NCBI RefSeq assembly: GCF_002019695.1
Contig: NZ_KV917376.1
Coordinates: 278,118 to 342,117 of the forward strand
Direction of reading: 5' to 3'
DNA length: 64,000 bases
Source: Evansella clarkii
GTDB lineage: Bacteria; Bacillota; Bacilli; Bacillales; Salisediminibacteriaceae
The stretch's first letter is position 1; each line of letters opens with the position of its first letter. This document shows, piece by piece, positions 1 through 64,000 of this stretch. The notes under the pieces were generated by a model. It was not told where the DNA came from. It saw nothing but the letters and a program-made list of their open reading frames with translations, and did not search any database. Position numbers and translations under genes: made by a program.

Positions 1-57
1 AATGGGTATTCCGATCAGCAGCAAAACAAAAAATGCTATGATAACTATTAGTGTCAT
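1..57 (-). CDS. TRAP transporter large permease DctM, N-terminus only (cut by window edge)
   Basis: Only the first 19 codons lie in the window; they encode a hydrophobic stretch (MTLIVIIAFFVLLLIGIPI) typical of the first membrane segment of DctM, the large permease of TRAP carriers. The ATG at 57-55 overlaps the TGA stop of the DctQ gene (ATGA), as expected for translational coupling in a dctP-dctQ-dctM operon. The assignment rests mainly on position after clear DctP and DctQ genes. Confidence 0.75.
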   Translation of the reverse strand, partial: MTLIVIIAFFVLLLIGIPI

Positions 58-533
58 TTAAGCTTTCCCTCCTGGATTGTTCCAATGAGATTATTCAAAA
101 TATGGACCGAGGCAAAAGTAAGACCTACAGGAACAGCACTATATGGGATCCACATAGGAATCTGCAGAGCGGTGGACCTCTGAAAACCAACACTAGGAGA
201 CATTACCCATTTATAACAGTAATACAAAATAAAAACTAAAAACAAAAGCATGAGAAGATAGCCTGTAATCTGAATTATCCGCCTTACATTGGCGGGTACA
301 TAATCGATTAAAATTGTTACAGAAGCCTGGGACTTATATTTAAGTCCCAGACTTCCGCCTATGAAGCTGATCCACGCTAACAAAAAGATTGATACTTCCC
401 CTGCCCAGGATAAGGGGGAATTAAGGAAGTATCTGAAAATAACCGAGGCAGCTACAACAACGGCCATTATAAGCATCAGGAAAGCAGCTGTTACTTTTTC
501 TATTTTTGCTATGCTATCACTTATTGTTTGCAA
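54..533 (-). CDS. TRAP transporter small permease, DctQ family
   Basis: This 159-residue protein has four predicted membrane segments and the DctQ pattern near residues 50-60 (SFIGGSLGLKYKSQ), where the family usually carries a G-x(4)-R/K stretch. DctQ pairs with the DctM permease in periplasmic-binding-protein-dependent, sodium-driven uptake of organic acids. It lies 23 nt after the DctP gene and overlaps dctM by 4 nt. The genes upstream in the same orientation degrade muconate-type acids, so the carrier probably brings in a carboxylated aromatic or a ring-cleavage product; that substrate is inference. Confidence 0.87.
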   Translation of the reverse strand: MQTISDSIAKIEKVTAAFLMLIMAVVVAASVIFRYFLNSPLSWAGEVSIFLLAWISFIGGSLGLKYKSQASVTILIDYVPANVRRIIQITGYLLMLLFLVFILYYCYKWVMSPSVGFQRSTALQIPMWIPYSAVPVGLTFASVHILNNLIGTIQEGKLK

Positions 534-556
534 GAAGCTTCCCCCTTCAATCTGAC

Positions 557-1654
557 TTAATTCCTGTATTGATCAATAAATTCCGCAATTAAAGGATCCA
601 GCTCACGATATTTCTCATCAAACATTTCGATCTGCTCTGTAAATACGCTCCTGTCAAGTTCGTATACATTCATTCCTTCATCAGCTAATTGCTGTTTGAA
701 TTCTTCCTCCTGTGCAGATCTTTCTGTTACAGCATAATCAGCAGCTGCAGCTAAAGCATCTCTGATTATTTGCTGATCTTCCTCTGGCATATCTTCAAAC
801 ACTTCTTTATTTACAACAGCTACTGACGGCCAAACCATATGATTTGTCACCGCTGCATGGTCCACAACCTCGGAATAATTATTCGTAATTGTTGCATCCA
901 GGTCCATATCCATTCCGTCAATGACCCCTGTCTGTACAGCGGCATATACTTCCGGTAAAGGCAGCCCTTCTGTTGAAGCACCGGTAGAATGGTAGAAATC
1001 CTGCATTGGCGGACTAGGTGTTACGCGAAGCTGAAGTCCTTCCATATCCTCAGGTGACTGCACTTCTACATCTTTGAAAAGCATAACTCGCATTCCCGCA
1101 AATAAATAATCTAATCCGAGAAGGCCTTGTTCTTCAAGAGTACCAAGAATTTCTTTAGAAACATCTGACGTACGCGCTTCGTGTACCTCCTCCAGGGAAT
1201 CAAAAGCATACGGCATGAACCAGGCAGAGAATGCAGTTGATCTCGAGCTTAAATATGCTGAAGTAATTAAACCGAAATCTACAGAACCTTGAATGATCTG
1301 CTCGACCATATCTGCTTCTGTTCCAAGCTGACTTGCAGGATAAATCTCAAGACTCATCCTTCCTCCTGATCGTTCATCCAGCTCTTCTCCAAATCTTTCG
1401 GCTGCCAGATGCCACATATGGTTTGTCGGTGTTATATGAGCCAGTTTGAAAGAATACGTTTCTCCAGGGCCTGCTGCATTGTTACCCGCCTCTTCATCTA
1501 CCTCATCTTCAGTCTCTGAATTATTTGTATCTGAATTATTTGTATCTGAAGTACTTGTATCCTGAGCACCAGAATTGTCATCCCCGCAACCAGCCATAAA
1601 CATAAACAATCCCATAAATACTAGAATGTAAAAAGCATTCTTTATAAATTTCAT
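557..1654 (-). CDS. TRAP transporter solute-binding lipoprotein, DctP family
   Basis: About 365 residues. The N-terminus is a lipoprotein signal with the lipobox FMAGC, followed by an acidic Ser/Thr/Asp/Asn-rich linker (roughly residues 27-60) that tethers the receptor to the membrane of a Gram-positive cell. The remainder is a DctP receptor; the stretch around LQLRVTPSPP carries the arginine that normally salt-bridges the substrate carboxylate. I chose the ATG at 1654, 18 codons after the first possible start, because CAGGAGGAG lies just upstream and the signal peptide then begins normally (MKFIKNAFYIL). The acidic linker suits a halophilic or alkaliphilic host. The ligand is unknown; the operon suggests an aromatic or dicarboxylic acid. 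Confidence 0.9.
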   Translation of the reverse strand: MKFIKNAFYILVFMGLFMFMAGCGDDNSGAQDTSTSDTNNSDTNNSETEDEVDEEAGNNAAGPGETYSFKLAHITPTNHMWHLAAERFGEELDERSGGRMSLEIYPASQLGTEADMVEQIIQGSVDFGLITSAYLSSRSTAFSAWFMPYAFDSLEEVHEARTSDVSKEILGTLEEQGLLGLDYLFAGMRVMLFKDVEVQSPEDMEGLQLRVTPSPPMQDFYHSTGASTEGLPLPEVYAAVQTGVIDGMDMDLDATITNNYSEVVDHAAVTNHMVWPSVAVVNKEVFEDMPEEDQQIIRDALAAAADYAVTERSAQEEEFKQQLADEGMNVYELDRSVFTEQIEMFDEKYRELDPLIAEFIDQYRN

Positions 1655-1855
1655 TTCGTCTCCTCCTGAGATCATTTTAATATTCAGAACATTATATATT
1701 TGCTGCACTGGTCCTTTACCAGCCCAGTAATTTTAAAAGTTTTGCTTTTCACCTAAATCAGCTAATTCTCTGACCCTGGAATATAATGTAATTAAGCCAC
1801 TATCATACAGACAGTCTGGACAGCAGGATGACTCCAAGCTGCACTTCGGTTCACT

Positions 1856-2044
1856 TTAACCCTCCTCCAATTTAGTTATCCCAGCTGTTGCCCAATTTTC
1901 TTTTTTCACCTCTATCAGAAGAACCTTTATTTTTTCCGGCGGGGCACCTAAAGAACTTGCTATAGCATTAGTGGTTTCTGTAATAAGTTTCTTCTTCTCT
2001 TTCTGTGAACGGCCTTCGAGAATGTGGATATGCGCTATTGGCAT
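1856..2044 (-). CDS. 4-oxalocrotonate (2-hydroxymuconate) tautomerase-like protein
   Basis: The 62-residue product has the size of 4-oxalocrotonate tautomerase and its signature MPIAHIHILEGRS. After removal of Met1, Pro1 is the catalytic base, and Arg11 of the canonical active site is present. The second canonical arginine (Arg39) is Lys, and Phe50 is Trp, so substrate preference may differ. The enzyme interconverts enol and keto forms of 2-hydroxymuconate before decarboxylation. It starts 4 nt after the stop of the decarboxylase gene that uses its product, which supports the role. This is the only tautomerase seen in the window, so it probably serves both lower-pathway operons. Confidence 0.88.
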   Translation of the reverse strand: MPIAHIHILEGRSQKEKKKLITETTNAIASSLGAPPEKIKVLLIEVKKENWATAGITKLEEG

Positions 2045-2048
2045 TGCT

Positions 2049-2822
2049 CTACTCCTTGACTTCCAGTTTTACTTCAGCTAAATCATCGAAATAAATTTCT
2101 ATTCTGTCTCCAGCATAAATATTGACTGCTTCTGTAATTCCACCGGCTAAAACAACCATGCCCGCCTTCAGAGAATGCCCTGAATTACTGAGCATTTTCA
2201 CAAGCTCCACAACGGATTTTACAGGATGCTCCAGTACATCTGATCCCAGCCCGCTCTGTAATTTCTCTCCGTTACGATACATACTAACTTTCATTTTTTC
2301 CCACGAGGTATGGTATGGTGAGAAAGCTTGGTTACCCAGGTAAAACTTAGTCGAAGAAGCATTATCTGCGACAACATCAACTAATGTAAAGGAAAAATTT
2401 TTATATCTGCTGTCAATTACTTCAAGCGCTGGAAATATGCACTCTGTTGCAGCCCATACATCACGAACTGTGACATCTGGACCAGACAGGTCTTTATTGA
2501 GCACAAAAGCAAGCTCTGGCTCTACCCGTGGATGAATCAACCCCTTCATATGAAGAACTGGTTCTGAAAGCTCCATCGATTTAGTCAGCCTTCCATAAAT
2601 CGCTTCATCTACCCCTACAGACTTTTGTTTAGCAAGGCTTGTCAGCCCCATTTTCCAGCCAACAAGGCTGTCACCTCGTTCTATAGCTTCATCGACGGCT
2701 AACTCCTGTATCTTGTATGCATCTTCTACTGTCAATCTGGAATTTTCAATGGTAATTTTGTCCATTTCCACACCAGTTTGCTGGTGTTGGTCAATTTTTA
2801 AAGCCAGTTCCTGTAAATTCAA
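2049..2822 (-). CDS. 4-oxalocrotonate decarboxylase-type enzyme, copy 1
   Basis: This 257-residue protein belongs to the 2-hydroxypentadienoate hydratase / 4-oxalocrotonate decarboxylase family. The motif GWKMGLTSLAKQKSVGV followed by IYGRL, and the HPRVEPELAF block (about residues 97-106) with metal-ligand glutamates, match the decarboxylase (DmpH/XylI-like) rather than the hydratase branch; the sister gene in this operon has EPDYGHLF there instead. It would convert 2-oxo-3-hexenedioate to 2-hydroxy-2,4-pentadienoate and CO2. These decarboxylases work in complex with the hydratase, encoded 71 nt upstream. A second copy lies at 4406-5200. Confidence 0.8.
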   Translation of the reverse strand: MNLQELALKIDQHQQTGVEMDKITIENSRLTVEDAYKIQELAVDEAIERGDSLVGWKMGLTSLAKQKSVGVDEAIYGRLTKSMELSEPVLHMKGLIHPRVEPELAFVLNKDLSGPDVTVRDVWAATECIFPALEVIDSRYKNFSFTLVDVVADNASSTKFYLGNQAFSPYHTSWEKMKVSMYRNGEKLQSGLGSDVLEHPVKSVVELVKMLSNSGHSLKAGMVVLAGGITEAVNIYAGDRIEIYFDDLAEVKLEVKE

Positions 2823-2893
2823 GTTGTTACCTCCTCATAAACTTCTATTTTTTACACAAAAGACATTTTTACATCAATATTCATAGTATCCCT

Positions 2894-3673
2894 TTAAATA
2901 AACGTGACCGCCGCTTCCCCAAGTTCACTAATACTTGCCCGGAAACTATCGCCCGGCTTAGCATCCACTGCTGCTGACAGAGCCCCGGATAAAATCACCT
3001 CACCGGCTTTTAGGCTGATCCCGTAATCAGCAAGCTTATTTGCGAGCCATGCAACACAATTAGCAGGATGTCCCAGAACATCGGCTCCTGCCCCTGTATT
3101 AATAAGTTCCTCATTTTTATACAAGTGCATTTCTATATCAGCCAGATTTACTTTATCAGGGTTAATCCGCTTTTCACCGAGAACATACAATCCAGAGGAA
3201 GCATTATCAGCTATTGTATCTGCAAGTTTTATTTTCCAGTCAGCTATTCTGCTGTCAACAATCTCAAGTGCCGGAAGCACAAAGGCCGTTGCCTTTAAAA
3301 CGTCCTCAGATGTAATATCCGGGCCGATTAGGTCTTCTTTTAAAACAAAAGCCACTTCCCCTTCAACTTTCGGTTGCATTACACGGTTAAATGGTACTGA
3401 ACTATGATTCTTTATATCCATGTAATCAAATAAATGACCGTAGTCCGGTTCCGATACACCCAGCAACTGCTGCATTGCTGCTGAAGTCAATCCGATTTTC
3501 TTTCCAGTAATCTTATGTCCCTGGTTTAGTTTATAACCTACAGTCTCAAGCTGGATCTTATAAGCTTGTTCCACGGTAATTTCAGAAACTGTTTCTGTAA
3601 TCGCTTTAACTCCTTCACGCTTCTTCTCTGCCTGCAGCAGGTATTCGGAGTAGTCTTTTATTTTTACACTCAT
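2894..3673 (-). CDS. 2-hydroxypenta-2,4-dienoate hydratase (MhpD/XylJ-type), copy 1
   Basis: The 259-residue product has the hydratase-branch motif GKKIGLTSAAMQQLLGV followed by EPDYGHLFDYM, and a VEGEVAF metal-binding block near residue 105. It adds water to 2-hydroxy-2,4-pentadienoate, giving 4-hydroxy-2-oxovalerate for the aldolase at 5202-6230. It is the first gene of the left-hand operon (hydratase, decarboxylase, tautomerase, TRAP carrier), with AAAGGAGAG upstream of its ATG. It resembles the copy at 7171-7950 closely (same length and motifs), so the pair arose by duplication or by joining two related clusters. Confidence 0.82.
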   Translation of the reverse strand: MSVKIKDYSEYLLQAEKKREGVKAITETVSEITVEQAYKIQLETVGYKLNQGHKITGKKIGLTSAAMQQLLGVSEPDYGHLFDYMDIKNHSSVPFNRVMQPKVEGEVAFVLKEDLIGPDITSEDVLKATAFVLPALEIVDSRIADWKIKLADTIADNASSGLYVLGEKRINPDKVNLADIEMHLYKNEELINTGAGADVLGHPANCVAWLANKLADYGISLKAGEVILSGALSAAVDAKPGDSFRASISELGEAAVTFI

Positions 3674-4280
3674 TTTTTTCTCTCCTTTCTATTACGCTCT
3701 TAGTTTAATAGTTAAATTTGATAAAGTACTGTTAAATCAAGCTATGCATACCGACCTCCTGCCCTATGTCTATGAGTAATCAGTAAGCGCTTTCAAGTAA
3801 CTTCATATAACCTAGCTCTTTGAAATGAGCTTTGCTGTTTTACCACACTCTGAATTATGTATCTTCCTTCAAGACAAACTAAAGGAATAACCAACTACTC
3901 TGGAAATAGAAATCTTCATCTCGTATAAACTTTTGATATAAATTGTTAAATTAACAAGCTTTCCACTATCATTACCTAGTTTTCAGCAATATTATAAATT
4001 AGCTGAAAATTATAAAATATCTTTAAATTTCAAATTATGAAACTTTTAGTTATTTTTTATGATTTTTCCTTCTTTTAACAAACTAATTATGTGCCAGTAC
4101 CAGATCCATCTGGACGGGTTACACTAGTGAGTGGGGAATGATTTCTTCCTACGGAGATTCAAATAGGAGATTCTTATATGTTGACGTATGTGATATGTCA
4201 TGAGGAATTTGAGAATGAGCGAGACTTTCTCTGCCTTGCGAGGCAGCCGGAGTAGTGAATATTATTTTACAAAAAACAGA
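3674..4280. other. 607-bp regulatory/intergenic stretch upstream of the left operon
   Basis: No convincing gene of normal length. It holds a cre box (3782-3795), a five-codon reading frame with a strong AGGAGG (3732-3749, minus), a short palindrome TTGTTAAATTAACAA at 3943-3957, and an inverted repeat TTTTCAGC/GCTGAAAA (3980-3987 and 4002-4009) that brackets a TATAAT on the minus strand (3991-3996). I read it as the control region of the operon starting at 3673. Nothing recognisable was seen in 4080-4260. Confidence 0.55.
3782..3795 (-). promoter_or_regulatory. cre box (CcpA site) upstream of the left catabolic operon
   Basis: On the minus strand the site reads TGAAAGCGCTTACT, one mismatch from the catabolite-responsive element pattern TGWAANCGNTNWCA. 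It lies about 110 bp upstream of the hydratase gene at 3673, a position where CcpA would act as a repressor or roadblock. Confidence 0.6.
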
Positions 4281-4314
4281 GACGGCTTTCTTGCAATTGA
4301 ACAAGAAAGCCGTC
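4281..4314 (-). terminator. Rho-independent terminator of the anthranilate operon
   Basis: A perfect 13-bp stem (GACGGCTTTCTTG at 4281-4293 with its complement at 4302-4314) and an 8-nt loop is followed on the minus strand by CTGTTTTTTG. It lies about 90 nt after the stop of the last gene of the ten-gene operon. Confidence 0.9.
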
Positions 4315-4405
4315 TAGTTATGAGGTCAATTTATTTTTCATACAGACAATACTAAAATTACCAGTATAATCCATTCAGCGCTAATAATAGGGTGATGTTA
4401 ACTTA

Positions 4406-5200
4406 TCACTCTGAAACTGATATCGACACTACACCTAGACCATCAAAGGCAGCAATCACGGAATCACCAGCATTTATTGTAATTGCTTCAGACATTGCTC
4501 CACTTAACACTATATCACCTTTTTTAAATCCTCTTCCTCTTTTGGCAAGACTTCGTGCTGCCCATACCATTGCTTTTAAGGGATGCTCTAGAACAGCTGC
4601 ACTTGAACTTGTCTGTTCAACATATCCATTTTTACTCATAACCATCCCTATATTCCCCAAATCCAGAGACTCAGGCAACACTAACTTACTTCCAATTATA
4701 AATTTAGCTGAGGAACAATTGTCAGCAATAACATCAACAAGTTTAAATCGAAAGTCCTTATATCTGCTATCGATAATTTCCAGAGCTGGGGCAACATACT
4801 TCGTTCCTCGCAAAATATCTTCTTCCGTTATATTTTCCCCCTGGATATCTTCACCAATCAAGAATGCTATTTCCGGCTCGACTTTCGGGTGTATTAATTC
4901 AGAAAAGCGAATCGGCTCCCATTCATATGCAAGCATATCAGCATGTAAATATCCATATATAGATTCATTTACACCCATCATTTTTTGTTTCGCTTTACTT
5001 GTTAATCCTAATTTTATCCCGGCTGTTTTTGTATTTTTTTCTTTAAGCCGTCTTTCAAGCAACCCATCCTGCAGTTCATAGGCTTGACTGATTGTCAATT
5101 CAGAATGTTCATCCGTAATTTTAATAACTTCATGAGCATCTCTTTCAGCATACAGCAAGTATTCGATTATGTCTTTATCCGTACTTGTTTTCAATGTCAT
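4406..5200 (-). CDS. 4-oxalocrotonate decarboxylase-type enzyme, copy 2 (last gene of the anthranilate operon)
   Basis: About 264 residues. The motif IKLGLTSKAKQKMMGV, followed by IYGYL and then HPKVEPEIAF, places it with the decarboxylase branch and with the copy at 2049-2822. In this pathway it would decarboxylate 2-oxo-3-hexenedioate formed after deamination of 2-aminomuconate. I chose the ATG at 5200 because GGTGGAGGTG lies directly upstream and it is one base after the aldolase stop; longer frames run back into the aldolase gene. Decarboxylase and hydratase branches are related, so individual assignments are less certain than the family. Confidence 0.8.
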   Translation of the reverse strand: MTLKTSTDKDIIEYLLYAERDAHEVIKITDEHSELTISQAYELQDGLLERRLKEKNTKTAGIKLGLTSKAKQKMMGVNESIYGYLHADMLAYEWEPIRFSELIHPKVEPEIAFLIGEDIQGENITEEDILRGTKYVAPALEIIDSRYKDFRFKLVDVIADNCSSAKFIIGSKLVLPESLDLGNIGMVMSKNGYVEQTSSSAAVLEHPLKAMVWAARSLAKRGRGFKKGDIVLSGAMSEAITINAGDSVIAAFDGLGVVSISVSE

Positions 5201-5201
5201 G

Positions 5202-6230
5202 CTACACCTCCACCCTCTTCTCCTTTGCCAGATTAGCTGCCACATCTAAAATCATATCTTCCTGACCGCCTATAACTTTCAATCTTCCAAGTTCCATTAA
5301 AATATCCCGGGGATCAACTCTAAATCGTTTGCCTGCTTTTTCTGCATGGAGCAGGAAGCTTGAATAAACCCCTGCATATCCGAGGGCCAGGCTTCCTTTT
5401 TTGATTTCCTGCGACCCTTGAAGAAGAGGACCTACTACATCTTCAGCAAGATCCATCATTTTATAAATATCAATCCCCAAATCATAGCCCATCCTGTCTA
5501 ATACAGCGAGCAATACTTCTGTCTGTGTATTGCCTGCTCCTGCACCGAGACAGCGGACACTTCCATCAATTCTTGTTGCGCCTTCTTCAATAGCAGCAAG
5601 TGTATTTGCTACAGCGACGGAGAGATTATTATGAGCATGGAATCCTACTTCTATCGATAGATTCTCAGCTAGAGCACGGACACGGTCCCTGACTTCATCT
5701 GGAAGTAATGCTCCCGCAGAGTCCGTAACGTATACCGCCTGTGCTCCGTAACTTTCCATTAATTTAGCCTGCTCGACTAATTTTTCCACAGGGACAGAAT
5801 GGGCCATCATTAAAAAACCAAGTGCCTCCATTCCTGCTTCCCTTGCATAATTTATATGCTGGGCGGATACATCTGCTTCCGTCACATGGGTCGCAACCCT
5901 GACGAGACTCGCTCCACGATTTTTCGCTTCTTTTAAATCATGTATCGTGCCAATGCCAGGCAAAAGGAGAACGGCAATTTTAGAGGTTTTCGCTTCTTCA
6001 ACTGCAGCCTCAATCAGCGCCAATTCATCAACGAGTGACCTTCCGTACTGTAGTGTCGAGCCTCCCAGTCCATCTCCATGGCTCACTTCGATGTAATGCA
6101 TTCCCGCATCGTCCAGTGCCCTTGTTACATCCCTGACCTGTTTTTCTGTAAATTGATGTGAAACCGCGTGGCTTCCATCACGTAATGATACTTCAGTAAA
6201 TTTAATATCTTTACCTTTTTGTTCCGTCAT
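5202..6230 (-). CDS. mhpE: 4-hydroxy-2-oxovalerate aldolase (DmpG/MhpE-type)
   Basis: This 342-residue class II pyruvate aldolase splits 4-hydroxy-2-oxovalerate into pyruvate and acetaldehyde. The N-terminus has the family motif SLRDGSHAVSHQF (about residues 16-28, with the catalytic Arg-Asp and His), and the metal-binding VGFHAHNN lies near residue 196. The C-terminal part, about residues 280-342, is the communication domain that docks the acetaldehyde dehydrogenase and tunnels acetaldehyde. The gene for that partner ends 23 nt upstream. The stop lies one base from the start of the decarboxylase gene. Confidence 0.93.
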   Translation of the reverse strand: MTEQKGKDIKFTEVSLRDGSHAVSHQFTEKQVRDVTRALDDAGMHYIEVSHGDGLGGSTLQYGRSLVDELALIEAAVEEAKTSKIAVLLLPGIGTIHDLKEAKNRGASLVRVATHVTEADVSAQHINYAREAGMEALGFLMMAHSVPVEKLVEQAKLMESYGAQAVYVTDSAGALLPDEVRDRVRALAENLSIEVGFHAHNNLSVAVANTLAAIEEGATRIDGSVRCLGAGAGNTQTEVLLAVLDRMGYDLGIDIYKMMDLAEDVVGPLLQGSQEIKKGSLALGYAGVYSSFLLHAEKAGKRFRVDPRDILMELGRLKVIGGQEDMILDVAANLAKEKRVEV

Positions 6231-6253
6231 TGGATTACTCCTCTCATTCGAAA

Positions 6254-7132
6254 TTACGATACGGTATTTAATTTACGTGCGAAGTCCTCGCCAACTTTCT
6301 TTGCAGCCGCAGTCATAATATCTAGATTTCCTGCATAAATTGCAAAATAATCCCCTGCGCCTTCCACTTCAACTAAAATCGTCACTTTATTACCGTCAAA
6401 CAGGGGCTCTTGTTTTAAATGGTAGCCCGGTACATATGATTGAACGGTTTTCACCATATCGTGAATGGCTTTACTAATCTTTTCTTCGTCTAAGTTTTTC
6501 ACTTCACAATAAATTGTATCTCTCATCATAATTGGAGGATCGGCTGGGTTTAGAATGATAATCGCTTTCCCCTGATCTGCCCCGCCGACTTCCTCAATGC
6601 CCCGTTTTGTGGTAATGGTAAATTCATCAATATTTGCTCTCGTTCCAGGTCCGGCACTGGCACTTGAAATCGTCGCGACTATTTCCGCATACGTGACATC
6701 CGCCACTTCATTAACCGCATGAACAAGGGGAATAGTTGCCTGACCGCCGCATGTAATCATATTTACATTATCATACTCTTTGTTCTCTTCCGGCTGCCCG
6801 ACTGCCGGACAAAAGAATGGACCTACTGCAGCGGGAGTTAAATCGATCACCATCTTACCAAGCTCTTTTAAAACTTTCGCATGTTCGATATGAGCTTTTG
6901 CCGATGTGGCGTCAAAAAATAAATCAGCGAGGTCCGGATTGTCAATAACTGCCTGGATTCCATTTACAAAAGTTTCGTAGCCTTTTTGCTGAGCTCGTTT
7001 AATTCCATCAGAATCCGAATCAATTCCTATCATAGCTGCCAATTCAACAACATCGCTGTTTTCAAGCTTATACATTAGGTCGGTACCAATATTACCACTG
7101 CCTATGATTGCGGCTTTTACCTTTTCCATCAT
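6254..7132 (-). CDS. mhpF: Acetaldehyde dehydrogenase, CoA-acylating (DmpF/MhpF-type)
   Basis: The 292-residue enzyme turns the acetaldehyde released by the adjacent aldolase into acetyl-CoA with NAD+. The dinucleotide-binding glycine motif [11 protein letters not shown] lies at residues 9-19, and the catalytic cysteine is in [12 protein letters not shown] near residue 129. Length and order match DmpF, which forms a substrate-channelling heterotetramer with DmpG. This is the exit step of the pathway into central metabolism. Confidence 0.94.
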
Positions 7133-7170
7133 TTACCCCTCTCTTTCGTTAGCCTTTTACAGCCTTAAAC

Positions 7171-7950
7171 TTACTTAAAAACCACTCTCACTGTGCCAAG
7201 CTGTCCAAAATCTGCTTCAACCTTATCATCTTTTGTAACAGGAACGGCAGCAGACAGGGCTCCTGGTAAAATTAATTCTCCTTTTTTCAATTCAATATTA
7301 AAATCAGCGAGCTTATTGGCGAGCCAGGCAATTGCTTCCGCCGGGTGACCGAGGACCGCGGAACCTGAACCTGTTCCGACAATTTCATTATTCTTTCTCA
7401 AAATCATCCCATTGGAACGCATATTGATTTCATTTAAATGTATTCTGTCATCTCCAACGACCACCTTGGCACATGAGCCATTGTCCGCCACTGTATCCTC
7501 GAGTTTAATTTTCCAGTCCGCAATACGGCTGTCAATGATTTCGATTGTTGGCACAACATAATCCGTTGCCATAAGTACATCCAAATATGTAATATTTGGA
7601 CCGGCCAGATCTTCATTCAAAACAAAACCTATCTCTGCTTCCACTCTTGGCGCAACCAATGAATCAATGTGCACCGTTCCACCATTCTTGACTTTCATCC
7701 CTTCAAAGAGGTGGCCATAGTCCGGCTCCTTCACGCCTAACATATCCTGCATTGCTTTACTAGTTAACCCAACTTTTTTCCCAATGACTCCTACGCCCCG
7801 CTCTTCTTTCAGTTTCACAGTTTCAAGTTGTATATGGTAGGCGTCCTCAACCGACAATAATGGGTCACGTTCTGTAAAAGGCTGAATTCCTTCTGTTTTC
7901 TCCTCTGCTTCCTGAAGTTCTATTGCATAATTCAATAGTTTTAAAGACAT
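7171..7950 (-). CDS. 2-hydroxypenta-2,4-dienoate hydratase (MhpD/XylJ-type), copy 2
   Basis: With the start at 7950 the product is 259 residues, the same length as its paralogue at 2894-3673, with matching motifs (GKKVGLTSKAMQDMLGV then EPDYGHLFEGM). I preferred this ATG (MSLKLLNYAIEL) to one 17 codons upstream because GAGGGT precedes it and the paralogue begins at the same point. It hydrates 2-hydroxypentadienoate within the anthranilate operon, between the semialdehyde dehydrogenase and the acetaldehyde dehydrogenase. Confidence 0.83.
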   Translation of the reverse strand: MSLKLLNYAIELQEAEEKTEGIQPFTERDPLLSVEDAYHIQLETVKLKEERGVGVIGKKVGLTSKAMQDMLGVKEPDYGHLFEGMKVKNGGTVHIDSLVAPRVEAEIGFVLNEDLAGPNITYLDVLMATDYVVPTIEIIDSRIADWKIKLEDTVADNGSCAKVVVGDDRIHLNEINMRSNGMILRKNNEIVGTGSGSAVLGHPAEAIAWLANKLADFNIELKKGELILPGALSAAVPVTKDDKVEADFGQLGTVRVVFK

Positions 7951-8058
7951 CGAGCTACCCTCACTCTCCCTTGCGAGAAATTTAAAATAACAAGACGCCA
8001 TTCAGTTTAGGAGTAAATGGCGTCCTAATCAAACATTGAGCAAACGATTAACCGGGAT

Positions 8059-9534
8059 TTACTTTTTTATCGTAATTGTTTTAGCTTCTGAATAAAATTC
8101 AAAGCTGTGCCTTCCCCCTTCACGTCCGATTCCACTCGCTTTCGAACCTCCAAAAGGTGTGCGTAAATCTCGGACGTACCAGCAATTGACCCATAACAGT
8201 CCGGAATCGATGGAAGAAGTTACCCTGTGGGCTCTTCTTAAGTCATTTGTCCAGACCACTCCCGCAAGTCCGTAAATCGAATCATTCGCTATATTTATTG
8301 CTTCTTCTTCAGTTTTAAAAGGAATGATGACTGGAACAGGACCGAAGATTTCTTCCTGTGCTACCCGCATTTTATTGTCTACATCGTATAAAACAGTAGG
8401 CTTATAGAAATTTCCTTCTTCAATTCCTTGCGCTCTTTCTCCCCCGTAAGCAAGCTTTGCTCCTTCATCAAGTCCGATTTGAACATAATTATCTACAGTT
8501 TCCAGATGGCTTTTTGATACAAGAGCCCCCATATCCGTCTTCTCATCCATTGGATTGCCCACTTTTATTTGCTTGACGGCTGCTGTAAATTTATCAAGAA
8601 ACTTGTCGTAAATACTCTCTTGTACGAGAATCCGTGAGCCAGCCAGACATATTTCCCCCTGGTTGCGGAAAATTGCTTCTATGGATCCTTCTACCGCTTC
8701 ATCTAACTCAGCGTCTTCAAATACAATATTTGCAGATTTTCCACCAAGCTCTAAGGAGACTGGGATAAGGCTTTTTGCGGCGTTTTCCATCACTGTTTTA
8801 CCAGTTTCCGTTTCGCCGACAAATGATAAACGGCGAACGTTTGGATTTGTCGCCATTTCTGTTCCCACCACACCCCCAGGACCGGTAATTATATTTAATG
8901 CCCCGGGAGGGAGACCCGCTTCATTAGCTATTTCCCCTAATTTAACGGCACTTAATGGCGTGTAGGATGCTGGCTTCACAACAACTGTATTCCCGGCAGC
9001 AAGCGCGGCGGAAGCTTTCCATGTCATCTGCATGAACGGTAAATTCCAGGGAATAATGAGACTCGTAACCCCGGCCGGCGCATACTGAGAAAATGACATA
9101 AATTTACTCATGTCATAATGTTCCTGAGTCATATATTTGGCCAATTCTGCGAAAAATCTGAAATTGGAAGCCGCCCTTGGGATATCAAAATCTCTGCTTT
9201 CCCTAATCGGCTTTCCAACATCCATTGTTTCAATATAAGCAAGCTCATCCACCTTCTCAAGAATCAGGTCGGACATTCTGCATAAAATTTCGGATCTTTC
9301 TTCAACCGGCATTTTACTCCATACACCGCTTTTAAATGTCCTTTGAGCCGCGTCAATTGCCCGCTTCGTATCAACTTCATCTGCACTGGCTACCTGCGCC
9401 AGTACTTGATTGTTTGCCGGATTAATAGTTTCAAATGTTCTTTCGGAATGAGCATCCACATATTCCCCGTCTATAAATAGTTTTGCATCTTGTAAACGCT
9501 TTTGATTAGAAATTAATTCCTTCGCCACCGTCAT
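8059..9534 (-). CDS. 2-aminomuconate semialdehyde / 2-hydroxymuconate semialdehyde dehydrogenase
   Basis: This 491-residue NAD-dependent aldehyde dehydrogenase shows Asn164 in IIPWNLP, Glu262 in LELGGKS and catalytic Cys296 in NQGEICLAGS. The C-terminus (GIGREGGRHSFEFYSEAK) is typical of hydroxymuconate/aminomuconate semialdehyde dehydrogenases such as DmpC, XylG and NbaE. In this operon it should oxidise 2-aminomuconate 6-semialdehyde, the product of the decarboxylase at 9999-11018. The other aldehyde dehydrogenase of the window (18206-19702) lacks this C-terminal signature. Confidence 0.88.
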   Translation of the reverse strand: MTVAKELISNQKRLQDAKLFIDGEYVDAHSERTFETINPANNQVLAQVASADEVDTKRAIDAAQRTFKSGVWSKMPVEERSEILCRMSDLILEKVDELAYIETMDVGKPIRESRDFDIPRAASNFRFFAELAKYMTQEHYDMSKFMSFSQYAPAGVTSLIIPWNLPFMQMTWKASAALAAGNTVVVKPASYTPLSAVKLGEIANEAGLPPGALNIITGPGGVVGTEMATNPNVRRLSFVGETETGKTVMENAAKSLIPVSLELGGKSANIVFEDAELDEAVEGSIEAIFRNQGEICLAGSRILVQESIYDKFLDKFTAAVKQIKVGNPMDEKTDMGALVSKSHLETVDNYVQIGLDEGAKLAYGGERAQGIEEGNFYKPTVLYDVDNKMRVAQEEIFGPVPVIIPFKTEEEAINIANDSIYGLAGVVWTNDLRRAHRVTSSIDSGLLWVNCWYVRDLRTPFGGSKASGIGREGGRHSFEFYSEAKTITIKK

Positions 9535-9540
9535 TCCCCC

Positions 9541-10002
9541 TTAGTCTTCAACTTCAACGATTATTTCTATTTCAATCGCTGTGTTATTCGGCAGTTGAGC
9601 CATACCTACTGCTGAGCGTCCATGCTTCCCCTTTTCGCCGAATACCTCGCCTAACAGATCCGAGGCGCCATTTGCCACAGCCGGCTGCTCCGTAAAATCT
9701 TCAGTGGAATTTACCATAACAAGGAGTTTCACAAATTTATTTACCTTGCTTAAGTCTCCTAATTCATTTTTGACTACAGCCAACAGGTTCAGCATCGATT
9801 GCCGGGCTGCTAAATAACCATCTTCGGTTGTCAGTTCACGTCCCAGTTTGCCGTGATACTGATCAACACCTTGCCCTGCTGTAAACAGCAGGTTTCCCGT
9901 CCGCACACAACTTATATAATTACCGACGGCAGGACGCAGCTCAGGGAGTTTCAGCCCAAGTTCCTCCAGCTTATCTTCCGGGCTTTTCACTTGACTATTC
10001 AC
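9541..10002 (-). CDS. RidA/YjgF-family protein, probable 2-aminomuconate deaminase
   Basis: A 153-residue RidA-fold protein (TAGQGVD near residue 42, RSAVGMAQLPNNTAIEIE near the end, with the conserved Arg). It sits between the ACMS decarboxylase (4-nt overlap) and the aminomuconate semialdehyde dehydrogenase. RidA-fold enzymes act as 2-aminomuconate deaminase in 2-nitrobenzoate (nbaF) and aminophenol pathways, and this is the step that position requires: 2-aminomuconate plus water gives 4-oxalocrotonate and ammonia. A general enamine-detoxifying RidA role is the alternative, less likely inside this operon. Confidence 0.8.
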   Translation of the reverse strand: MNSQVKSPEDKLEELGLKLPELRPAVGNYISCVRTGNLLFTAGQGVDQYHGKLGRELTTEDGYLAARQSMLNLLAVVKNELGDLSKVNKFVKLLVMVNSTEDFTEQPAVANGASDLLGEVFGEKGKHGRSAVGMAQLPNNTAIEIEIIVEVED

Positions 10003-11018
10003 TTGCCAATCACTTCCCTCACATCAACATTTAAGAATTCCAATGCATTCATCCCTAATATTCTTTTTTTGACACTGTCCGAGAGTTCCACTGTTTCATC
10101 AACAACTTTTCCAGGCGGAATTTCTCTTAACAGGAATGGATAATCTGATCCCATCACAATTTTTTCATAGCCAAAGCGTTCGATTAAGTAGTTTAAATTT
10201 TGCGGATCATAATTTAATGAATCAAAGTAAAAGTTCTTCGCATAGTAGCTTGGAAGTTCGCTCGTTTTCCGAAGATGCGGCCAAACTTTCCAGCCTTGAT
10301 CCAATCTCGGCAAAATGTAAGGGAATGAACCTCCCCCGTGGGCAAAACATACCTTGAGATTCGGGAACTGCTCTATAACCGCCCCGCATATCAGACTGGC
10401 GGCGGCAAGTGCCGTTTCACTTGGCATACCGACCGTATACATGAAATTATGACGGGGCATTCTTTCCCTGCCCAAAGTTTCCCATGGATGAACAAACAGA
10501 GGTACCTGCCATTCTTCCGCTTTTCTGAAAAACTCGGTAAATGCAGGATCATCCAGGTTTTTCCCATTTATATTCGTTCCGATTTCAATTCCCTTTAAAC
10601 CAAGCTCTTTTACGCATCTTTCCATTTCACGAATCGAAACATCCACGTCCTGAAGCGGAACAGTCCCAAGCCCGATAAATCTATCCGGATTATGTTTAAC
10701 GGTTTCGGCAATAAAATCATTCTGAATTTTAGCCATTTCTTCGGCCGCTTCTGGTTTCGCCCAATAAGAGAAAGTCACAGGAATGGGCGACAACACTTGA
10801 ATGTCGACGCCTTCCCTGTCCATATCCTCAATCCTTTTTTCCGGACTCCATACCTGATCCGTTACCTCACGGAACACTTTTCCATCAACCATAATGTTTG
10901 CTCCGCATGAACATGTTTTTTCCAGTGTAGGCCAGCGTCCTCCCCCATACTTTTCTGCAAAATCAGGAAGGCTTTCAGGAATAATATGAGTATGGAAATC
11001 TACTCTTACATCCTTCAT
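9999..11018 (-). CDS. 2-amino-3-carboxymuconate-6-semialdehyde decarboxylase (ACMSD)
   Basis: This 339-residue amidohydrolase-fold decarboxylase has the zinc motif HTH at residues 9-11, a third ligand His177 (FVHPWE), His227 (FAHGGG) and the metal Asp292 in MGSDYPF, all characteristic of ACMSD. It removes CO2 from the ring-cleavage product of 3-hydroxyanthranilate, giving 2-aminomuconate 6-semialdehyde and diverting the intermediate from quinolinate formation. It overlaps the dioxygenase gene by 4 nt and the RidA gene by 4 nt, so the enzymes are translationally coupled. Confidence 0.95.
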   Translation of the reverse strand: MKDVRVDFHTHIIPESLPDFAEKYGGGRWPTLEKTCSCGANIMVDGKVFREVTDQVWSPEKRIEDMDREGVDIQVLSPIPVTFSYWAKPEAAEEMAKIQNDFIAETVKHNPDRFIGLGTVPLQDVDVSIREMERCVKELGLKGIEIGTNINGKNLDDPAFTEFFRKAEEWQVPLFVHPWETLGRERMPRHNFMYTVGMPSETALAAASLICGAVIEQFPNLKVCFAHGGGSFPYILPRLDQGWKVWPHLRKTSELPSYYAKNFYFDSLNYDPQNLNYLIERFGYEKIVMGSDYPFLLREIPPGKVVDETVELSDSVKKRILGMNALEFLNVDVREVIGK

Positions 11019-11563
11019 TTAACTTCCTCCGGGGTCCATTCTTTGACTTCTTCAGGCATAACATGGCCGCAGTGATCGCAAGTTCTCAAATCTTTGCTGG
11101 CATTAAATTGATTAATCGCTTCCTTTAATTGTGTCGCAATATCTGTGAGCTCCAATGTGACACGGTGCATTTCATGGTTACAGTTATCGCAATACCACAC
11201 CATGTGCTCCTTAATTCCCTCACCTCTAGGCTCTTCTATAACCATTCCAATCGTATCGGCAATCCTGTGAGGGGAATGCGGCACATTAGCCGGGAGCATG
11301 AAAACTTCTCCTTCTTTAACAGTTACGACTTCCCGTTCTCCCTCATCGTTAATGATTTCAACAAAGCAGTCGCCTTTAATCTGGTAGAAAAACTCTTCTG
11401 CCGGGCTGATATGAAAATCGCGGCGTTTGTTAGGACCGCCTACCATCATGACAATCATGTTTGATCCTGGGAACATTTCCTTATTATTTACCGGCGGCTG
11501 AAGCCTGTCCTCATTCTCCTTAATCCAGCCTTGTAAACTAACTGCATTAAATTCTCTAGCCAT
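11015..11563 (-). CDS. nbaC: 3-hydroxyanthranilate 3,4-dioxygenase
   Basis: About 182 residues, a cupin-fold extradiol dioxygenase. The iron ligands His51, Glu57 and His96 are visible (DFHISPAEE; NVPHSP), with substrate-contacting Arg47. The C-terminus carries two CxxC pairs (Cys125/128 and Cys162/165), the rubredoxin-like iron site found in bacterial but not animal enzymes. It opens 3-hydroxyanthranilate to 2-amino-3-carboxymuconate semialdehyde, the substrate of the next gene. I used the ATG at 11563 (MAREFNAV) because GGAGGT lies 7 nt upstream. Confidence 0.95.
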   Translation of the reverse strand: MAREFNAVSLQGWIKENEDRLQPPVNNKEMFPGSNMIVMMVGGPNKRRDFHISPAEEFFYQIKGDCFVEIINDEGEREVVTVKEGEVFMLPANVPHSPHRIADTIGMVIEEPRGEGIKEHMVWYCDNCNHEMHRVTLELTDIATQLKEAINQFNASKDLRTCDHCGHVMPEEVKEWTPEEVK

Positions 11564-11587
11564 TTCTATTACCTCCAATTTTATTTT

Positions 11588-12106
11588 TTACAGAAGAGGG
11601 ATTGCCTGTTCCATCTTCCCTTCTGAAATCAACTGTCTAATCCGCGTAGACGAAATCCGTTCACCGTCTGCACAGCATACCGGGCGGATCGTCTCCACCT
11701 TAAAATAATCTCTCAGCATATTTACATCTCCCGCCCTTTTATAACCAAACTTAAAGTCTTCACCAACGATAATATGGCGGGGGTTCATGTTTTTTAATTC
11801 ACAGATAAAGGAAAAGGCGGATCTGTTTAAATACTCCCTATTGAACTTAGCAACAACTACGTAATCGACTCCAAGCTCCCTTATTTTCTCAATCTTTTCT
11901 TCATAAGGAAGAAGAATCCGGGCCTGTTGAAAATAAACACGCGGCGAGGGAGAGAAGGTATAGATCACACTCGGAACACTAAGCTTTGCTGCTCTTTCGA
12001 CCGTACACCTTATTACTTCCTGATGTCCTTTATGAATTCCGTCAAAGGCGCCGATCGCCATTGCAGACCCTTCAAGCTTAAAATTGTGAGAATGATGGAC
12101 TTGCAC
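11588..12106 (-). CDS. Stand-alone FAD synthetase (RibF N-terminal domain only)
   Basis: The 172-residue product is the nucleotidyltransferase half of RibF-type riboflavin kinase/FAD synthetases: AIGAFDGIHKGHQ (ATP-binding HxGH) near residue 18, VGEDFKFGYKRAGD near residue 118 and SSTRIRQLISEG near residue 150. The C-terminal riboflavin kinase domain is absent, so it should adenylate FMN to FAD but not phosphorylate riboflavin. It lies directly after the HpaB-type monooxygenase gene, which uses FADH2. As I recall, an FAD synthetase was reported as a functional part of the anthranilate hydroxylase of Geobacillus thermodenitrificans NG80-2; the same arrangement here supports that activity. Confidence 0.87.
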   Translation of the reverse strand: MQVHHSHNFKLEGSAMAIGAFDGIHKGHQEVIRCTVERAAKLSVPSVIYTFSPSPRVYFQQARILLPYEEKIEKIRELGVDYVVVAKFNREYLNRSAFSFICELKNMNPRHIIVGEDFKFGYKRAGDVNMLRDYFKVETIRPVCCADGERISSTRIRQLISEGKMEQAIPLL

Positions 12107-12153
12107 GATTTTCCCTCCCCTTTAACAAGAATGAACAATTCTCGTTTACTGTT

Positions 12154-13641
12154 TCAGGCTTTTAACTTGCTTTCATCAGCTAATTCAATGCCTTCTTCAA
12201 GCGCTCTTTCCACACGCGGATAAGTTGGGTTCTTACCTTTATGCACTTTGTAAAAAACGGCCATTTTTCTTACCGGGTCTCCTGAATAGTAACGTTCATA
12301 CTGAACAAGTCTCTGCCCGAACGCTTCTCCGCATAAATCCCATGCCAGCTTGAACAGGCGCACTCTTCTTTCTGAAGTAACATCCGTTCTTCCTACATAA
12401 TACTTTGTCATTTCGTCTGCAATAGCAGGGTTATTGAAATCGGCTTCTGTCGGCGACATTAAGAGGCCTCCCGCTCCAATAGTCTGAAGAATCTGAATCG
12501 CCCTTGGATAAGCGTGGGGCATTAATCCACGAATAGTTTCTAACGGAACTAAATTCGGTCTGACTTCGCCTGTTTCTGTTACTTCATATTCTCTCTCTGC
12601 AGTCCTGACTAAAGCGCGGATTGTCTCTGCCGATTGAATCAGCTCAGACAGCTGGTTCTGCACATTCAGATAACCATCTACACCAATAGAATCTGCTACG
12701 GAACAAGCTACATCAGCAACAAATGAAATTTTTGCCAAAGCTCTCACTGCTGATTGATGGGAAGGCTGCTGATTAACACCGGTTCCTGCATAAAGTTTAT
12801 TCCCGGCTTCCGCATTTTGATTAATAAATACACGTTCCCAAGGGACTAACACATCTTTAAATACCAGCAGTGCATCTGCCTCTTCAAATCTGGAGGCTAA
12901 CGGATGATCCCAAGTAGAACGTTCTCCCGATTGTGCTTGTTCCCGGCAGTAAAGGCTGAGTCCCGGCGTATCAATCGGCAGAGCAAACGAAATCGCATAT
13001 TTATCATCTCCCGGAGCAAAACCAGGATAAGAATAAACGATAACTTCGTCTGTGATTGGCGCTAATGTGGCAAGCATCTTTGCTCCCCGAACAATGAGCC
13101 CGTCTTCTGTTTCTTTCACGACGCCCAGGTGAGTGAATTCATCCTGCTGGCCATGAGACGATTGGCTCCGGTCATTCTGGGGATTGACAATTGCATGTGT
13201 TAAGAAAAGATCATTATCTCTGACATGTTTATAATAATTTATTATGTTGTCTCCGTACTGCTCTCCATATTGTCTAAAGAACCCGTCATTTGCAGCCATA
13301 CCGGTGACAACAGTGTTTAAGAAATCAGGTGTTCTTCCCATTAAACCAAAAGTAGATTCTGCCCAGACTTCGAACAGACGCCTGCGCATTTGTAAATGTT
13401 CCGGTTTTGTCGGGTTGAGAAATGAATTATTTATCCTTTGACCTGTTTCTTCGTCAATATGTGTAATTTCATCCTGGTATTCCGGATCATGCTGCATATC
13501 ATATAATTTTGCTATTTCTTTAACTGGCTGTGCGAAATACGGGTGATCCACCACATTTTCTATTTTCTCGCCACCAAGCCACACATCTGGTTTTTGTTTT
13601 CTGATTGCTTGAATATATTGTTCTCCTGTTCTGATACTCAT
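12154..13641 (-). CDS. HpaB-type FADH2-dependent monooxygenase, probable anthranilate 3-monooxygenase
   Basis: A 495-residue protein of the 4-hydroxyphenylacetate 3-hydroxylase oxygenase family. Family features include the N-terminal [19 protein letters not shown], the flavin-region stretch around [18 protein letters not shown], and the later LVPWERVFI. The substrate is inferred from context: it heads an operon whose next catabolic enzyme is 3-hydroxyanthranilate dioxygenase, so ortho-hydroxylation of anthranilate is the missing step. It needs reduced FAD; an FAD synthetase gene follows at once, and an FMN reductase is encoded at 26292-26864. Start ATG has AAGGAGG upstream. Hydroxylation of 4-hydroxyphenylacetate or a phenol is the alternative. 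Confidence 0.85.
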
Positions 13642-13837
13642 TTAATAAATTCCTCCTTTGTCCTCTTACTGAGTGTTATTATTAGCTCTTGAAAATTTTT
13701 CTTTATAAAGCAACAGACTGTCATTTTTCCGCCCGATACCACTTCCGGTTTAAAAAGAAAGTTAATCTTTTACACTGCGGATCCAATGAAGCAGATGTAA
13801 ATTTGTTAAGGTTATTCCTCTTCAGCTACCATCCCCA

Positions 13838-13906
13838 TCATTCCAAGTCACCACTGTGATAAGGGGGCAAATGATCCAAGCATTCTCTTAGCACCTTTAC
13901 ATACAT
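13838..13906 (-). CDS. 22-codon ORF in the leader of the anthranilate operon
   Basis: The frame encodes MYVKVLRECLDHLPPYHSGD plus LE. Its ATG is preceded by AAGGAGG with a 7-nt spacer, as strong a ribosome-binding site as any in this region. It starts about 25 nt after the predicted transcription start and ends about 200 nt before the monooxygenase gene. It could be a leader peptide affecting translation or transcription of the operon, or the N-terminal stub of a lost gene (the PPYHSGD stretch is vaguely cupin-like). No Rho-independent attenuator hairpin is visible downstream. Confidence 0.45.
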   Translation of the reverse strand: MYVKVLRECLDHLPPYHSGDLE

Positions 13907-13937
13907 TTATTAACCTCCTTCATTTTCTACTATTTAC

Positions 13938-13966
13938 ACTATAGTGAAAGCGTTATCATTCCTCAA
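13938..13966 (-). promoter_or_regulatory. Predicted sigma-A promoter of the anthranilate operon with an embedded cre box
   Basis: On the minus strand TTGAGG (13961-13966) and TATAGT (13938-13943) are separated by exactly 17 bp. The spacer contains a cre box reading TGATAACGCTTTCA (13945-13958), a full match to the CcpA consensus in either orientation. A CcpA complex bound here would block RNA polymerase, giving glucose repression of anthranilate degradation. Confidence 0.7.
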
Positions 13967-13973
13967 CGTGACT

Positions 13974-13990
13974 ATCTCATAATATGAGAT
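13974..13990. promoter_or_regulatory. Palindromic operator candidate upstream of the anthranilate promoter
   Basis: ATCTCATAATATGAGAT is a perfect inverted repeat (8-bp arms around one base), centred about 51 bp upstream of the predicted start site and just outside the -35 box; further TGAGA/TCTCA half-sites follow it. An activator site is the natural reading. The 17-bp odd spacing does not fit the Crp/Fnr geometry seen at 21581, so a different regulator, perhaps the IclR protein at 23104-23859, may use it. Confidence 0.5.
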
Positions 13991-14102
13991 TTAATTAAAT
14001 TTTCTCAAATTTTTGAATTTACTTTTTTATATGAAAGGAAATATAGTATTAATAAGTGACTAACAGGAGGGGGGGCCGCACTTTCTATAAGCTATTCAAA
14101 AA

Positions 14103-14145
14103 AATAAAACAGATTAAGTCCTTGTGCGACTTAATCTGTTTTATT
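14103..14145 (-). terminator. Strong Rho-independent terminator of the feeder operon
   Basis: An 18-bp perfect stem (14103-14120 with 14128-14145) and a 7-nt loop is followed on the minus strand by a T run. It lies about 105 nt after the cyclase-family gene and closes the ThDP-ALDH-TRAP-hydrolase operon. The rest of 13991-14102 shows nothing recognisable. Confidence 0.92.
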
Positions 14146-14249
14146 TAGTATAATTTTTTGGTTTTACAGGCTATTTTATAGTCTCTGTCCCCAGCAGCCC
14201 ACGCTGTAATGAAACCGAGTTCTTCTAAGATTTTCGAGAATTTTAAGGC

Positions 14250-15041
14250 TTATTTTTCCACCAGAGCCATTACCCGCGCAGGGCTTCCACTTCCACCTTC
14301 TATTTTTAAAGGACTCGCTATTACTATTGACCCTCTTGGAGGAAGCTTATCTAAATTTGTCAGGGAAGCTAAACCGTATTTATTTGCTCCATGCAGGAAG
14401 TAATGATTCGGAAAAGGCGGATCAAATGCAGCTGCTAATCCAGCATCCGTACCTACTGTTTCAACACCCACGCCGAGAATATTTTTCTCATTGGCCAAAA
14501 ATTTCGCCGCTTCCACGGTCGTCCCAGGTGTGTGAGGATGGCCGTCCTCTCCCACATTAAAAAACTTCTCATGATCATCGTTATACCTGGCCCAGCCTGT
14601 ATAAATCAGCACCCAGGAATGATCTGGAATTTCTCCGTATTTCGCTTCGAATGCTTCAATATCCTCAATCTTGAGACAGTAATCCGGATCTGCCTCGCAC
14701 TTATCTGCTATATCAATAACACAACCTTCGCCAATCAGCTTTTTTGCCGGAATCTCATCAACGTGTTGGTAGTCCTTCCCGGATATCCAGTGCACCGGCG
14801 CGTCGAAATGAGTTCCGCAATGTTCTCCCATGGATATATTATTCCAGAAAAAGAAAGGGCCGTTATCGTCATACTTTGATATTTGTTCCTTTTTGAAGCC
14901 TTTCGTATCAACAAATGGATCGGGCAGAGAGATTATGGGAGTTTCTTCATTCAATACGTGCGTCAAATCCACCACTTCAATTGAGTTGTCCCTTAACTTA
15001 TTCACCACATCTGTTAATACGTTTTGGTTTAAAGATTTCAT
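14250..15041 (-). CDS. Cyclase-family metal hydrolase, probable isatin hydrolase (alternatively arylformamidase)
   Basis: The 263-residue protein has the metal-binding motif HCGTHFDAPVH (His74, His78, Asp80, His84) of the cyclase / kynurenine formamidase / isatin hydrolase family. Bacterial KynB proteins are about 210 residues; at 263, with the extended C-terminal LKIEGGSGSPARV block, this one is closer to isatin hydrolase. Isatin hydrolase opens the lactam of isatin to isatinate (2-aminophenylglyoxylate). The same operon encodes a ThDP decarboxylase and an aldehyde dehydrogenase that could carry isatinate to anthranilate, and no tryptophan dioxygenase is seen here. The substrate is inference. 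Confidence 0.72.
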   Translation of the reverse strand: MKSLNQNVLTDVVNKLRDNSIEVVDLTHVLNEETPIISLPDPFVDTKGFKKEQISKYDDNGPFFFWNNISMGEHCGTHFDAPVHWISGKDYQHVDEIPAKKLIGEGCVIDIADKCEADPDYCLKIEDIEAFEAKYGEIPDHSWVLIYTGWARYNDDHEKFFNVGEDGHPHTPGTTVEAAKFLANEKNILGVGVETVGTDAGLAAAFDPPFPNHYFLHGANKYGLASLTNLDKLPPRGSIVIASPLKIEGGSGSPARVMALVEK

Positions 15042-15081
15042 TATACTTCTCCTCTCCGTCTAATAGAATTTCACTGATTTT

Positions 15082-16398
15082 TTACGTATGCATAATTTGT
15101 GGAAGCCAAGTCGCTATGGACGGTACCATCATAACGATTGCCAAAAGTACAAATAGAAGAATGATGAAAGGCGTAGAAGCTCTGTAAATTTCCATCATTG
15201 TCGTACCTTCTGGAGCAACCCCTTTCATAACAAACAATCCCAGACCAAAAGGTGGGGTTATTTGACCAATTTCAATAGCGATTAACAGTAATACAGCAAA
15301 CCATAACAAATTAACATCCAGCACTTCTGCCAACGGGAAATAAATTGGGACAGATACCATCATTATTGAAAGTGATTCCATAAACATGCCCAGAAACACA
15401 ATAATAAGCAACATCATAATGACAATCGCAATAGATGGCAGTTCAAACGAGCTGACAAGAGCCACCAGATTACTTGCTATACCTGTAAAAGACAAAATTT
15501 GGCTGAATGCAATAGACCCAGCTACTATCATTAAAATCATTGCTGTCAGCTTTAACGTACCTGCCAATGATTTAATTAGAATTTTCAGATTCATTTGCCT
15601 GTATACGGCCGCTAATATAAAACTGCCCAGCGCACCCATTGCAGCCGCTTCTGTCGGTGAAGCAATCCCTAAAAAGATGGAACCGATAACTAAAAGTATA
15701 ATAATACTAAGTGGAAGAATATACATCATCGTATCTTTCAGTCTTTCAGGCATAGATACAGGAGCAACAGTATATCTTGGTGTGAAATCAGGACGGAGTT
15801 TAACTATTGTAATGATATAAACTATAAACAACAATGCCATGACCAATCCCGGCACAATAATCGCTATTAAGAATTGTCCAACTGAAATTTTTCCCAGTGA
15901 AGCAAGTAACACACCTAATGCGCTAGGTGGTATCATGACAGCCAGTCCCCCGCTTGCTAATATAGGGCCAATCGACATTCTTCGGTCGTATTTTTTCTTT
16001 TCCATTTCCGGAACCAGTGTTGAACCAAGCATAGCCGTGGTTGCCATTGTTGAGGCTGTTAAAGTTGATAATAAAGTTCCCCCGCTTACCGCCAGCAGAC
16101 TTAATCTTCCAGGTATATTACCTAACCATTTGTCCAGCGTATTCAGCATTTTTGGTGCCACACCGGAATGGAACATAATTTCTCCCATTAAAATAAATAA
16201 TGGGATCGGAACAAGAGTAAAGGTTGTTAATGAACTTTCTATACTATTAACTAACAACTTTAAACCTTCTTCACCATTCCAGAAAATAAAGGTTGCAACA
16301 ATATTAACGATTAAAAAAGCAAATGCTACCGGAACTCTAATAAACATTAAGGTGAATAAACTTAGCAGTATGATGATCAATATAAGCCACCAATCCAT
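15082..16398 (-). CDS. TRAP transporter large permease, DctM family
   Basis: About 438 residues with 12-13 membrane segments and the DctM patterns PIPLFILMGEIMFHSGVAP (near residue 60) and a later GQITPPFGLGLFV. It is the ion-coupled translocating subunit of the carrier with the DctQ and DctP proteins encoded just upstream. I placed the start at 16398 (MDWWLILIIIL) because GAGGGGAG lies 6 nt before it; the frame extends 16 codons further but without such a site. The 158-nt gap after dctQ is unusually long for this kind of operon. Confidence 0.92.
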   Translation of the reverse strand: MDWWLILIIILLSLFTLMFIRVPVAFAFLIVNIVATFIFWNGEEGLKLLVNSIESSLTTFTLVPIPLFILMGEIMFHSGVAPKMLNTLDKWLGNIPGRLSLLAVSGGTLLSTLTASTMATTAMLGSTLVPEMEKKKYDRRMSIGPILASGGLAVMIPPSALGVLLASLGKISVGQFLIAIIVPGLVMALLFIVYIITIVKLRPDFTPRYTVAPVSMPERLKDTMMYILPLSIIILLVIGSIFLGIASPTEAAAMGALGSFILAAVYRQMNLKILIKSLAGTLKLTAMILMIVAGSIAFSQILSFTGIASNLVALVSSFELPSIAIVIMMLLIIVFLGMFMESLSIMMVSVPIYFPLAEVLDVNLLWFAVLLLIAIEIGQITPPFGLGLFVMKGVAPEGTTMMEIYRASTPFIILLFVLLAIVMMVPSIATWLPQIMHT

Positions 16399-16556
16399 AA
16401 TAACTCCCCTCGCTTGCAGTTTAGACCGCTGACTCCAAATCCGCAACGGTCTGCATGGAATGTTCAGTTTTGGAAAAAAGAGTATACAAGCACTTTAACA
16501 GATGAACGAAATTACAAGACTATTCCGAGCAAGCCACTTTCAGGAAGCCTCAACCT

Positions 16557-17048
16557 TTACAGTGCTGATTCATTAAAAGAATGAGTTAATGATCTGATAA
16601 ACTCCAGCAGCATCAAGAAAGAACCGACTGGAATAACGATATACACATAAAATTGAGGAGTTCTCAGCACTGTTGTACTGGTCACACTATTTGCCAGCAT
16701 GTCATATGTGACAAGTGAACTGTAATAAACCAATATGGCCATTGAGAGCACTCCAAGTATTGCTACAATGATTTTCAATATTTTAGAAGAGCCTTTACTT
16801 ATAATGTTATCAATCAGGTTAATAACAACATGGCCATGATTGCGTAAAAGCCAGGCTCCAGCCAAAAATGGAATATATAATAATAAATATTCATTATACT
16901 CTTGCACCCAGACAAAGGAGCGGCCTGTCATATTGCGCCTTATGATTTCTACTACGATGGTGATCATGGAAACAAAGATTAAGGTTCCGGCGATTATAGC
17001 TAACATATCTTCTATTTTTGTCAGACACTTACCAAGCCAGTTCATCAT
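16557..17048 (-). CDS. TRAP transporter small permease, DctQ family
   Basis: A 163-residue, four-helix membrane protein with the DctQ motif LLYIPFLAGAWLLRNHGHV (about residues 51-69), containing the conserved G-x-x-W-x-L-R. It sits between the binding-protein and large-permease genes. It shares little obvious similarity with the DctQ at 54-533, so the two carriers were acquired separately rather than by a recent duplication. Confidence 0.9.
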   Translation of the reverse strand: MMNWLGKCLTKIEDMLAIIAGTLIFVSMITIVVEIIRRNMTGRSFVWVQEYNEYLLLYIPFLAGAWLLRNHGHVVINLIDNIISKGSSKILKIIVAILGVLSMAILVYYSSLVTYDMLANSVTSTTVLRTPQFYVYIVIPVGSFLMLLEFIRSLTHSFNESAL

Positions 17049-17079
17049 ATTAAAGTCACCTTCAAACCCTCATTTATTC

Positions 17080-18084
17080 CTAATCTTCAGATAATAAGAG
17101 CGATTTTAATGTCTCTATTTGGTCAGGAGCATCGCGTTCCAACATCGACCAGTACACATCATCGACAATCTGCTGAAATTCCCTGGAATCTTCTTCCTTC
17201 AAAGTAATTCTTTCAATTCCTTCTTCTTCAAGCAGCTCCCATGTCTTTTCGTTCTCATTGTTAAAGTGTTCGTACATTTCTTCTTCAAATTCTGCTGTTA
17301 ATGTAATTAGTTCTTCCTGTACATCTTCTGGCAATGATTCGAATGTATCTTTATTGATCAATATTGTCCCATTCTGATTTAAAAATGGTTCGTCAACAAG
17401 ATATTGCGTAACTTCTGTCCACCCATCCTCGTATGGACCAAGCAGCGGGAACCCGAAGCCATCCACCATATTTCTCTCAAGTGATGTATATACTTCACCA
17501 GGAAGCACATCTACCGGCGTTGCATTTAAAGCCTGCAATATTTCGTGATATGTGGGATTTGACCTTATTTGTAATCCCTGAAAATCATTAATTGTACTGA
17601 TTTTTTCATTTGTCCAAAAGTAAAATGGGTTTGGTCCCAAAAACCTTCCTAAATAAACCTGGTTTTTCTCATTATATCTTTCGTTCAGAAAATCAAAGTA
17701 CCCGTTTTCTCTTTCTTCTAGAGGTGTATAAGGTGACATATGCAAAGAAAGGGTTTCAGGCATTAAGTGGCCATAAAAGGAACTCGTATTGAATCCAATG
17801 TCAACAATTCCATTACTTACGGCATTAAATTGATCAGGGGTCGGAATCGATTCAGGACCGGCCGTCCATTCAAGTTCCAGCTTCCCGTTTGTTCCTTCCT
17901 CAATCTTTTCGATCCACATCGGAATAATGTCCCTGACAAACTGGTGATTTTCCGGAAGGAAACTTACAATCTTAAGTGACGTAGAATCTGCACTGTCTCC
18001 ACTCGCTGTCGTATCTTCCCCGCATCCTGCAAGTATAAGGGAAAATATGATAATTATAAGGGGGATTACTACTTTGTTTTTCAT
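17080..18084 (-). CDS. TRAP transporter solute-binding lipoprotein, DctP family
   Basis: The 334-residue receptor begins with a signal peptide ending in the lipobox ILAGC (Cys21), so it is anchored on the outer face of the membrane. The stretch LQIRSNPTYHE near residue 168 holds the substrate-carboxylate arginine of DctP proteins. It is co-oriented with the ThDP decarboxylase, aldehyde dehydrogenase and hydrolase genes; a carboxylated arylglyoxylate or anthranilate-like ligand is the natural guess. Confidence 0.9.
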   Translation of the reverse strand: MKNKVVIPLIIIIFSLILAGCGEDTTASGDSADSTSLKIVSFLPENHQFVRDIIPMWIEKIEEGTNGKLELEWTAGPESIPTPDQFNAVSNGIVDIGFNTSSFYGHLMPETLSLHMSPYTPLEERENGYFDFLNERYNEKNQVYLGRFLGPNPFYFWTNEKISTINDFQGLQIRSNPTYHEILQALNATPVDVLPGEVYTSLERNMVDGFGFPLLGPYEDGWTEVTQYLVDEPFLNQNGTILINKDTFESLPEDVQEELITLTAEFEEEMYEHFNNENEKTWELLEEEGIERITLKEEDSREFQQIVDDVYWSMLERDAPDQIETLKSLLLSED

Positions 18085-18118
18085 ATATTTATCTATTCTC
18101 CTTTTGACTTTTCGTTTA

Positions 18119-18182
18119 ATATAGCCGGGACATCGTAGTTTGTTTTTTAAGATTGCTCTCTTAAAAACTATGTCCCGGCTAT
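18119..18182 (-). terminator. Long hairpin between the aldehyde dehydrogenase and TRAP genes
   Basis: ATAGCCGGGACAT at the left and ATGTCCCGGCTAT at the right form the base of a long stem, with a further TTTTTAAGA/TCTTAAAAA inner arm. It sits in the short gap between two genes of the feeder operon, with no long T run after it. It could be a partial terminator or an RNA-processing/stability hairpin that sets different levels of the enzymes and the carrier. Confidence 0.6.
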
Positions 18183-18205
18183 TTGTAACCTATTACATTA
18201 TATTT

Positions 18206-19702
18206 CTACAAAAACGTCCCATAAGGCGGCCGCTTATAGGCAGCTACTATTGTTTTTGACTGGCTGTAGGAGTCAAGAGCTTCTTTGCTGTACTCTCTTC
18301 CTACACCGCTGTTTTTATACCCGCCAAATGGCGCCCCTGTCTGGAAGTTAAAGTAGGAGTTAATCCACACACTGCCTGCTTCCATTCTGTTGGCCACAGC
18401 CAGACCATTTTCCATGTTATCAGTCATAATACCGGCTGCAAGGCCATAGTCCACCTCATTAGCAGCTTTCACGACCTCATCGATATCTGACCAGCGCGTT
18501 ACAGTAGCTGCCGGTCCGAAAATTTCTTCCTGTGCAATCCGCATATGCGACTCTGCTTCAATGATGGTAGGTTCTATGAAATACCCATGCTCATGTCCCG
18601 GCACAGTTACCCTGTTTCCTCCATATAAAATTTTCGCTCCCTCATTTCTTGCAATTTCAAAATAATTTAAAACTCGCTTGCCCTGTTTTTCGTTAATGAG
18701 GGAAGCTAACCTGGTCGAACGATCTGTCGGCGGCCCAATTTTTATTTCCTTTGCCCGCTCGATTAGCTTATCAACAAACTCATCATAAATATCATCATGA
18801 ATGAACAAACGCGTACCAAGAATACAGCTTTCACCATTAAAGAAAGTATAGCCGAGAGTCGCATTTTCCACTGCTGTCTCGATATCAACATCGGGAAAAA
18901 TAATATGAGGTGCTTTTCCACCCAGCTCTAACGTAACTGGAAGAATTCTGTCCCCTGCCGTTCTCCCTACGAGACGGCCAACTTCAACACTTCCGGTAAA
19001 AGCAAGTTTATCTATGTCAGGGTGATCGATTAGTGCCTGTCCCGCCTCATTTCCGTAACCTGGAACCATATTGACGACACCTGGAGGCAAAATATCAGAC
19101 AGCAGTTTTCCGAATTCAATGACAGAGATACATGCATCTTCTGCCGGCTTTAGCACAATTGTGTTTCCCGCAGCGAGTGCTGGAGCAAGTTTAAAAGAAG
19201 TCATAATCATCGGGACATTCCACGGAATAATCTGTGCACAAACGCCGAGAGGTTCTTTTTTTGTAATCAAATAACCATTATCAACAGGCCGTGAATCTCC
19301 TTGATAATGTGTCAGAATCGCTCCCGCAAAATAGCGGAATTGATTTATTGCCAGCTGATAATCCAAATCAAATTCATGTATCGCTCTTCCTGTATCCATA
19401 CATTCGATTAATTTTAAACGGTCCTGGTTTTCTTCGAGGACTTCCGCAATCTTATTTAACAGAATCGACCGTTCTTCGATGGAGGTGGACGCCCAGGATG
19501 GAAAAGCAGCCCTTGCTGCTTCAACTGCTTTATCCACATCTTCTTTACCGCCGCGTCCCAGCTGCGCGAGCACTTCACCTGTTGCCGCATTCACCGAATC
19601 AAAATAACCATTCGCCGCTTCAACAATTTCTCCGTTAATGAGCGGACCGTATTGATCAGCCAATTTTAAATCAGCCACATTCGCTTTACCTATTGCTTCC
19701 AT
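18206..19702 (-). CDS. NAD(P)-dependent aldehyde dehydrogenase, probable 2-aminobenzaldehyde (arylaldehyde) oxidiser
   Basis: A 498-residue aldehyde dehydrogenase with Asn162 in IIPWNVP, the general base Glu259 in LELGGKAP and nucleophile Cys293 in NGESCILGTR. It resembles class 1/2 and aromatic aldehyde dehydrogenases, not the hydroxymuconate type encoded at 8059-9534. It follows the ThDP decarboxylase gene by 105 nt. If that enzyme makes 2-aminobenzaldehyde from isatinate, this enzyme would yield anthranilate, the entry compound of the large operon. The family call is firm; the substrate is inference. Confidence 0.85.
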   Translation of the reverse strand: MEAIGKANVADLKLADQYGPLINGEIVEAANGYFDSVNAATGEVLAQLGRGGKEDVDKAVEAARAAFPSWASTSIEERSILLNKIAEVLEENQDRLKLIECMDTGRAIHEFDLDYQLAINQFRYFAGAILTHYQGDSRPVDNGYLITKKEPLGVCAQIIPWNVPMIMTSFKLAPALAAGNTIVLKPAEDACISVIEFGKLLSDILPPGVVNMVPGYGNEAGQALIDHPDIDKLAFTGSVEVGRLVGRTAGDRILPVTLELGGKAPHIIFPDVDIETAVENATLGYTFFNGESCILGTRLFIHDDIYDEFVDKLIERAKEIKIGPPTDRSTRLASLINEKQGKRVLNYFEIARNEGAKILYGGNRVTVPGHEHGYFIEPTIIEAESHMRIAQEEIFGPAATVTRWSDIDEVVKAANEVDYGLAAGIMTDNMENGLAVANRMEAGSVWINSYFNFQTGAPFGGYKNSGVGREYSKEALDSYSQSKTIVAAYKRPPYGTFL

Positions 19703-19807
19703 ATCATATCTCCTCCACTTTCTTAATGTTTTTTTGCAGAGTGAACCTGTGCTTCTGATACTTCTTGCTTCAGCAGGAAGGCATCCCCCCTTAAAAGTTT
19801 CAGATTA

Positions 19808-21517
19808 TCAGACTTTAGGAATTCTTACATCCAATACAGCAGAACGACCATTTTTCACATGTGTTAGCGCAGTTTCCAATGCTCCCTTCACTCTTCCTGG
19901 CTCTTCTACTACTTCTGCATAAGCGTTGCCTGCAGCCTCGGCAACTTTCGCCAATTGGCTGTTCGGATTAAAGTTAATCCAAAATTGATTGGATTGTTTT
20001 GCGATCCCTTCCGGATGCACGCCTAAAGTCGAATGTTTCGGCGCGTTCCAGCCAAAATTGTTATAAATGATAGTGAGAAATGGCGTCTCATATTGCTCGG
20101 CCATCGTATGGACAACAGAAGGGACACTAAACAAATAACTTCCGTCTCCCGTTAAGCTAATCACTGTTTTATCCGGATGAGCCAATTTCATTCCGAGCGC
20201 TGCTCCTCCATTCCACCCAAGTGAACCTGCCCCGCTGCTGAAATAGGAGCCTGGCCTTGTTGCACCAATATGTGAAGTGACTACGCCATAATTAGTGATT
20301 GCTTCGTTTAAAATAATTGTATTGTCATCCATTACTTCACGGACACAAGCAGTAAGATATTCAGGGGTAATAATATCCCTGTTCAACTGTTCAGCGTTTT
20401 TTACTGCTTCCTTCATTTCCGAATGAAAGGCGGTGATCTGTTCCCGTCTTGCAGACACTAAAGACTCATCTGGTGATTCTTTCTCCAGAGCCAGATTGAT
20501 CTGTTTCAAAGCAGTTAAAGAATCTGCCTGATGAAATCGTCTGGACGGTATATACCAAAGAGGCATATCTTCTTTCAGTGGATCTGCATCAATATAATAG
20601 ATCACTGCATCTTCTGACGGCTTATTTTTCACAGGGATCCACGGGACATCACTGTCAATGGCCAGGATGACATCGGCTTTTGCCAAAACCGGGTGCTGTT
20701 TATCTTCATTCCACTGATAACCCACATGCATCGGATGGTCGGCCGGGAAATTCATTGTTTGAGGAACGGATTCAAAAACAGGTATTGCCAGCTTTTCAGC
20801 GAGTTTAACCAGCTCCTCCACCGCCGCTTCTTTTTTCCCAAGGTATGATGTGACAACCAACGGATTATTGGCTTTTAGTAAATGGGAAACCAGTTCCTGT
20901 ACGTTCTCAACCGGTAATGCACTCGGTGAGACTGGTGTCCACAAAGATGAATCTATTTCGACCCGTTCTGTTTCTTCCTCCATCGTCTCTCTCGGCCCCA
21001 TTAAGTAAACAGGGCCCTGCGGTTCGCTTTTTGAAATTTGCAAAGACCGGTGGACCAGTTGTTTCACATTTTTTCCGGTGCGGATTTCATTATCATACTT
21101 CGTGTATCCTCGCATAATGCCGCGCTGGTCATTGACATCCTGGTACCAGTGAATAAATTCATTCCGACTTCCAGTCAATTCACCTTCCTGGGTGTAGGGC
21201 GATGCGCCAGCATATACAAGAACAGGAACTTTAGCTTTAAAAGCGTTGTGAATCGCTCCTCCTAAGTTTTGTGTGCCGCACTCCACATGAACGATGACTC
21301 CCTGCGGTTCTCCGGTTAGCTGCGCATAGCCATGTGCTGCGCTCATTGCTACAAACTCATGGGGACTAATAATCACTTTCGGCAACTCTTTATTTTTATT
21401 TGCCGCATCTGTTAAGCTTTCAATTATTGCTGGATGGTCACTCCCGAAGTTTGCAAAAATATAAGAAACACCGGCCTCTTGAAGCGCTTCCAAAAATGCC
21501 GTGCTAGTTGTGTACAT
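19808..21517 (-). CDS. ThDP-dependent decarboxylase, acetolactate synthase / benzoylformate decarboxylase superfamily
   Basis: The 569-residue protein has the three-domain layout of ThDP enzymes: the N-terminal domain with His53-Glu54 (SPHEFVAMSAAHGYA; the Glu activates the cofactor), a central domain, and the ThDP/Mg motif GDG at 457-459 ending in NN at 486-487. It lacks obvious features of true acetolactate synthase such as a small-subunit partner gene. With an aldehyde dehydrogenase gene next in the operon, it looks like a 2-oxo-acid decarboxylase. Isatinate is an ortho-amino benzoylformate, so an isatinate decarboxylase role fits the neighbouring cyclase-family hydrolase. Benzoylformate or phenylpyruvate are other possible substrates. 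Confidence 0.82.
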   Translation of the reverse strand: MYTTSTAFLEALQEAGVSYIFANFGSDHPAIIESLTDAANKNKELPKVIISPHEFVAMSAAHGYAQLTGEPQGVIVHVECGTQNLGGAIHNAFKAKVPVLVYAGASPYTQEGELTGSRNEFIHWYQDVNDQRGIMRGYTKYDNEIRTGKNVKQLVHRSLQISKSEPQGPVYLMGPRETMEEETERVEIDSSLWTPVSPSALPVENVQELVSHLLKANNPLVVTSYLGKKEAAVEELVKLAEKLAIPVFESVPQTMNFPADHPMHVGYQWNEDKQHPVLAKADVILAIDSDVPWIPVKNKPSEDAVIYYIDADPLKEDMPLWYIPSRRFHQADSLTALKQINLALEKESPDESLVSARREQITAFHSEMKEAVKNAEQLNRDIITPEYLTACVREVMDDNTIILNEAITNYGVVTSHIGATRPGSYFSSGAGSLGWNGGAALGMKLAHPDKTVISLTGDGSYLFSVPSVVHTMAEQYETPFLTIIYNNFGWNAPKHSTLGVHPEGIAKQSNQFWINFNPNSQLAKVAEAAGNAYAEVVEEPGRVKGALETALTHVKNGRSAVLDVRIPKV

Positions 21518-21553
21518 AATGAACCCTCTCCTGTCTCCTTACGATTTATAAAA

Positions 21554-21596
21554 ATTATAATCCAGGAGAGAACAACTTAATGTTAACTAATTAACA
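21554..21596 (-). promoter_or_regulatory. Activator-type promoter of the feeder operon with Crp/Fnr-like operator
   Basis: TGTTA-N6-TAACA (21581-21596), inside the longer inverted repeat AATGTTAA/TTAACATT, has the 16-bp geometry of Crp/Fnr operators. On the minus strand a perfect TATAAT lies at 21554-21559, and no good -35 box is present. With a start near 21547 the operator is centred at about -41.5, the class II activator position. The regulators encoded immediately upstream (21641-22911) are Crp/Fnr proteins. Confidence 0.72.
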
Positions 21597-21640
21597 TTAT
21601 TCTAAATATTTAGATATTTATATGTAATAAAAAAAAATGA

Positions 21641-22252
21641 CTATTTTACTGCACTTTCGATTTCTCTCAGCGCTTCAATATCTTTTATAATAAACGTTTT
21701 ACCTGATGTAACCACAATATTTCTTAAACGCCAGTCTTTTAGAACTTTCCAGACAGCAACCCTGGATTTTCCGATATAATTTGAAATCAACTTTTGTTCA
21801 ACTTCAAGTGCGTTTTGCCTTTTCTTCTCACGTAAATTCAATAAAAAATGCGCTAATTGAATATCTATCGGCGCATTTTTCATCGAATTAATTTTCGCAA
21901 GCATACGGAGCTTCTTAATTAATGAGCAGCTGAATTCCCGGGAGACCTCGGGATACTGTTCTGTCAGGCTTTCAAAACGCTCTTTTGAAAAATAGTAAAG
22001 GGTGGAATCCATTAGCAGCGTTGCCGTGGTGAAAGAAGTATTCCCGTCAATCAGCTGCTCCCCAAGAAGAGTGTCTGGAAAGACAAGGTCAATGATACGA
22101 TCATATCCGTCTTCCCGTAATACACTGATCATTACTTTACCTTCGTTTAAAAAATAAAAGCCGTTTAATACATCTCCCTGTCTGAACAATACCTTACCCT
22201 TTTTAAGGCTTCTTTTCTCTGCATGATCCAAGTACGGCGACCAATCAAACAT
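21641..22252 (-). CDS. Crp/Fnr-family transcriptional regulator A
   Basis: About 203 residues: an N-terminal cyclic-nucleotide-like beta-barrel sensor domain (KVLFRQGD near residue 20, GEQLID near residue 86) and a C-terminal winged helix with the recognition region KSRVAVWKVLKDW. The glycine-glutamate pattern of cAMP-binding proteins is only partly kept, and there is no Fnr-type cysteine cluster, so it probably senses a small organic ligand, as CprK does with chlorophenols. It lies between regulator B and the ThDP operon. GTG at 22264 is an alternative start; I prefer the ATG because GTGAGGTG is then correctly spaced. Confidence 0.85.
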   Translation of the reverse strand: MFDWSPYLDHAEKRSLKKGKVLFRQGDVLNGFYFLNEGKVMISVLREDGYDRIIDLVFPDTLLGEQLIDGNTSFTTATLLMDSTLYYFSKERFESLTEQYPEVSREFSCSLIKKLRMLAKINSMKNAPIDIQLAHFLLNLREKKRQNALEVEQKLISNYIGKSRVAVWKVLKDWRLRNIVVTSGKTFIIKDIEALREIESAVK

Positions 22253-22284
22253 CAGGCTGTTCACCTCACTTTACATGGTTACGT

Positions 22285-22911
22285 TTAATATGCCGCAATT
22301 TTTTCCAGCACTCCAATATTTTTAATCGTTATACTTCGGTTTCTCAAAGAAATAACGTCGTTGCCCCATTTTTTAAATATGTTGTAAACGGTAACCCTGT
22401 TTAAGTTTGTATACTGGCTCAGTTCCTGCTGGGTAAACGGAATCTGATCACTCAGAAATATCTCCTGAAGTGTTAATAATTTTCTGGCCAGCAGTTTTTC
22501 TGAAGGCAAGGAAGCTGTTAAAACATTATCAGATAATATCTTTAATTTTTCTGTCAGACTGTTGTAAATGAGCATTCTATACCGGTCATCTTTCTCCAGA
22601 AGCATGCTGTTCACTTTATCAGGAAAATAATATATAATACTATTTTTAATCGCGATTGCGGTTGAGAAATACTTTTCTTCATCCACGGCCTGTTCCCCAA
22701 AAGGTTTGCCATTGCAAACAATATCGAGAATACGTTCCTCTTCCAGGTGATTCGTTCCGGAAATTTTCACCAGTCCTTCCTCCAAATAAAAAAAACCATT
22801 GCAGCTGCTATCCTTCTCTTTATAGACTACTGATCCTTTTTCATAATATTTCCTTTCACCATATTTAAGAAACGGTTCCCAGCTGACATGTTCCGCAACT
22901 AAATTTGACAT
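22285..22911 (-). CDS. Crp/Fnr-family transcriptional regulator B
   Basis: About 208 residues with the same layout as regulator A: an effector-binding beta-barrel (GSVVYKEKDSSCNGF near residue 25) and a C-terminal helix-turn-helix (TNLNRVTVYNIFKKW near residue 173). Sequence similarity to regulator A is modest, so the tandem pair is old or was assembled rather than freshly duplicated. The start ATG at 22911 has GGAGG 6 nt upstream. The likely target is the Crp/Fnr-type operator at 21581-21596, but which of the two regulators binds is unknown. Confidence 0.83.
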   Translation of the reverse strand: MSNLVAEHVSWEPFLKYGERKYYEKGSVVYKEKDSSCNGFFYLEEGLVKISGTNHLEEERILDIVCNGKPFGEQAVDEEKYFSTAIAIKNSIIYYFPDKVNSMLLEKDDRYRMLIYNSLTEKLKILSDNVLTASLPSEKLLARKLLTLQEIFLSDQIPFTQQELSQYTNLNRVTVYNIFKKWGNDVISLRNRSITIKNIGVLEKIAAY

Positions 22912-23103
22912 GGCCAACCTCCGTATATATTGATTCTCACTAACAGTTCCAACCGGCTGAATATGTATGAAAAAAGCTGGTCAGAAAACATCCCTGAATC
23001 CTGACACGAGTGTTTTCCCAGCATGCTGTAAATCGAACAATCAAGAAAGGCGTTTTCCAAGATACTCCCCATTTCACTTTAGCAAGTAAACGGAAAACAG
23101 AGG

Positions 23104-23859
23104 TTATTGCTCAAGCTCTATATAGCCTAATTCACGTGAAACAGCATTCCCTGTGTTTACGATACTCGCAATAATTTCTTTTGTGTTTATACTTTGCATA
23201 TAACTGATTGGACCAACTAAATTAACTGCAGCAATGGTTTCACCTGAATAAGATTGAATTGGAGCTGCAACAGCATAAGTAGAAGTATCATTTTCGTTAT
23301 TGCTGATAGAATAACCTTTTCTCCGGATGTCTTCTAATTCTCTTTTTAAGGCATTTACTTCCGTAATTGTATTTGGTCCTTGCTTGGAGAGACCTCTTGA
23401 AATTGTCTCTTTCAAGTATTCACGATTAAAGGCTAAAAGCACTTTTCCAATACTAGTACTATACGCAGGTTTTCTCGAGCCTAAAAAGGTTGGCACAAAA
23501 TCCGCTTCAGCTGAGGAGATTTTTAATACAAAAATGACATCTCCCTTATCATACATTCCGATGTGTGCAGTTCCGCGAAATCTTTCCGTCAATCCTTTGA
23601 CAAGAGGTAAAGCGATATTGTAAATATCATGCTGGAACATCACTCCATTATTCCATTCAATAATCTTCCAGCCAAGCCGGTATTTGCGGGAACCATCTCG
23701 CATTAAAACACCTTGATCACACAACGTTTTAATTAAATGATGCGTGGTGCTCCTGCTTAAATTCAGCTTCTCGGCAATTTCAGCGTTTCCAAGCACAGGT
23801 TCCTCAACTGTAAAACAACTTAAAATATCAATTGCTCTTTTTACTGAACCAATCACCAT
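23104..23859 (-). CDS. IclR-family transcriptional regulator
   Basis: About 251 residues: an N-terminal winged helix (AIDILSCFTVEEPVLGNAEIAEKLNLSRSTTHHLIKTL region, residues 9-47) and a C-terminal effector-binding domain (GTAHIGMYDKGDVIF region, then the long sensor lobe). IclR proteins commonly control aromatic-acid catabolism and bind the pathway substrate. I set the start at 23859 because CAGGAGGAGCA lies just before this ATG; the frame is open 47 codons further upstream but those codons do not look like IclR. The MFS carrier gene lies upstream in the same orientation. Confidence 0.88.
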   Translation of the reverse strand: MVIGSVKRAIDILSCFTVEEPVLGNAEIAEKLNLSRSTTHHLIKTLCDQGVLMRDGSRKYRLGWKIIEWNNGVMFQHDIYNIALPLVKGLTERFRGTAHIGMYDKGDVIFVLKISSAEADFVPTFLGSRKPAYSTSIGKVLLAFNREYLKETISRGLSKQGPNTITEVNALKRELEDIRRKGYSISNNENDTSTYAVAAPIQSYSGETIAAVNLVGPISYMQSINTKEIIASIVNTGNAVSRELGYIELEQ

Positions 23860-23934
23860 TGCTCCTCCTGACTGTTTCACAGTTATTTTGTTTTTCCCAT
23901 TCGACGCAAAGGAATTTTTCGGCCCTCCAATTAA

Positions 23935-23948
23935 ATAAAGCGCTTTCA
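23935..23948 (-). promoter_or_regulatory. cre-like site upstream of the IclR regulator gene
   Basis: On the minus strand it reads TGAAAGCGCTTTAT, a near match to the CcpA cre consensus with the palindromic AAAGCGCTTT core. It lies about 75-90 bp upstream of the IclR start, between it and the MFS gene, consistent with catabolite control of the regulator. Confidence 0.5.
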
Positions 23949-24049
23949 ATTCTAAATATTCTAAATAGTTTATATATAATGATATACAAAACAATATCAA
24001 AAGACAAATATAAAATTTAAAATAGTGAAATTTGAACCATTTCTTATTT

Positions 24050-25246
24050 TTAACTTTCTTTAACGAACAAAAGAGACAGGATTGAAATCACCATTAATAA
24101 TGTCACAAAATTCCAGCCAATGGAGTAAAGCCCGGTCCAGTCAATTAAAATTCCAAAAACAGGCGGGAATAAAATCGCCCCCCAGGAACTGAGAGTTATA
24201 CTTGCTCCTGTTGCCGTTCCGGCATAGGACTGGGGTGCAATTTCCGAAGTGGCGTTCATCCATACACCATTAAACCCAGAAGCGCCGAAACCAAATATAA
24301 AAACAATAACAGCCATGAGGTGAAATGGCGTATTTTGAGGCAGCAGAGATGTAATGAAGGATACGACAGCAACAAGTAAAGATATTAGCAGTAATACGAT
24401 TATTCGTTTTCCGGCAAACAATCTGTCACTTAAAATACCCCAGGTCAATCTCCCCAGTGCTCCACCAAATTCGGCGATTCCTAATAATACACCGGCCAGC
24501 ATAATACTGATCTGCAAATAATCATAAGCAAATATGACGATAAATGTATTTAATATTGTCTGGGATGCGGTAAGCAGCATAGCGCTTAACGTTACGAGCA
24601 GAAGCCCTGGGTGTGTCAGCAGTTTGGGCAAACTTACCGGCTTCCTTCTGGTTAGAGATGAAGCCGGGCTTTTTGGTTCTTTATATGCCAGGTAAAGAAT
24701 TATTCCGATAACGAGCAGGCTGATAGCAGGGATGAACACGGCCGTTCGCCAGCCGAACTGACTAGCAGCCGGCAGGAGAAGAAGAGCAGAAAGAGCTGAG
24801 CCTGCTGTCACACCCATCTGCTTTATTCCCATCGCGGTTCCTCTTCTTTTCGAATTAAACCAATCATTTACCCCCTGGTTTGTCGCCGGATGGGACGCTC
24901 CGTAACCAAAACCGGCAAGAAAAATAAAAAACAAAATAAGCATAAAAGAAGAGGAAAATGACAGCAGAAAAAAACTACCGCTTAAACCGAGAATAATCAT
25001 TAACAGGATCTTTTTAGAACCTGCTTTATCCGTGAGTATTCCCGCAGGCATAGATATGATAGATTGTCCCAAAAATAACGCAGCTGGAAGTATACCTACC
25101 TGGGACATCGTCAATTGTAAATCTTCTCCAATCTTCAGGCCGAGTGGAGCAATGCTTCTCGCTGTAAAAGCTATGAAAAGCTGAATGAGGAATAAATAAG
25201 CGAGCATTTGCCATGGATTAGGCTTGTTATAGTAATAATTTTCCAT
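24050..25246 (-). CDS. Major facilitator superfamily transporter
   Basis: The 398-residue protein has 12 predicted membrane segments and the MFS signature between helices 2 and 3 (GILTDKAGSKKIL, near residue 66), plus a second copy in the C-terminal half (GILSDRLFAGKRII). The resemblance to nitrate/nitrite and cyanate MFS carriers is only general. It stands next to the IclR regulator of the aromatic cluster, so an aromatic or organic acid is a likely substrate. Direction of transport cannot be told. Confidence 0.82.
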   Translation of the reverse strand: MENYYYNKPNPWQMLAYLFLIQLFIAFTARSIAPLGLKIGEDLQLTMSQVGILPAALFLGQSIISMPAGILTDKAGSKKILLMIILGLSGSFFLLSFSSSFMLILFFIFLAGFGYGASHPATNQGVNDWFNSKRRGTAMGIKQMGVTAGSALSALLLLPAASQFGWRTAVFIPAISLLVIGIILYLAYKEPKSPASSLTRRKPVSLPKLLTHPGLLLVTLSAMLLTASQTILNTFIVIFAYDYLQISIMLAGVLLGIAEFGGALGRLTWGILSDRLFAGKRIIVLLLISLLVAVVSFITSLLPQNTPFHLMAVIVFIFGFGASGFNGVWMNATSEIAPQSYAGTATGASITLSSWGAILFPPVFGILIDWTGLYSIGWNFVTLLMVISILSLLFVKES

Positions 25247-25458
25247 ATATTATTAATCCACCTTTTTCATCTCTAGGACCAATATTAATCAAAAGGGATA
25301 CTAATAATTTCTTACTAAAATTCAGTAGTGAAAAGTAAAGTAAAAGCAGCCGCAAACAATCTGCAACTGCCTTCTCCATTCGGCGCATGTCTCGCCGGGC
25401 TTTTTTTTCAGTTCATCTATTTCATGAATAGTTTAGTATTTTTTCCAGTGAAAACATT

Positions 25459-26202
25459 TTACATTATAATACCAAAATACTCTTTCAAAACAGCGCTCTT
25501 CTCCCCGTCTGAAACTTCCTTTTTATTCTTTTCCCCGTTACCAGTAATGGTTAATACGCTTCCGGTCAATGTGATCCTTCCGTCTTTTGTAGCAATTGTA
25601 GCCATGTCCCTTTTCGTTAAGTTGGAGTCTGGGGATACCTGGTGAAAAACACAGCCTCGATAAAAGAAAGACAATTCTCTCTCCAGATCACTAAACCTGT
25701 ATAAAGTCAGGTTCGCTGATTCCTCTTTACGAATTAAATCAAAATAATGATCGGACTGCAGTTTAATTTTATAAGTGCCGCTAATGTCTCTGTATTCCTT
25801 CCCATCTAATGTTAAAGGCTGCCGGAAAGAGTCTCCGAACCCCACATCTACAAGGTATGGCTGATCCAGTTCCACGATAATCGCAACATGGGAATCTTTT
25901 TTTACCCAGCCTCTATCCGGGGTGTTGACCGTTCCTGCCACCATCCGCGCATTATAGCCCAGCTTTTTCAATAGCCAGGTAAATAATCCATTGAGCTCAT
26001 AACAAAAACCGCCACGATGGTTCTCAACTAATTTTTTATAAAATTTACTCAAATCGAGATAAATCGGACTGCGGTACATAACATCCAGATTTTCAAAAGG
26101 AATATTATACATGTGCAGCTGCTGTAATTCCGTTAAGCTGGCCAAGCTGATTTCTTCCAGTCCTGTCGCATCAAAACGGGCCATATATTTTTCATGGTTC
26201 AT
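25459..26202 (-). CDS. Arylamine N-acetyltransferase (NAT)
   Basis: About 247 residues with the NAT catalytic triad: Cys67 in HRGGFCYELNG, His105 in DSHVAI and Asp near residue 119 in LVDVGFGD. NAT transfers acetyl from acetyl-CoA to aromatic amines. Next to a pathway whose intermediates (anthranilate, 3-hydroxyanthranilate, 2-aminobenzaldehyde) are arylamines, it may detoxify overflow by N-acetylation; that link is inference. It follows the FMN reductase gene by 90 nt. I used the ATG at 26202; a TTG eight codons upstream is possible. Confidence 0.9.
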   Translation of the reverse strand: MNHEKYMARFDATGLEEISLASLTELQQLHMYNIPFENLDVMYRSPIYLDLSKFYKKLVENHRGGFCYELNGLFTWLLKKLGYNARMVAGTVNTPDRGWVKKDSHVAIIVELDQPYLVDVGFGDSFRQPLTLDGKEYRDISGTYKIKLQSDHYFDLIRKEESANLTLYRFSDLERELSFFYRGCVFHQVSPDSNLTKRDMATIATKDGRITLTGSVLTITGNGEKNKKEVSDGEKSAVLKEYFGIIM

Positions 26203-26291
26203 GTGTTCTTTCACCCGCCCTGCCAAGCGATTTATGCTTCAATAAAAACAGCTTTGAGATAACAAAAGATATTATCTCCATTATTAAGGCT

Positions 26292-26864
26292 TTATCTGAC
26301 AGTCTGAGGGTTATATTGCACGAGGGGGCCTGCATCCAGCACTCTCTGAAAAGCCACCATTTCTTCTGCAAGAATTCGAATGCGTCTTAATACATCTTCG
26401 TCAATGATTTGATTATTTAAGTCAAAATGGTCACTATTCGCGTAAACATAATTTGGTGCCACATACGAACGGAAAAAGCCTGCAATCGGCTTTAACTGGT
26501 TTTCAATCATAAGATAATGCTGATAGGTGCCTCCATTCACTACAAATCCCATAAGCTTATGGCGAAATATTGATGGGTCTACCAGATCAAATGCGTTTTT
26601 CAGCGGTGCCGGTATAGAGCCATTGAATACAGGGCTGCCGATGAGATATGCATCAGCATTCTTTATTTCTGTAATAATCTTTCTCGTATCCTCATTATAC
26701 GAATCGAAGTTTCGTCCGTCGCTGAATTCCATCTTATAGTCTCTTAAATCCAGTATACTCGTTTCCACATTTGAATCGGCTTGTTTTATTTCATCAATAA
26801 CCGAATTAACCAGTATAGAGGTTTTCGCTCCTACAATTGTCCCTGAGATACCAAGAATTTTCAT
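26292..26864 (-). CDS. NAD(P)H-dependent FMN reductase (flavodoxin-like fold)
   Basis: This 190-residue protein has the FMN phosphate-binding loop near the start (ISGTIVGAKTSILVN) and the second flavin loop GSPVFNGSIPAPLKNAFD (residues about 76-93) of NADPH-dependent FMN reductases such as SsuE. It makes reduced flavin or reduces azo/quinone compounds. It is the only flavin reductase-like gene near the HpaB monooxygenase, which needs an external supply of FADH2, so it is the best candidate reductase partner although it lies 13 kb away in another transcription unit. Confidence 0.85.
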   Translation of the reverse strand: MKILGISGTIVGAKTSILVNSVIDEIKQADSNVETSILDLRDYKMEFSDGRNFDSYNEDTRKIITEIKNADAYLIGSPVFNGSIPAPLKNAFDLVDPSIFRHKLMGFVVNGGTYQHYLMIENQLKPIAGFFRSYVAPNYVYANSDHFDLNNQIIDEDVLRRIRILAEEMVAFQRVLDAGPLVQYNPQTVR

Positions 26865-26892
26865 TCAACATTACCTCCGTTTTTTAGTTTAT

Positions 26893-26906
26893 ATACTTTA
26901 AAGTAT
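26893..26906. promoter_or_regulatory. Perfect palindrome upstream of the FMN reductase gene
   Basis: ATACTTTAAAGTAT is a 14-bp perfect palindrome 28 bp upstream of the FMN reductase start. The TACT...AGTA half-sites resemble operators of HxlR/YodB-type regulators that control flavin reductases and azoreductases; no such regulator gene is in the window. Confidence 0.45.
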
Positions 26907-27083
26907 TTTAATGTTGTTTATATTATCTGTAGTCCCGGGATATATAACAACGCGAGGATTTCATAATGGCAAACTTTTTTAAAAGTTTTAAAAATATTTC
27001 GATATTTTTAACTAATTTTTGCTTCATCTGAGTATGGAGTGAACTTGCCCACAACCTGCCTGCCTTGATATGCGTACAAAAAA

Positions 27084-27108
27084 GGGCCCGCTGAAATCAG
27101 CGGACTCT
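27084..27108 (-). terminator. Terminator of the SSS/class-V cassette
   Basis: CCGCTGA (27088-27094) pairs with TCAGCGG (27097-27103), flanked on both sides by A/T runs (CTCTTTTT on plus, CCCTTTTTT on minus). It lies about 30 nt after the last gene of the minus-strand cassette and could also work in the opposite direction. Confidence 0.75.
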
Positions 27109-27135
27109 TTTTAAACTATATTGGGAGCCATAAAA

Positions 27136-27654
27136 CTATTTGTTTATTAGTTTATTATATACTTCCTTATAATCTTCAGGGTTCCTTTGCTTAAAATAAA
27201 CACTTACTCCCCAAGGAAAGATTTGGTGCATCCATAATTGATATCGGTTAGTTAGTGTGAACATTAATTGAGTCACTTCTAAAAACTCCTCTTTTGTCTC
27301 AACATCATCAATGCTTATATAATATTTGTTTAGAAGTGATCCATAGACTGGAAGGCCAAAATACCCTATAACCCCGCAGTCAATCTTCAACATCCTTTTT
27401 ACCATAATTTTTAAGTGGCTCAAATGAAATTCCTCATGCTCCGCTAAATCCAGTAAATCAGCGAAAATATGAATGCCTAAAGCCCTCATCTCTCCGCCAA
27501 GCATAACCAGCACAGAAAAGTACTGATCATAGATTCCAGCCCCGGATGGTAAATAACCTTTTTTTAACGCATAGATATCCTCAGGCTCCTTGAGCCATAT
27601 TTTATCAATTTCTGTTTCAATCTCTTCCTTAAAGAGATAAATCGCCTTACTCAT
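27136..27654 (-). CDS. Uncharacterised protein, probably all-helical
   Basis: About 172 residues, rich in predicted helix, with several His/Glu pairs (HEEFHLSHLK near residue 75). I do not recognise the family. It overlaps the preceding gene (27647-28081) by 8 nt and is the last gene of a cassette with a sodium symporter and a class-V PLP enzyme. Because the preceding gene looks like a cyclophilin-fold protein, one weak possibility is that the pair corresponds to the two domains (cyclophilin-like plus helical bundle) of cucumopine-synthase-like proteins. The ATG at 27654 is preceded by AGGAGGTG. Confidence 0.7.
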   Translation of the reverse strand: MSKAIYLFKEEIETEIDKIWLKEPEDIYALKKGYLPSGAGIYDQYFSVLVMLGGEMRALGIHIFADLLDLAEHEEFHLSHLKIMVKRMLKIDCGVIGYFGLPVYGSLLNKYYISIDDVETKEEFLEVTQLMFTLTNRYQLWMHQIFPWGVSVYFKQRNPEDYKEVYNKLINK

Positions 27655-28081
27655 TGGAAACACCTCCTGGAAGAACTTTAACTAAAAGGTACTCTTCTGA
27701 AAACAGTAAATTATTCCATACCTTTTCTCCCACTTGGAGTAATATCGGTATATCATCTTCTATTACTTGGGCAACAGCTAAAGCAGGGACTGGTTCTGTC
27801 ATCGGGCCATAATTTATAGAAAGATACTGAAAATCCAATTCTATATTTATTCGCCCCAATGGTTGTTTATCCATACTTTCGAAGTTATATCCCTTCCCCA
27901 TAGGCAGGAAACGAAAAGGAAAGTACATCTGCTTTCCAGCGACAACTGCATGGCTTTGAATACTTTTAATTGGCATAGTATCTTTTAATTCCTGGCATAA
28001 TTCCGGGTTTAAATCTACAAGCAGTCTGGCTTTCACTTCCATTTCTAAATCAGGCCAGAGGATTGTTATTATTTCATTCAT
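27647..28081 (-). CDS. Uncharacterised protein with cyclophilin-like character
   Basis: A 144-residue protein with an alternating beta pattern (MEVKARLLVDLNPELCQEL, then AGKQMYFPFRFL, and INIELDFQYLSINYGPM) resembling small bacterial cyclophilin-like families such as DUF3830. No catalytic residues can be named with confidence. It overlaps its downstream neighbour by 8 nt, so the two are probably made together and may form one complex. It lies 24 nt after the SSS symporter gene. The family call is tentative. Confidence 0.65.
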   Translation of the reverse strand: MNEIITILWPDLEMEVKARLLVDLNPELCQELKDTMPIKSIQSHAVVAGKQMYFPFRFLPMGKGYNFESMDKQPLGRINIELDFQYLSINYGPMTEPVPALAVAQVIEDDIPILLQVGEKVWNNLLFSEEYLLVKVLPGGVSNE

Positions 28082-28105
28082 CTAATAACCCCTTTTAATG
28101 TTAAC

Positions 28106-29602
28106 TTATTGTCTCAACATGTTTTTTGCTTCATCTGAATCCAGAAAACCATGAAACTTTCTTATTTTTTCAGCAGGCTGAGGCGGTGTTAATAAACTTA
28201 CAATGATAAATACTAAGAAGTTTACTCCTAAAGCCCATATCCCTGGCATCATACCAAAAAGATTGATATTACCTAACTCGAACCATACCATAATAATTGT
28301 ACCTACAATAAATCCAGAAATAGCACCGGCTTTAGTAGCTCTCGGCCAGAATAAAGCACCAAATAACATAGGGAAAATTTGGGCCATACCTCCAGTGGCA
28401 AGAGCTATTAACATAGCCAGTAAAGGAGGTTTTTGAATTGCGGCATATGCTGAGAAGATAAATATTATTAAAATGGCGATTCGGCCTACATTAAGAAGCT
28501 GTTTTTCACTCGCATCCTTCTTCAAAGTATTATAAACATCTCTGGTCAGCAGGGCTCCTGAAGCATGAAGCTGGGAATTAGCAGTAGATAACATAGCAGC
28601 CAGCCCTCCAGCACAAATTAACGCGGCAAAAGCAAGTGGCGTGTATTCGAAAAGGAACCGGGGAAGAATTTCGTCCGGGTATTCTATTCCAGGAAATAAT
28701 GCTCGAGTGCCCATTCCGAACCAAATATAAGAGATGTAAATCCATACCAGAAATATCGGAGAAAGTACAGCAACCCATTTAAGTATTTTAATTGAAGTAG
28801 CGGAAAACATTCGCATAATAACATGAGGCGCTGCTACACTAAGGCCAATCGTGATAACTACAGTCCAGGAAAAGGCCATAGGCAGAGTGAAATACCCTGG
28901 TTCCCCTGGAAGAACAAGCTGCATAGGGGTTGTTTCTTCAATTGTTAGCCATGCCTGAGTCGGTCCGCCCAATAAAACATTCGTTAAATACCAGCCCCCT
29001 GCAACGATCGCAAAGAACATAAAAACACCCATAAAAATGTCTGTCCATGCAACAGACCGCATACCGCCAAGATATACATAAATTAATACTACCAGTCCAA
29101 GCGCTACTGCTCCCCATACATAAGGTACAGCCCCAAAGGTTACAAATTCAGTAATCCAGCCCGCCCCTGCCAGTTGAAGTTGTACATAAGGAATTACAAA
29201 AGCAGCTAATACAATACCAGTTAAGACTTTTAAAAACTTGCTATTATAAAAATCGCCTAAAAGGTCACCCGGAGTATAAAAATTATATTTTTTTCCAAGA
29301 AGCCATATTCTGCTTCCGAAAATATACAGCAGCAATCCTCCTATGGTTTGTGTGTAGGGTCCTATAGCCCAGTACGCTATTCCGTGGGCATAAAGAAAGC
29401 CTCCTGTTCCTAAAAAAGCCGAGGCACTATGATACGTGGCAGTATAAGTGAAAAACAAAGCCGCAAAACCCAATGTTCTGCTTGCAACAAAATAATCCTG
29501 CGTGGATGTATCCAGTTTTCGCGCCCATCCGAATATGCCTATTGATAAAACCACAAAGGTAAATAACACAACTATAAGTATCGAAATTACCACTTGATCC
29601 AT
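28106..29602 (-). CDS. Sodium:solute symporter (SSS family)
   Basis: The 498-residue protein has about 13 membrane segments and SSS motifs including DYFVASRTLGF (near residue 36), GGMRSVAWTDIFMG (near residue 180) and the conserved glycine-rich Na-site helices (STANSQLHASGALLTRDVY near residue 345). It imports a small metabolite with sodium. It follows a small DUF3311-like membrane gene, a pairing common for SSS carriers. The substrate is unknown but should be the substrate of the class-V PLP enzyme or its cyclophilin-like neighbours. Confidence 0.9.
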   Translation of the reverse strand: MDQVVISILIVVLFTFVVLSIGIFGWARKLDTSTQDYFVASRTLGFAALFFTYTATYHSASAFLGTGGFLYAHGIAYWAIGPYTQTIGGLLLYIFGSRIWLLGKKYNFYTPGDLLGDFYNSKFLKVLTGIVLAAFVIPYVQLQLAGAGWITEFVTFGAVPYVWGAVALGLVVLIYVYLGGMRSVAWTDIFMGVFMFFAIVAGGWYLTNVLLGGPTQAWLTIEETTPMQLVLPGEPGYFTLPMAFSWTVVITIGLSVAAPHVIMRMFSATSIKILKWVAVLSPIFLVWIYISYIWFGMGTRALFPGIEYPDEILPRFLFEYTPLAFAALICAGGLAAMLSTANSQLHASGALLTRDVYNTLKKDASEKQLLNVGRIAILIIFIFSAYAAIQKPPLLAMLIALATGGMAQIFPMLFGALFWPRATKAGAISGFIVGTIIMVWFELGNINLFGMMPGIWALGVNFLVFIIVSLLTPPQPAEKIRKFHGFLDSDEAKNMLRQ

Positions 29603-29620
29603 TAAAATTTCACCCTCTCC

Positions 29621-29899
29621 CTAAATCCAAAGTTTCTTCGCTGCATAAAACCCGGTGACCATGATTACATGCACCCAGAAAGTTAACCACACATAAGTAA
29701 ATGGCATACCAAATATAAAAGGATATGCAGTGTTAGCCCAGATTAAGCCCGGGTAAACCATTAAAAAAGAGACTATTATTATTAATGTGAGAATCCAGCC
29801 CAGCCGTGTCCTTGGAAAGATATAAGTATGCCGCTTTATCAGTTCATAGACATCTTCCTCTTCCTGTACCTTTTCAGCTTGAACAGGTCTTTTACTCAT
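29621..29899 (-). CDS. DUF3311-like small membrane protein, SSS-symporter partner
   Basis: A 92-residue protein with a soluble N-terminus and two membrane segments joined by a short loop holding YPFIFGMPFTYVW, the P-x(n)-GMPF pattern of DUF3311 proteins. These genes commonly lie next to SSS symporter genes, as here (18 nt before it). A structural or assembly role for the carrier is likely but unproven. Confidence 0.75.
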   Translation of the reverse strand: MSKRPVQAEKVQEEEDVYELIKRHTYIFPRTRLGWILTLIIIVSFLMVYPGLIWANTAYPFIFGMPFTYVWLTFWVHVIMVTGFYAAKKLWI

Positions 29900-29927
29900 T
29901 TGTTGTCCTCCTTTTAGATTTTTTATA

Positions 29928-31088
29928 TTAACTTTTTAAAATCTTGTCTACATGTTTAAAAACAGTTTCTAAGTTTTCTTTAGTAGTAAAAAAGTGAGGG
30001 GCAATACGAATAACATTTCCTCTGGCAGAAGCAATTATCTTCTGATCTTTGAGCTTTGCTTCAACATCATGGGCATTGTCACATTCGATGGCGGTTACTG
30101 CGCCTTTTTCCTCAGTATTAGATGGGCTTGCTATTCTCATTTTATAATCCTGGGCGAGATTTAAAGAGAACTGTGATAATTCTTCTATTCTTTGTTCGAT
30201 ATTTTTTGTCCCGACTTCGTTAATTATCTCCATTCCTGCCCGTGCAGCAAACGCAGTTAAAATTGGAGGTGTACCAGTGTCAAACCTTCTTGTTCCGGCA
30301 GCGAAGTCTAAGTTTTTAATTTCAAAGGCAAAAGGGTTTTCCATTCCAAACCATCCAGTAATAGACGGTTGTAATTTTTCAGCTAATTCACTTTTCACGT
30401 ATAAAAAAGCAATTCCAGGTATTCCAAGAAGATACTTTAAATTGCCTGTAGTTAAAATATCAATATCCATCTCTTTTACATCTACATGGGCTGTACCAAT
30501 CGCCTGATACGCATCGACAAAAAAGATAGATCCTTCCTTATGAACAATTTCACCTATCCTTTTCAAGTTTTGTTTAAACCCATTTTGATAATATCCAAAT
30601 GTGACTCCTGTCAACAGAGTGTCGGCATCAACATATTTGTCGTATTCTTCCTCTTCTATCTTTCCATCCTGAACCGGAATAAAATCCACTTCGAAGTTCC
30701 CCTTCTCAGCCTGGGCAAGCGTGACTTGCCCAATGGTGGGAAACTCCATTTCTGTTAATACAACTTTCGATCTGCTCCCCTCCGGTTTAAGGGAACCTAA
30801 AACAGAAGCAGTTGCCATGGAAACGGATGAAGTTACAGCAATTTCTTCCTCGCTGGCATTAATGAGTTTAGCAAATTCTTTCTTCGCTTTATTAACTTCT
30901 GTCACCCAATAGTCCCAGTCCATACCTACCGTCAACCAATTATCCAGGTATTCTTCAATTGCTGCCCTTACTCTTCTTGACTGCGGTGCCTGTGAGCAAT
31001 TACCTACATGAATTACTTCTTTTAGTATAGGGAATTCTTTTTGCCACTCTTTCGCAATTTCCTCTGTGATTATCTTTTCCTTAATCAT
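29928..31088 (-). CDS. Class-V aminotransferase-fold PLP enzyme
   Basis: The 386-residue protein has the fold-type I, class V layout: the PLP-phosphate region around TSSVSMATASV (near residue 85), the Asp/Gln cofactor pair in FFVDAYQAIGT (near residue 191) and the Schiff-base lysine in TTGNLKYLLGIPG (near residue 219). The family includes cysteine desulfurases, selenocysteine lyases, isopenicillin-N epimerase-like enzymes and, more distantly, kynureninase. I cannot choose among them. First gene of a minus-strand cassette with a symporter; AAGGAGG precedes the ATG. Confidence 0.82.
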   Translation of the reverse strand: MIKEKIITEEIAKEWQKEFPILKEVIHVGNCSQAPQSRRVRAAIEEYLDNWLTVGMDWDYWVTEVNKAKKEFAKLINASEEEIAVTSSVSMATASVLGSLKPEGSRSKVVLTEMEFPTIGQVTLAQAEKGNFEVDFIPVQDGKIEEEEYDKYVDADTLLTGVTFGYYQNGFKQNLKRIGEIVHKEGSIFFVDAYQAIGTAHVDVKEMDIDILTTGNLKYLLGIPGIAFLYVKSELAEKLQPSITGWFGMENPFAFEIKNLDFAAGTRRFDTGTPPILTAFAARAGMEIINEVGTKNIEQRIEELSQFSLNLAQDYKMRIASPSNTEEKGAVTAIECDNAHDVEAKLKDQKIIASARGNVIRIAPHFFTTKENLETVFKHVDKILKS

Positions 31089-31120
31089 CTGAAACCTCCT
31101 TCATAGATATTGTAGTATTT

Positions 31121-31163
31121 ATAATAATTTGATAACTTCTAATATTCTGTAAAGTAGTTTACA
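31121..31163 (-). promoter_or_regulatory. Crp/Fnr-type operator and promoter of the SSS/class-V cassette
   Basis: TGTAA-N6-TTACA at 31148-31163 is a perfect 16-bp Crp/Fnr-type operator. On the minus strand a TATTAT -10 box lies at 31121-31126 without a recognisable -35, which places the operator centre near -41.5. The divergent gene starting at 31192 encodes a Crp/Fnr regulator, so this is probably its own target and may also autoregulate it. Confidence 0.72.
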
Positions 31164-31191
31164 ATAATCACATAAAGTGAGGTGTAAAATA

Positions 31192-31902
31192 GTGGAGGGC
31201 AAAGAATATAAAAAGGTTAACGAAGCCTGGATTCCATCTCCGTGGTTTAATAACGCTTCTAATGATTGGAGGACGGTCTTTAAAGAAGCGCCGCAAATAA
31301 TTTACAAAAAAAACGAGATGATTTATCAGCAAGGGGAAATAAACACTTATATTTACTATGTCATTGAAGGCAGAGTCAGGGTTTCACTACTAGACGATAC
31401 AGGCCAGGAGAAATCCATTATCATTCTTAACCAGGGGAGTATATTCGGGGAGAGCTGTGCGATTGAGCAAACGCCAACAGAAGTTACAACAACCGCTAAT
31501 ACAATATGTAATCTTGCTTATATTCACAGAGATCAGTTTTTACCGGTAATATTAAACAGTCCATTATTATGCGAGAAACTAATATTCAATCTAACCAGGA
31601 AACTAAGTTCACTGCAACATCATATTAGAGAGATTACATTTATGAGTGCACATGAAAGAGTTATTATTTACCTGTACAAGTTATCAGTTCAGTACGGAAA
31701 AGACACACATGAAGGCAGAAAAATTTCAATAAGCTTTACGCACCAGGAAATGGCTGATTTATCAGGCACCTCCAGAGTTACTGTGTCTAACATTATGCGA
31801 GTTCTTACTATGTCGGGGATTGTCCAGAAGATTAATGGTTATTATTACATTAGAAATACTGAAGAATTTACTAAATGGATACCAAACGGTGAAAGGAGAT
31901 AG
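31192..31902 (+). CDS. Crp/Fnr-family transcriptional regulator C
   Basis: About 236 residues: a beta-barrel effector domain (EMIYQQGEINTYIYYVIEGRVRV near residue 41, GSIFGESCAIE near residue 80) and a C-terminal winged helix (LSGTSRVTVSNIMRVL near residue 190). It keeps more of the cyclic-nucleotide-pocket pattern than regulators A and B. I prefer the GTG at 31192 (MEGKEYKK) over the GTG at 31177 because AAGTGAGGTG then lies at the right distance. It is divergent from the class-V/SSS cassette and followed 3 nt later by a 122-residue ORF. Confidence 0.85.
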   Translation: MEGKEYKKVNEAWIPSPWFNNASNDWRTVFKEAPQIIYKKNEMIYQQGEINTYIYYVIEGRVRVSLLDDTGQEKSIIILNQGSIFGESCAIEQTPTEVTTTANTICNLAYIHRDQFLPVILNSPLLCEKLIFNLTRKLSSLQHHIREITFMSAHERVIIYLYKLSVQYGKDTHEGRKISISFTHQEMADLSGTSRVTVSNIMRVLTMSGIVQKINGYYYIRNTEEFTKWIPNGERR

Positions 31903-31904
31903 AA

Positions 31905-32273
31905 ATGGAGAAAGAAGCAGAGATACTGGTGCCAAAAGTGACTTCACCAATAAGAGTAATGTTTATGTTTGAATCAACAGGGTGGTTCGATACAACAAAA
32001 GAATATAAAGAAGAAGTTATTATTCCGGAGCTTAAAGAAATTATTAAGGAATGGGAGAAGAACGGGGCAAAATTAATAGGAACAATAGATGCGGACGTAC
32101 TTGCAGCGGGACGGACAGGACAATTGGGATGGCATGCATGCTTTTTATATGATGTTCCTGATTTATCAACTATCACTGCTATGACACATGCTTTCAGGGC
32201 CAGGGAACTTGACCGTTATTTTAGGATCGAGGCTGTTATCGGGAGACCATTTGTGCTTCTAGAAGAAAAGTAG
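31905..32273 (+). CDS. Uncharacterised 122-residue protein, possibly darcynin-like
   Basis: Starts 3 nt after the Crp/Fnr regulator with AAAGGAGATAG upstream, so the two are co-transcribed. The product is soluble, of mixed alpha/beta predicted structure, with GWHACFLYDVPDLSTITAMT near residue 75 and FRIEAVIGRPF near the end. The latter half resembles small alpha/beta-barrel proteins such as darcynin, but the call is weak. No catalytic motif can be named. It may be a ligand-binding accessory of the regulator or an enzyme of the cassette. Confidence 0.7.
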   Translation: MEKEAEILVPKVTSPIRVMFMFESTGWFDTTKEYKEEVIIPELKEIIKEWEKNGAKLIGTIDADVLAAGRTGQLGWHACFLYDVPDLSTITAMTHAFRARELDRYFRIEAVIGRPFVLLEEK

Positions 32274-32361
32274 AGGCAGTAAAAAACTTATAGCTGGCGG
32301 CTCCGAGAAAAGATATCTATTATCCTCAAGTAGAATTCAGTTGGTTGTCGGTAAGTTATCC

Positions 32362-32392
32362 CCAGGTCGCAGGTAACAGACCTGCGACCTGG
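32362..32392 (+). terminator. Hairpin after the 122-residue ORF
   Basis: A perfect 13-bp stem (CCAGGTCGCAGGT at 32362-32374 with its complement at 32380-32392) and a 5-nt loop is followed only by TTCTTTG. Likely terminator of the plus-strand regulator pair. The surrounding 32274-32542 holds nothing else that I recognise. Confidence 0.65.
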
Positions 32393-32542
32393 TTCTTTGA
32401 AACATTGCCTTGAAACAAGGTTGTTCGGGTGAGCAGAGTGTATTATGGTAAACAAGTTAAGGCTGATAGTTAAATAAACTAAAGCCTTCAACTTCAAGTT
32501 TTCGAAAGCTCCCCCACAGAACAATATGATAGAACTTTTACT

Positions 32543-33343
32543 TTATTCTTTAATCGAGTCTTCTTTTGAGCCCTGCGCCTTATTATCGCTTCCCGGAATA
32601 ACGCATCCCTCAGGGTCGCAATCCATCCTGTTCTTTAGATCTGCTTCTTCCTGCTTTTCTTTTTCAAGTTGTTCTTGCTGCCATTCTGTATCAATCATCG
32701 GAGAAAACTTTTCGGGGTGTCTGATATACCAGCGTTGCTTCCTTATCAGGAAGTTGTCTGTGTCGAGCATTAATGCTTCATCCAGTTCGTTTAGAGCTTC
32801 TTCTTTTTTCCCGTTCCTGTAATATTCCATCCCCAACTTGAACTTTGTTTCCGAGAGTTGCCTTTCAATCTCGGAAGGCCCACTTTTTGGGTTATAATAG
32901 GAATCATCTAACACCACTATTTCTGCCTCATTCAGTATAAGTTTTTCAACAGCCTCATAATGAGTTTTTTCCTTGATCCTGAACCCTTGTTTAATAAGTC
33001 GAATATATCCTCTTTCATCAACAAATACTCCATTTGGGACGATTTTAAACCCGAAATAATTGGCCATTTCATTTCCGGAGTCAACGACTGTAGTAAACTT
33101 GGTGTCCTTTACATAAGGTTTAACTACCTCAGGTCCCTGAATATCTACCGATACAGACAGAATCTCAAAATCTTCGTTTTTATACTTTTCATAAAAGGAT
33201 TGCCATCCAGACAATTGTTTTCTGCAGCGTCACCAGGATGCCCACATAAAGATTAATGTTTTTTTCCCTTGAAACTCAGTAGTTGATATCTTGTTCCCAT
33301 TTAAATCTTCCAGTTCCATATCCGGAAATCTCTCCATCAGCAA
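32543..33343 (-). pseudogene. TlpA/thioredoxin-like protein with TPR-like tail, interrupted by an in-frame UGA at the redox motif (pseudogene or selenoprotein)
   Basis: Reading from 33343, or from the ATG at 33337, gives MERFPDMELEDLNGNKIS and then TLIFMWASW, the start of a TlpA-type redox domain. The next codon is TGA (33230-33232), followed without a frame change by RCRKQLSGW. The frame then stays open for about 229 codons: the rest of a thioredoxin-like fold (SVSVDIQGPEVVKPYV, then VDERGYIRL) and a helical TPR-like tail. In homologues the WASW block is followed by a redox cysteine; here that position is UGA and a cysteine stands two residues later. A 6-bp hairpin with a 5-nt loop begins about 15 nt after the UGA. 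It is either a pseudogene with one nonsense lesion or a selenocysteine codon. Confidence 0.7.
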
Positions 33344-33525
33344 CTCATCCAGCCCCTTCCTGAAAGTGATGTTTATGATTAGCTGTCATGTTGTTTAAGT
33401 ATTTGTACTTTAACACAGAAAAAGACAAATATAAATCCTTACTGCATCATAAACTATAACCATTATAATCACCGGTTGGTTGATGGATTCTCAGGAAAGA
33501 GCTGTGATGATGAGTGGTAGATAAA

Positions 33526-33549
33526 AAAACCCGCCAATAGGCGGGTTTT
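33526..33549 (-). terminator. Terminator of the cwlJ-gerQ operon
   Basis: AAAACCCGCC (33526-33535) and GGCGGGTTTT (33540-33549) form a perfect 10-bp stem with a 4-nt loop, followed by T residues on the minus strand. It lies 16 nt after the gerQ stop. Confidence 0.9.
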
Positions 33550-33564
33550 GCTCAATCTTTTAAC

Positions 33565-34026
33565 TTAATCCGATTGTTCCAGCGACTCCTGGACAGCCTG
33601 ACTAATTTCAGTACGAGGATAGTTGATTCGTTCCCCGAATTCTACCCAATCGAGATTCGCCATCAAAAGCAGGTAACGTTTCCCGCTGGCCGGGTCGCTG
33701 ATGATGATGTGGTCACGGCCTGCCGTTTCCACACGCCCCTGGTAAACCATCGCATTCCATCTGCTGTTCCCTTGGTAAGTAAAATAGAAGGTACCAATCT
33801 TACCTTTGTTGAAGCGAATGATATTTTCGATAAATGATTCCTGCATCACGCCTCCCGGAAATTGCTGACCAGTTCCCAATGGAACCACCGGGGTGGAATA
33901 TGCCGGTCCAGAAGGCATATCAATAGGGAATCCACCTTGTTGTTGTGCGGCTCCCCCCATTACTCTGGAAGCGGGATAGTAACCAGGATAATTCATTGGA
34001 TAATAACTGGAGTCTCCATATGTCAT
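33565..34026 (-). CDS. gerQ: Spore coat protein GerQ
   Basis: A 153-residue protein with a Tyr/Gly/Pro-rich N-terminus and the conserved GerQ C-terminal domain (FIENIIRFNKGKIGTFYFTYQ near residue 65, then DHIIISDPASGKRYLLLMANLDWVEF in part). GerQ (YwdL) is an inner-coat protein cross-linked by transglutaminase in B. subtilis and needed to place CwlJ in the spore. Its gene follows cwlJ by 24 nt, the usual order. Confidence 0.93.
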   Translation of the reverse strand: MTYGDSSYYPMNYPGYYPASRVMGGAAQQQGGFPIDMPSGPAYSTPVVPLGTGQQFPGGVMQESFIENIIRFNKGKIGTFYFTYQGNSRWNAMVYQGRVETAGRDHIIISDPASGKRYLLLMANLDWVEFGERINYPRTEISQAVQESLEQSD

Positions 34027-34050
34027 GTGAAGTACAGCTCCTTTCTTTAT

Positions 34051-34527
34051 TTAGCGGTAAAACTCTGGGCAATAGCCCGGTACACCGACATAGTAGCAAT
34101 GATTTTTATGTGCAAACTCGAACTGCGTCATAGGGGATCTTGGCATCGTAGGGGTACAGGGATCCCGGTATGCTTGCCCAGGGCTGGGATTAAAAAACCA
34201 CAAGCTCATTCTGGAGCGAGGTTCCCTGTAACCTTGCAGCAAATCCCTGGCCCTCTGGAGGTCAGCTTCATCGGGACGCTGCGTATACAAAGTTCCGTTT
34301 AAGACGGGTTCGAAATGAGGGATACCAGTACCAGGGATTTCCTGATAAATCGCATGCCTGATATTGCGTAAGTTTTCGAAGTCCGGAGCACAATCTGCCT
34401 CCACCCGATTGGCGACAACCGTCCCTACCATGTTCATTCCCAGAGCTCCTTCTCCAATCGCTTCTGCCAGCATGAGCCTCGCTAACGATTCTACGTCACG
34501 GGTAGTATGCTTAATTCGTCTACCCAT
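34051..34527 (-). CDS. cwlJ: Spore cortex-lytic enzyme CwlJ
   Basis: The 158-residue protein belongs to the SleB/CwlJ hydrolase family: the conserved catalytic Glu lies in MLAEAIGEG (near residue 22), followed by VVANRVEADC and the aromatic-rich FFNPSPGQAYRDPC. CwlJ degrades cortex peptidoglycan during germination and is triggered by Ca-dipicolinate. It lacks a signal peptide, as expected for a protein made in the mother cell. Encoded with gerQ, on which it depends. Confidence 0.94.
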   Translation of the reverse strand: MGRRIKHTTRDVESLARLMLAEAIGEGALGMNMVGTVVANRVEADCAPDFENLRNIRHAIYQEIPGTGIPHFEPVLNGTLYTQRPDEADLQRARDLLQGYREPRSRMSLWFFNPSPGQAYRDPCTPTMPRSPMTQFEFAHKNHCYYVGVPGYCPEFYR

Positions 34528-34643
34528 CTACTCACCCCCTTCAACCTATACAACTAACTTATTGCCTGAAGATAACTTTCGAAACTTGCCAATCAGCCCA
34601 AACTGGGGGAATTCATCAAAAATCAAGTTTAATATATCAATAA

Positions 34644-34678
34644 AAAAACACATGCGATTTAAAAATGCATGTGTTTTT
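34644..34678 (-). terminator. Terminator after the mannitol operon
   Basis: AAAAACACATGC (34644-34655) and GCATGTGTTTTT (34667-34678) form a 12-bp stem with an 11-nt loop and T runs on both sides. It lies about 60 nt after the mtlD stop and separates it from cwlJ. Confidence 0.85.
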
Positions 34679-34740
34679 GCTTATTGGCTTGTTTGCGCTC
34701 CCTGGAGTATCCATGTTACTTGTTACTCTGCTGCAAACTT

Positions 34741-35883
34741 TTATTTTTTTAATGTTTCATATTGGCGTACTACTTCTTTTAATATGTCACTGCCTTCATC
34801 CAGTTTACTGATAGTCTGCAGAACATAAGAAGGACCGTGTTCTTCGATCATTCTCTGAATTTCCATCGCTTCCTCGTCCTCCTGATGATCAAACAACAAG
34901 GCAGCAGCGATTGCCTTTGCAAGGTTTGTGAAAGGCAGTCCCGCTTTTTGCGCCTGTGTTGCAGGTCGTATCAGCCTGTCTTCCGGTCCAAGTTTCCTTA
35001 TCGGTGAGCGTCCTACCCTTGTAACCCCATCATTTAAATATGGGTTTTTGAAGCGTTCAATATTCTTGTTGATGTATGTTAAATGCTCTTCTTCATTGAG
35101 GCCGTACTCCTGAACCAGATATGCACCTGTCTCCTTAAGTGTTTCCCTTACCTGCTTAGCGACTGCTTCATCCGCTAAAGTCTGGTCAATAGTTTCTTTT
35201 CCTTCAAGATAACCTAAGTAGGCAATTACCGCATGTCCTGTATTAACCGTAAATAGTTTTCGCTCAATAAACGGAGCCAGTTCCTCTACAATCTTCATTC
35301 CGTTTATTTCTGGAATACTTTCCTTTGTTTCCACAACCCATTCATAGTAAGGTTCAACAAGCACATCGAGAGAATCCTGGTCCTGAATCGGGACAATACG
35401 GTCTACTGCCGAGTTAAAGAAATAAATTCTTCCTTCCATTTTCCCCTTCGTTTCTTCATCCAGATGGTCAATAATATGGTTTCTTAAGATATCCGTGGCG
35501 CCAATTTGATTCTCGCATGCGATGACATAAAGCTTTTCTTCCGTTTCAGTAATATGCTTTGCTATCCCCCGGGCAATCAACGGTGCGATCCGTGGCAGAA
35601 TATTGGGTCCAATCGCAGTAGTTAAATAGGTGGCATTCTTAATTGCAGCTATTACTTCATCTTCCTGGGTCATGTTATTCAGTCCTGAAACATTTTCGAT
35701 CGTCATTGTCTCATTTTGTTCCGTTGCGAGCTTTACCTGGTATCTTTTTTCATCATTTAATTTATTTATGATCTGCTCAGCAATATCCACAAAAGTTACA
35801 TGGTAACCAGACTGCGAAAATAGTGCTCCTATAAAACCTCTGCCTATGTTTCCTGCTCCAAAATGAACTGTCTGTTTCAACAT
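34741..35883 (-). CDS. mtlD: Mannitol-1-phosphate 5-dehydrogenase
   Basis: About 380 residues of the long-chain polyol dehydrogenase family. The NAD motif HFGAGNIGRGFIG lies at residues 7-19 and the polyol-specific KLFTVNTGHAVIAYLGYL (around residue 210) holds catalytic Lys and His. It converts mannitol 1-phosphate to fructose 6-phosphate. Three ATG codons occur in a row; I chose the third because AAAGGA is then correctly spaced and the protein begins as in B. subtilis. It starts right at the mtlR stop. Confidence 0.95.
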   Translation of the reverse strand: MLKQTVHFGAGNIGRGFIGALFSQSGYHVTFVDIAEQIINKLNDEKRYQVKLATEQNETMTIENVSGLNNMTQEDEVIAAIKNATYLTTAIGPNILPRIAPLIARGIAKHITETEEKLYVIACENQIGATDILRNHIIDHLDEETKGKMEGRIYFFNSAVDRIVPIQDQDSLDVLVEPYYEWVVETKESIPEINGMKIVEELAPFIERKLFTVNTGHAVIAYLGYLEGKETIDQTLADEAVAKQVRETLKETGAYLVQEYGLNEEEHLTYINKNIERFKNPYLNDGVTRVGRSPIRKLGPEDRLIRPATQAQKAGLPFTNLAKAIAAALLFDHQEDEEAMEIQRMIEEHGPSYVLQTISKLDEGSDILKEVVRQYETLKK

Positions 35884-35885
35884 CA

Positions 35886-37982
35886 TCATTCCTTTATGAG
35901 ATTATTTTGTAAGAAATTCAGAAATAAATCTTCGAGTTTTTTTCGTATCAGTGGTTCATTAGAGGAAGAAAAAACCATCATTGATACATCGCTTTCAATC
36001 AAAGCTGTACTGATCAAGTTAAGTATTTCCTGCTCCCGCTTGCTCATGTTTTCAGGCGCCAGCATCAACAGCAGATTCTTCATTTGCATATCCTCGCCGT
36101 CCATCCCTTTAATAGTACAGGGCTTGTCCAAATGGGCCACCTGGAAAATCAGTTCCAGTACTCCTTCTTCACGGCAATGATACAGACCCATATTTGTATT
36201 TGGTATCCCAAGGCCGCCCTTTTTCTCCCGCTCCTCCAGCTGCCGCATTATGTCAGAAGTGTTGTTGACCAGGCCATCCTGTCCGGCCCTGTCGACCATT
36301 TCCTGTATCGTCTTCCAGTGGTCACCAACTTGCTCCATTCGATAGACACGCAGATTAGTAAGAATCGACTCCATACTTGACTGGACATCTTTTATTTCCT
36401 GCAAGAGAATATTTATATCCTGCCGCTTGTTTTTTGCTGTAGCTTTAAAGCGGCTGCCAGCAGACAAATACTGCTTTTTTCTAGTCAGCTTCCCTAAATT
36501 TTTTTGCAAGTAGTTCTGAATAAAACCAATATCCTTATTGCTTAATAATGGACTTACCAGTATATAATCCAGATCAGAAAAAGGAAGCCTGACAGTGGAT
36601 ATTACAATATCGAATTCACTAAGATTAGCTGTCCGGAAATCCTTAATCGATAAAATCTCCACGTGAGTAATCTCCATAAGCTCTTTTTTTATCCGGCTCG
36701 CAAGCATCCTGGAAGCTCCTATACCTGTAGGACAAACCACAACGGCATTAATTCTTATCTTCTCTTCATTCATTAGCATAGCCGATCCAAAATGAAGAAC
36801 AACAAACGCTATTTCATCGTCCGGAAAATCGATATCTTCAAATTCTTTCTCCAGGCTGTCCTTTACAGCAATAAATAAAACAGGATATTTTTTCTTAATT
36901 TCATTTGTCAAAGGGTTGTACAGATCGAGATTCTGCTGCAAACGGTAAATGGAAGGTTCCATATGTGCCAGTAATCCCTGGAATAAAGAAAAATCATCGG
37001 TAAAATCGATATTCAGCTTTGATGAAACAGCCTTTATTACCTTTTTAATCAGTTTGCCCAGCAGGACACTGTCATAATAGATTACCTCAGCGGCTTGAAC
37101 CTTTGAACCTTTTAAGATGACTGATAAAAAATGCACGTCACTTTTTGTTAAAGGAATTGCAAGTTTTTCCTTCAGCTCTGTGCATATCAATTCTATTAGC
37201 TGAAATTCATCTGTATATTCATTTCCAGCTTGATATTCCTGTTCCAGCAGGAATTTACTTTCATTTCGCTGAATTGTAAGGCAAATATGTACAATGAGGC
37301 CTATATAATCACTATCTGCCAGTCTTGTCTGCCAATTGTTGATTTTATAATTTACAAGGTGGTCAATTAAAAATAAATACCGAGGTGAAAAATAACCGAG
37401 TATTATCTCCTCCGGCTCGTTTCCCTGTTGGAGAAAATACAGGCTTTCAATCAAATCTTCGTAAAAATGTACCAGAAAGTAGCTTGCGAGTGCATGCCGT
37501 TTATCCGCTTCTTTTCCCGAAAGTTCCATCCCAACACCCCTTTTTCTGGTAAGGGTGATGGAGAATTTATTAAGCCAGTCCTCAAGGTCATCCAGGTAAG
37601 ATGTCAGCGTTACAGCGCTGACTCCCAATTGATTTGCGAGCACCTGCTTTTTAAATGAAGGTCCTTCATGGAGAAGCGTGATCAGCAAACGCAGTTTTCG
37701 CTCTTCCGGAGTGATATCAGTAGGGTTAACACCGGTCAATTTCTGTATTAGCTTATAAATATGCTCATTTTTGCCGTCAATAAAGAGACCATCATTAGAT
37801 GTACGTTGCAGTTTCAAGTGAAATTGCTTTAATGTTTTTTCTACCGATTTCAGGTCCCTCTGGATTGTCCTCCCGCTCACATTTAAGAACTCGGAAAGTG
37901 AGTGGACTGTATGCCTGCCCGAAGTTTTTACAATTAATTCAATGATTGATTTTTCCCTCGAGGTTATAAACATTCTTCTCAC
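35886..37982 (-). CDS. mtlR: Mannitol operon activator MtlR (PRD-containing)
   Basis: The 698-residue protein has an N-terminal DeoR-type helix-turn-helix (SLSEFLNVSGRTIQRDL near residue 28) with a second HTH, two PRD domains (about residues 190-400), an EIIB-like domain (VVCPTGIGASRMLASRI near residue 418) and a C-terminal EIIA-like domain (MGLYHCREEGVLELIF near residue 604). PTS phosphorylation of PRD and EII-like domains adjusts its activity to mannitol and glucose supply. In B. subtilis mtlR is at a separate locus; here it lies between mtlA and mtlD. Confidence 0.93.
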   Translation of the reverse strand: MRRMFITSREKSIIELIVKTSGRHTVHSLSEFLNVSGRTIQRDLKSVEKTLKQFHLKLQRTSNDGLFIDGKNEHIYKLIQKLTGVNPTDITPEERKLRLLITLLHEGPSFKKQVLANQLGVSAVTLTSYLDDLEDWLNKFSITLTRKRGVGMELSGKEADKRHALASYFLVHFYEDLIESLYFLQQGNEPEEIILGYFSPRYLFLIDHLVNYKINNWQTRLADSDYIGLIVHICLTIQRNESKFLLEQEYQAGNEYTDEFQLIELICTELKEKLAIPLTKSDVHFLSVILKGSKVQAAEVIYYDSVLLGKLIKKVIKAVSSKLNIDFTDDFSLFQGLLAHMEPSIYRLQQNLDLYNPLTNEIKKKYPVLFIAVKDSLEKEFEDIDFPDDEIAFVVLHFGSAMLMNEEKIRINAVVVCPTGIGASRMLASRIKKELMEITHVEILSIKDFRTANLSEFDIVISTVRLPFSDLDYILVSPLLSNKDIGFIQNYLQKNLGKLTRKKQYLSAGSRFKATAKNKRQDINILLQEIKDVQSSMESILTNLRVYRMEQVGDHWKTIQEMVDRAGQDGLVNNTSDIMRQLEEREKKGGLGIPNTNMGLYHCREEGVLELIFQVAHLDKPCTIKGMDGEDMQMKNLLLMLAPENMSKREQEILNLISTALIESDVSMMVFSSSNEPLIRKKLEDLFLNFLQNNLIKE

Positions 37983-38043
37983 TCATTTCACTTATTAGAA
38001 GTCCATTTTCAGGAGAAAATGCCTGAACACCTTTTATATTCAA

Positions 38044-38075
38044 ACAGAAAGGCAGGTATACCCCGCCTTTCCAGT
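38044..38075 (-). terminator. Hairpin between mtlA and mtlR
   Basis: On the minus strand AAAGGC and GCCTTT bracket an 11-nt loop, followed by CTGTTT. It may attenuate read-through from the strongly expressed PTS gene into mtlR. Confidence 0.6.
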
Positions 38076-38082
38076 TTGTTTA

Positions 38083-39996
38083 TTATTTGCTGTTGATAAT
38101 ATCCATGAGCTCTTTCGCCGTTTTGGCCTTTACCATTTGATCCACATTTTCCTGTTCGGAACAAATGATAGCAATGCCTGATAGTATCTCTAAGTGCGTA
38201 CCGTCTTTTCCGGCGATTCCGAAGATCAATTTAGCTTGCTCTCCATTGAAATCTACCCCGTTTGGTACCTGGATAACCGTGAATCCTGACTTAATGACTG
38301 CTTTCTTCGCTTCTTCTGTACCATGCGGTATAGCTACATTATTGCCCATGTAAGTCGATGTGATTTCTTCACGTTCGATCATTGCCTCTACATAGCTGTC
38401 TTTCACGTAGCCTCCTTTTACCAATACTTCACCGGCAAAACGGATCGCTTCCTCTTTTGTAGCGAACTCTTTACCCATAAAGATGTTTTCTTCAAGCAGG
38501 AGATCATCGTCTTTATCCATATTCGGCTCTGTATCTGCCGCATCTGTTTCAGATTCTTCAACCAGCTCAGCCTGTTCTTCCGTAATATCATTTTGGAGGC
38601 TTGCAATGAGCTTATCATACTCAGGACTTGATAAGAAATTATCAACGGAAATGTGATAAGCACCAGGCAGCTTGTTCTGTGCACGGGGAGTCAATTCCTC
38701 CTGCGTGATTACAACCTGGGTATCAGCAGGCAGATTGCTGATCGCTGTATTCGTAACTGTTATATCAAGGCCAGCTTCTTTTACTTTCTTCCTCAGCAGG
38801 GAAGCTCCCATCGCGCTGGATCCCATACCCGCATCACATGCAAAGACAATTTTGTTTACTTCTTTTGGTAAAGCACCTTTATTTACTGCTGCTTCTCCAG
38901 CTGCAGTACTTTTCTTCCCTTTCATTTGTTCCATCTTCTTTGTAGCTTCGTTGATATCTTCATCAATCTGTTTGCCTGTTTTAAGTACAAAAGCAGAAGT
39001 GACGAAGGAAACTGCAGTCGCTACGAATACTGCTGCAAAGTTTGCCAGGTAAGCTGTTCCTTCCGGAGGTGTTACAGCTGTAATTGCTATAATACTTCCT
39101 GGAGAAGCTGGCGCTACAAGTCCACCGCCAAGAAGCACAAGCGTGAACACACCACTCATTCCTCCCAGGATGACAGAAACAATAAGCATTGGCTTCATAA
39201 GCACGTAAGGGAAGTAAATTTCGTGAATACCACCCAGGAAATGTATGATTGCCGCTCCCGGTGCAGATTGTTTCGCCAGTCCTCTTCCAAAAATCATAAA
39301 TGCTAATAGCACACCAAGACCTGGTCCCGGGTTTGCTTCAAGCAGGAAGAGAATCGAACGGCCGATATTCGATGCTTGTTCCAACCCAATCGGAGTCAGA
39401 ACTCCGTGGTTGATTGCGTTATTTAAAAACAGGATTTTTGCCGGTTCAATTAATATGCTTGTAAGGGGAAGCAAGCCTGCGTCTACCAGCCAGTCAACAC
39501 CTGTTACGAGAACTCGTGTGAATGCCTGGACAGCCGGGCCTATCCCTAAAAATGCGATAATAGCAATAGTTGCACCAATAATACCTGCAGAAAAGTTGTT
39601 GACGAGCATTTCGAAGCCGGATCTGACTTTTCCTTCGATTGCCTGGTCGAATTTTTTAATAACGAATGCTGCAAGCGGTCCCATAATCATGGCCCCTAAG
39701 AACATTGGAGTATCAGGTGCACCAACAATAACCCCCATTGAGGCAATTGCACCTACCACACCACCGCGCTGATCGTGGATTAATTTACCTCCTGTATAAC
39801 CAATTAACAGAGGCAATAAGTAAGTAACCATCGGGCCAACTAAACTGGCAAGGTTTTCATTTGGAAAGAAGCCAGTAGGAATGAATAATGCTGTTATTAA
39901 TCCCCAGGCTATAAAAGCCCCAATGTTCGGCATTACCATCGAACTGAGGAAGTTACCGAACTTCTGCACTCTGACTTTAATTTTTGACTGAGCCAT
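38083..39996 (-). CDS. mtlA: PTS mannitol permease, fused EIICBA
   Basis: The 637-residue protein carries the membrane EIIC domain (about residues 1-345), an EIIB domain with the phospho-cysteine in FACDAGMGSSAMG (near residue 390), an acidic linker and an EIIA domain with the phospho-histidine in AIPHGT (His558). The fusion makes a separate mtlF gene unnecessary. It imports and phosphorylates mannitol to mannitol 1-phosphate for MtlD. First gene of mtlA-mtlR-mtlD; GAAAGGAAG lies upstream of the ATG. Confidence 0.96.
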   Translation of the reverse strand: MAQSKIKVRVQKFGNFLSSMVMPNIGAFIAWGLITALFIPTGFFPNENLASLVGPMVTYLLPLLIGYTGGKLIHDQRGGVVGAIASMGVIVGAPDTPMFLGAMIMGPLAAFVIKKFDQAIEGKVRSGFEMLVNNFSAGIIGATIAIIAFLGIGPAVQAFTRVLVTGVDWLVDAGLLPLTSILIEPAKILFLNNAINHGVLTPIGLEQASNIGRSILFLLEANPGPGLGVLLAFMIFGRGLAKQSAPGAAIIHFLGGIHEIYFPYVLMKPMLIVSVILGGMSGVFTLVLLGGGLVAPASPGSIIAITAVTPPEGTAYLANFAAVFVATAVSFVTSAFVLKTGKQIDEDINEATKKMEQMKGKKSTAAGEAAVNKGALPKEVNKIVFACDAGMGSSAMGASLLRKKVKEAGLDITVTNTAISNLPADTQVVITQEELTPRAQNKLPGAYHISVDNFLSSPEYDKLIASLQNDITEEQAELVEESETDAADTEPNMDKDDDLLLEENIFMGKEFATKEEAIRFAGEVLVKGGYVKDSYVEAMIEREEITSTYMGNNVAIPHGTEEAKKAVIKSGFTVIQVPNGVDFNGEQAKLIFGIAGKDGTHLEILSGIAIICSEQENVDQMVKAKTAKELMDIINSK

Positions 39997-40095
39997 TATA
40001 TTCTTCCTTTCAGTAAAAATAATTATTGACTTTTAACTTACATATATAATCATAGTCTAATTAGATCCGCCGATTCAATGTTATTGAAAACTAAC

Positions 40096-40118
40096 TTTGT
40101 CGTGCTTATAATGACAAA
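40096..40118 (-). promoter_or_regulatory. Probable MtlR operator upstream of mtlA
   Basis: TTTGTC (40096-40101) and GACAAA (40113-40118) form an inverted repeat about 100 bp upstream of mtlA, near to the TTGNCA...TGNCAA type of MtlR site known in Firmicutes. Downstream on the minus strand TTGAAT and TATGAT with an 18-bp spacer could be the promoter. Confidence 0.5.
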
Positions 40119-40303
40119 CCTATTGTTTCTCAATATGCCGCTGTTATACTTACAAAACCATGTAAGCCGCCCGTTTCACCAGCAGTAATCATAAGGGCTT
40201 GAGCAGCTGGGACACCGGGGGCCACCTTCCATAATATTGCTCATTATTTTGTATTGACTTCTATCAAAAATCTCTTTATAGTTTTACATACGTTTTACTT
40301 TAC

Positions 40304-40331
40304 CACTTAAAAGCGTTTAAGCGTTTAAGTG
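40304..40331. promoter_or_regulatory. Inverted repeat upstream of nhaC
   Basis: CACTTAAA (40304-40311) and TTTAAGTG (40324-40331) flank a core with two direct AGCGTTTAAG/GCGTTTAAG copies. It lies about 65 bp upstream of nhaC and is a probable operator of an unidentified regulator. The rest of 39997-40393 holds the mtl control region and, at about 40140-40230, what may be a short decayed coding fragment on the minus strand. Confidence 0.45.
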
Positions 40332-40393
40332 TTTTAGTGAAAATCATCTCGGGTTAAATATTTCAAAAGGTATTTAGAAAAGGAGAAAGTGAA

Positions 40394-41785
40394 ATGATCA
40401 ATTTAAGAGGTTGGGAAGCCCTCCTTATTATCGCTATTATTTTAAGTGTAATTGGTGTTTCCTTAATTCATTACGGTGCACATCCCCATGTTCCGATTTT
40501 CATAGTAATTATTTTTATTATTGGGTATGGATTTATAAAACGTGTCCCATGGGCTGCTTTAGAAGAGGGAATGATTAAAGGGGTAAAAGCAGGTATCGTA
40601 CCAATTATGATTTTCATGTTAATCGGGGTGCTTATCGCCGTCTGGATGGAATCGGGAACGATTCCTACGTTGATAGCGTATAGTTTGCATATTGTTTCAA
40701 CTGACTATTTCTTACCCAGTGCCTTCATCGCAACGGCTGTTGTTGGGATATCACTAGGCAGCGCATTCACAACAATCTCTACCATCGGAGTTGCGTTTAT
40801 GGCGGTAGGCAGTATTCTGGGCATTCCTTTACCGATGGTAGCTGGAGCCGTTATTTCCGGTTCTTTAGTGGGTGATAAGTTGTCTCCATTATCCGATACC
40901 ACAAATCTTGCATCTTCTGTCGCCAAATCCGATTTATTTGAACATATTCGTCATATGTTATGGGTTGGAATACCTGCTTTTACAATCTCCCTTATCTTAT
41001 TTATTATCATTGGACGGACAAACACGACTGTTCAACCTGAAAGAATGGAGGAAATGCTTACCTCCTTACAAGAAACGGCTATTGTTCATCCGTTTGCACT
41101 GCTGCCAGCTGTATGTATTATCGTTATGGCAATCATGAAAAAGTCAGCTATACCAACAATGATTATTGGTATTACAGCAGGTCTGGTAACATCTATCCTT
41201 CTGCGAGGAGACATATTTATAGCAGACTGGATGCAACTCATTCAAAACGGCTATATTTCAGGAGCGGCAAATGAAGATCTGGCAAATATTCTTGACCGTG
41301 GTGGAATCCAAAGCATGATGTGGGCTATATCTCTTCTATTATTAGCATTAAGTATGGGAGGCTTATTGTCTGTTCTTGGCGTGATTGAGAGATTAATTCA
41401 ATTGATACAAGGCGCAGTCAAAACAACAGGAAGACTTGTGCTTTCTACCGTTTTATCAGGAATTGGTATTAATGCAAGTCTTGGAGAACAATATATGTCT
41501 ATTATTTTGACAGGGGAAGCATTTCAGAAGCGCTATAAAGAAATGGGGTTTACGGGTAAACAACTCTCTAAAGTGTTAGAGTCAGGTGGAACGGTTATTA
41601 ACCCGCTAATCCCTTATGGGGTAAGCGGCGTATTTATGTCGAGTGTTCTGGGAGTACCAGTTCTTTCTTATTTACCCTTTGTATTTTTCTGCTTACTTTG
41701 TCCATTGATTACAATGGTTTATGGATTTACTGGAGTAAGCTTCTCTAAGAATAATATTGAGAGTGTTGAAAGAAAAGCGGCTTAA
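40394..41785 (+). CDS. nhaC: Na+/H+ antiporter, NhaC family
   Basis: The 463-residue membrane protein has about 11 segments and NhaC family patterns such as GTIPTLIAYSL (near residue 93), GSLVGDKLSPLSDTTNLAS (near residue 155) and SGGTVINPLIPYGVSGV (near residue 397). It exchanges sodium or a small organic ion for protons; some relatives are malate/lactate antiporters. AAAGGAGAAAGTG precedes the ATG. Base composition is more AT-rich than the right-hand core genes. Confidence 0.9.
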   Translation: MINLRGWEALLIIAIILSVIGVSLIHYGAHPHVPIFIVIIFIIGYGFIKRVPWAALEEGMIKGVKAGIVPIMIFMLIGVLIAVWMESGTIPTLIAYSLHIVSTDYFLPSAFIATAVVGISLGSAFTTISTIGVAFMAVGSILGIPLPMVAGAVISGSLVGDKLSPLSDTTNLASSVAKSDLFEHIRHMLWVGIPAFTISLILFIIIGRTNTTVQPERMEEMLTSLQETAIVHPFALLPAVCIIVMAIMKKSAIPTMIIGITAGLVTSILLRGDIFIADWMQLIQNGYISGAANEDLANILDRGGIQSMMWAISLLLLALSMGGLLSVLGVIERLIQLIQGAVKTTGRLVLSTVLSGIGINASLGEQYMSIILTGEAFQKRYKEMGFTGKQLSKVLESGGTVINPLIPYGVSGVFMSSVLGVPVLSYLPFVFFCLLCPLITMVYGFTGVSFSKNNIESVERKAA

Positions 41786-41810
41786 TCGGAGAGATAAAGA
41801 ACAAAAATTC

Positions 41811-41852
41811 AAAGAGGCTTCTCAAAAGTTTAATCAACTAATGAGAAGGCTT
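41811..41852 (+). terminator. Hairpin terminator after nhaC; copy C of the groEL-type terminator
   Basis: AAAGAGGCTTCTCA and TGAGAAGGCTTT form a stem (one mismatch) followed by TTTTTTT. The same sequence pattern, including the AAGTTTAATCAACT loop side, recurs downstream of groEL (49302-49346) and at 46578-46619. Confidence 0.85.
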
Positions 41853-41884
41853 TTTTTGATTATATATACCCAGAAGTGAGCAGC

Positions 41885-41927
41885 TATTACATCGCGCGCC
41901 CCTAAAGGTGGGAGTGTGCAATATCTA
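41885..41927. repeat. Copy C of the groEL 3'-end-like repeat
   Basis: This stretch (ATTACATC ... CGCCCCTAAAGGTG ... AGTGTGCAATATCT) matches the copy at 46679-46720 over about 45 bases with few differences, and its left part resembles the groEL stop-codon region. It lies 33 nt from a groEL-type terminator, the same arrangement as the other two copies. The remaining 41928-42128 shows no gene. Confidence 0.65.
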
Positions 41928-42128
41928 TTATGGCTTGTGAAAACTGCAAGCATTACCTACTTTTTTAACTTTAGTTCCATCAGCTAATTCAAAGCATAAT
42001 AAAATAGCCGATACATAAAATATTTATGTTTATAGAACACAGAATTTTTTCTATTTTAATCAAAATATTTTTCCGGCCGGATTATTATGTTATTTTAATT
42101 ACTTGATCTAAAATCATTGGGGGTTTTT

Positions 42129-44201
42129 TTGATTAATATTCCAATAGATGAACCAGTTATTATATTTGCGTTGGCAATGGCAATTTTCTTTATAACTCCA
42201 TTATTAATGAAAAAATTAAGAGTACCAGGCATTATAGGTCCCATATTAGCAGGGGTTATTATTGGTCCCCATGGCTTACATCTTTTAGAAAGAGATCAAA
42301 CCATTGTATTATTAGGGACCATAGGATTGTTGTTTATCATATTTATAGCAGGATTAGAGTTGGATATTGATGGCTTCAAAAAATATCGAAGGAGAAGTAT
42401 TCTGTTTGGTTCCCTGTCGTTTAGCCTTCCGTTTATTTTAGGGACAATCGTTGGTGTTATGTTTGGCTATAGCATAACAGCCTCCATCCTCCTGGGATCA
42501 ATACTTGGTTCTCATACTTTACTGGCTTACCCTATTGCAAGCAGACTGGGCATTTCTAAAAATAAGGCGGTAACAACTGCAGTTGGAGGGACACTTCTCA
42601 CAGATACTTTGGCCTTGTTAGTTTTAGCTGTTGTCACAGGGGCTGCAGCAGGGGAATTGTCACTTGTGTTCTGGCTAAAAATGACCATATCACTCATTGT
42701 TTTTGTTTTTTTAATACTTTGGGGAACACCGAGACTTTCAAGGTGGTTTTTTAGAAATGCAGAAAATGAGGGTGTGACTAATTTTACTTATGTCATGGTT
42801 ATTCTTTTCGCTTCCGGCTTCTTAGCAATGGTTGCCGGTATGCACCCAATAATAGGGGCATTCCTAGCGGGCCTGGCCCTGAATCGTTTTGTTTTTGATA
42901 ACGGTACATTAATGAATCGTATCCGTTTTCTTGGAAATGCGTTATTCATACCATTCTTTTTGTTATCTGTAGGAATGTTAATGGATTTAAGTGTGTTATT
43001 TACCAACCCAAAAGCGTGGATTATTACTTCAGCCATTGTTCTTTCAGTATTCATAGGAAAAGCCGCCGCTCCTGTAATTATTAGTAAGGTTTATAAATAT
43101 TCCAGGACAGAACGTAATGTAGTCGTTGGTTTAACCATACCGCAAGCAGCAGCAACACTCGCTTCTACATTAGTTGGTTTTGAGGTTGGTTTGCTGGATC
43201 AGGCAACTGTCAATGCAGTAATCATAATGATTTTATTAACATGTATCGCCGGGCCCTATTTTGTTGAGAAATACGGCAGAAAACTGGCGCTGCAGGAGGA
43301 GCAACAACCTACTGAGAAAAAGGAAGGGCCTGAGCGTATCCTTATTCCGTTAGCCAATCCACAGACAATGGAATCTTTAATAGACCTTGCCAACTTGATT
43401 AAAGATCCCAATTCGGATGAACAACCTGTATATCCCTTGACAGTAGTACAAAAAGATATAAGAACTGCACAAGACGAGGTGGCAAACGCGGAAAAGATGT
43501 TAGGGCATGCGGTTATGTATGCGTCGGGTTCGGAGATTCCCGTGCGTCCAATAACAAGGGTAGATCGAAATGTATCGAACGGCATAATAAGGGCTGTCGC
43601 CGAAGAAAGAATTAACACTGTTGTTATTGAATGGAATGCTGAAAGGAAAGCCAACGAGTTATTTGGGGGTATTATTGACCGATTTGTTGACCAGACAACT
43701 CAAACCGTATTAGTAACAAAATTAGGTCATCCAATTCATACAACAAGACGGATTATTATGATCATTCCATATGGCGAGGATCACAAGCCTGGATTTTTCG
43801 AAGCGTTAGAACGGATAAAAATGCTGACGGCCCGGTTAAGTGCCTCCTTATTAGTTTTAGTAATTAATGATTCTGTAGAAACATATGAAAAATATTTAAA
43901 GAAAATTAAGCCCAATCCTCCTACTGAGATTAGGAAAATAGATAGTTGGTCTTCCATAAGAGAGAATTATGAATCTTTGTTACAACAAGATGATATTGTA
44001 GTCATTATGAGTGCAAGAAAAGGTACGATTGCCTGGCATCCTGAGCTTGAGGAATTGCCAAAAAGGCTGGCAAAATTAAAACCTGAAAGTTTCATTGTTT
44101 ATTATCCAGCAGAAGAAGAGGAAGTTGATATCAGAGGCTCCAGGGGTATAGAAGTCCCCAAAGAAATGCTGCGCAAAAAAGATTATGAGGAATATGATTA
44201 A
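42129..44201 (+). CDS. CPA2-family cation/proton antiporter with C-terminal universal-stress-like domain
   Basis: About 690 residues: an N-terminal Kef/CPA2-type membrane domain of 12-13 helices (residues 1-390; GPILAGVIIGPHG near residue 42, GGTLLTDTLALLV near residue 155) followed by a cytosolic region (about 410-690) resembling a universal stress protein domain. It should exchange Na+ or K+ for H+, useful for pH or salt balance. No ATG is available at the N-terminus: I prefer the TTG at 42129, which has GGGGG upstream; the frame also has a TTG at 42117. Confidence 0.88.
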   Translation: MINIPIDEPVIIFALAMAIFFITPLLMKKLRVPGIIGPILAGVIIGPHGLHLLERDQTIVLLGTIGLLFIIFIAGLELDIDGFKKYRRRSILFGSLSFSLPFILGTIVGVMFGYSITASILLGSILGSHTLLAYPIASRLGISKNKAVTTAVGGTLLTDTLALLVLAVVTGAAAGELSLVFWLKMTISLIVFVFLILWGTPRLSRWFFRNAENEGVTNFTYVMVILFASGFLAMVAGMHPIIGAFLAGLALNRFVFDNGTLMNRIRFLGNALFIPFFLLSVGMLMDLSVLFTNPKAWIITSAIVLSVFIGKAAAPVIISKVYKYSRTERNVVVGLTIPQAAATLASTLVGFEVGLLDQATVNAVIIMILLTCIAGPYFVEKYGRKLALQEEQQPTEKKEGPERILIPLANPQTMESLIDLANLIKDPNSDEQPVYPLTVVQKDIRTAQDEVANAEKMLGHAVMYASGSEIPVRPITRVDRNVSNGIIRAVAEERINTVVIEWNAERKANELFGGIIDRFVDQTTQTVLVTKLGHPIHTTRRIIMIIPYGEDHKPGFFEALERIKMLTARLSASLLVLVINDSVETYEKYLKKIKPNPPTEIRKIDSWSSIRENYESLLQQDDIVVIMSARKGTIAWHPELEELPKRLAKLKPESFIVYYPAEEEEVDIRGSRGIEVPKEMLRKKDYEEYD

Positions 44202-44325
44202 ATGTGAGCAGGCGTATAGCCGACGCTGGAATGAATTTCGGTATTCATTTCTATGTTCATATTTAATTGAATCCATTTCATAATTCAAGATTTACAACTT
44301 TAATACGAACAAATTAGATTTACGC

Positions 44326-44460
44326 TACAGACGGACGCGTTCTGCGGGCACGGCTTCAACTAATTTTTGATGGCTGAATGCCGTCAAAAATGGATTTTCA
44401 GCTCGCGCTTTTCCCGCCAGAGTCGCCGTCTTCCGCTGCAATCGAAAAGAAGCATTCGTC
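44326..44460. repeat. GC-rich dispersed-repeat-like segment
   Basis: A GC-rich block (ACGCTACAGACGGACGCGTT ... CAGAGTCGCCGTCTTCCGCT) within very AT-rich flanks. From memory, GC-rich blocks of this type recur in intergenic regions of Bacillus-related genomes. No coding frame of note. The rest of 44202-44563 holds nothing else recognisable. Confidence 0.5.
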
Positions 44461-44563
44461 TTTTTATACATAGTCTATATATGAAATACAGTCAATGGAT
44501 AACTCTATCCTTTTTTACACATCATAAAAACTAATGAAGATACAAAAAAAGAAAGGATAAAAA

Positions 44564-44707
44564 ATGAAGGATAAAAACAAAACGATTGCAGGAACTGATA
44601 TTAATGAAGTAAAGCGCCTCAACGCTCAATCAGGTCTTTCTTATAATGAAGCCAAAAAAGCAATGGCACAAAAGAAAGGTTTTCTTACAAACAAAACGTC
44701 AACATAA
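44564..44707 (+). CDS. Short gamma-type small acid-soluble spore protein-like ORF
   Basis: This 47-codon frame, with AAAGGA 8 nt before its ATG, encodes MKDKNKTIAGTDINEVKRLN followed by AQSGLSYNEAKKAM and a lysine-rich tail. The AGT-x-I-x-EVK-R-x-N-x-QS pattern resembles the first repeat of gamma-type SASPs (SspE) of alkaliphilic bacilli. Typical family members are longer and have a second repeat. Here the stop codon TAA is formed at the boundary of the adjoining MITE-like element, so the C-terminus may have been cut off by that insertion. Function as an amino-acid store in spores would be expected if real. Confidence 0.55.
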   Translation: MKDKNKTIAGTDINEVKRLNAQSGLSYNEAKKAMAQKKGFLTNKTST

Positions 44708-45029
44708 AGAGACTGGGACAAAAGCATATACAATAAAAGAAAAAACGAATGAGAACCAAAGGAGGAGCTTAAATACCGCTCCGGAAATATACTTCGCGTC
44801 CGCGGGCATAGCCTCAGTCTCCTCGGCAAAAACCAACCTGCGGGGTCTTCGGCTCATGCTATTCCCGCAGGAAAGAGCATTCACTTCTCCGCGAATACGT
44901 CGATTTGTCTCGACGGATACGCTTAAAAGCAATGCTCGCAGAGGAAGAGACAGTCGTATATTTCCTACGCTAAACGAGTTCATCATTCGTTTTTTTTATT
45001 GAATACTTATTTCTGTCCCAGCCTCTTTT
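44706..45029. mobile_element. MITE-like element with terminal inverted repeats
   Basis: The ends AAAGAGACTGGGACAAAA (44706-44723) and TTCTGTCCCAGCCTCTTT (45011-45028) are inverted repeats with 16 of 18 matches. The 324-bp interior is GC-rich (CTTCGCGTCCGCGGGC and similar) with no transposase gene. Ends of the GAGGCTGGGACA type are common in Bacillaceae insertion elements and their non-autonomous derivatives; which transposase mobilised this copy cannot be told from the window. Confidence 0.65.
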
Positions 45030-45057
45030 AATTCCTTTCACCTAAAGAATAACAAGA

Positions 45058-45083
45058 CACCCCTCTGCCCAAACAGAGGGGTG
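45058..45083 (-). terminator. Terminator of the flavin oxidoreductase gene
   Basis: CACCCCTCTG (45058-45067) and CAGAGGGGTG (45074-45083) form a perfect 10-bp stem with a 6-nt loop 11 nt after the stop codon; a T-rich stretch follows on the minus strand. Confidence 0.85.
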
Positions 45084-45094
45084 ATGACTTTTGT

Positions 45095-46219
45095 TTAGTC
45101 CTCAACTGGAAACCAGCCAGGTGTTTTCATAATAGTGGACCAAAGTACATCTGGGACTTTTAACCTTTCCTGATCATCTTTTGTTAAAGATGTTGCTATT
45201 GTACCTGTTTCTCCAGCTTCCACTTTTTGAACCCATTTTGGTTCGATGATGAGTTCACGCCCTAAAGCAAGTAAAGGTACTCCAGTATCAAGTGCTTTTT
45301 TCACATCTTCTGGTGTATACAAGGAGCCTACACCAATGACAGGGACTTTATTTCCTACTCGTTCCTGAATTAATAATACTCTGGATTTTTTATCTTGCTC
45401 ATCTCTTATAGAGCCTTGCCAAAAATCCTGCACGGAGACACTTAAATAGTCCAGCTCCTGCTCAGCCAGCGTATCAACAAACGGTAATGTATCATCCATA
45501 GTAATTCCTGGGTTTTCCATCTCTTCTGGTGAAATTCTATAGCCAAACACGAAAGGATCCTTTGCATGTTCTTTTACTGCAGCTTTTACTGAATCAATAA
45601 CAGCTAAAGGAAACGCCATTCGCTTTTCAATTGTTCCGCCCCACTTATCTGTTCTTCGGTTGGAGTGAGGAGAGAAAAACTGTTGAATTAAATACGTATT
45701 TGCCCCATGAATTTCTACACCGTCAAAACCAGCTTGTATTGCACGTCTGGCTGCATCCCCAAAAGCTTGAATAATTTCTTCAATTTCAGTCTCAGTTAAC
45801 TCTCTCGGAGTGACTAATCCAGGCCGCGGTGCCGCAACTGCACTTGCACTTACTGATTGACCATCCTCTAACAACTCAGGAGGGGCCATTCGTCCAGCGT
45901 GAAAAATTTGCAGGATCGCTTTTGCACCTTCTCCTTTTATCGTATCGGCAAGACGCTTTAGCCCTGGTATCTTATCATCAGAGTCAGCTCCAATTTGGTT
46001 GACAAAACCTTTGCCACCTCTGATAACGTAAGCAACTGCAGTTACAACTGCACCCACACCACCTGAACGTTCTTTATAATAAACAAGCTCCTCATCACTC
46101 ACGACACCATTTTCTTCAGATGCAAAATTAGTCATTGGAGCCATCAGAATTCGATTCTCTAAACGCACACCACTTTTAAAAGTAAAACCCTCAAATAAAG
46201 GATTGTATTTTGAACTCAT
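45095..46219 (-). CDS. NADH:flavin oxidoreductase, old yellow enzyme family
   Basis: The 374-residue TIM-barrel flavoprotein shows FMN-binding ILMAPMTNFASEENG near residue 24, ILQIFHAGRM near residue 101 and the active-site GVEIHGANTYLIQQFFSPHSNRR (in part) near residue 170. It resembles B. subtilis YqiG-type proteins and would reduce activated alkenes, nitroesters or flavins. It stands alone with its own terminator, inside the accessory stretch between groEL-like repeats. The physiological substrate is unknown. Confidence 0.92.
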   Translation of the reverse strand: MSSKYNPLFEGFTFKSGVRLENRILMAPMTNFASEENGVVSDEELVYYKERSGGVGAVVTAVAYVIRGGKGFVNQIGADSDDKIPGLKRLADTIKGEGAKAILQIFHAGRMAPPELLEDGQSVSASAVAAPRPGLVTPRELTETEIEEIIQAFGDAARRAIQAGFDGVEIHGANTYLIQQFFSPHSNRRTDKWGGTIEKRMAFPLAVIDSVKAAVKEHAKDPFVFGYRISPEEMENPGITMDDTLPFVDTLAEQELDYLSVSVQDFWQGSIRDEQDKKSRVLLIQERVGNKVPVIGVGSLYTPEDVKKALDTGVPLLALGRELIIEPKWVQKVEAGETGTIATSLTKDDQERLKVPDVLWSTIMKTPGWFPVED

Positions 46220-46430
46220 TCCATAACCTCCTTTTTTTCTTTCCTATCCTACACTAAAGTCCTTTTACTATTCAAAAATAATGCTTCACGGCAACAGTAG
46301 TGTAAAAAGCTTGAAAAATAAAGAGTGTCTGCATAAAAAGGAAACGCACTTGAGGAGTTATTTTAGCTCCACCACTCGGCGCTGGACTGAACTAATTTCC
46401 CAACTTTTAACTGAACATAAAGTGAACCTT

Positions 46431-46558
46431 CAATCAGTGGGGGTTTTGTTCATCCCCCACTGATTGTTAGTTGAACCAATCGGGATGTTAGCGTCCGTTA
46501 TCTCCCACCTAAGCATCACCGGTTCAACTCATGTTTTGAGGTGGGAGTTTTACGGACG
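46431..46558. repeat. Two tandem hairpins of a dispersed structured repeat
   Basis: The first hairpin is a perfect 13-bp stem (CAATCAGTGGGGG at 46431-46443 with 46454-46466). The second has nested stems CGTCCGT/ACGGACG (46492-46498, 46552-46558) and CTCCCACCT/AGGTGGGAG (46502-46510, 46539-46547). I recall closely similar two-hairpin sequences as recurrent intergenic elements in Bacillus-related genomes, perhaps insertion-element ends. No gene is seen in 46220-46852. Confidence 0.6.
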
Positions 46559-46577
46559 ATTTCATCGGGATAAAAAA

Positions 46578-46619
46578 AGAGGCTTCCCAGAAGTTCAAAG
46601 AACTAATGGAAAGCCTCTG
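46578..46619. terminator. Copy B of the groEL-type terminator hairpin
   Basis: AGAGGCTT and AAGCCTCT close a stem whose interior resembles the terminator that follows groEL (49302-49346). It lies 54 nt from copy B of the groEL 3'-end-like repeat, mirroring the arrangement at groEL itself. Confidence 0.75.
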
Positions 46620-46672
46620 TGACCTTTTTGTGACCCGTAGAGTAACTGCTTAGCAGCTACTCCTGGGCCTCA

Positions 46673-46720
46673 GGGAATGATTACATCATTCCGCCCCTAA
46701 GGTGAGAGTGTGTAATATCT
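46673..46720. repeat. Copy B of the groEL 3'-end repeat (possible attachment site)
   Basis: 46673-46696 matches 49395-49418, the last codons and stop of groEL, at 23 of 24 positions (GGGAATGATTACATCAT, one change, then CCGCCC). From there it continues into CTAAGGTGAGAGTGTG, shared with copy C (41885-41927) but not with groEL. An imperfect palindrome (GAGTAACTGCTTAGCAGCTA...) lies at 46640-46662. Together this looks like a recombination joint. Confidence 0.75.
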
Positions 46721-46852
46721 TTAACCTGATGTGCTAAATGTGCGGAATACTAAGGTTTTGTTAAAATCTTACTGTAACATCTTTAACAAGAATTAACACT
46801 TTTTCACCGGGTTGCGTTAGCAATATGTTAGCATTTTGCTAACGTATATTAA

Positions 46853-47559
46853 CTAATACCCATAAAATGCATCCTTTTTGATATTCTTCTTTGGAATATG
46901 TTTACTCTTTAAAAAGTCAAATACCGACTTCACCATAGACCTTGGGCCTGCGATAAAGTACTTGCCATTACCCTTATTTAAGGTGGAGAACGTATCTATC
47001 TCTTGAAATAAATCATCCCTCGAATCCAAGTAAGTAACATTGATTGAAGTATTGTTAGCAATCTCATCAAGTTCATCTTTAAATATATATGACTTAGTGC
47101 TATCCAAATATAGTAGATGTATTGGCTTGTCGATGCCATTTCCTTCTGACTCTATTTGTTTTAAAATTGATCGAAATGGTGTAATGCCAATTCCACCTGC
47201 GATGAAAAGAGAAATACCGTTATCTTTTAGATTAAATGACCCTAAAGGCCCAGCCATGTTTATTGTCATTCCCTGTTTCAGTTCCAGCATTGCTTTTTTG
47301 AATTCACTTGGATTTTCACTAATACGCATCGTTATTCTAACTACCTTCTCAGTTGGAGACGATGCGATAGTAAATGGGCGTGTTTTATTTTTTATTTTTT
47401 ATGACTTATCGTAAACAAACCATGTTGCCCTGCTATCCAACTTAAATCGTTCTCTTTTTCAAATAGAAAGGTATAAACATCTTCTGATTCTTTGTAGCTT
47501 TCTAAAAACAATAAATCTCTCTTCTTAAACACTGCTAAAGCATCTTGAAAAAAACTCAT
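46853..47559 (-). pseudogene. Ferredoxin/flavodoxin reductase-like flavoprotein, frameshifted
   Basis: The start is the ATG at 47559, overlapping the stop of the SRPBCC gene (ATGA). The first 55 codons (MSFFQDALAVFKKRDLLFLE ... GQHGLFTISHKK) encode the beginning of an FAD-binding FNR-type domain, then meet a stop in an A-rich tract. The frame resumes one base over (KNKTRPFTIASSPTEKVVRI) with the flavin motif RPFTIASSP, the NAD region IAGGIGITPFRSIL and a C-terminal FYGY. A single missing A in the poly-A run at about 47395-47400 explains it. It may be a true pseudogene, a slippage site or a sequencing error. Confidence 0.8.
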
Positions 47560-47966
47560 TCGGCTGCTCCCTTTTCTTCGATTCCTATTAACACTTTCTT
47601 AAGTTCTTCAATCTTATACGCCCAACCATATTTTGCACCGTTGAATGCTTGATCTTCTTTGTCAAAGCCTGTATGGTCGAGATGTAAATATGTTATTCCA
47701 TCCTCTTCCTTCAATGTCCATGTGACAATAGTATTTATCGGACCACCTATCCATGTGTAAGATAACTTATGAGGCTCGTCCACTACTAATACTTCACTAT
47801 CTACAATTAAATCTATTTCCTCATTACGAAACTGACATTTGTGTCCGACAATGGGTTTAAAATTATTTTCCATTACCCATTGTGCAAGCGTATCTGAATT
47901 TGTTAAGGCTCCCCATACTTTATTGATTGGACTCTTAAATTGAAAATCTAACGATATATCTGCCAT
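47556..47966 (-). CDS. SRPBCC (AHSA1-type) domain protein
   Basis: A 136-residue protein of the START-like SRPBCC superfamily (SPINKVWGALTNSDTLAQW near residue 12; GWAYKIEELKKVL near the end, typical of AHSA1 relatives). These proteins bind hydrophobic ligands or act as stress factors and often lie next to ArsR repressors, as here. It overlaps the reductase-like gene by 4 nt. Confidence 0.87.
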   Translation of the reverse strand: MADISLDFQFKSPINKVWGALTNSDTLAQWVMENNFKPIVGHKCQFRNEEIDLIVDSEVLVVDEPHKLSYTWIGGPINTIVTWTLKEEDGITYLHLDHTGFDKEDQAFNGAKYGWAYKIEELKKVLIGIEEKGAAE

Positions 47967-47998
47967 TATCTATTCCTCCATATGTTATATATAAAATT

Positions 47999-48592
47999 CT
48001 AATCATTTAACCCTTTTCCATCTAAAATTTTCTGCATATATTTTTCAACTCTTGAATATCGGGTTTTGGATTGTTTGGCTCCAGAAAAATAAAAAAGATA
48101 TGCTCTTTGTCGTCCCGGTGTTAACGATTCAAATGCTGATTTCAATTCAGGGATTTCCTCGAATTTAGATTGTAATTCTTCAGGAACAGTATATTCAGAA
48201 GTTTTTTTGAATTCTACTTCTAAACCAGCTTTTTCTGCCTCAATAGCATTATGAATATAGGTTTTCAGGATAGTTTCCATGTCCATTATTTCTTGAACAT
48301 TGGTGAATCGAATTTGGCGTGCAGACTGCGTATTCTCGGTTTGTTGGATAAGTATATGATTAGGATCCTTTAACAAGGCACCTTTGTGAAACAAAAGAGC
48401 ACAATACTCTTTAAAGCCGTGAATTAAAACAATATTCTTTCCATCTAACGTGTAACATGGGTGCATCCATTTAAATTCTTCTGTTAGCCCACAATCTAAA
48501 ACTATTTGTCTTAACTTTTCAAATTCACTCTTCCACTTTTTCTCTTTTCTTAAAAAACCATCAACCTTACGACTATCTGCACTACTAGTCAT
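47999..48592 (-). CDS. YdeI-like protein (DUF1801 domain)
   Basis: About 197 residues with the N-terminal DUF1801 fold (WKSEFEKLRQIVLDCGLTEE near residue 20; CALLFHKGALLKDP near residue 65) and the YdeI-type C-terminal region ending LTPGRQRAYLFYFSGAKQSKTR (in part). Function is not established for the family. I used the ATG at 48592 because GAAGGAAGGTG precedes it; the frame runs 12 codons further. It lies between an ArsR-type gene and an SRPBCC gene, a common grouping. Confidence 0.85.
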   Translation of the reverse strand: MTSSADSRKVDGFLRKEKKWKSEFEKLRQIVLDCGLTEEFKWMHPCYTLDGKNIVLIHGFKEYCALLFHKGALLKDPNHILIQQTENTQSARQIRFTNVQEIMDMETILKTYIHNAIEAEKAGLEVEFKKTSEYTVPEELQSKFEEIPELKSAFESLTPGRQRAYLFYFSGAKQSKTRYSRVEKYMQKILDGKGLND

Positions 48593-48710
48593 TCGGCGAC
48601 ACCTTCCTTCAATTTTTCGAAGTAACATTCAAGAATAATAACCTTAATTTCTCATCGGCATTTCGTTATCTTTGAAAAAAATATCCTAATTCGGTTAATT
48701 CGGTTATTTT

Positions 48711-49031
48711 CTATTCCTCCAAAATATTCTTTAGTAATAACGCTCTTTCATTCCAAAACTTTTCATAAAAGGTTAACCAATCTTTCACTTCCTGTAAGGG
48801 AGCTGCATTTAGTCGATACCTTGTTTCTCTGCCTATTTTACGGTTGATTACTAAATCTGCTTCTTTTAGGATTGATAAATGTTTTGAAACAGCAGTACGC
48901 CCCATTTGAAAATGAGGAGTTAGTTCATGTAAAGGTAACTCTTCAGTATCTGCCAACAAACGTATTAATTTTCGTCTTGTTGGATCTGCAATAGCTACAA
49001 AAACATCATGCCTTTGGTCAGTCTTGTTCAA
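48711..49031 (-). CDS. ArsR-family transcriptional repressor
   Basis: The 106-residue winged-helix protein (AIADPTRRKLIRLL near residue 14, HFQMGRTAVSKHLSILKEADL near residue 40) belongs to the metal-independent ArsR/SdpR-like group often paired with SRPBCC genes. It has no cysteine metal site. It heads the minus-strand group with the YdeI, SRPBCC and reductase-like genes, and two matching operators lie just upstream, suggesting autoregulation. Confidence 0.9.
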   Translation of the reverse strand: MNKTDQRHDVFVAIADPTRRKLIRLLADTEELPLHELTPHFQMGRTAVSKHLSILKEADLVINRKIGRETRYRLNAAPLQEVKDWLTFYEKFWNERALLLKNILEE

Positions 49032-49056
49032 TATCTTCTCTCCTTCAAGTAAAATA

Positions 49057-49101
49057 GGACACCCGATAGTGTCCTTTATTATACGACACCATATAGTGTC
49101 C
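49057..49101 (-). promoter_or_regulatory. Twin ArsR-type operators, GACAC-N6-GTGTC
   Basis: Two identical inverted repeats of form GACAC-N6-GTGTC lie at 49058-49073 and 49085-49100, 27 bp centre to centre, immediately upstream of the ArsR gene. Repressor dimers could bind both on nearly the same DNA face (about two and a half turns apart). The remainder of 49102-49300 shows no gene. Confidence 0.75.
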
Positions 49102-49301
49102 AGTCAATAATATATTTGATACACTTATATCAATTCTATTTTTACGGGTTTGCTTTCGATCAATACGTGATTACAAATTTTTTTATTAAGTGATATATCA
49201 GTCTTCAATGGGTAATCAATTCATACCTGTTGACCGGCTTAGGCAATCTGATAATATTAATAAGTTAATAGTTGTCTCCATGTGACACTATAAATAAAAA
49301 A

Positions 49302-49346
49302 AAGAAGCTTCCCATAAGTTTAATCAACTTATGAGAAGCCTCTTTT
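49302..49346 (-). terminator. groEL terminator (copy A)
   Basis: AAGAAGCTTCCCATAAGTT and AACTTATGAGAAGCCTCTT form a long imperfect stem ending in A/T runs, about 57 nt after the groEL stop. Two related hairpins occur at 46578-46619 and 41811-41852. Confidence 0.85.
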
Positions 49347-49394
49347 CATTTTGTTAGCAAAACCCTAACAATTCCTTGTATACCAAGGAGCTGG

Positions 49395-51052
<1,658 letters not shown>

Positions 51053-51096
51053 CTATTATATGTAGTAGTTTATTATCAGTAATGGTTGAAGACTTC

Positions 51097-51381
51097 TTAG
51101 CCAATAACAGCAAGTACGTCGCTTTCACGAAGGATCAGATATTCCTTGCCTTCATATTTCACTTCTGTACCAGCATACTTGGAGAAGATAACAGCATCTC
51201 CGTCTTTCACCTCAAGTGCCACACGCTCACCGTTTTCAGTTACGCGTCCAGTACCCACAGCTACAACCTTACCTTCCTGCGGCTTTTCCTTTGCAGAATC
51301 AGGAAGTACGATTCCGCTAGCTGTTTTTTCTTCTTGCTCCACTAACTCAATGACAATACGATCGCCTAATGGTTTTAACAA
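51097..51381 (-). CDS. groS: 10-kDa co-chaperonin GroES
   Basis: About 94 residues, starting at a TTG codon with AAAGGAGG 9 nt upstream, so the protein begins [15 protein letters not shown] as in B. subtilis. The mobile loop ([17 protein letters not shown], residues about 17-33) and the C-terminal SDVLAVIG are typical. Caps the GroEL ring. Confidence 0.97.
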
Positions 51382-51463
51382 GGAAAACAACCTCCTTTAA
51401 ATTTTTTATTGCTGCAATTCCAGCTGAAGTTCAGCCGAAATGAGCATTATATATTTATGTTTA

Positions 51464-51490
51464 TTAGCACTCGCCAACGTTGAGTGCTAA
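51464..51490 (-). promoter_or_regulatory. CIRCE operator (HrcA site)
   Basis: TTAGCACTC-N9-GAGTGCTAA is a perfect CIRCE inverted repeat between the promoter and groES. HrcA bound here represses the groESL operon under non-stress conditions. Confidence 0.97.
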
Positions 51491-51499
51491 CACATTTAT

Positions 51500-51528
51500 A
51501 TAATAATCAAATGATTTTTTTTTTGCAA
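51500..51528 (-). promoter_or_regulatory. sigma-A promoter of groESL
   Basis: On the minus strand TTGCAA (51523-51528) and TATTAT (51500-51505) are separated by 17 bp and placed just upstream of CIRCE. The neighbouring 51530-51827 contains only an AT-rich leader for the plus-strand CPBP gene, with a GCCGTTT/AAACGGC hairpin near 51735-51752. Confidence 0.85.
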
Positions 51529-51827
51529 CCCTTTTGCCCATTTTATATGTAATTTTTTTCACCGGATTGCCTTTACTGTTATTTACTTTAAATTTTTATT
51601 TTATACGCGAATGGGCTGGGGAAAAAATCATGGTGATTTTTTAATAGCCTCAGGACCTCTGGGCAATATTATCATTTATCTTATGTTAAAATAGAAATTA
51701 TCGCCGCTCTGTATAATGTAGCTGTCTCTCAGGCCGTTTCTGCTTAAAACGGCGGGACAGTTCAAGTATAAAGGATATAGCGGAGCACTACAAATTTAAG
51801 GGAATTTTTAAAAAGGGGTCATTCACG

Positions 51828-52559
51828 TTGTCGAAAAAATACTGGCTAATTTTAATAAGTTTCATTGTTATGCAGCTTTCAACTTCGCTTGTTGCACTGC
51901 TGCTTATTCAGTTTGGTTTTCAGGGCACAGAAGCAGAGCTTCTTGGTACAGCTATATTGATAACATTTTCTATTGGTTTTGTTGTGATTGGGTTACTGGC
52001 ATTAAAAGCAAAACCTGACGAAGAGTTTATCCGCAACAGGACGAGTGGAGGAGAAACCATCGTCTGGATTATCGCAGGTATATTTCTTGCTTACGCGGCC
52101 CAAATTGTCGCCGGCATGATCGAGATGTATTTATTCGGTATTGAACCTGGCTCTGAGAATACACAGGTGATAGTGGACTGGGCAAATGCTGTTCCTCTCC
52201 TTATTATTGTAGTAGCTGTTCTCGTACCGATCATGGAAGAGATTGTTTTCCGGATGGTTATTTTCGGAAGCTTATATAAGCGGTTTGGTTTCTGGATAGC
52301 AGCCTTGCTGAGTGGTTTTATCTTCGCCGTTGTTCATATGGACTTTGAGCACCTGCTCGTATATCTGGCTATGGGTATAGTGTTTGCATGGCTCTATGTG
52401 AAAACAAAAAGAATTATCGTTCCTATTATGGCCCACGTTGGCATCAACTCTTTCGTCATGCTTGTTCAGGTCATATTCGGAGAGCAGATCCAGGATCTTA
52501 TTGAGCAGATGGAAGAAATGGAAGCTATGATTCAAGCTATAATTGGAGGATTGTTTTAA
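51828..52559 (+). CDS. ydiL: CPBP-family intramembrane metalloprotease (YdiL-like)
   Basis: The 243-residue membrane protein has the CPBP motifs EEIVFRMVIFGSL (EExxxR, near residue 137), FAVVHMDFEH (FxxxH, near residue 166) and a final helix AHVGINSF (HxxxN, near residue 203). CPBP proteases cleave within membranes or act as bacteriocin-immunity-like factors. Its place next to groESL and the YdiK gene matches B. subtilis ydiL-ydiK. The start is a TTG. Confidence 0.92.
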   Translation: MSKKYWLILISFIVMQLSTSLVALLLIQFGFQGTEAELLGTAILITFSIGFVVIGLLALKAKPDEEFIRNRTSGGETIVWIIAGIFLAYAAQIVAGMIEMYLFGIEPGSENTQVIVDWANAVPLLIIVVAVLVPIMEEIVFRMVIFGSLYKRFGFWIAALLSGFIFAVVHMDFEHLLVYLAMGIVFAWLYVKTKRIIVPIMAHVGINSFVMLVQVIFGEQIQDLIEQMEEMEAMIQAIIGGLF

Positions 52560-52768
52560 TGAAAAGATCACCTAAATTTTACGGATATCTCTATTTCTTA
52601 CTGGCTACTTTTTTTCTTATTTTCGCCATCCAGCAGAATAACCGTACAGAAGGCTGGGACGTTTTAACGATTATTTTAATGGCAGTTGCAGCAATAGATT
52701 ATTTAATTGCATTTAAGCATTTTGGGGCTGCGAAAAGGCAGAAGAATAATAACAGGAAAAGTTCATAA
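52559..52768 (+). CDS. ydiK: YdiK-family small membrane protein
   Basis: A 69-residue protein with two membrane helices and a basic C-terminus (AKRQKNNNRKSS). Its ATG overlaps the CPBP gene stop by one base (TAATG), so it is translationally coupled. The gene order is the one found in B. subtilis. Function unknown. Confidence 0.85.
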   Translation: MKRSPKFYGYLYFLLATFFLIFAIQQNNRTEGWDVLTIILMAVAAIDYLIAFKHFGAAKRQKNNNRKSS

Positions 52769-52770
52769 TA

Positions 52771-52805
52771 AACAGGCCGCACATCGATGTGCGGCCTGTT
52801 TTTAT
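52771..52805 (+). terminator. Terminator after the ydiL-ydiK pair
   Basis: A 30-nt perfect palindrome (AACAGGCCGCACATC and its complement, 52771-52800) followed by TTTTT, 2 nt after the ydiK stop. Strong Rho-independent terminator. Confidence 0.95.
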
Positions 52806-52819
52806 GTGTGAAGGTTTGT

Positions 52820-53340
52820 TTCAGGACAAATTAATGTTTATTATAGTGGATTTGTCCCGCAACTGAAATTTGCTGGACAAATCCTGACGTTCGCAGCGAG
52901 ATTTGTCCAGATTCCAGGCTTTGCTGGACAAATTTCTCCTTACTCTGCAATATTTGTCCAGTAAATAAGTCCTTTTTACATATTATCCCATATATAGGCG
53001 CGTTTCCTGGACAAATTTATGAAAAGCAGCTTAGATTTATCCAGCAACTGAAATTTGCTGGACAAATTCTGCCCTTCATAACAACATTTGTCCAGATTCC
53101 ACGCTTTGCTGGACAAATTTCTCCTTACTCTGCAATATTTGTCCAGTAAATAAGCCTATTTTACATATTATCCCATATATGGGTGGCTTTCCTGGACAAA
53201 TTTATGAAAAGCAGCTTAGATTTATCCAGCAACTGAAATTTGCTGGACAAATTCTGCCCTTCATAACAACATTTGTCCAGATTCCACGCTTTGCTGGACA
53301 AATTCCCCGTTTCATCCTGATATTTGTCCCGATTCTCATT
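52820..53340. repeat. 185-bp tandem repeat with alternating CTGGACAAAT / ATTTGTCCAG motifs
   Basis: Three units with a 185-bp period (CTGGACAAAT anchors at 52873, 53058 and 53243); units two and three are almost identical, unit one more diverged. Inside each unit the decamer occurs alternately in both orientations every 25-50 bp, about 16 occurrences in all, so the transcript of either strand could form many competing stems. No coding frame of conserved quality spans it. It fills the gap between the ydiK terminator and the MFS gene. Confidence 0.85.
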
Positions 53341-53411
53341 CGCCTCTCTAACTCACTAACAACCACGTACTCAGGCAGCCAAACTAGAATCAACCGAGCC
53401 GGCCACCTGAA

Positions 53412-54851
53412 TTAGTCACCCAGCTTTCCACTCACAGCCTCCTGCTCCTGCTTCGCCTGTTTCTTGTATTCTCTGCCAAGGAGGATGCCGAGTGGTACGG
53501 CTAGAAATGCGAGAACGCCCATGACAATAAACCCTTCATTGATTGCCTGGAGGCTGGCTTCAGGAAGGCTAAGCCCATTGGCGCTTACTATTTGCGACCG
53601 CCTTACTTCAAAGTAAATCGAGAAAAATACGATCCCGAGGGCGGAACTCATCTGCCGGAGTACATTATTCATTGCCGAACCTCTCGAAATAAATTTTTCC
53701 GGTATAGCATTCATTCCGGTTGTGGTAGCAGGCATAGTACTAAGTCCCATTCCAATCCCTCTTATGGCATTCAGGGCGAAAATTACCCAGAGGGCAGTCT
53801 CCATAGAGAGGAAGCCAAGGAACATTGTTGCTACTGCTATAATTGTAAGGCCTGAAGTAACAATTAGTGAGGGTCCCTGCCTGTCAAGAATCCTTCCGCC
53901 AACTGTCATAAAGATTCCTGTCAGAAGCGCTGAGGGGAGAAAAGTAAGTCCCGTAATAATTGCTCCATAACCGTAAACTCCCTGTATCAGCAGCGGGATC
54001 AGAAATATTCCGCCGAACAGGCTTATGGAACTGACACTGGCAACAAGCACGCTGTAAGTATACGCCGGTACTTTAAATATGGATAAATCGAGCAGCGGCT
54101 GTTCTTTTCCATTTTCGATTTTAACAAAAAGCATTAAAGCAATGAGCCCGAGGATAAGTAAACTTATATTCATAGGATCCTGCAAATGTGCCAGCTCGGA
54201 AACTCTGCCGAGAGCCAGGAGCATAGCGCCTACACCTAAAGTTACAGCAACAAATCCTGATAAATCGAATGTAAGGTTCGAAGCCCTTGCAGTTTGCTTT
54301 AAATAAATCTGGGAGAAGACAAGCCCCAGCACGCCGGTTGGAATATTGCAGAGAAACAGCCACTGCCAGGAGCCAAGCTCTATGATGACTCCTCCGAGCG
54401 TCGGGCCGATGGTGGGAGCCATCATGGCCGCTATCCCGTATATCCCAGTGGCAAGTCCTCTTTCCTTTTTAGGAAAAACTTCGAAAATGAGCGCCATTGC
54501 AGTTGGCATCATCATTCCTCCGCCAATCCCCTGAAGGCCGCGGAACAATATCAATGAAGGCAGATCCCATGAAACAGAACCAAGGAGAGAACCAATTACA
54601 AAGAGAGCCAGCCCGGCCATGTAGAGTTGTTTCTTGCCGAACCTGTCTCCTAAATATCCTGTTACTGGCATGGTCACTCCCATAGTAACCATGAAAATAG
54701 TGATTACCCATCCTGCCGCTACTGCATCAGCGTTAAACACTTCCATTAAGTGAGGGACAGCAGGGTTCAGCGTACTGTTATTCAGAATAATTGTGAAAGT
54801 CCCTAAAAGAACGGTGATAACCACTAGCCATTTCTGTGGCACTTTACTCAA
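53412..54851 (-). CDS. MFS drug exporter, EmrB/QacA (DHA2) type
   Basis: The 479-residue protein has 14 predicted helices, the DHA2 motif A variant GYLGDRFGKKQLYMAG (near residue 63) and motif C-like GIGGGMMMPTAMALIFEV (near residue 107). It would export drugs or amphiphiles with protons. Translation starts at TTG with AGGTG upstream. It is not part of the usual ydi gene order, so it is an insertion between ydiK and rex. Confidence 0.9.
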   Translation of the reverse strand: MSKVPQKWLVVITVLLGTFTIILNNSTLNPAVPHLMEVFNADAVAAGWVITIFMVTMGVTMPVTGYLGDRFGKKQLYMAGLALFVIGSLLGSVSWDLPSLILFRGLQGIGGGMMMPTAMALIFEVFPKKERGLATGIYGIAAMMAPTIGPTLGGVIIELGSWQWLFLCNIPTGVLGLVFSQIYLKQTARASNLTFDLSGFVAVTLGVGAMLLALGRVSELAHLQDPMNISLLILGLIALMLFVKIENGKEQPLLDLSIFKVPAYTYSVLVASVSSISLFGGIFLIPLLIQGVYGYGAIITGLTFLPSALLTGIFMTVGGRILDRQGPSLIVTSGLTIIAVATMFLGFLSMETALWVIFALNAIRGIGMGLSTMPATTTGMNAIPEKFISRGSAMNNVLRQMSSALGIVFFSIYFEVRRSQIVSANGLSLPEASLQAINEGFIVMGVLAFLAVPLGILLGREYKKQAKQEQEAVSGKLGD

Positions 54852-55021
54852 AACGAATCACCTGCTTATACTTGTTTACAACAAATTTTATTCGAAACCC
54901 GAAACATTTATATTAACTATATCATGAATAACGGCTTGCCTGAACAAAAAATTCCGAACTTTCGTTTTATTAAGGATATTCCAGGACAAAATAAGGCCTC
55001 CCATTTTTAATATTAGGGACC

Positions 55022-55318
55022 TTAACGCCTGTTCTTCCTTTCCTTTGCTTTCTTCACTTTTACTCTTTTGGCAGCATCCTGTTTCTGGACCCATTTTACA
55101 TATTTTTTTATCTTCTCATCATCTTTCAGTCTTTCCATTGTCTGCAGCCGGACAGCTAGCTCCTGATTAGAATAAAGAGCATGGATTTGTCTGTGGCATG
55201 GCCGGCAAAGCTCGGCGACAGGAAGCAGAGCTCCTCCATGCTGCTTTGGAGTCAAATGATGTATTGTAAGTTCCACTTCTTCACGGCCGCACAATTCACA
55301 AGGTCCTGTTTTTGCCAA
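55022..55318 (-). CDS. Small HNH endonuclease-domain protein
   Basis: A 98-residue protein with a zinc-ribbon HNH core: CELCGR (Cys7/Cys10), IHHLTPKQHGG (about residues 19-29), CRPCHRQIHALY (about 38-49), then a highly basic tail. Such small HNH proteins are common near the Bacillaceae rex gene; nuclease activity is predicted from the motif, the role is unknown. No phage genes lie nearby. Confidence 0.82.
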   Translation of the reverse strand: MAKTGPCELCGREEVELTIHHLTPKQHGGALLPVAELCRPCHRQIHALYSNQELAVRLQTMERLKDDEKIKKYVKWVQKQDAAKRVKVKKAKERKNRR

Positions 55319-55342
55319 CAGATCATCACCTTCCTTTAACAG

Positions 55343-55376
55343 AAAAAAACGCTAAGTTATTTCCCAGCGTTTTTTT
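55343..55376 (-). terminator. Terminator after rex
   Basis: AAAAAAACGCT (55343-55353) and AGCGTTTTTTT (55366-55376) form an 11-bp stem with T runs in both directions, 27 nt after the rex stop and upstream of the HNH gene. Confidence 0.85.
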
Positions 55377-55403
55377 CTGCCCCAACTGTGTAACCCTTTA
55401 AAA

Positions 55404-56039
55404 TCACAATGGATAATGCTTTAAGAAGTATATGAGCGACTGCAGCTCCACTGCAAGATCAATATGATGAATCCGCACATCTTCCGGCACAGAAATCCTT
55501 GCCGGTGTGAAATTAAGTATACCTTTTACATCAGCAGCCACAAGCTTGTCGGTTATGCTCTGGGCTGCATTGGCCGGAACAGTAAGAATTGCCACTTCCA
55601 CTTCATTGTTCATCCGTTCCGCCAGCTCGTCCATATGGTGAATGGGAACGCTTGCAATTTCCTGGCCTACCTTACTTTCATCCACATCGAACGCCATTAC
55701 GATTCTTGTATTATTGCTTTTTGAAAAATTATAGTTCAATAAAGCAGTTCCCAGGTTACCTACACCAACAAGGGCAACCTTGGTTACCGCATCCTGGTCC
55801 AGTGTTTTCCTGAAGAAGGACAATAAGTAATTTACGTTGTAGCCGTAACCTTTTTTCCCCAGTGCTCCAAAGTAAGAAAAATCCCTTCTTATCGTGGCTG
55901 AATCCACTTTTACTGCTTCACTTAACTCAGATGAAGAAACCCTGTGTTTTCCGGATGACTGAAGACTTTCCAGAAAACGATAGTACAATGGCAGCCTTTT
56001 AGCGGTTGCCTGTGGTATCTTAGTCTGATCAATATTCAT
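55404..56039 (-). CDS. rex: Redox-sensing transcriptional repressor Rex
   Basis: The 211-residue protein has an N-terminal winged helix ([20 protein letters not shown] in part, near residue 32; RRDFSYFG) and a Rossmann domain with [13 protein letters not shown] near residue 91. Rex senses NADH/NAD+ and represses fermentation and respiration genes when NAD+ is high. Corresponds to B. subtilis ydiH in the same neighbourhood. Confidence 0.96.
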
Positions 56040-56082
56040 ACTTTTTTCCTCCCGCCATTACCCGTTTCTGAACTCGCTGCTG

Positions 56083-56565
56083 TTAGTCTCTTTTATAGTC
56101 CCCGCTTTTTCCGCCGGTCTTTTCCGTCAGATAGGTTTCTCCGATGACCATACCTTTGTCGACTGCTTTGCACATATCATATATTGTCAGAGCCGTGGCC
56201 GAGGCAGCTGTCAAAGCCTCCATCTCCACCCCTGTGCTCCCTTTTGTTTTCACACTGCATTCGATATGGAGCTTGTAAAAATCTTCACTTACTTCCCAGT
56301 GAAAAAGTATATCGACTCCTGATAAAGAAAGCGGATGGCACATTGGAATCCACTGAGACGTGTTTTTTGCGGCCATAACACCTGCAACCTGTGCTACTGC
56401 CAATACATCGCCCTTTTTCATCGTCCCTTGCTCTATACCTTCATAAATTTCCTTATTGACCTGAATACTGCTTTTAGCGACAGCAGTTCTGACAGTTTCC
56501 TGCTTGTCCGAAATATCTACCATCTTCGCTCTGCCCTGGTCATTAAAATGTGTAAAATCACTCAT
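56083..56565 (-). CDS. moaC: Cyclic pyranopterin monophosphate synthase MoaC
   Basis: A 160-residue protein with MoaC signatures: [20 protein letters not shown] near residue 57, [11 protein letters not shown] near residue 77 and [20 protein letters not shown] near residue 113, including the catalytic Lys in the GGKSGD tail. It acts with MoaA in the first step of molybdenum-cofactor synthesis. moaA itself is not in the window; moaC beside rex is the B. subtilis order (ydiG). Confidence 0.96.
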
Positions 56566-56740
56566 AGAATGACCCCTCCCTTTCCTTTCTATTGTACACT
56601 ATTGCTCAACATGCTGCATATTTCTTTCTTATTTAATATAGTTTGCAATTGCCTTAAATCCAATTAAGTTGCTCCATCCCCCTTCATCATGTACACTTTT
56701 TGTAGGCATAACGGATTTATGACAGTGAGGATGAACAATC

Positions 56741-58690
56741 ATGATATTAATGCAGTGCGTACAGTTGTCAAAATCCTTTGGCGTGGAAAAAATATTGTCC
56801 AATGTAAAACTCGAAGTGCAGAGCAGGGACAGAGTCGCCCTCGTTGGACGTAACGGAGCAGGAAAGTCCACTCTGCTGAAAATTATAGCAGGAGAACTTT
56901 CTTATGATTCCGGAGATCTGATCATACCAAAGGATGTTTCTATAGGATATCTTGCACAGGACAGCGGATTACATTCAGACCGTTCCATCTGGGACGAAAT
57001 GATGACTGTTTTTTTACCGCTGAAGAAAATGGAGCAGGAACTGAGAGATCTGGAAGCAAAGATGAGTGACTATGAAAACCCTGATTACGAAAAAATACTT
57101 CAGGAATATGACCGGCTGCAGCAGGACTTTAAAGATCTGGGCGGCTACCAGTATGAAGCGGATATTCGCAGTATTTTGTCCGGGCTTAATTTTGCTTCTT
57201 TCGATTACGATACAAAGGTCAGCAGTTTAAGCGGCGGACAGAAAACCCGCCTTGCCCTCGGGAAACTCCTTCTTACGAAACCCGACATGCTGATTCTGGA
57301 CGAGCCTACTAACCACCTTGATATTGAAACACTCACATGGCTCGAAGGCTATCTTACCGGATATGACGGGGCGATACTTGTTGTTTCCCACGACCGTTAT
57401 TTCCTCGACCGTGTTGTGAACCAGGTATACGAGCTGTCGTTTAATCGTACAATCAAGTACCCAGGCAACTACAGCAAATACCTGGAGGAAAAAGCGAAAC
57501 GCCTGGAGCTGGAAATGAAGCAGTTCGAAAAACAGCAGGGCGAAATTAAAAAGCTGGAAGATTTCGTCCAGAGGAATATAGCAAGAGCATCCACAAGCAA
57601 CCGGGCGAAAAGCCGCCGTAAACAGCTGGACAGAATCCAGGTCATGCATCGGCCCCAGGATGACGATTTATCAGCGAGGTTCCGGTTTGAAATAAAGAAA
57701 CAAAGCGGTAATGATGTATTAACGGTGGAAGACCTCGCTGCCGGTTATAACGGTAAGAAGCTTATCGAGAAAGTCAGCTTCCAGATGAAGCGGGGAGAAA
57801 GTGTCGCTTTGATCGGTCCAAACGGAGTCGGGAAATCAACCTTCATTAAAACGATCTCAAGAAAGCTGGACCCGATTAACGGACAGATTAACTACGGCAG
57901 CAATGTTACAATCGGTTACTATGACCAGGAGCAAACCGACCTCCGTTCCAATAAGACAGTGCTTCAGGAGCTGTGGGACGAATATCCACAGACACCTGAA
58001 AAAGACATTCGCACAGTACTGGGCAATTTTCTGTTCAGCGGGGAAGATGTGCTGAAAACCGTTTATGATTTGAGCGGCGGCGAAAAAGCAAGGCTCGCTT
58101 TGGCCAAGCTGATGATGCTGAAAGCAAATCTGCTTATTCTTGACGAGCCTACAAACCATCTGGATTTAGACAGTAAAGAAGTGCTTGAGAACGCCCTTAT
58201 TGATTACCCGGGAACACTGTTGTTCGTCTCCCATGACAGATATTTTGTCAACCGGATGGCAACGCGGGTAGCCGAGCTGTCCCGGGACGGACTGACGGAT
58301 TACCTTGGGGATTACGATTATTATGTTACAAAAAAGCTGGAGCAGGAAGAATGGAAAAAGCTTAAGGAAGAGGAAGCTGCCGAAAAGCTGAAAACTTCTT
58401 CTGGCGTTTCACAAACATTTGCCGGGGAAAAACAAGGCAAGCAGGATTATGAACGGGAAAAAGAACTGCAGAAAAAACAGAGGCAGCGCAAACGGCAAAT
58501 CGAAGAGCTTGAAAAGAACATTGAAAAAGCTGAAGCAGAGATTGCTGAACTGGAAGAACAGCTTTGCGATCCTGATATTTATCAGGATCACGAAAAGTCT
58601 ATGGAAATCAACAACTCCCTTGAAGCAAAAAAATCTGCTATCGAAGAGTGGATGGAAACCTGGGAAGAACTCCAGCTGGAAGAAGAATAG
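56741..58690 (+). CDS. ydiF: ABC-F family ATPase (YdiF-type)
   Basis: The 649-residue protein has two ABC domains without membrane segments: Walker A GRNGAGKST (near residue 37) and GPNGVGKST (near residue 355), signatures LSGGQKTRLALGKLL and LSGGEKARLALAKLM, both with Walker B ILDEPTNHLD. A charged linker joins them and a coiled-coil C-terminus (about residues 560-640) follows. ABC-F proteins act on the ribosome; this group is the translational YdiF/EttA-like class. It runs opposite to moaC and rex. Confidence 0.94.
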   Translation: MILMQCVQLSKSFGVEKILSNVKLEVQSRDRVALVGRNGAGKSTLLKIIAGELSYDSGDLIIPKDVSIGYLAQDSGLHSDRSIWDEMMTVFLPLKKMEQELRDLEAKMSDYENPDYEKILQEYDRLQQDFKDLGGYQYEADIRSILSGLNFASFDYDTKVSSLSGGQKTRLALGKLLLTKPDMLILDEPTNHLDIETLTWLEGYLTGYDGAILVVSHDRYFLDRVVNQVYELSFNRTIKYPGNYSKYLEEKAKRLELEMKQFEKQQGEIKKLEDFVQRNIARASTSNRAKSRRKQLDRIQVMHRPQDDDLSARFRFEIKKQSGNDVLTVEDLAAGYNGKKLIEKVSFQMKRGESVALIGPNGVGKSTFIKTISRKLDPINGQINYGSNVTIGYYDQEQTDLRSNKTVLQELWDEYPQTPEKDIRTVLGNFLFSGEDVLKTVYDLSGGEKARLALAKLMMLKANLLILDEPTNHLDLDSKEVLENALIDYPGTLLFVSHDRYFVNRMATRVAELSRDGLTDYLGDYDYYVTKKLEQEEWKKLKEEEAAEKLKTSSGVSQTFAGEKQGKQDYEREKELQKKQRQRKRQIEELEKNIEKAEAEIAELEEQLCDPDIYQDHEKSMEINNSLEAKKSAIEEWMETWEELQLEEE

Positions 58691-58698
58691 ATTATTGA

Positions 58699-58729
58699 AA
58701 GAACCCCCGGCGAAAGCCCGGGGGTTCTT
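58699..58729 (+). terminator. Terminator of the ABC-F gene
   Basis: AAGAACCCCCG (58699-58709) and CGGGGGTTCTT (58719-58729) form an 11-bp GC-rich stem with a 9-nt loop, followed by CTTATAT, 8 nt after the stop codon. Confidence 0.9.
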
Positions 58730-58770
58730 CTTATATGTGCTTTTTCACGTGGTGCCTTCCCTTCCCCCTA

Positions 58771-58888
58771 TGTCATAGTGACAGTTGCGTGAGGGCAAAA
58801 CTCTTCAAAGTACTGGTATTAAAGGGTTTTTCTTTTTTAGGAGGAGGTTTCCCCCCCCCGCGTCATAGTGACACCTGTCATAGTGACA
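58771..58888. repeat. Three copies of TGTCATAGTGACA
   Basis: TGTCATAGTGACA occurs at 58771-58783, as CGTCATAGTGACA at 58861-58873 and again at 58876-58888. Each has inverted arms TGTCA/TGACA around TAG, and the last two are nearly tandem, next to a run of nine C residues. Short repeats of this kind look like remnants of a dispersed repeat family. Confidence 0.65.
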
Positions 58889-58917
58889 GTTGGGTTAAGA
58901 AAACTATCTTTCCATCA

Positions 58918-61197
58918 TCAAAAAAACCTCCCGCTTCCTTTATTATCAGCACTCGCGCTATTTTCAGACTGGATTTCCCTTTCCAGGGACCACCCATAAC
59001 TTACACTTAAGATAATAAACATACTTGTTGCAGCTGCAACGATCCCTGAATCATTAAGTATAAGTAAAGCGAGGGAACCGGCTATGCAGACGTTTGAAAG
59101 AAAAACCTGAGGCCCATTCATATGTCCCTTCCTTCGTTTCCACAAGACGATACCGGTTAAAAAGTAACTAGTTATAAAAAGCTGGGTCCAATATGATATT
59201 TTGAATATCTTCCAGTTCATCTCAAGCTTACGGATAATCGTCTGCCAAATGGACGCCAGATCTCCTCCCAAAAGACGTTCGTATGCCAGGAAGATATGGC
59301 TGGAAGGCTGGGATATTTGCAGCACATACAGAATACCAAGCATCCCCAGCAAAAATCCCCCGGCTGCCAGAAGTTTAACACTCCTATTCAAGTCTTTCAG
59401 GAAAAGCTGGGAAACTGCAAAAGCATACATGATTGCAGCCGATAAACTTGCGCCTGCGTTAGCCCCTAAAGATGCACTTCCTAGCATAACAACCAATATA
59501 ACTGACACAGCAGTTAATATGCCAAACTCAGTGATTCTTTCTTTTTTCGAGGTTATCCCATACCTCTTAATCAACGGGACCACCATTAATATTCCGCTCA
59601 CAAGATAAATCCCGGCAAATTCATTGCCTATCCCGTAATATCTGGCTCCAATTACAGGATCGTAGCTCAGAAAGGAACGCTCGGTAAAAAAGGCCCCCGT
59701 TAAAATATCCACAGTTAAGGCAGTAAAGAAAAGCGCGCACGCCGCACTGTATGGCGCCTTAAAAAGAAAAGAAACCAGCACTGCGGACAATACACTTACT
59801 GCAAAAATGCCCGCCACATACAAGTAAGCGGAAAAATATTTCACTGCCGGGCTGGTTAATAGAAACCAAAGGGGAGACAGGACTCCGCTAAGTAATAATA
59901 TCGCCGCCGCTTTTTTAAACCTTGGTGATTCTTTGTTAAACCAAATCATCAGCGAGACGGCAATCAGCAGTACGATTAGAGCGGAGACATAGCTGGATAA
60001 AACAGCACCGCGTTCCCCAAAAACTTTATTTATTTCTTCTACTCTGTCCAGCACAATCCTTAGGCTTCCGGCATTTTCTACAGCGCTCTCCGAAAAAACG
60101 ACCGGCTGCCCTAACCCGTTTTTCTCCTCGTCTTCTAAACTAAATGCATTCAGCCAGGATGCTGTAAAGTCGGTATTACTTATTATCCCGTTCCTCCGGG
60201 TAGTTGGAGAATACAGAATTCCTTCAGCCTGCCTGTCTTCTTTCCATACCCAAACAGGGCCCAGTTCATTTTTTTCCTTATATGCATCTTCGTTAACCGC
60301 TGGCGAGACAAGCCAGATTTCTCCACTCACTCCCTGATGTATATCATCGAGCATGGAAGCAAGTGAGTCCAATGTCTCCTCGTATACCTCAGCAAAGTAG
60401 CCTTGTTCCATTTGACCTTTCATGGAAAATAGCCGGTGGAGATCTCCCCATTCCACAACAGTAAATGATCTGCTGAACCTTCTGCCTGTTTCCTCAAGAT
60501 GCTGAAGAATCAGCCTGCTGCTCATTTTTAGCTGCCCTGGAAATTCCTCAGCAGCTTCCGTCCCTGCCTGAATACTCCCCAGTGATTCCCCGCTTTTGTT
60601 AATAACTAACAACGAACCGAATCTGCTTTTTTCCTCGTTTGTATCCGAATTGCCGATTACGTATGTATTAATTCCCGCTTCTTCGAGACTGCTCCCGAAC
60701 CATCCTGGAACAGGCCGGAAGCCCCCTGTATGATTCTGTGCTGTTAATAAGTGAAAATAAGGGTGGATAATTGAATTCCCCGCTGGTTTTCCAGTGAGTT
60801 GTTTCAAAAGAAGTTCTGCCGGAACCCCATCAAGGATTTCGCCTTTTTCATAGGCATTCCAGTTGCTTATCCCAGCAGAGCGTCTCCCGGTACTTATTGT
60901 GACTGTATTGTTGAGATAGGAATACCTGCCGTCAGGTTTCAAATTCGCCGCGGCAGGGTATCCTGAGTTCCATAACCGTGAATAACTTTCAATACTGTAC
61001 AGCTTGTCCATTTCCTTAAAAGACAGACCTGGGACAAGGACAACTATTACATGTTTTTCTTCTTTTTCTCCGGCAGCAGCATCCACAGAAACTGCGGAAA
61101 GCAATATAATAATTATCCCCAGGCAGCAAAGAAAAGCGAAAGTTTTTTTGGAAATTGGAATATATTTAACCGCGCTTATTTTCTGACATATCCACAT
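58918..61197 (-). CDS. Large membrane protein with extracytoplasmic alkaline-phosphatase-like domain
   Basis: About 759 residues. A signal-anchor (FAFLCCLGIIIILLSAVSVD) is followed by an extracytoplasmic domain of about 330 residues beginning VIVVLVPGLSFKEMDKL, reminiscent of alkaline-phosphatase superfamily proteins but without a complete metal-binding set that I can point to. From about residue 395 come roughly ten membrane helices, with SYDPVIGARYYGIGNEFAG near residue 520, which looks functional. I do not recognise a named family. The gene sits between ydiF and tsaD, where B. subtilis has none. The start codon is uncertain; its first codons overlap two DnaA boxes. Confidence 0.75.
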   Translation of the reverse strand: MWICQKISAVKYIPISKKTFAFLCCLGIIIILLSAVSVDAAAGEKEEKHVIVVLVPGLSFKEMDKLYSIESYSRLWNSGYPAAANLKPDGRYSYLNNTVTISTGRRSAGISNWNAYEKGEILDGVPAELLLKQLTGKPAGNSIIHPYFHLLTAQNHTGGFRPVPGWFGSSLEEAGINTYVIGNSDTNEEKSRFGSLLVINKSGESLGSIQAGTEAAEEFPGQLKMSSRLILQHLEETGRRFSRSFTVVEWGDLHRLFSMKGQMEQGYFAEVYEETLDSLASMLDDIHQGVSGEIWLVSPAVNEDAYKEKNELGPVWVWKEDRQAEGILYSPTTRRNGIISNTDFTASWLNAFSLEDEEKNGLGQPVVFSESAVENAGSLRIVLDRVEEINKVFGERGAVLSSYVSALIVLLIAVSLMIWFNKESPRFKKAAAILLLSGVLSPLWFLLTSPAVKYFSAYLYVAGIFAVSVLSAVLVSFLFKAPYSAACALFFTALTVDILTGAFFTERSFLSYDPVIGARYYGIGNEFAGIYLVSGILMVVPLIKRYGITSKKERITEFGILTAVSVILVVMLGSASLGANAGASLSAAIMYAFAVSQLFLKDLNRSVKLLAAGGFLLGMLGILYVLQISQPSSHIFLAYERLLGGDLASIWQTIIRKLEMNWKIFKISYWTQLFITSYFLTGIVLWKRRKGHMNGPQVFLSNVCIAGSLALLILNDSGIVAAATSMFIILSVSYGWSLEREIQSENSASADNKGSGRFF

Positions 61198-61358
61198 AAT
61201 CCACAACCCTATCCACAGCTTTTTTCAGTAATTCCAAGGTGTTTCTACAGTTTTGCACAAAATACGACACTTATCCACATAATAATTGTTAACAAGTGTA
61301 TTTCCCTTAAAATCAGCTTTTCATTAGTTTTTCCCCATTATCCACAGTATGTGAATAA
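61188..61358. promoter_or_regulatory. DnaA-box cluster next to tsaD
   Basis: Six DnaA boxes lie in 171 bp: perfect TTATCCACA at 61271-61279 and 61338-61346, perfect TTATTCACA (complement) at 61350-61358, and one-mismatch boxes at 61188-61196, 61197-61205 and 61209-61217. As I recall, DnaA-binding clusters outside oriC exist in B. subtilis, including one near gcp (tsaD), where they titrate DnaA and restrain initiation. No dnaA or dnaN gene is present, so this is not oriC itself. Confidence 0.8.
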
Positions 61359-61439
61359 ACTGTTATTAACAAGAGCATGCATTCGTATTAAATATACATA
61401 TAATTATAAACATCTACTATTTTTTCCATAAATAAGAAA

Positions 61440-61463
61440 ACATATGCACTGCTGTGCATATGT
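61440..61463 (-). terminator. Terminator of the tsaE-tsaB-rimI-tsaD operon
   Basis: ACATATGCAC (61440-61449) and GTGCATATGT (61454-61463) form a perfect 10-bp stem with a 4-nt loop, 15 nt after the tsaD stop, followed on the minus strand by TTTTCTTATTT. Confidence 0.9.
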
Positions 61464-61477
61464 CTTCGTCTGACCAC

Positions 61478-62494
61478 CTATTTCAACACCAATCCTGGCT
61501 GGCCGTTAAGCCTGTCATCCGCCCTGCGTCCCTGCTGGTAAAATATCGTGCCGGCTGCTGCTATCATCGCTGCATTATCGGTACAAAGGGGCATTGGGGG
61601 AATCGTTAAGCTGATCCCTTTTTCACTGCACGCAGAAGTAAGTGCTTCCCTCAGCCCTTTATTAGCTGCTACCCCGCCTGCAAGAAGAAGCCTGTCCACA
61701 TTTTTTTCTTCAACAGCCCGCATTGTTTTACCGACCAGAACCTCGATAACACTTTCCTGAAAGCTTGCTGCTATATTTTCAGGAGGTATTTCCTCCCCGC
61801 GCTGTTTTGCGTTATGAAGGGTATTTATTACGGAGGATTTAAGGCCGCTGAAGCTGAAGTCGAAAGAATCAGGCTCCAGCCAGGCCCTTGGGAGTTTAAC
61901 AGAAGCTTCTCCCTCATGGGCGAGCCTGTCGATATGCGGGCCTCCCGGATATGGAAGGCCAAGAGTCCGCGCCACCTTATCATAAGCTTCTCCAACAGCA
62001 TCGTCCCTTGTCTCACCGATCACTTCAAAGGAACCGTGCTCCTTCATATAAATCAGCTCCGTATGGCCCCCTGATACGACGAGGGTAATCAACGGGAAGG
62101 TCAGCTCTTCAACAATATGGTTCGCATATATATGTCCCGCTATATGATGAACCCCGACAAGTGGTTTATCCATTGCGTATGCCAGTGCCTTTGCTGAATT
62201 GACACCGACGAGAAGAGCACCTACAAGCCCAGGCCCTTCTGTTACAGCAATAGCATCGATGTCTTTTAGCTCTGTTCCCGCTTCTTTCAGAGCTTCTTCA
62301 AAAATATACGTTATCTGCTCCACATGATGGCGGGAAGCAATTTCAGGTACCACACCGCCAAAACGTTTATGGCTTTCTATTTGTGAAGAAACGACATTGC
62401 TGAGAATATCCCGGCCGTTTTTTACAACAGCAGCAGAGGTTTCATCACAGCTCGTTTCGATTCCTAATATAAGCATATCCTGTTCATCTTTCAT
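61478..62494 (-). CDS. tsaD: tRNA N6-threonylcarbamoyladenosine transferase TsaD
   Basis: About 338 residues of the ASKHA fold. [12 protein letters not shown] begins near residue 9, the metal-binding [10 protein letters not shown] lies near residue 114, and [11 protein letters not shown] near residue 137. TsaD transfers the threonylcarbamoyl group to A37 of ANN-decoding tRNAs with TsaB and TsaE. The ATG at 62494 overlaps the rimI stop (ATGA). Equivalent to B. subtilis gcp/ydiE. Confidence 0.97.
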
Positions 62495-62943
62495 TCGAGC
62501 ACCACCCACATGATTTGGGCATCTTCCTGATTATCCGTATAATAATTCTTCCGGATGCCCCCATTTTCAAATCCAAATTTACTGTACATTCTTTTTGCAG
62601 GTTCATTGGAAACCCGTACCTCGAGGGTAATCTTTTTCGCTCCAAGCGTTTTCGCCAGAGCCATCGACGACTGCAGCAGCTGCTCCCCAACGCCCTGCTT
62701 TCTGAAATCAGAGTGTACAGCTACATTCGTAATATGGGCTTCATCAATGATTATCCAGACACCGATATAGCCGATAATCCTTTTACCTGATAAAGCAACT
62801 AAATAATATGCGAACTGGTTTGAGGCCAGTTCATTAACAAACGCACCACGGCTCCACGGAGAAGGAAAACAATTATGCTCTACCTCCATCACCTGGTCTA
62901 AATCCTCCAGGTCCATAAACCGGATTTCTACCTCTTCTCCCAT
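62491..62943 (-). CDS. rimI: Ribosomal-protein-alanine N-acetyltransferase RimI-type
   Basis: A 150-residue GNAT protein with the acetyl-CoA loop [10 protein letters not shown] (near residue 80, the Q/RxxGxG/A motif) and the C-terminal [18 protein letters not shown] region of RimI. It acetylates the N-terminus of ribosomal protein S18 in E. coli; in Firmicutes the target is less certain. I used the ATG at 62943, 1 nt after the tsaB stop, with AAAGGTG upstream. Confidence 0.93.
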
Positions 62944-62944
62944 A

Positions 62945-63664
62945 TTACTCACCTTTACTCTTTGTTTGTTGTCCCTTGTTTGCTGCCAGCCAGTTAGACT
63001 CAGCCTCTGCCATTCTTATATAATTTGGCGTGAAATCATGAACAGCCCCATCCGCTTCCTTTTCCATTCCAAGCATCGCCAGCTCTCCTGGCCGCAGGAT
63101 ATTTTCTGTGAGCCGGGCAAAAACAGCCTGTTTTCCTAACAGTTCCGTGATCTGCTCTTTATGTTTTTCCGCATCCGGGCTTGTGAAAAGCACGTTTTCA
63201 CCGCTGTCCTTTAGCTTTTTCAGCCAGTCTTCATGCATGATGATTCTGTCCTTTTCCAGCTGTTTCATCTGTCCGTCTTCATAACGGTACAGCCCCGTGT
63301 ACACCTGCCCTCTTCTGGCATCAATAAACGGAGAGACTACTCCGTTAAAATAGCGGCCATTCTGGGCCATCAGTTCGAGGCTTGATACCCCGGCAACCGG
63401 AATTCCAAGTGCCCAGGCCATCGTTTTAGCAGTGGTCACTCCAATCCTTACTCCAGTATAGGATCCTGGCCCCTGGGCAACTACTATTCTGTCCAGCTCC
63501 TCTGCCTTCATTTCCGCTTCTTCCATGAGTGTACGGATCGCTGGCATAAGTCTCAGAGAGTGATTTTTCTTAAGATGGGTCATCATCTCTCCAGCAAGCT
63601 TATTTTCTTTAATTAATCCTACACCCAGGACATATGTTGTTGTATCTATCGCCAAAACGTTCAT
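62945..63664 (-). CDS. tsaB: t6A biosynthesis protein TsaB
   Basis: A 239-residue ASKHA-fold protein resembling TsaD but without its metal site. VLAIDTTTYVLGVGL starts the protein and VAQGPGSYTGVRIGVTTAKT (near residue 62) is the family hallmark. It dimerises with TsaD as scaffold in the t6A machinery. Its start overlaps the tsaE stop (TGATG). Confidence 0.95.
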   Translation of the reverse strand: MNVLAIDTTTYVLGVGLIKENKLAGEMMTHLKKNHSLRLMPAIRTLMEEAEMKAEELDRIVVAQGPGSYTGVRIGVTTAKTMAWALGIPVAGVSSLELMAQNGRYFNGVVSPFIDARRGQVYTGLYRYEDGQMKQLEKDRIIMHEDWLKKLKDSGENVLFTSPDAEKHKEQITELLGKQAVFARLTENILRPGELAMLGMEKEADGAVHDFTPNYIRMAEAESNWLAANKGQQTKSKGE

Positions 63665-64000
63665 CAAAAGATCTCCTTACAAATTGTTATATACCTGTCT
63701 CCGGAAGGTTTGAAGTAAAGCACTCTGTCAGATTCTCCAGTATGCCTGATTTCTATATCGAGCCTCTCTTCAGGCAGCTGTTCTTCCACCATAGTGGGCC
63801 ATTCCACAACGGTTACACCCTCTCCTTCAAAGTATTCATCAAGACCCAGTTCCTCTCCTTCGTCTTCCACACGGTATGCATCCATATGATAAAAGGGAAG
63901 CCTGCCTTCGTATTCTTTTATAATCGTAAATGTAGGACTGTTTACGTTTGCCGTTACTCCAAGCCCTTTTGCAAGACCTTTAGTAAAACTTGTTTTTCCA
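63664..64000 (-). CDS. tsaE: t6A biosynthesis ATPase TsaE, N-terminus cut by window edge
   Basis: The visible 111 codons run from the end of the P-loop (GKTSFTKGLAKGLGV) through NSPTFTIIKEY and the FYHMDAYR block, with VTVVEWP further on, to the C-terminus. These are TsaE (YdiB/YjeE) signatures. The start codon lies beyond base 64000. It is the first of the four overlapping genes tsaE-tsaB-rimI-tsaD. Confidence 0.95.
   Translation of the reverse strand, partial: GKTSFTKGLAKGLGVTANVNSPTFTIIKEYEGRLPFYHMDAYRVEDEGEELGLDEYFEGEGVTVVEWPTMVEEQLPEERLDIEIRHTGESDRVLYFKPSGDRYITICKEIF

Follow-up and report, generated by a model that had tools for sequence, protein, structure and literature searches.

Several described systems are close to the locus reported herein. 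First, for the iad auxin-degradation loci of Variovorax and Bradyrhizobium, the available text of two studies reports isatin and isatinate en route to anthranilate and annotates IadI as a kynurenine formamidase (PMC9613470, PMC12633357). The compounds seen in Variovorax after the IadI product and before anthranilate include C8H7NO3 and C7H7NO (PMC12633357, available text); in our reading, these are the formulae of isatinate and 2-aminobenzaldehyde. Anthranilate is formed by the nine-gene iad region of this organism, for which the available part of the 2025 preprint names no ThDP decarboxylase and gives no gene for the steps from the IadI product to anthranilate (PMC12633357). A 2018 review, in the portion available, reaches no conclusion on what isatin and the gene of its hydrolase do (PMC6221969), and an isatinate (isatinic acid) decarboxylase did not occur in the literature searched, which excluded most subscription journals. 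Second, three isatin hydrolases have been solved, LaIHA and LaIHB of Labrenzia and RsIHA of Ralstonia, and the metal, aromatic and GLQC/GLAS motifs of these enzymes (PMC6117287) and the substrate residues Ile32/Leu34 (PMC10470551) are described in the accessible text of the respective papers. Third, the 3-hydroxyanthranilate pathway of Geobacillus thermodenitrificans NG80-2 (Liu et al. 2010, as described in the available part of a review, PMC4539516) combines an FAD-dependent anthranilate hydroxylase and meta-cleavage via 3-hydroxyanthranilate with FAD-supplying genes, both a riboflavin kinase/FMN adenylyltransferase and an FAD reductase lying inside the cluster.

In the present study, a stretch of 64,000 nucleotides from Evansella clarkii (the window) was analyzed, and two adjacent units on the minus strand were observed (Table 1). 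The feeder unit (14250-21517) comprises genes for a ThDP enzyme, an aldehyde dehydrogenase, a TRAP carrier of three parts and a cyclase-family hydrolase, and every gene of the one-operon feeder in the original prediction was found where it had been placed. The second unit (4406-13641), with gene spacings of -44 to 57 bp, contains the genes of a 3-hydroxyanthranilate route; the two units are separated by 608 bp and have between them a perfect 19-nt inverted repeat (arms 14102-14120 and 14128-14146). Herein, we propose that the locus is probably an island devoted to the breakdown of isatin or isatinate, leading through 2-aminobenzaldehyde and anthranilate to pyruvate and acetyl-CoA. The TRAP carrier would import the acid, the Mn-type isatin hydrolase would open the ring of isatin to give 2-aminophenylglyoxylate (isatinate), from which the ThDP enzyme would strip CO2 to leave 2-aminobenzaldehyde, and the aldehyde dehydrogenase would convert this aldehyde to anthranilate. 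The adjacent unit would then turn anthranilate into 3-hydroxyanthranilate, cleave the ring and yield pyruvate and acetyl-CoA. Gene content, the family placement and active-site residues of the hydrolase, the linkage in four genera and the operator are read directly in the sequences; all substrates, the direction of flow and the regulation are inferred. The predicted supply of anthranilate by the feeder to the second unit is supported by the clade of the hydrolase, by benzoylformate decarboxylases as the nearest relatives of the ThDP enzyme and by linkage in three other genera. The locus supplies candidate genes for both missing steps from isatinate to anthranilate; if the proposal is true, this orphan conversion would gain its genes, together with a Crp/Fnr-type aromatic sensor.

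Table 1. Features of the window; L012 to L014 are the three other isatin-hydrolase loci, L012 being that of Oceanobacillus.
Feature	Coordinates	Strand	Match or remark
Tautomerase (4-oxalocrotonate tautomerase type)	1856..2044	-	PF01361 50.4 bits, cut-off 22 passed
2-Oxo-3-hexenedioate decarboxylase-like, DmpH	4406..5245	-	TIGR03218 best, below cut-off
4-Hydroxy-2-oxovalerate aldolase, DmpG	5202..6230	-	TIGR03217 523.4 bits vs 286
Acetaldehyde dehydrogenase (acylating), DmpF	6254..7132	-	TIGR03215 450.7 bits vs 282.25
2-Oxopent-4-enoate hydratase-like, DmpE	7171..8001	-	TIGR03220 best, below cut-off
Aldehyde dehydrogenase, putative 2-aminomuconate semialdehyde dehydrogenase	8059..9534	-	PF00171; best NCBIfam TIGR02299, below cut-off
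RidA-like protein, putative 2-aminomuconate deaminase	9541..10002	-	PF14588/PF01042
Amidohydrolase, putative 2-amino-3-carboxymuconate semialdehyde decarboxylase (ACMSD position)	9999..11018	-	PF04909
3-Hydroxyanthranilate 3,4-dioxygenase (3-HAO)	11015..11578	-	TIGR03037 218.1 bits vs 145.95; NF009763 243.2 vs 220
FAD synthetase	11588..12106	-	PF06574
HpaB-type oxygenase, putative anthranilate 3-hydroxylase	12154..13641	-	PF11794/PF03241; TIGR02309 below cut-off
Decayed remnant, flavin reductase gene of two-component hydroxylase	~13660..13906	-	Short, frame-broken matches to 166-aa reductase of L012
Palindrome ATCTCATA-T-TATGAGAT, possible operator of anthranilate unit	13974..13990		Partly kept in L012
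Predicted isatin hydrolase (cyclase family PF04199), isatin to isatinate	14250..15041	-	Nearest PDB chains are isatin hydrolases, E 5.5e-78 to 7.9e-73
TRAP large permease, DctM	15082..16446	-	PF06808, 254.9 bits
TRAP small permease, DctQ	16557..17048	-	PF04290, 78.8 bits
TRAP solute-binding protein, DctP; putative ligand isatinate or similar aryl acid	17080..18084	-	PF03480, 122.9 bits
Aldehyde dehydrogenase, putatively 2-aminobenzaldehyde to anthranilate	18206..19702	-	PF00171, 531.7 bits
ThDP-dependent decarboxylase (NF006203/PRK08327), putatively isatinate to 2-aminobenzaldehyde	19808..21517	-	706.3 bits vs 456 cut-off (passed)
Perfect TGTTAA-N4-TTAACA palindrome, proposed operator of adjacent Crp/Fnr-type regulators	21581..21596		Upstream of ThDP gene
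Crp/Fnr-type regulator, best solved relative CprK	21641..22264	-	PF00027, PF13545; 2h6c E 6.1e-10
Second Crp/Fnr-type regulator	22285..22917	-	Kept in L012-L014, 38-56%
IclR-type regulator (PcaR/PobR-like), possible regulator of anthranilate unit	23104..24000	-	Profile matches
MFS transporter	24050..25246	-	PF07690; relatives 62% in L012, 40% in L013

The cyclase-family hydrolase carries the signatures of isatin hydrolases. The metal motif HxG[T/A]HxDxPxH (H74/H78/D80 and H84), the aromatic pocket motif WxW/FxW (F64-F-W66), the GLQC/GLAS signature (G223-LAS) and the further signature residues D199 and H213 are all present, and I37 and L39 align with Ile32/Leu34. In the tree, the protein falls into an 18-row clade with LaIHA, LaIHB and RsIHA (support 91/99, below the star threshold of the tree tool), to which it is 48-50% identical and with which it shares the metal motif, the aromatic motif and the GLAS/GLQC signature; set against both isatin hydrolases and KynB, a comparison named in the original prediction, it does not group with KynB. 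The orthologue of Bacillus piscicola deviates, with GIAQ instead of GLAS and CYW instead of FxW. The surroundings differ, as the window hydrolase adjoins the ThDP enzyme, the aldehyde dehydrogenase and anthranilate genes, whereas a near-identical Roseibium homologue of LaIHA adjoins iad-like genes. The proposed route has the passage from isatin and isatinate to anthranilate in common with the iad loci, as far as their available descriptions go; unlike these loci, no Rieske-type IadDE genes were found among the window proteins scanned.

The linkage extends to other genera. Together with HpaB and 3-HAO genes, the trio of ThDP enzyme, aldehyde dehydrogenase and isatin hydrolase is found again in Oceanobacillus, Ureibacillus and Bacillus piscicola, in changed gene order, and the aldehyde dehydrogenase has an 83-84% identical orthologue in all three of the other isatin-hydrolase loci (L012-L014). 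The TRAP carrier is not orthologous across all loci (24-28% in L012 and L014). The TGTTAA-N4-TTAACA operator, with no mismatch in the window and one in each of the three orthologous loci, precedes the ThDP gene in 4/4 isatin-hydrolase loci compared with 0/18 loci of ThDP relatives lacking the hydrolase, where 3-5 mismatches were counted. The Crp/Fnr-type regulator nearer the ThDP gene is kept beside it in L012-L014 (46-59%), and one or both regulators of this type might switch the feeder unit through the conserved operator. Relatives of the IclR-type regulator were observed in L012 (84%), in L014 (46%) and beside HpaB in Ureibacillus (48%). Among the loci of ThDP relatives, in 26 of the 30 (window counted) the stretch covered holds no isatin hydrolase, and in 10 of these 26 an aldehyde dehydrogenase lies within 1 kb. 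Examples without the hydrolase are found in Novosphingobium capsulatum, with catechol genes and a ketopantoate-reductase-like protein alongside, in Comamonas pBHB, near a reductive dehalogenase, and in G424, where an FAD monooxygenase and a Rieske oxygenase are close by. Such loci lend some weight to an unlikely alternative, in which the feeder unit uses another aryl-2-oxo acid or mandelate-like compound (benzoylformate, or hydroxy- or chloro-substituted forms), the hydrolase cleaves a cyclic amide or lactone of related structure, and any flow into the second unit is either a side effect or brings in a substituted anthranilate. However, in the four isatin-hydrolase loci the ThDP genes group as a separate clade (support 87/94, not full; 100/100 for three of them), have in common an operator that the 18 others lack and adjoin anthranilate genes, which argues against this alternative.

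In the second unit, 10/10 proteins pass Pfam cut-offs, and the NCBIfam equivalog cut-offs are passed by 3-HAO, the aldolase and the acetaldehyde dehydrogenase. HpaB (452.1 against 480.2 bits), DmpH, DmpE, the aldehyde dehydrogenase, RidA and the FAD synthetase score below their own NCBIfam cut-offs, and the amidohydrolase (9999-11018) had no match in the NCBIfam search. The HpaB-type hydroxylase, FAD synthetase and 3-HAO stand together in one cluster, as in the Geobacillus type; compared with strain NG80-2 by its available description (PMC4539516), the isatin feeder adjoins here, and in place of an intact flavin reductase the window cluster holds only a decayed remnant. This remnant, unmentioned in the original prediction, matches the DNA of L012 at 68% over 221 columns and is then ~240 bp shorter; the reductase is an open reading frame in Oceanobacillus (L012) and was found as a match in Ureibacillus (L109). 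The named genes of the second operon were all recovered, but "complete" was too strong a word for the anthranilate route at this locus because the partner flavin reductase has decayed. For the same reason, FADH2 for the hydroxylase would probably be supplied by a reductase elsewhere in the genome. Read differently, the remnant, set beside the reductase kept in Oceanobacillus and Ureibacillus, might mean that the locus is decaying and non-functional for anthranilate; we consider this improbable, as all the remaining genes of the two units have open reading frames and two further PF01613 reductases are present in the genome. Of the linked cluster, which the original prediction had not seen described in Bacillaceae, only the feeder and its linkage look new, as the anthranilate part has been reported before in Geobacillus (PMC4539516, available part). 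A tautomerase gene beside two more FAA-hydrolase-family genes, also unmentioned before and outside the range first considered, possibly serves the lower pathway.

The nearest solved relatives of the ThDP enzyme are benzoylformate decarboxylases (BFD) of the mandelate pathway, by sequence and by Foldseek E-value. Fold, ThDP motif and Ser/Glu/His residues are common to both; however, identity to the characterized enzymes is ~22%, the NCBIfam family is different, and the cut-off of the benzoylformate decarboxylase model NF005485 was missed (163.6 against 493 bits). S26, E54 and H77 align with the functional BFD residues S26, E47 and H70, in an alignment that ends outside the stretch of a further such residue, His281; E54 and H77 are invariant in 21/21 aligned rows, and S26 is variable, with T in some rows. 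An ancestral acetolactate synthase follows close behind (Foldseek rank 8, TM 0.80/0.84, with a comparable E-value and a higher TM-score), so that a carboligase or acetolactate-synthase-like enzyme, with the aldehyde dehydrogenase serving something else, has been weighed. This reading, foreseen in the original prediction as one that would count against it, is very improbable, since benzoylformate decarboxylases come first even at this low identity and the aldehyde dehydrogenase near the ThDP gene is so well kept in the three other loci. The idea that the hydrolase is a kynurenine formamidase in a tryptophan-kynurenine route, suggested by the common protein superfamily and a weak TIGR03035 (KynB) match of 28.9 bits, is contradicted at the sequence level by a cut-off of 223.05, by the tree and motifs and by a ThDP enzyme and aldehyde dehydrogenase that have no role there, and a KynB role is very unlikely because a separate run of kynA, cyclase-family kynB and kynU lies elsewhere in the genome (C1:4301287-4304072).

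The pairing of isatin hydrolase with a ThDP enzyme extends beyond this family. A second, unrelated ThDP family, 20-21% identical to the window enzyme where long alignments were found, neighbors isatin hydrolase in Deinococcus, Actinomycetota, Agrobacterium and another Bacillota. An isatin hydrolase lies within 5 kb in all seven examined loci whose second-family protein reaches 53% identity or more to that of Deinococcus, and in none of the three examined loci with 43-48% identity. A ThDP neighbor is not universal, because 6/10 hydrolase loci opened in plasmid records have none of the second family and the available description of the nine-gene region of Variovorax names no ThDP decarboxylase. 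On balance, we lean towards the hypothesis that ThDP enzymes act as isatinate decarboxylases and have come to stand next to isatin hydrolase on at least two occasions, out of unrelated families, the PRK08327 type (the window and the three named Bacillota) and another (Deinococcota, Actinomycetota, Alphaproteobacteria and one more Bacillota), with two different anthranilate routes being supplied. Indolepyruvate-oxidoreductase-type ThDP proteins, which lie next to other isatin hydrolases, may represent a third way. A ThDP gene beside isatin hydrolase could mark isatin users in several phyla. In two of the seven second-family loci, the cluster looks like a 2-aminobenzoyl-CoA route.

All of the genes named in the original prediction were found in the window, all on the reverse strand, in two units separated by 608 bp holding a perfect inverted repeat of 19 nt. 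The locus is real and is of more interest than two ordinary adjoining operons, and its anthranilate half is already known. The feeder unit, its association with isatin hydrolase across four genera, a putative operator, and the parallel pairing of isatin hydrolase with an unrelated ThDP enzyme make a strong case for candidate isatinate-to-anthranilate genes. Upstream of the feeder unit lie three regulator genes, two of the Crp/Fnr type and one of the IclR type, and the gene of an MFS carrier, which is preceded by a gene for an arylamine N-acetyltransferase, an enzyme that could guard against aromatic amines, e.g. anthranilate.

Coordinates of the two units and of neighbouring features in the window
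Feature	Position	Strand	Remark
Arylamine N-acetyltransferase	25459-26226	-	directly upstream of MFS carrier
Feeder unit: ThDP enzyme, aldehyde dehydrogenase, DctP, DctQ, DctM, cyclase-family hydrolase	21517 to 14250	-	transcription order
Flavin reductase remnant	13660-13906	-	frame-broken, shortened
Second unit, first half: HpaB-type oxygenase, FAD synthetase, 3-hydroxyanthranilate dioxygenase, amidohydrolase, RidA-like protein	from 13641	-	
Second unit, second half: aldehyde dehydrogenase, hydratase, acetaldehyde dehydrogenase, aldolase, decarboxylase	to 4406	-	
Two more FAA-hydrolase-family genes	2894-3673, 2049-2822	-	downstream of anthranilate unit
Tautomerase	1856-2044	-	downstream of anthranilate unit, beyond the two FAA-hydrolase-family genes
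TRAP solute-binding protein	557-1708	-	downstream of anthranilate unit

First, the cyclase-family hydrolase is, judged by its sequence, of the isatin hydrolase type. Its best solved relatives are the isatin hydrolases 5nnb, 5nna, 5nmp, and 4j0n (E 5.5e-78 to 7.9e-73), and it carries the published signatures (H74/H78/D80 with H84, F64xW66, I37/L39, D199, H213, and GLAS), although the Bacillus piscicola orthologue has GIAQ and CYW instead of GLAS and FxW. Phylogenetic placement, as proposed in the original prediction, put the hydrolase in a clade of 18 with the characterised enzymes LaIHA and LaIHB of Labrenzia and RsIHA of Ralstonia (91/99; 26-row tree), outside which fall the genome's own other cyclases, several of them on long branches. 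In the same genome, a tryptophan dioxygenase, a cyclase-family protein, and a kynureninase adjoin at C1:4301287-4304072, and the KynB role is therefore already filled; on this separate kyn run, the tree, and the KynB-model score, the reading of the hydrolase as KynB was rejected. A dihydrophloroglucinol cyclohydrolase was rejected on the substrate residues, which are those of isatin hydrolase.

Second, the ThDP enzyme is a member of NF006203 (706.3 bits; cut-off 456) and lies below the NCBIfam cut-off for benzoylformate decarboxylase (BFD; 163.6 against 493 bits). Acetolactate synthase activity had been named as the alternative, and BFDs proved nearer, both by sequence, where they are the nearest solved relatives (3.8e-29, compared with 1.6e-22 for the best acetolactate synthase), and by Foldseek E-value for the predicted model (pLDDT 79.4), where a BFD leads (1.6e-30, 22% identity); an ancestral acetolactate synthase ranks eighth, and its TM-score is slightly higher. 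The residues S26, E54, and H77 align with S26, E47, and H70 of BFD, which have functional roles there, and E54 and H77 are invariant across 21 aligned rows.

Third, the linkage recurs in Oceanobacillus sp. Castelsardo, Ureibacillus acetophenoni, and B. piscicola, the closest relatives among the named genomes found. The ThDP enzyme, the aldehyde dehydrogenase (83-84% identical), and the isatin hydrolase (60-79%) occur together in all three, which are no random sample because these loci were picked, in one contig scan, for having ThDP enzymes close to that of the window. HpaB and 3-hydroxyanthranilate 3,4-dioxygenase (3-HAO) lie within the same 22 kb as the ThDP locus in Oceanobacillus and B. 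piscicola; in the latter, the hydrolase gene stands between those of the ThDP enzyme and the aldehyde dehydrogenase. On the Ureibacillus contig, both are found immediately past the first locus, in a series that reads reductase, HpaB, IclR, 3-HAO, amidohydrolase, RidA, aldehyde dehydrogenase, and hydratase. The four ThDP proteins form one clade (87/94; three of them 100/100). A 120-aa frame, RidA-like by eye, follows the isatin hydrolase in Oceanobacillus (L012 14416-14778, +), and in Deinococcus psychrotolerans a RidA gene comes after that of the ThDP enzyme.

Among 30 loci of the window's ThDP family, some read as stretches as short as 5.4 kb, isatin hydrolase was present in four, the window counted, and absent in 26; an aldehyde dehydrogenase lies within 1 kb in 10 of these 26, and some stand among aromatic genes. 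Because of this split and these neighbours, the family looks like one of putative aryl-2-oxo-acid enzymes, with one branch tied to isatin hydrolase. In the class sample, the family was observed at E<=1e-100 in 14 of 398 genomes (the window's counted), and within the stretches read isatin hydrolase was seen at the window's own locus only. Hydrolase matches in the phylum sample were found in 17 of 398 genomes at E<=1e-30 and in two at E<=1e-60, again counting the window's; neighbourhoods were read for four of the 16 others (G183, G353, G373, and G190). Within the window's own family, the one genome of 35 with isatin hydrolase at E<=1e-60 is the window's. A second ThDP-family copy, 49% identical, lies at 8938-10713 (-) in L024 (G000:C2:103000-122500); it has a separate TRAP carrier, and the 19.5 kb read there hold no isatin hydrolase or aldehyde dehydrogenase. 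The Comamonas plasmid pBHB (L022 8475-11722, +) carries a ThDP relative together with an aldehyde dehydrogenase, close to genes for a reductive dehalogenase and for protocatechuate dioxygenase; this is an aryl-acid setting that lacks isatin hydrolase.

A second ThDP family is found beside isatin hydrolase elsewhere. Its gene directly follows the hydrolase in D. psychrotolerans, Deinococcus sp. KNUC1210, Rhodococcus erythropolis R138, Nonomuraea (two loci), and genome G183, and lies about 4 kb away on an Agrobacterium plasmid. The KNUC1210 and Rhodococcus proteins share 20-21% identity with the window's enzyme over >500 columns, and only 73 columns of the D. psychrotolerans protein aligned. Where the ThDP protein is at least 53% identical to that of D. 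psychrotolerans, isatin hydrolase lies within 5 kb in seven of seven loci examined (reference counted), a count biased by the five found through the hydrolase; it was the ThDP protein that led to the Agrobacterium locus and the second Nonomuraea locus. At 43-48% identity, it was within 5 kb in none of three loci examined. Nine of 14 places of this family in plasmid records were examined (H85, H86, and H88-H90 left out), and, among 57 plasmid records that matched the hydrolase, 10 were opened. In D. psychrotolerans and G183, the pair stands with an AMP-binding or benzoate-CoA-ligase-type enzyme and a salicylyl-CoA 5-hydroxylase/oxidoreductase-type gene, which we equate with the 2-aminobenzoyl-CoA route of anthranilate, and both clusters are taken for that route. 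The route is named in a review on indole (PMC6221969). The reading frame of the G183 ThDP gene (L079 7826-9473, -) is spread over two frames, with an IS256-type transposase nearby.

A ThDP neighbour is no universal rule for isatin hydrolase. The 10 hydrolase loci initially opened in plasmid records comprise four with the second family next door and six without it, and it was absent in G353, G373, and G190, genomes of the same phylum with hydrolases 35-37% identical. Among the six, the hydrolases of Tsukamurella and Novosphingobium adjoin indolepyruvate-oxidoreductase-type genes, that of Azospirillum an indole-monooxygenase-type gene, those of Shinella and Roseibium iad-like genes, and that of Burkholderia a permease. 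In Novosphingobium, the gene after the hydrolase (L047 9778-11910, +) encodes a ThDP-binding domain at the C-terminus and precedes an indolepyruvate oxidoreductase beta-type gene; it is possibly another ThDP answer to isatinate.

Fourth, each of the four loci with isatin hydrolase has a TGTTAA-N4-TTAACA palindrome that starts 77-115 bp before the ThDP gene. Its mismatches number 0, 1, 1, and 1, and matches as good arose in 0, 4, 8, and 1 of 2000 resampled sequences. The motif was defined from the window after it had been read, so the window is no independent test; the other three loci are. In 18 relatives' loci that lack isatin hydrolase, the closest matches have 3-5 mismatches. Across the whole window, the motif is no rarity when at most two mismatches are allowed, with 11 palindromes found against 5.51 expected (11 were reached by 5 of 100 shuffles), and the sole perfect match is that upstream of the ThDP gene. 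The best solved relative of the adjoining Crp/Fnr-type regulator is CprK, which senses chlorinated phenols, and both Crp/Fnr-type genes are kept beside the ThDP gene in the three other loci.

Herein, we propose that the ThDP enzyme might decarboxylate isatinate and that the resulting aldehyde would be oxidised to anthranilate; since isatinate is an aryl-2-oxo acid, these two steps would yield this product. In Variovorax, C8H7NO3 and C7H7NO reportedly build up to a strong extent only on overexpression of the entire iadC-K2 region; the authors place them between the IadI product and anthranilate (PMC12633357). We read these formulae as isatinate and 2-aminobenzaldehyde, the word "aminobenzaldehyde" being absent from the text of that report. 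Unlike the feeder unit, the iadC-K2 region has no ThDP decarboxylase named in the available part (PMC12633357), and other solutions to the isatinate step therefore exist. In the literature searched, mostly outside subscription journals, "isatinate decarboxylase" and "isatinic acid decarboxylase" did not occur, and "isatin hydrolase" with "thiamine" retrieved phloroglucinol work only, with thiamine as a medium component.

The second unit represents a known kind of pathway. For Geobacillus thermodenitrificans NG80-2, a review describes an anthranilate hydroxylase clustered with FAD-supplying genes, followed by meta-cleavage via 3-hydroxyanthranilate (PMC4539516), and by this description the pathway resembles the second unit. 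All 10 proteins pass Pfam cut-offs; 3-HAO, the aldolase, and acetaldehyde dehydrogenase are above NCBIfam cut-offs, the remaining proteins with matches are below, and the amidohydrolase had no match in the NCBIfam search. In the class sample, 32 of 398 genomes carry 3-HAO, that of the window among them. The pathway had been described as possibly complete, and this stands for the named genes but not for the flavin reductase of the two-component hydroxylase, which is left as a frame-broken, shortened remnant. The reductase gene is open in Oceanobacillus (L012 14936-15514) and has a match in Ureibacillus (L109 2890-3330), in both cases upstream of HpaB; two other PF01613 genes lie elsewhere in the window's genome. 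The genes at 54-3673 (-) could constitute a second lower pathway or part of that of the anthranilate unit.
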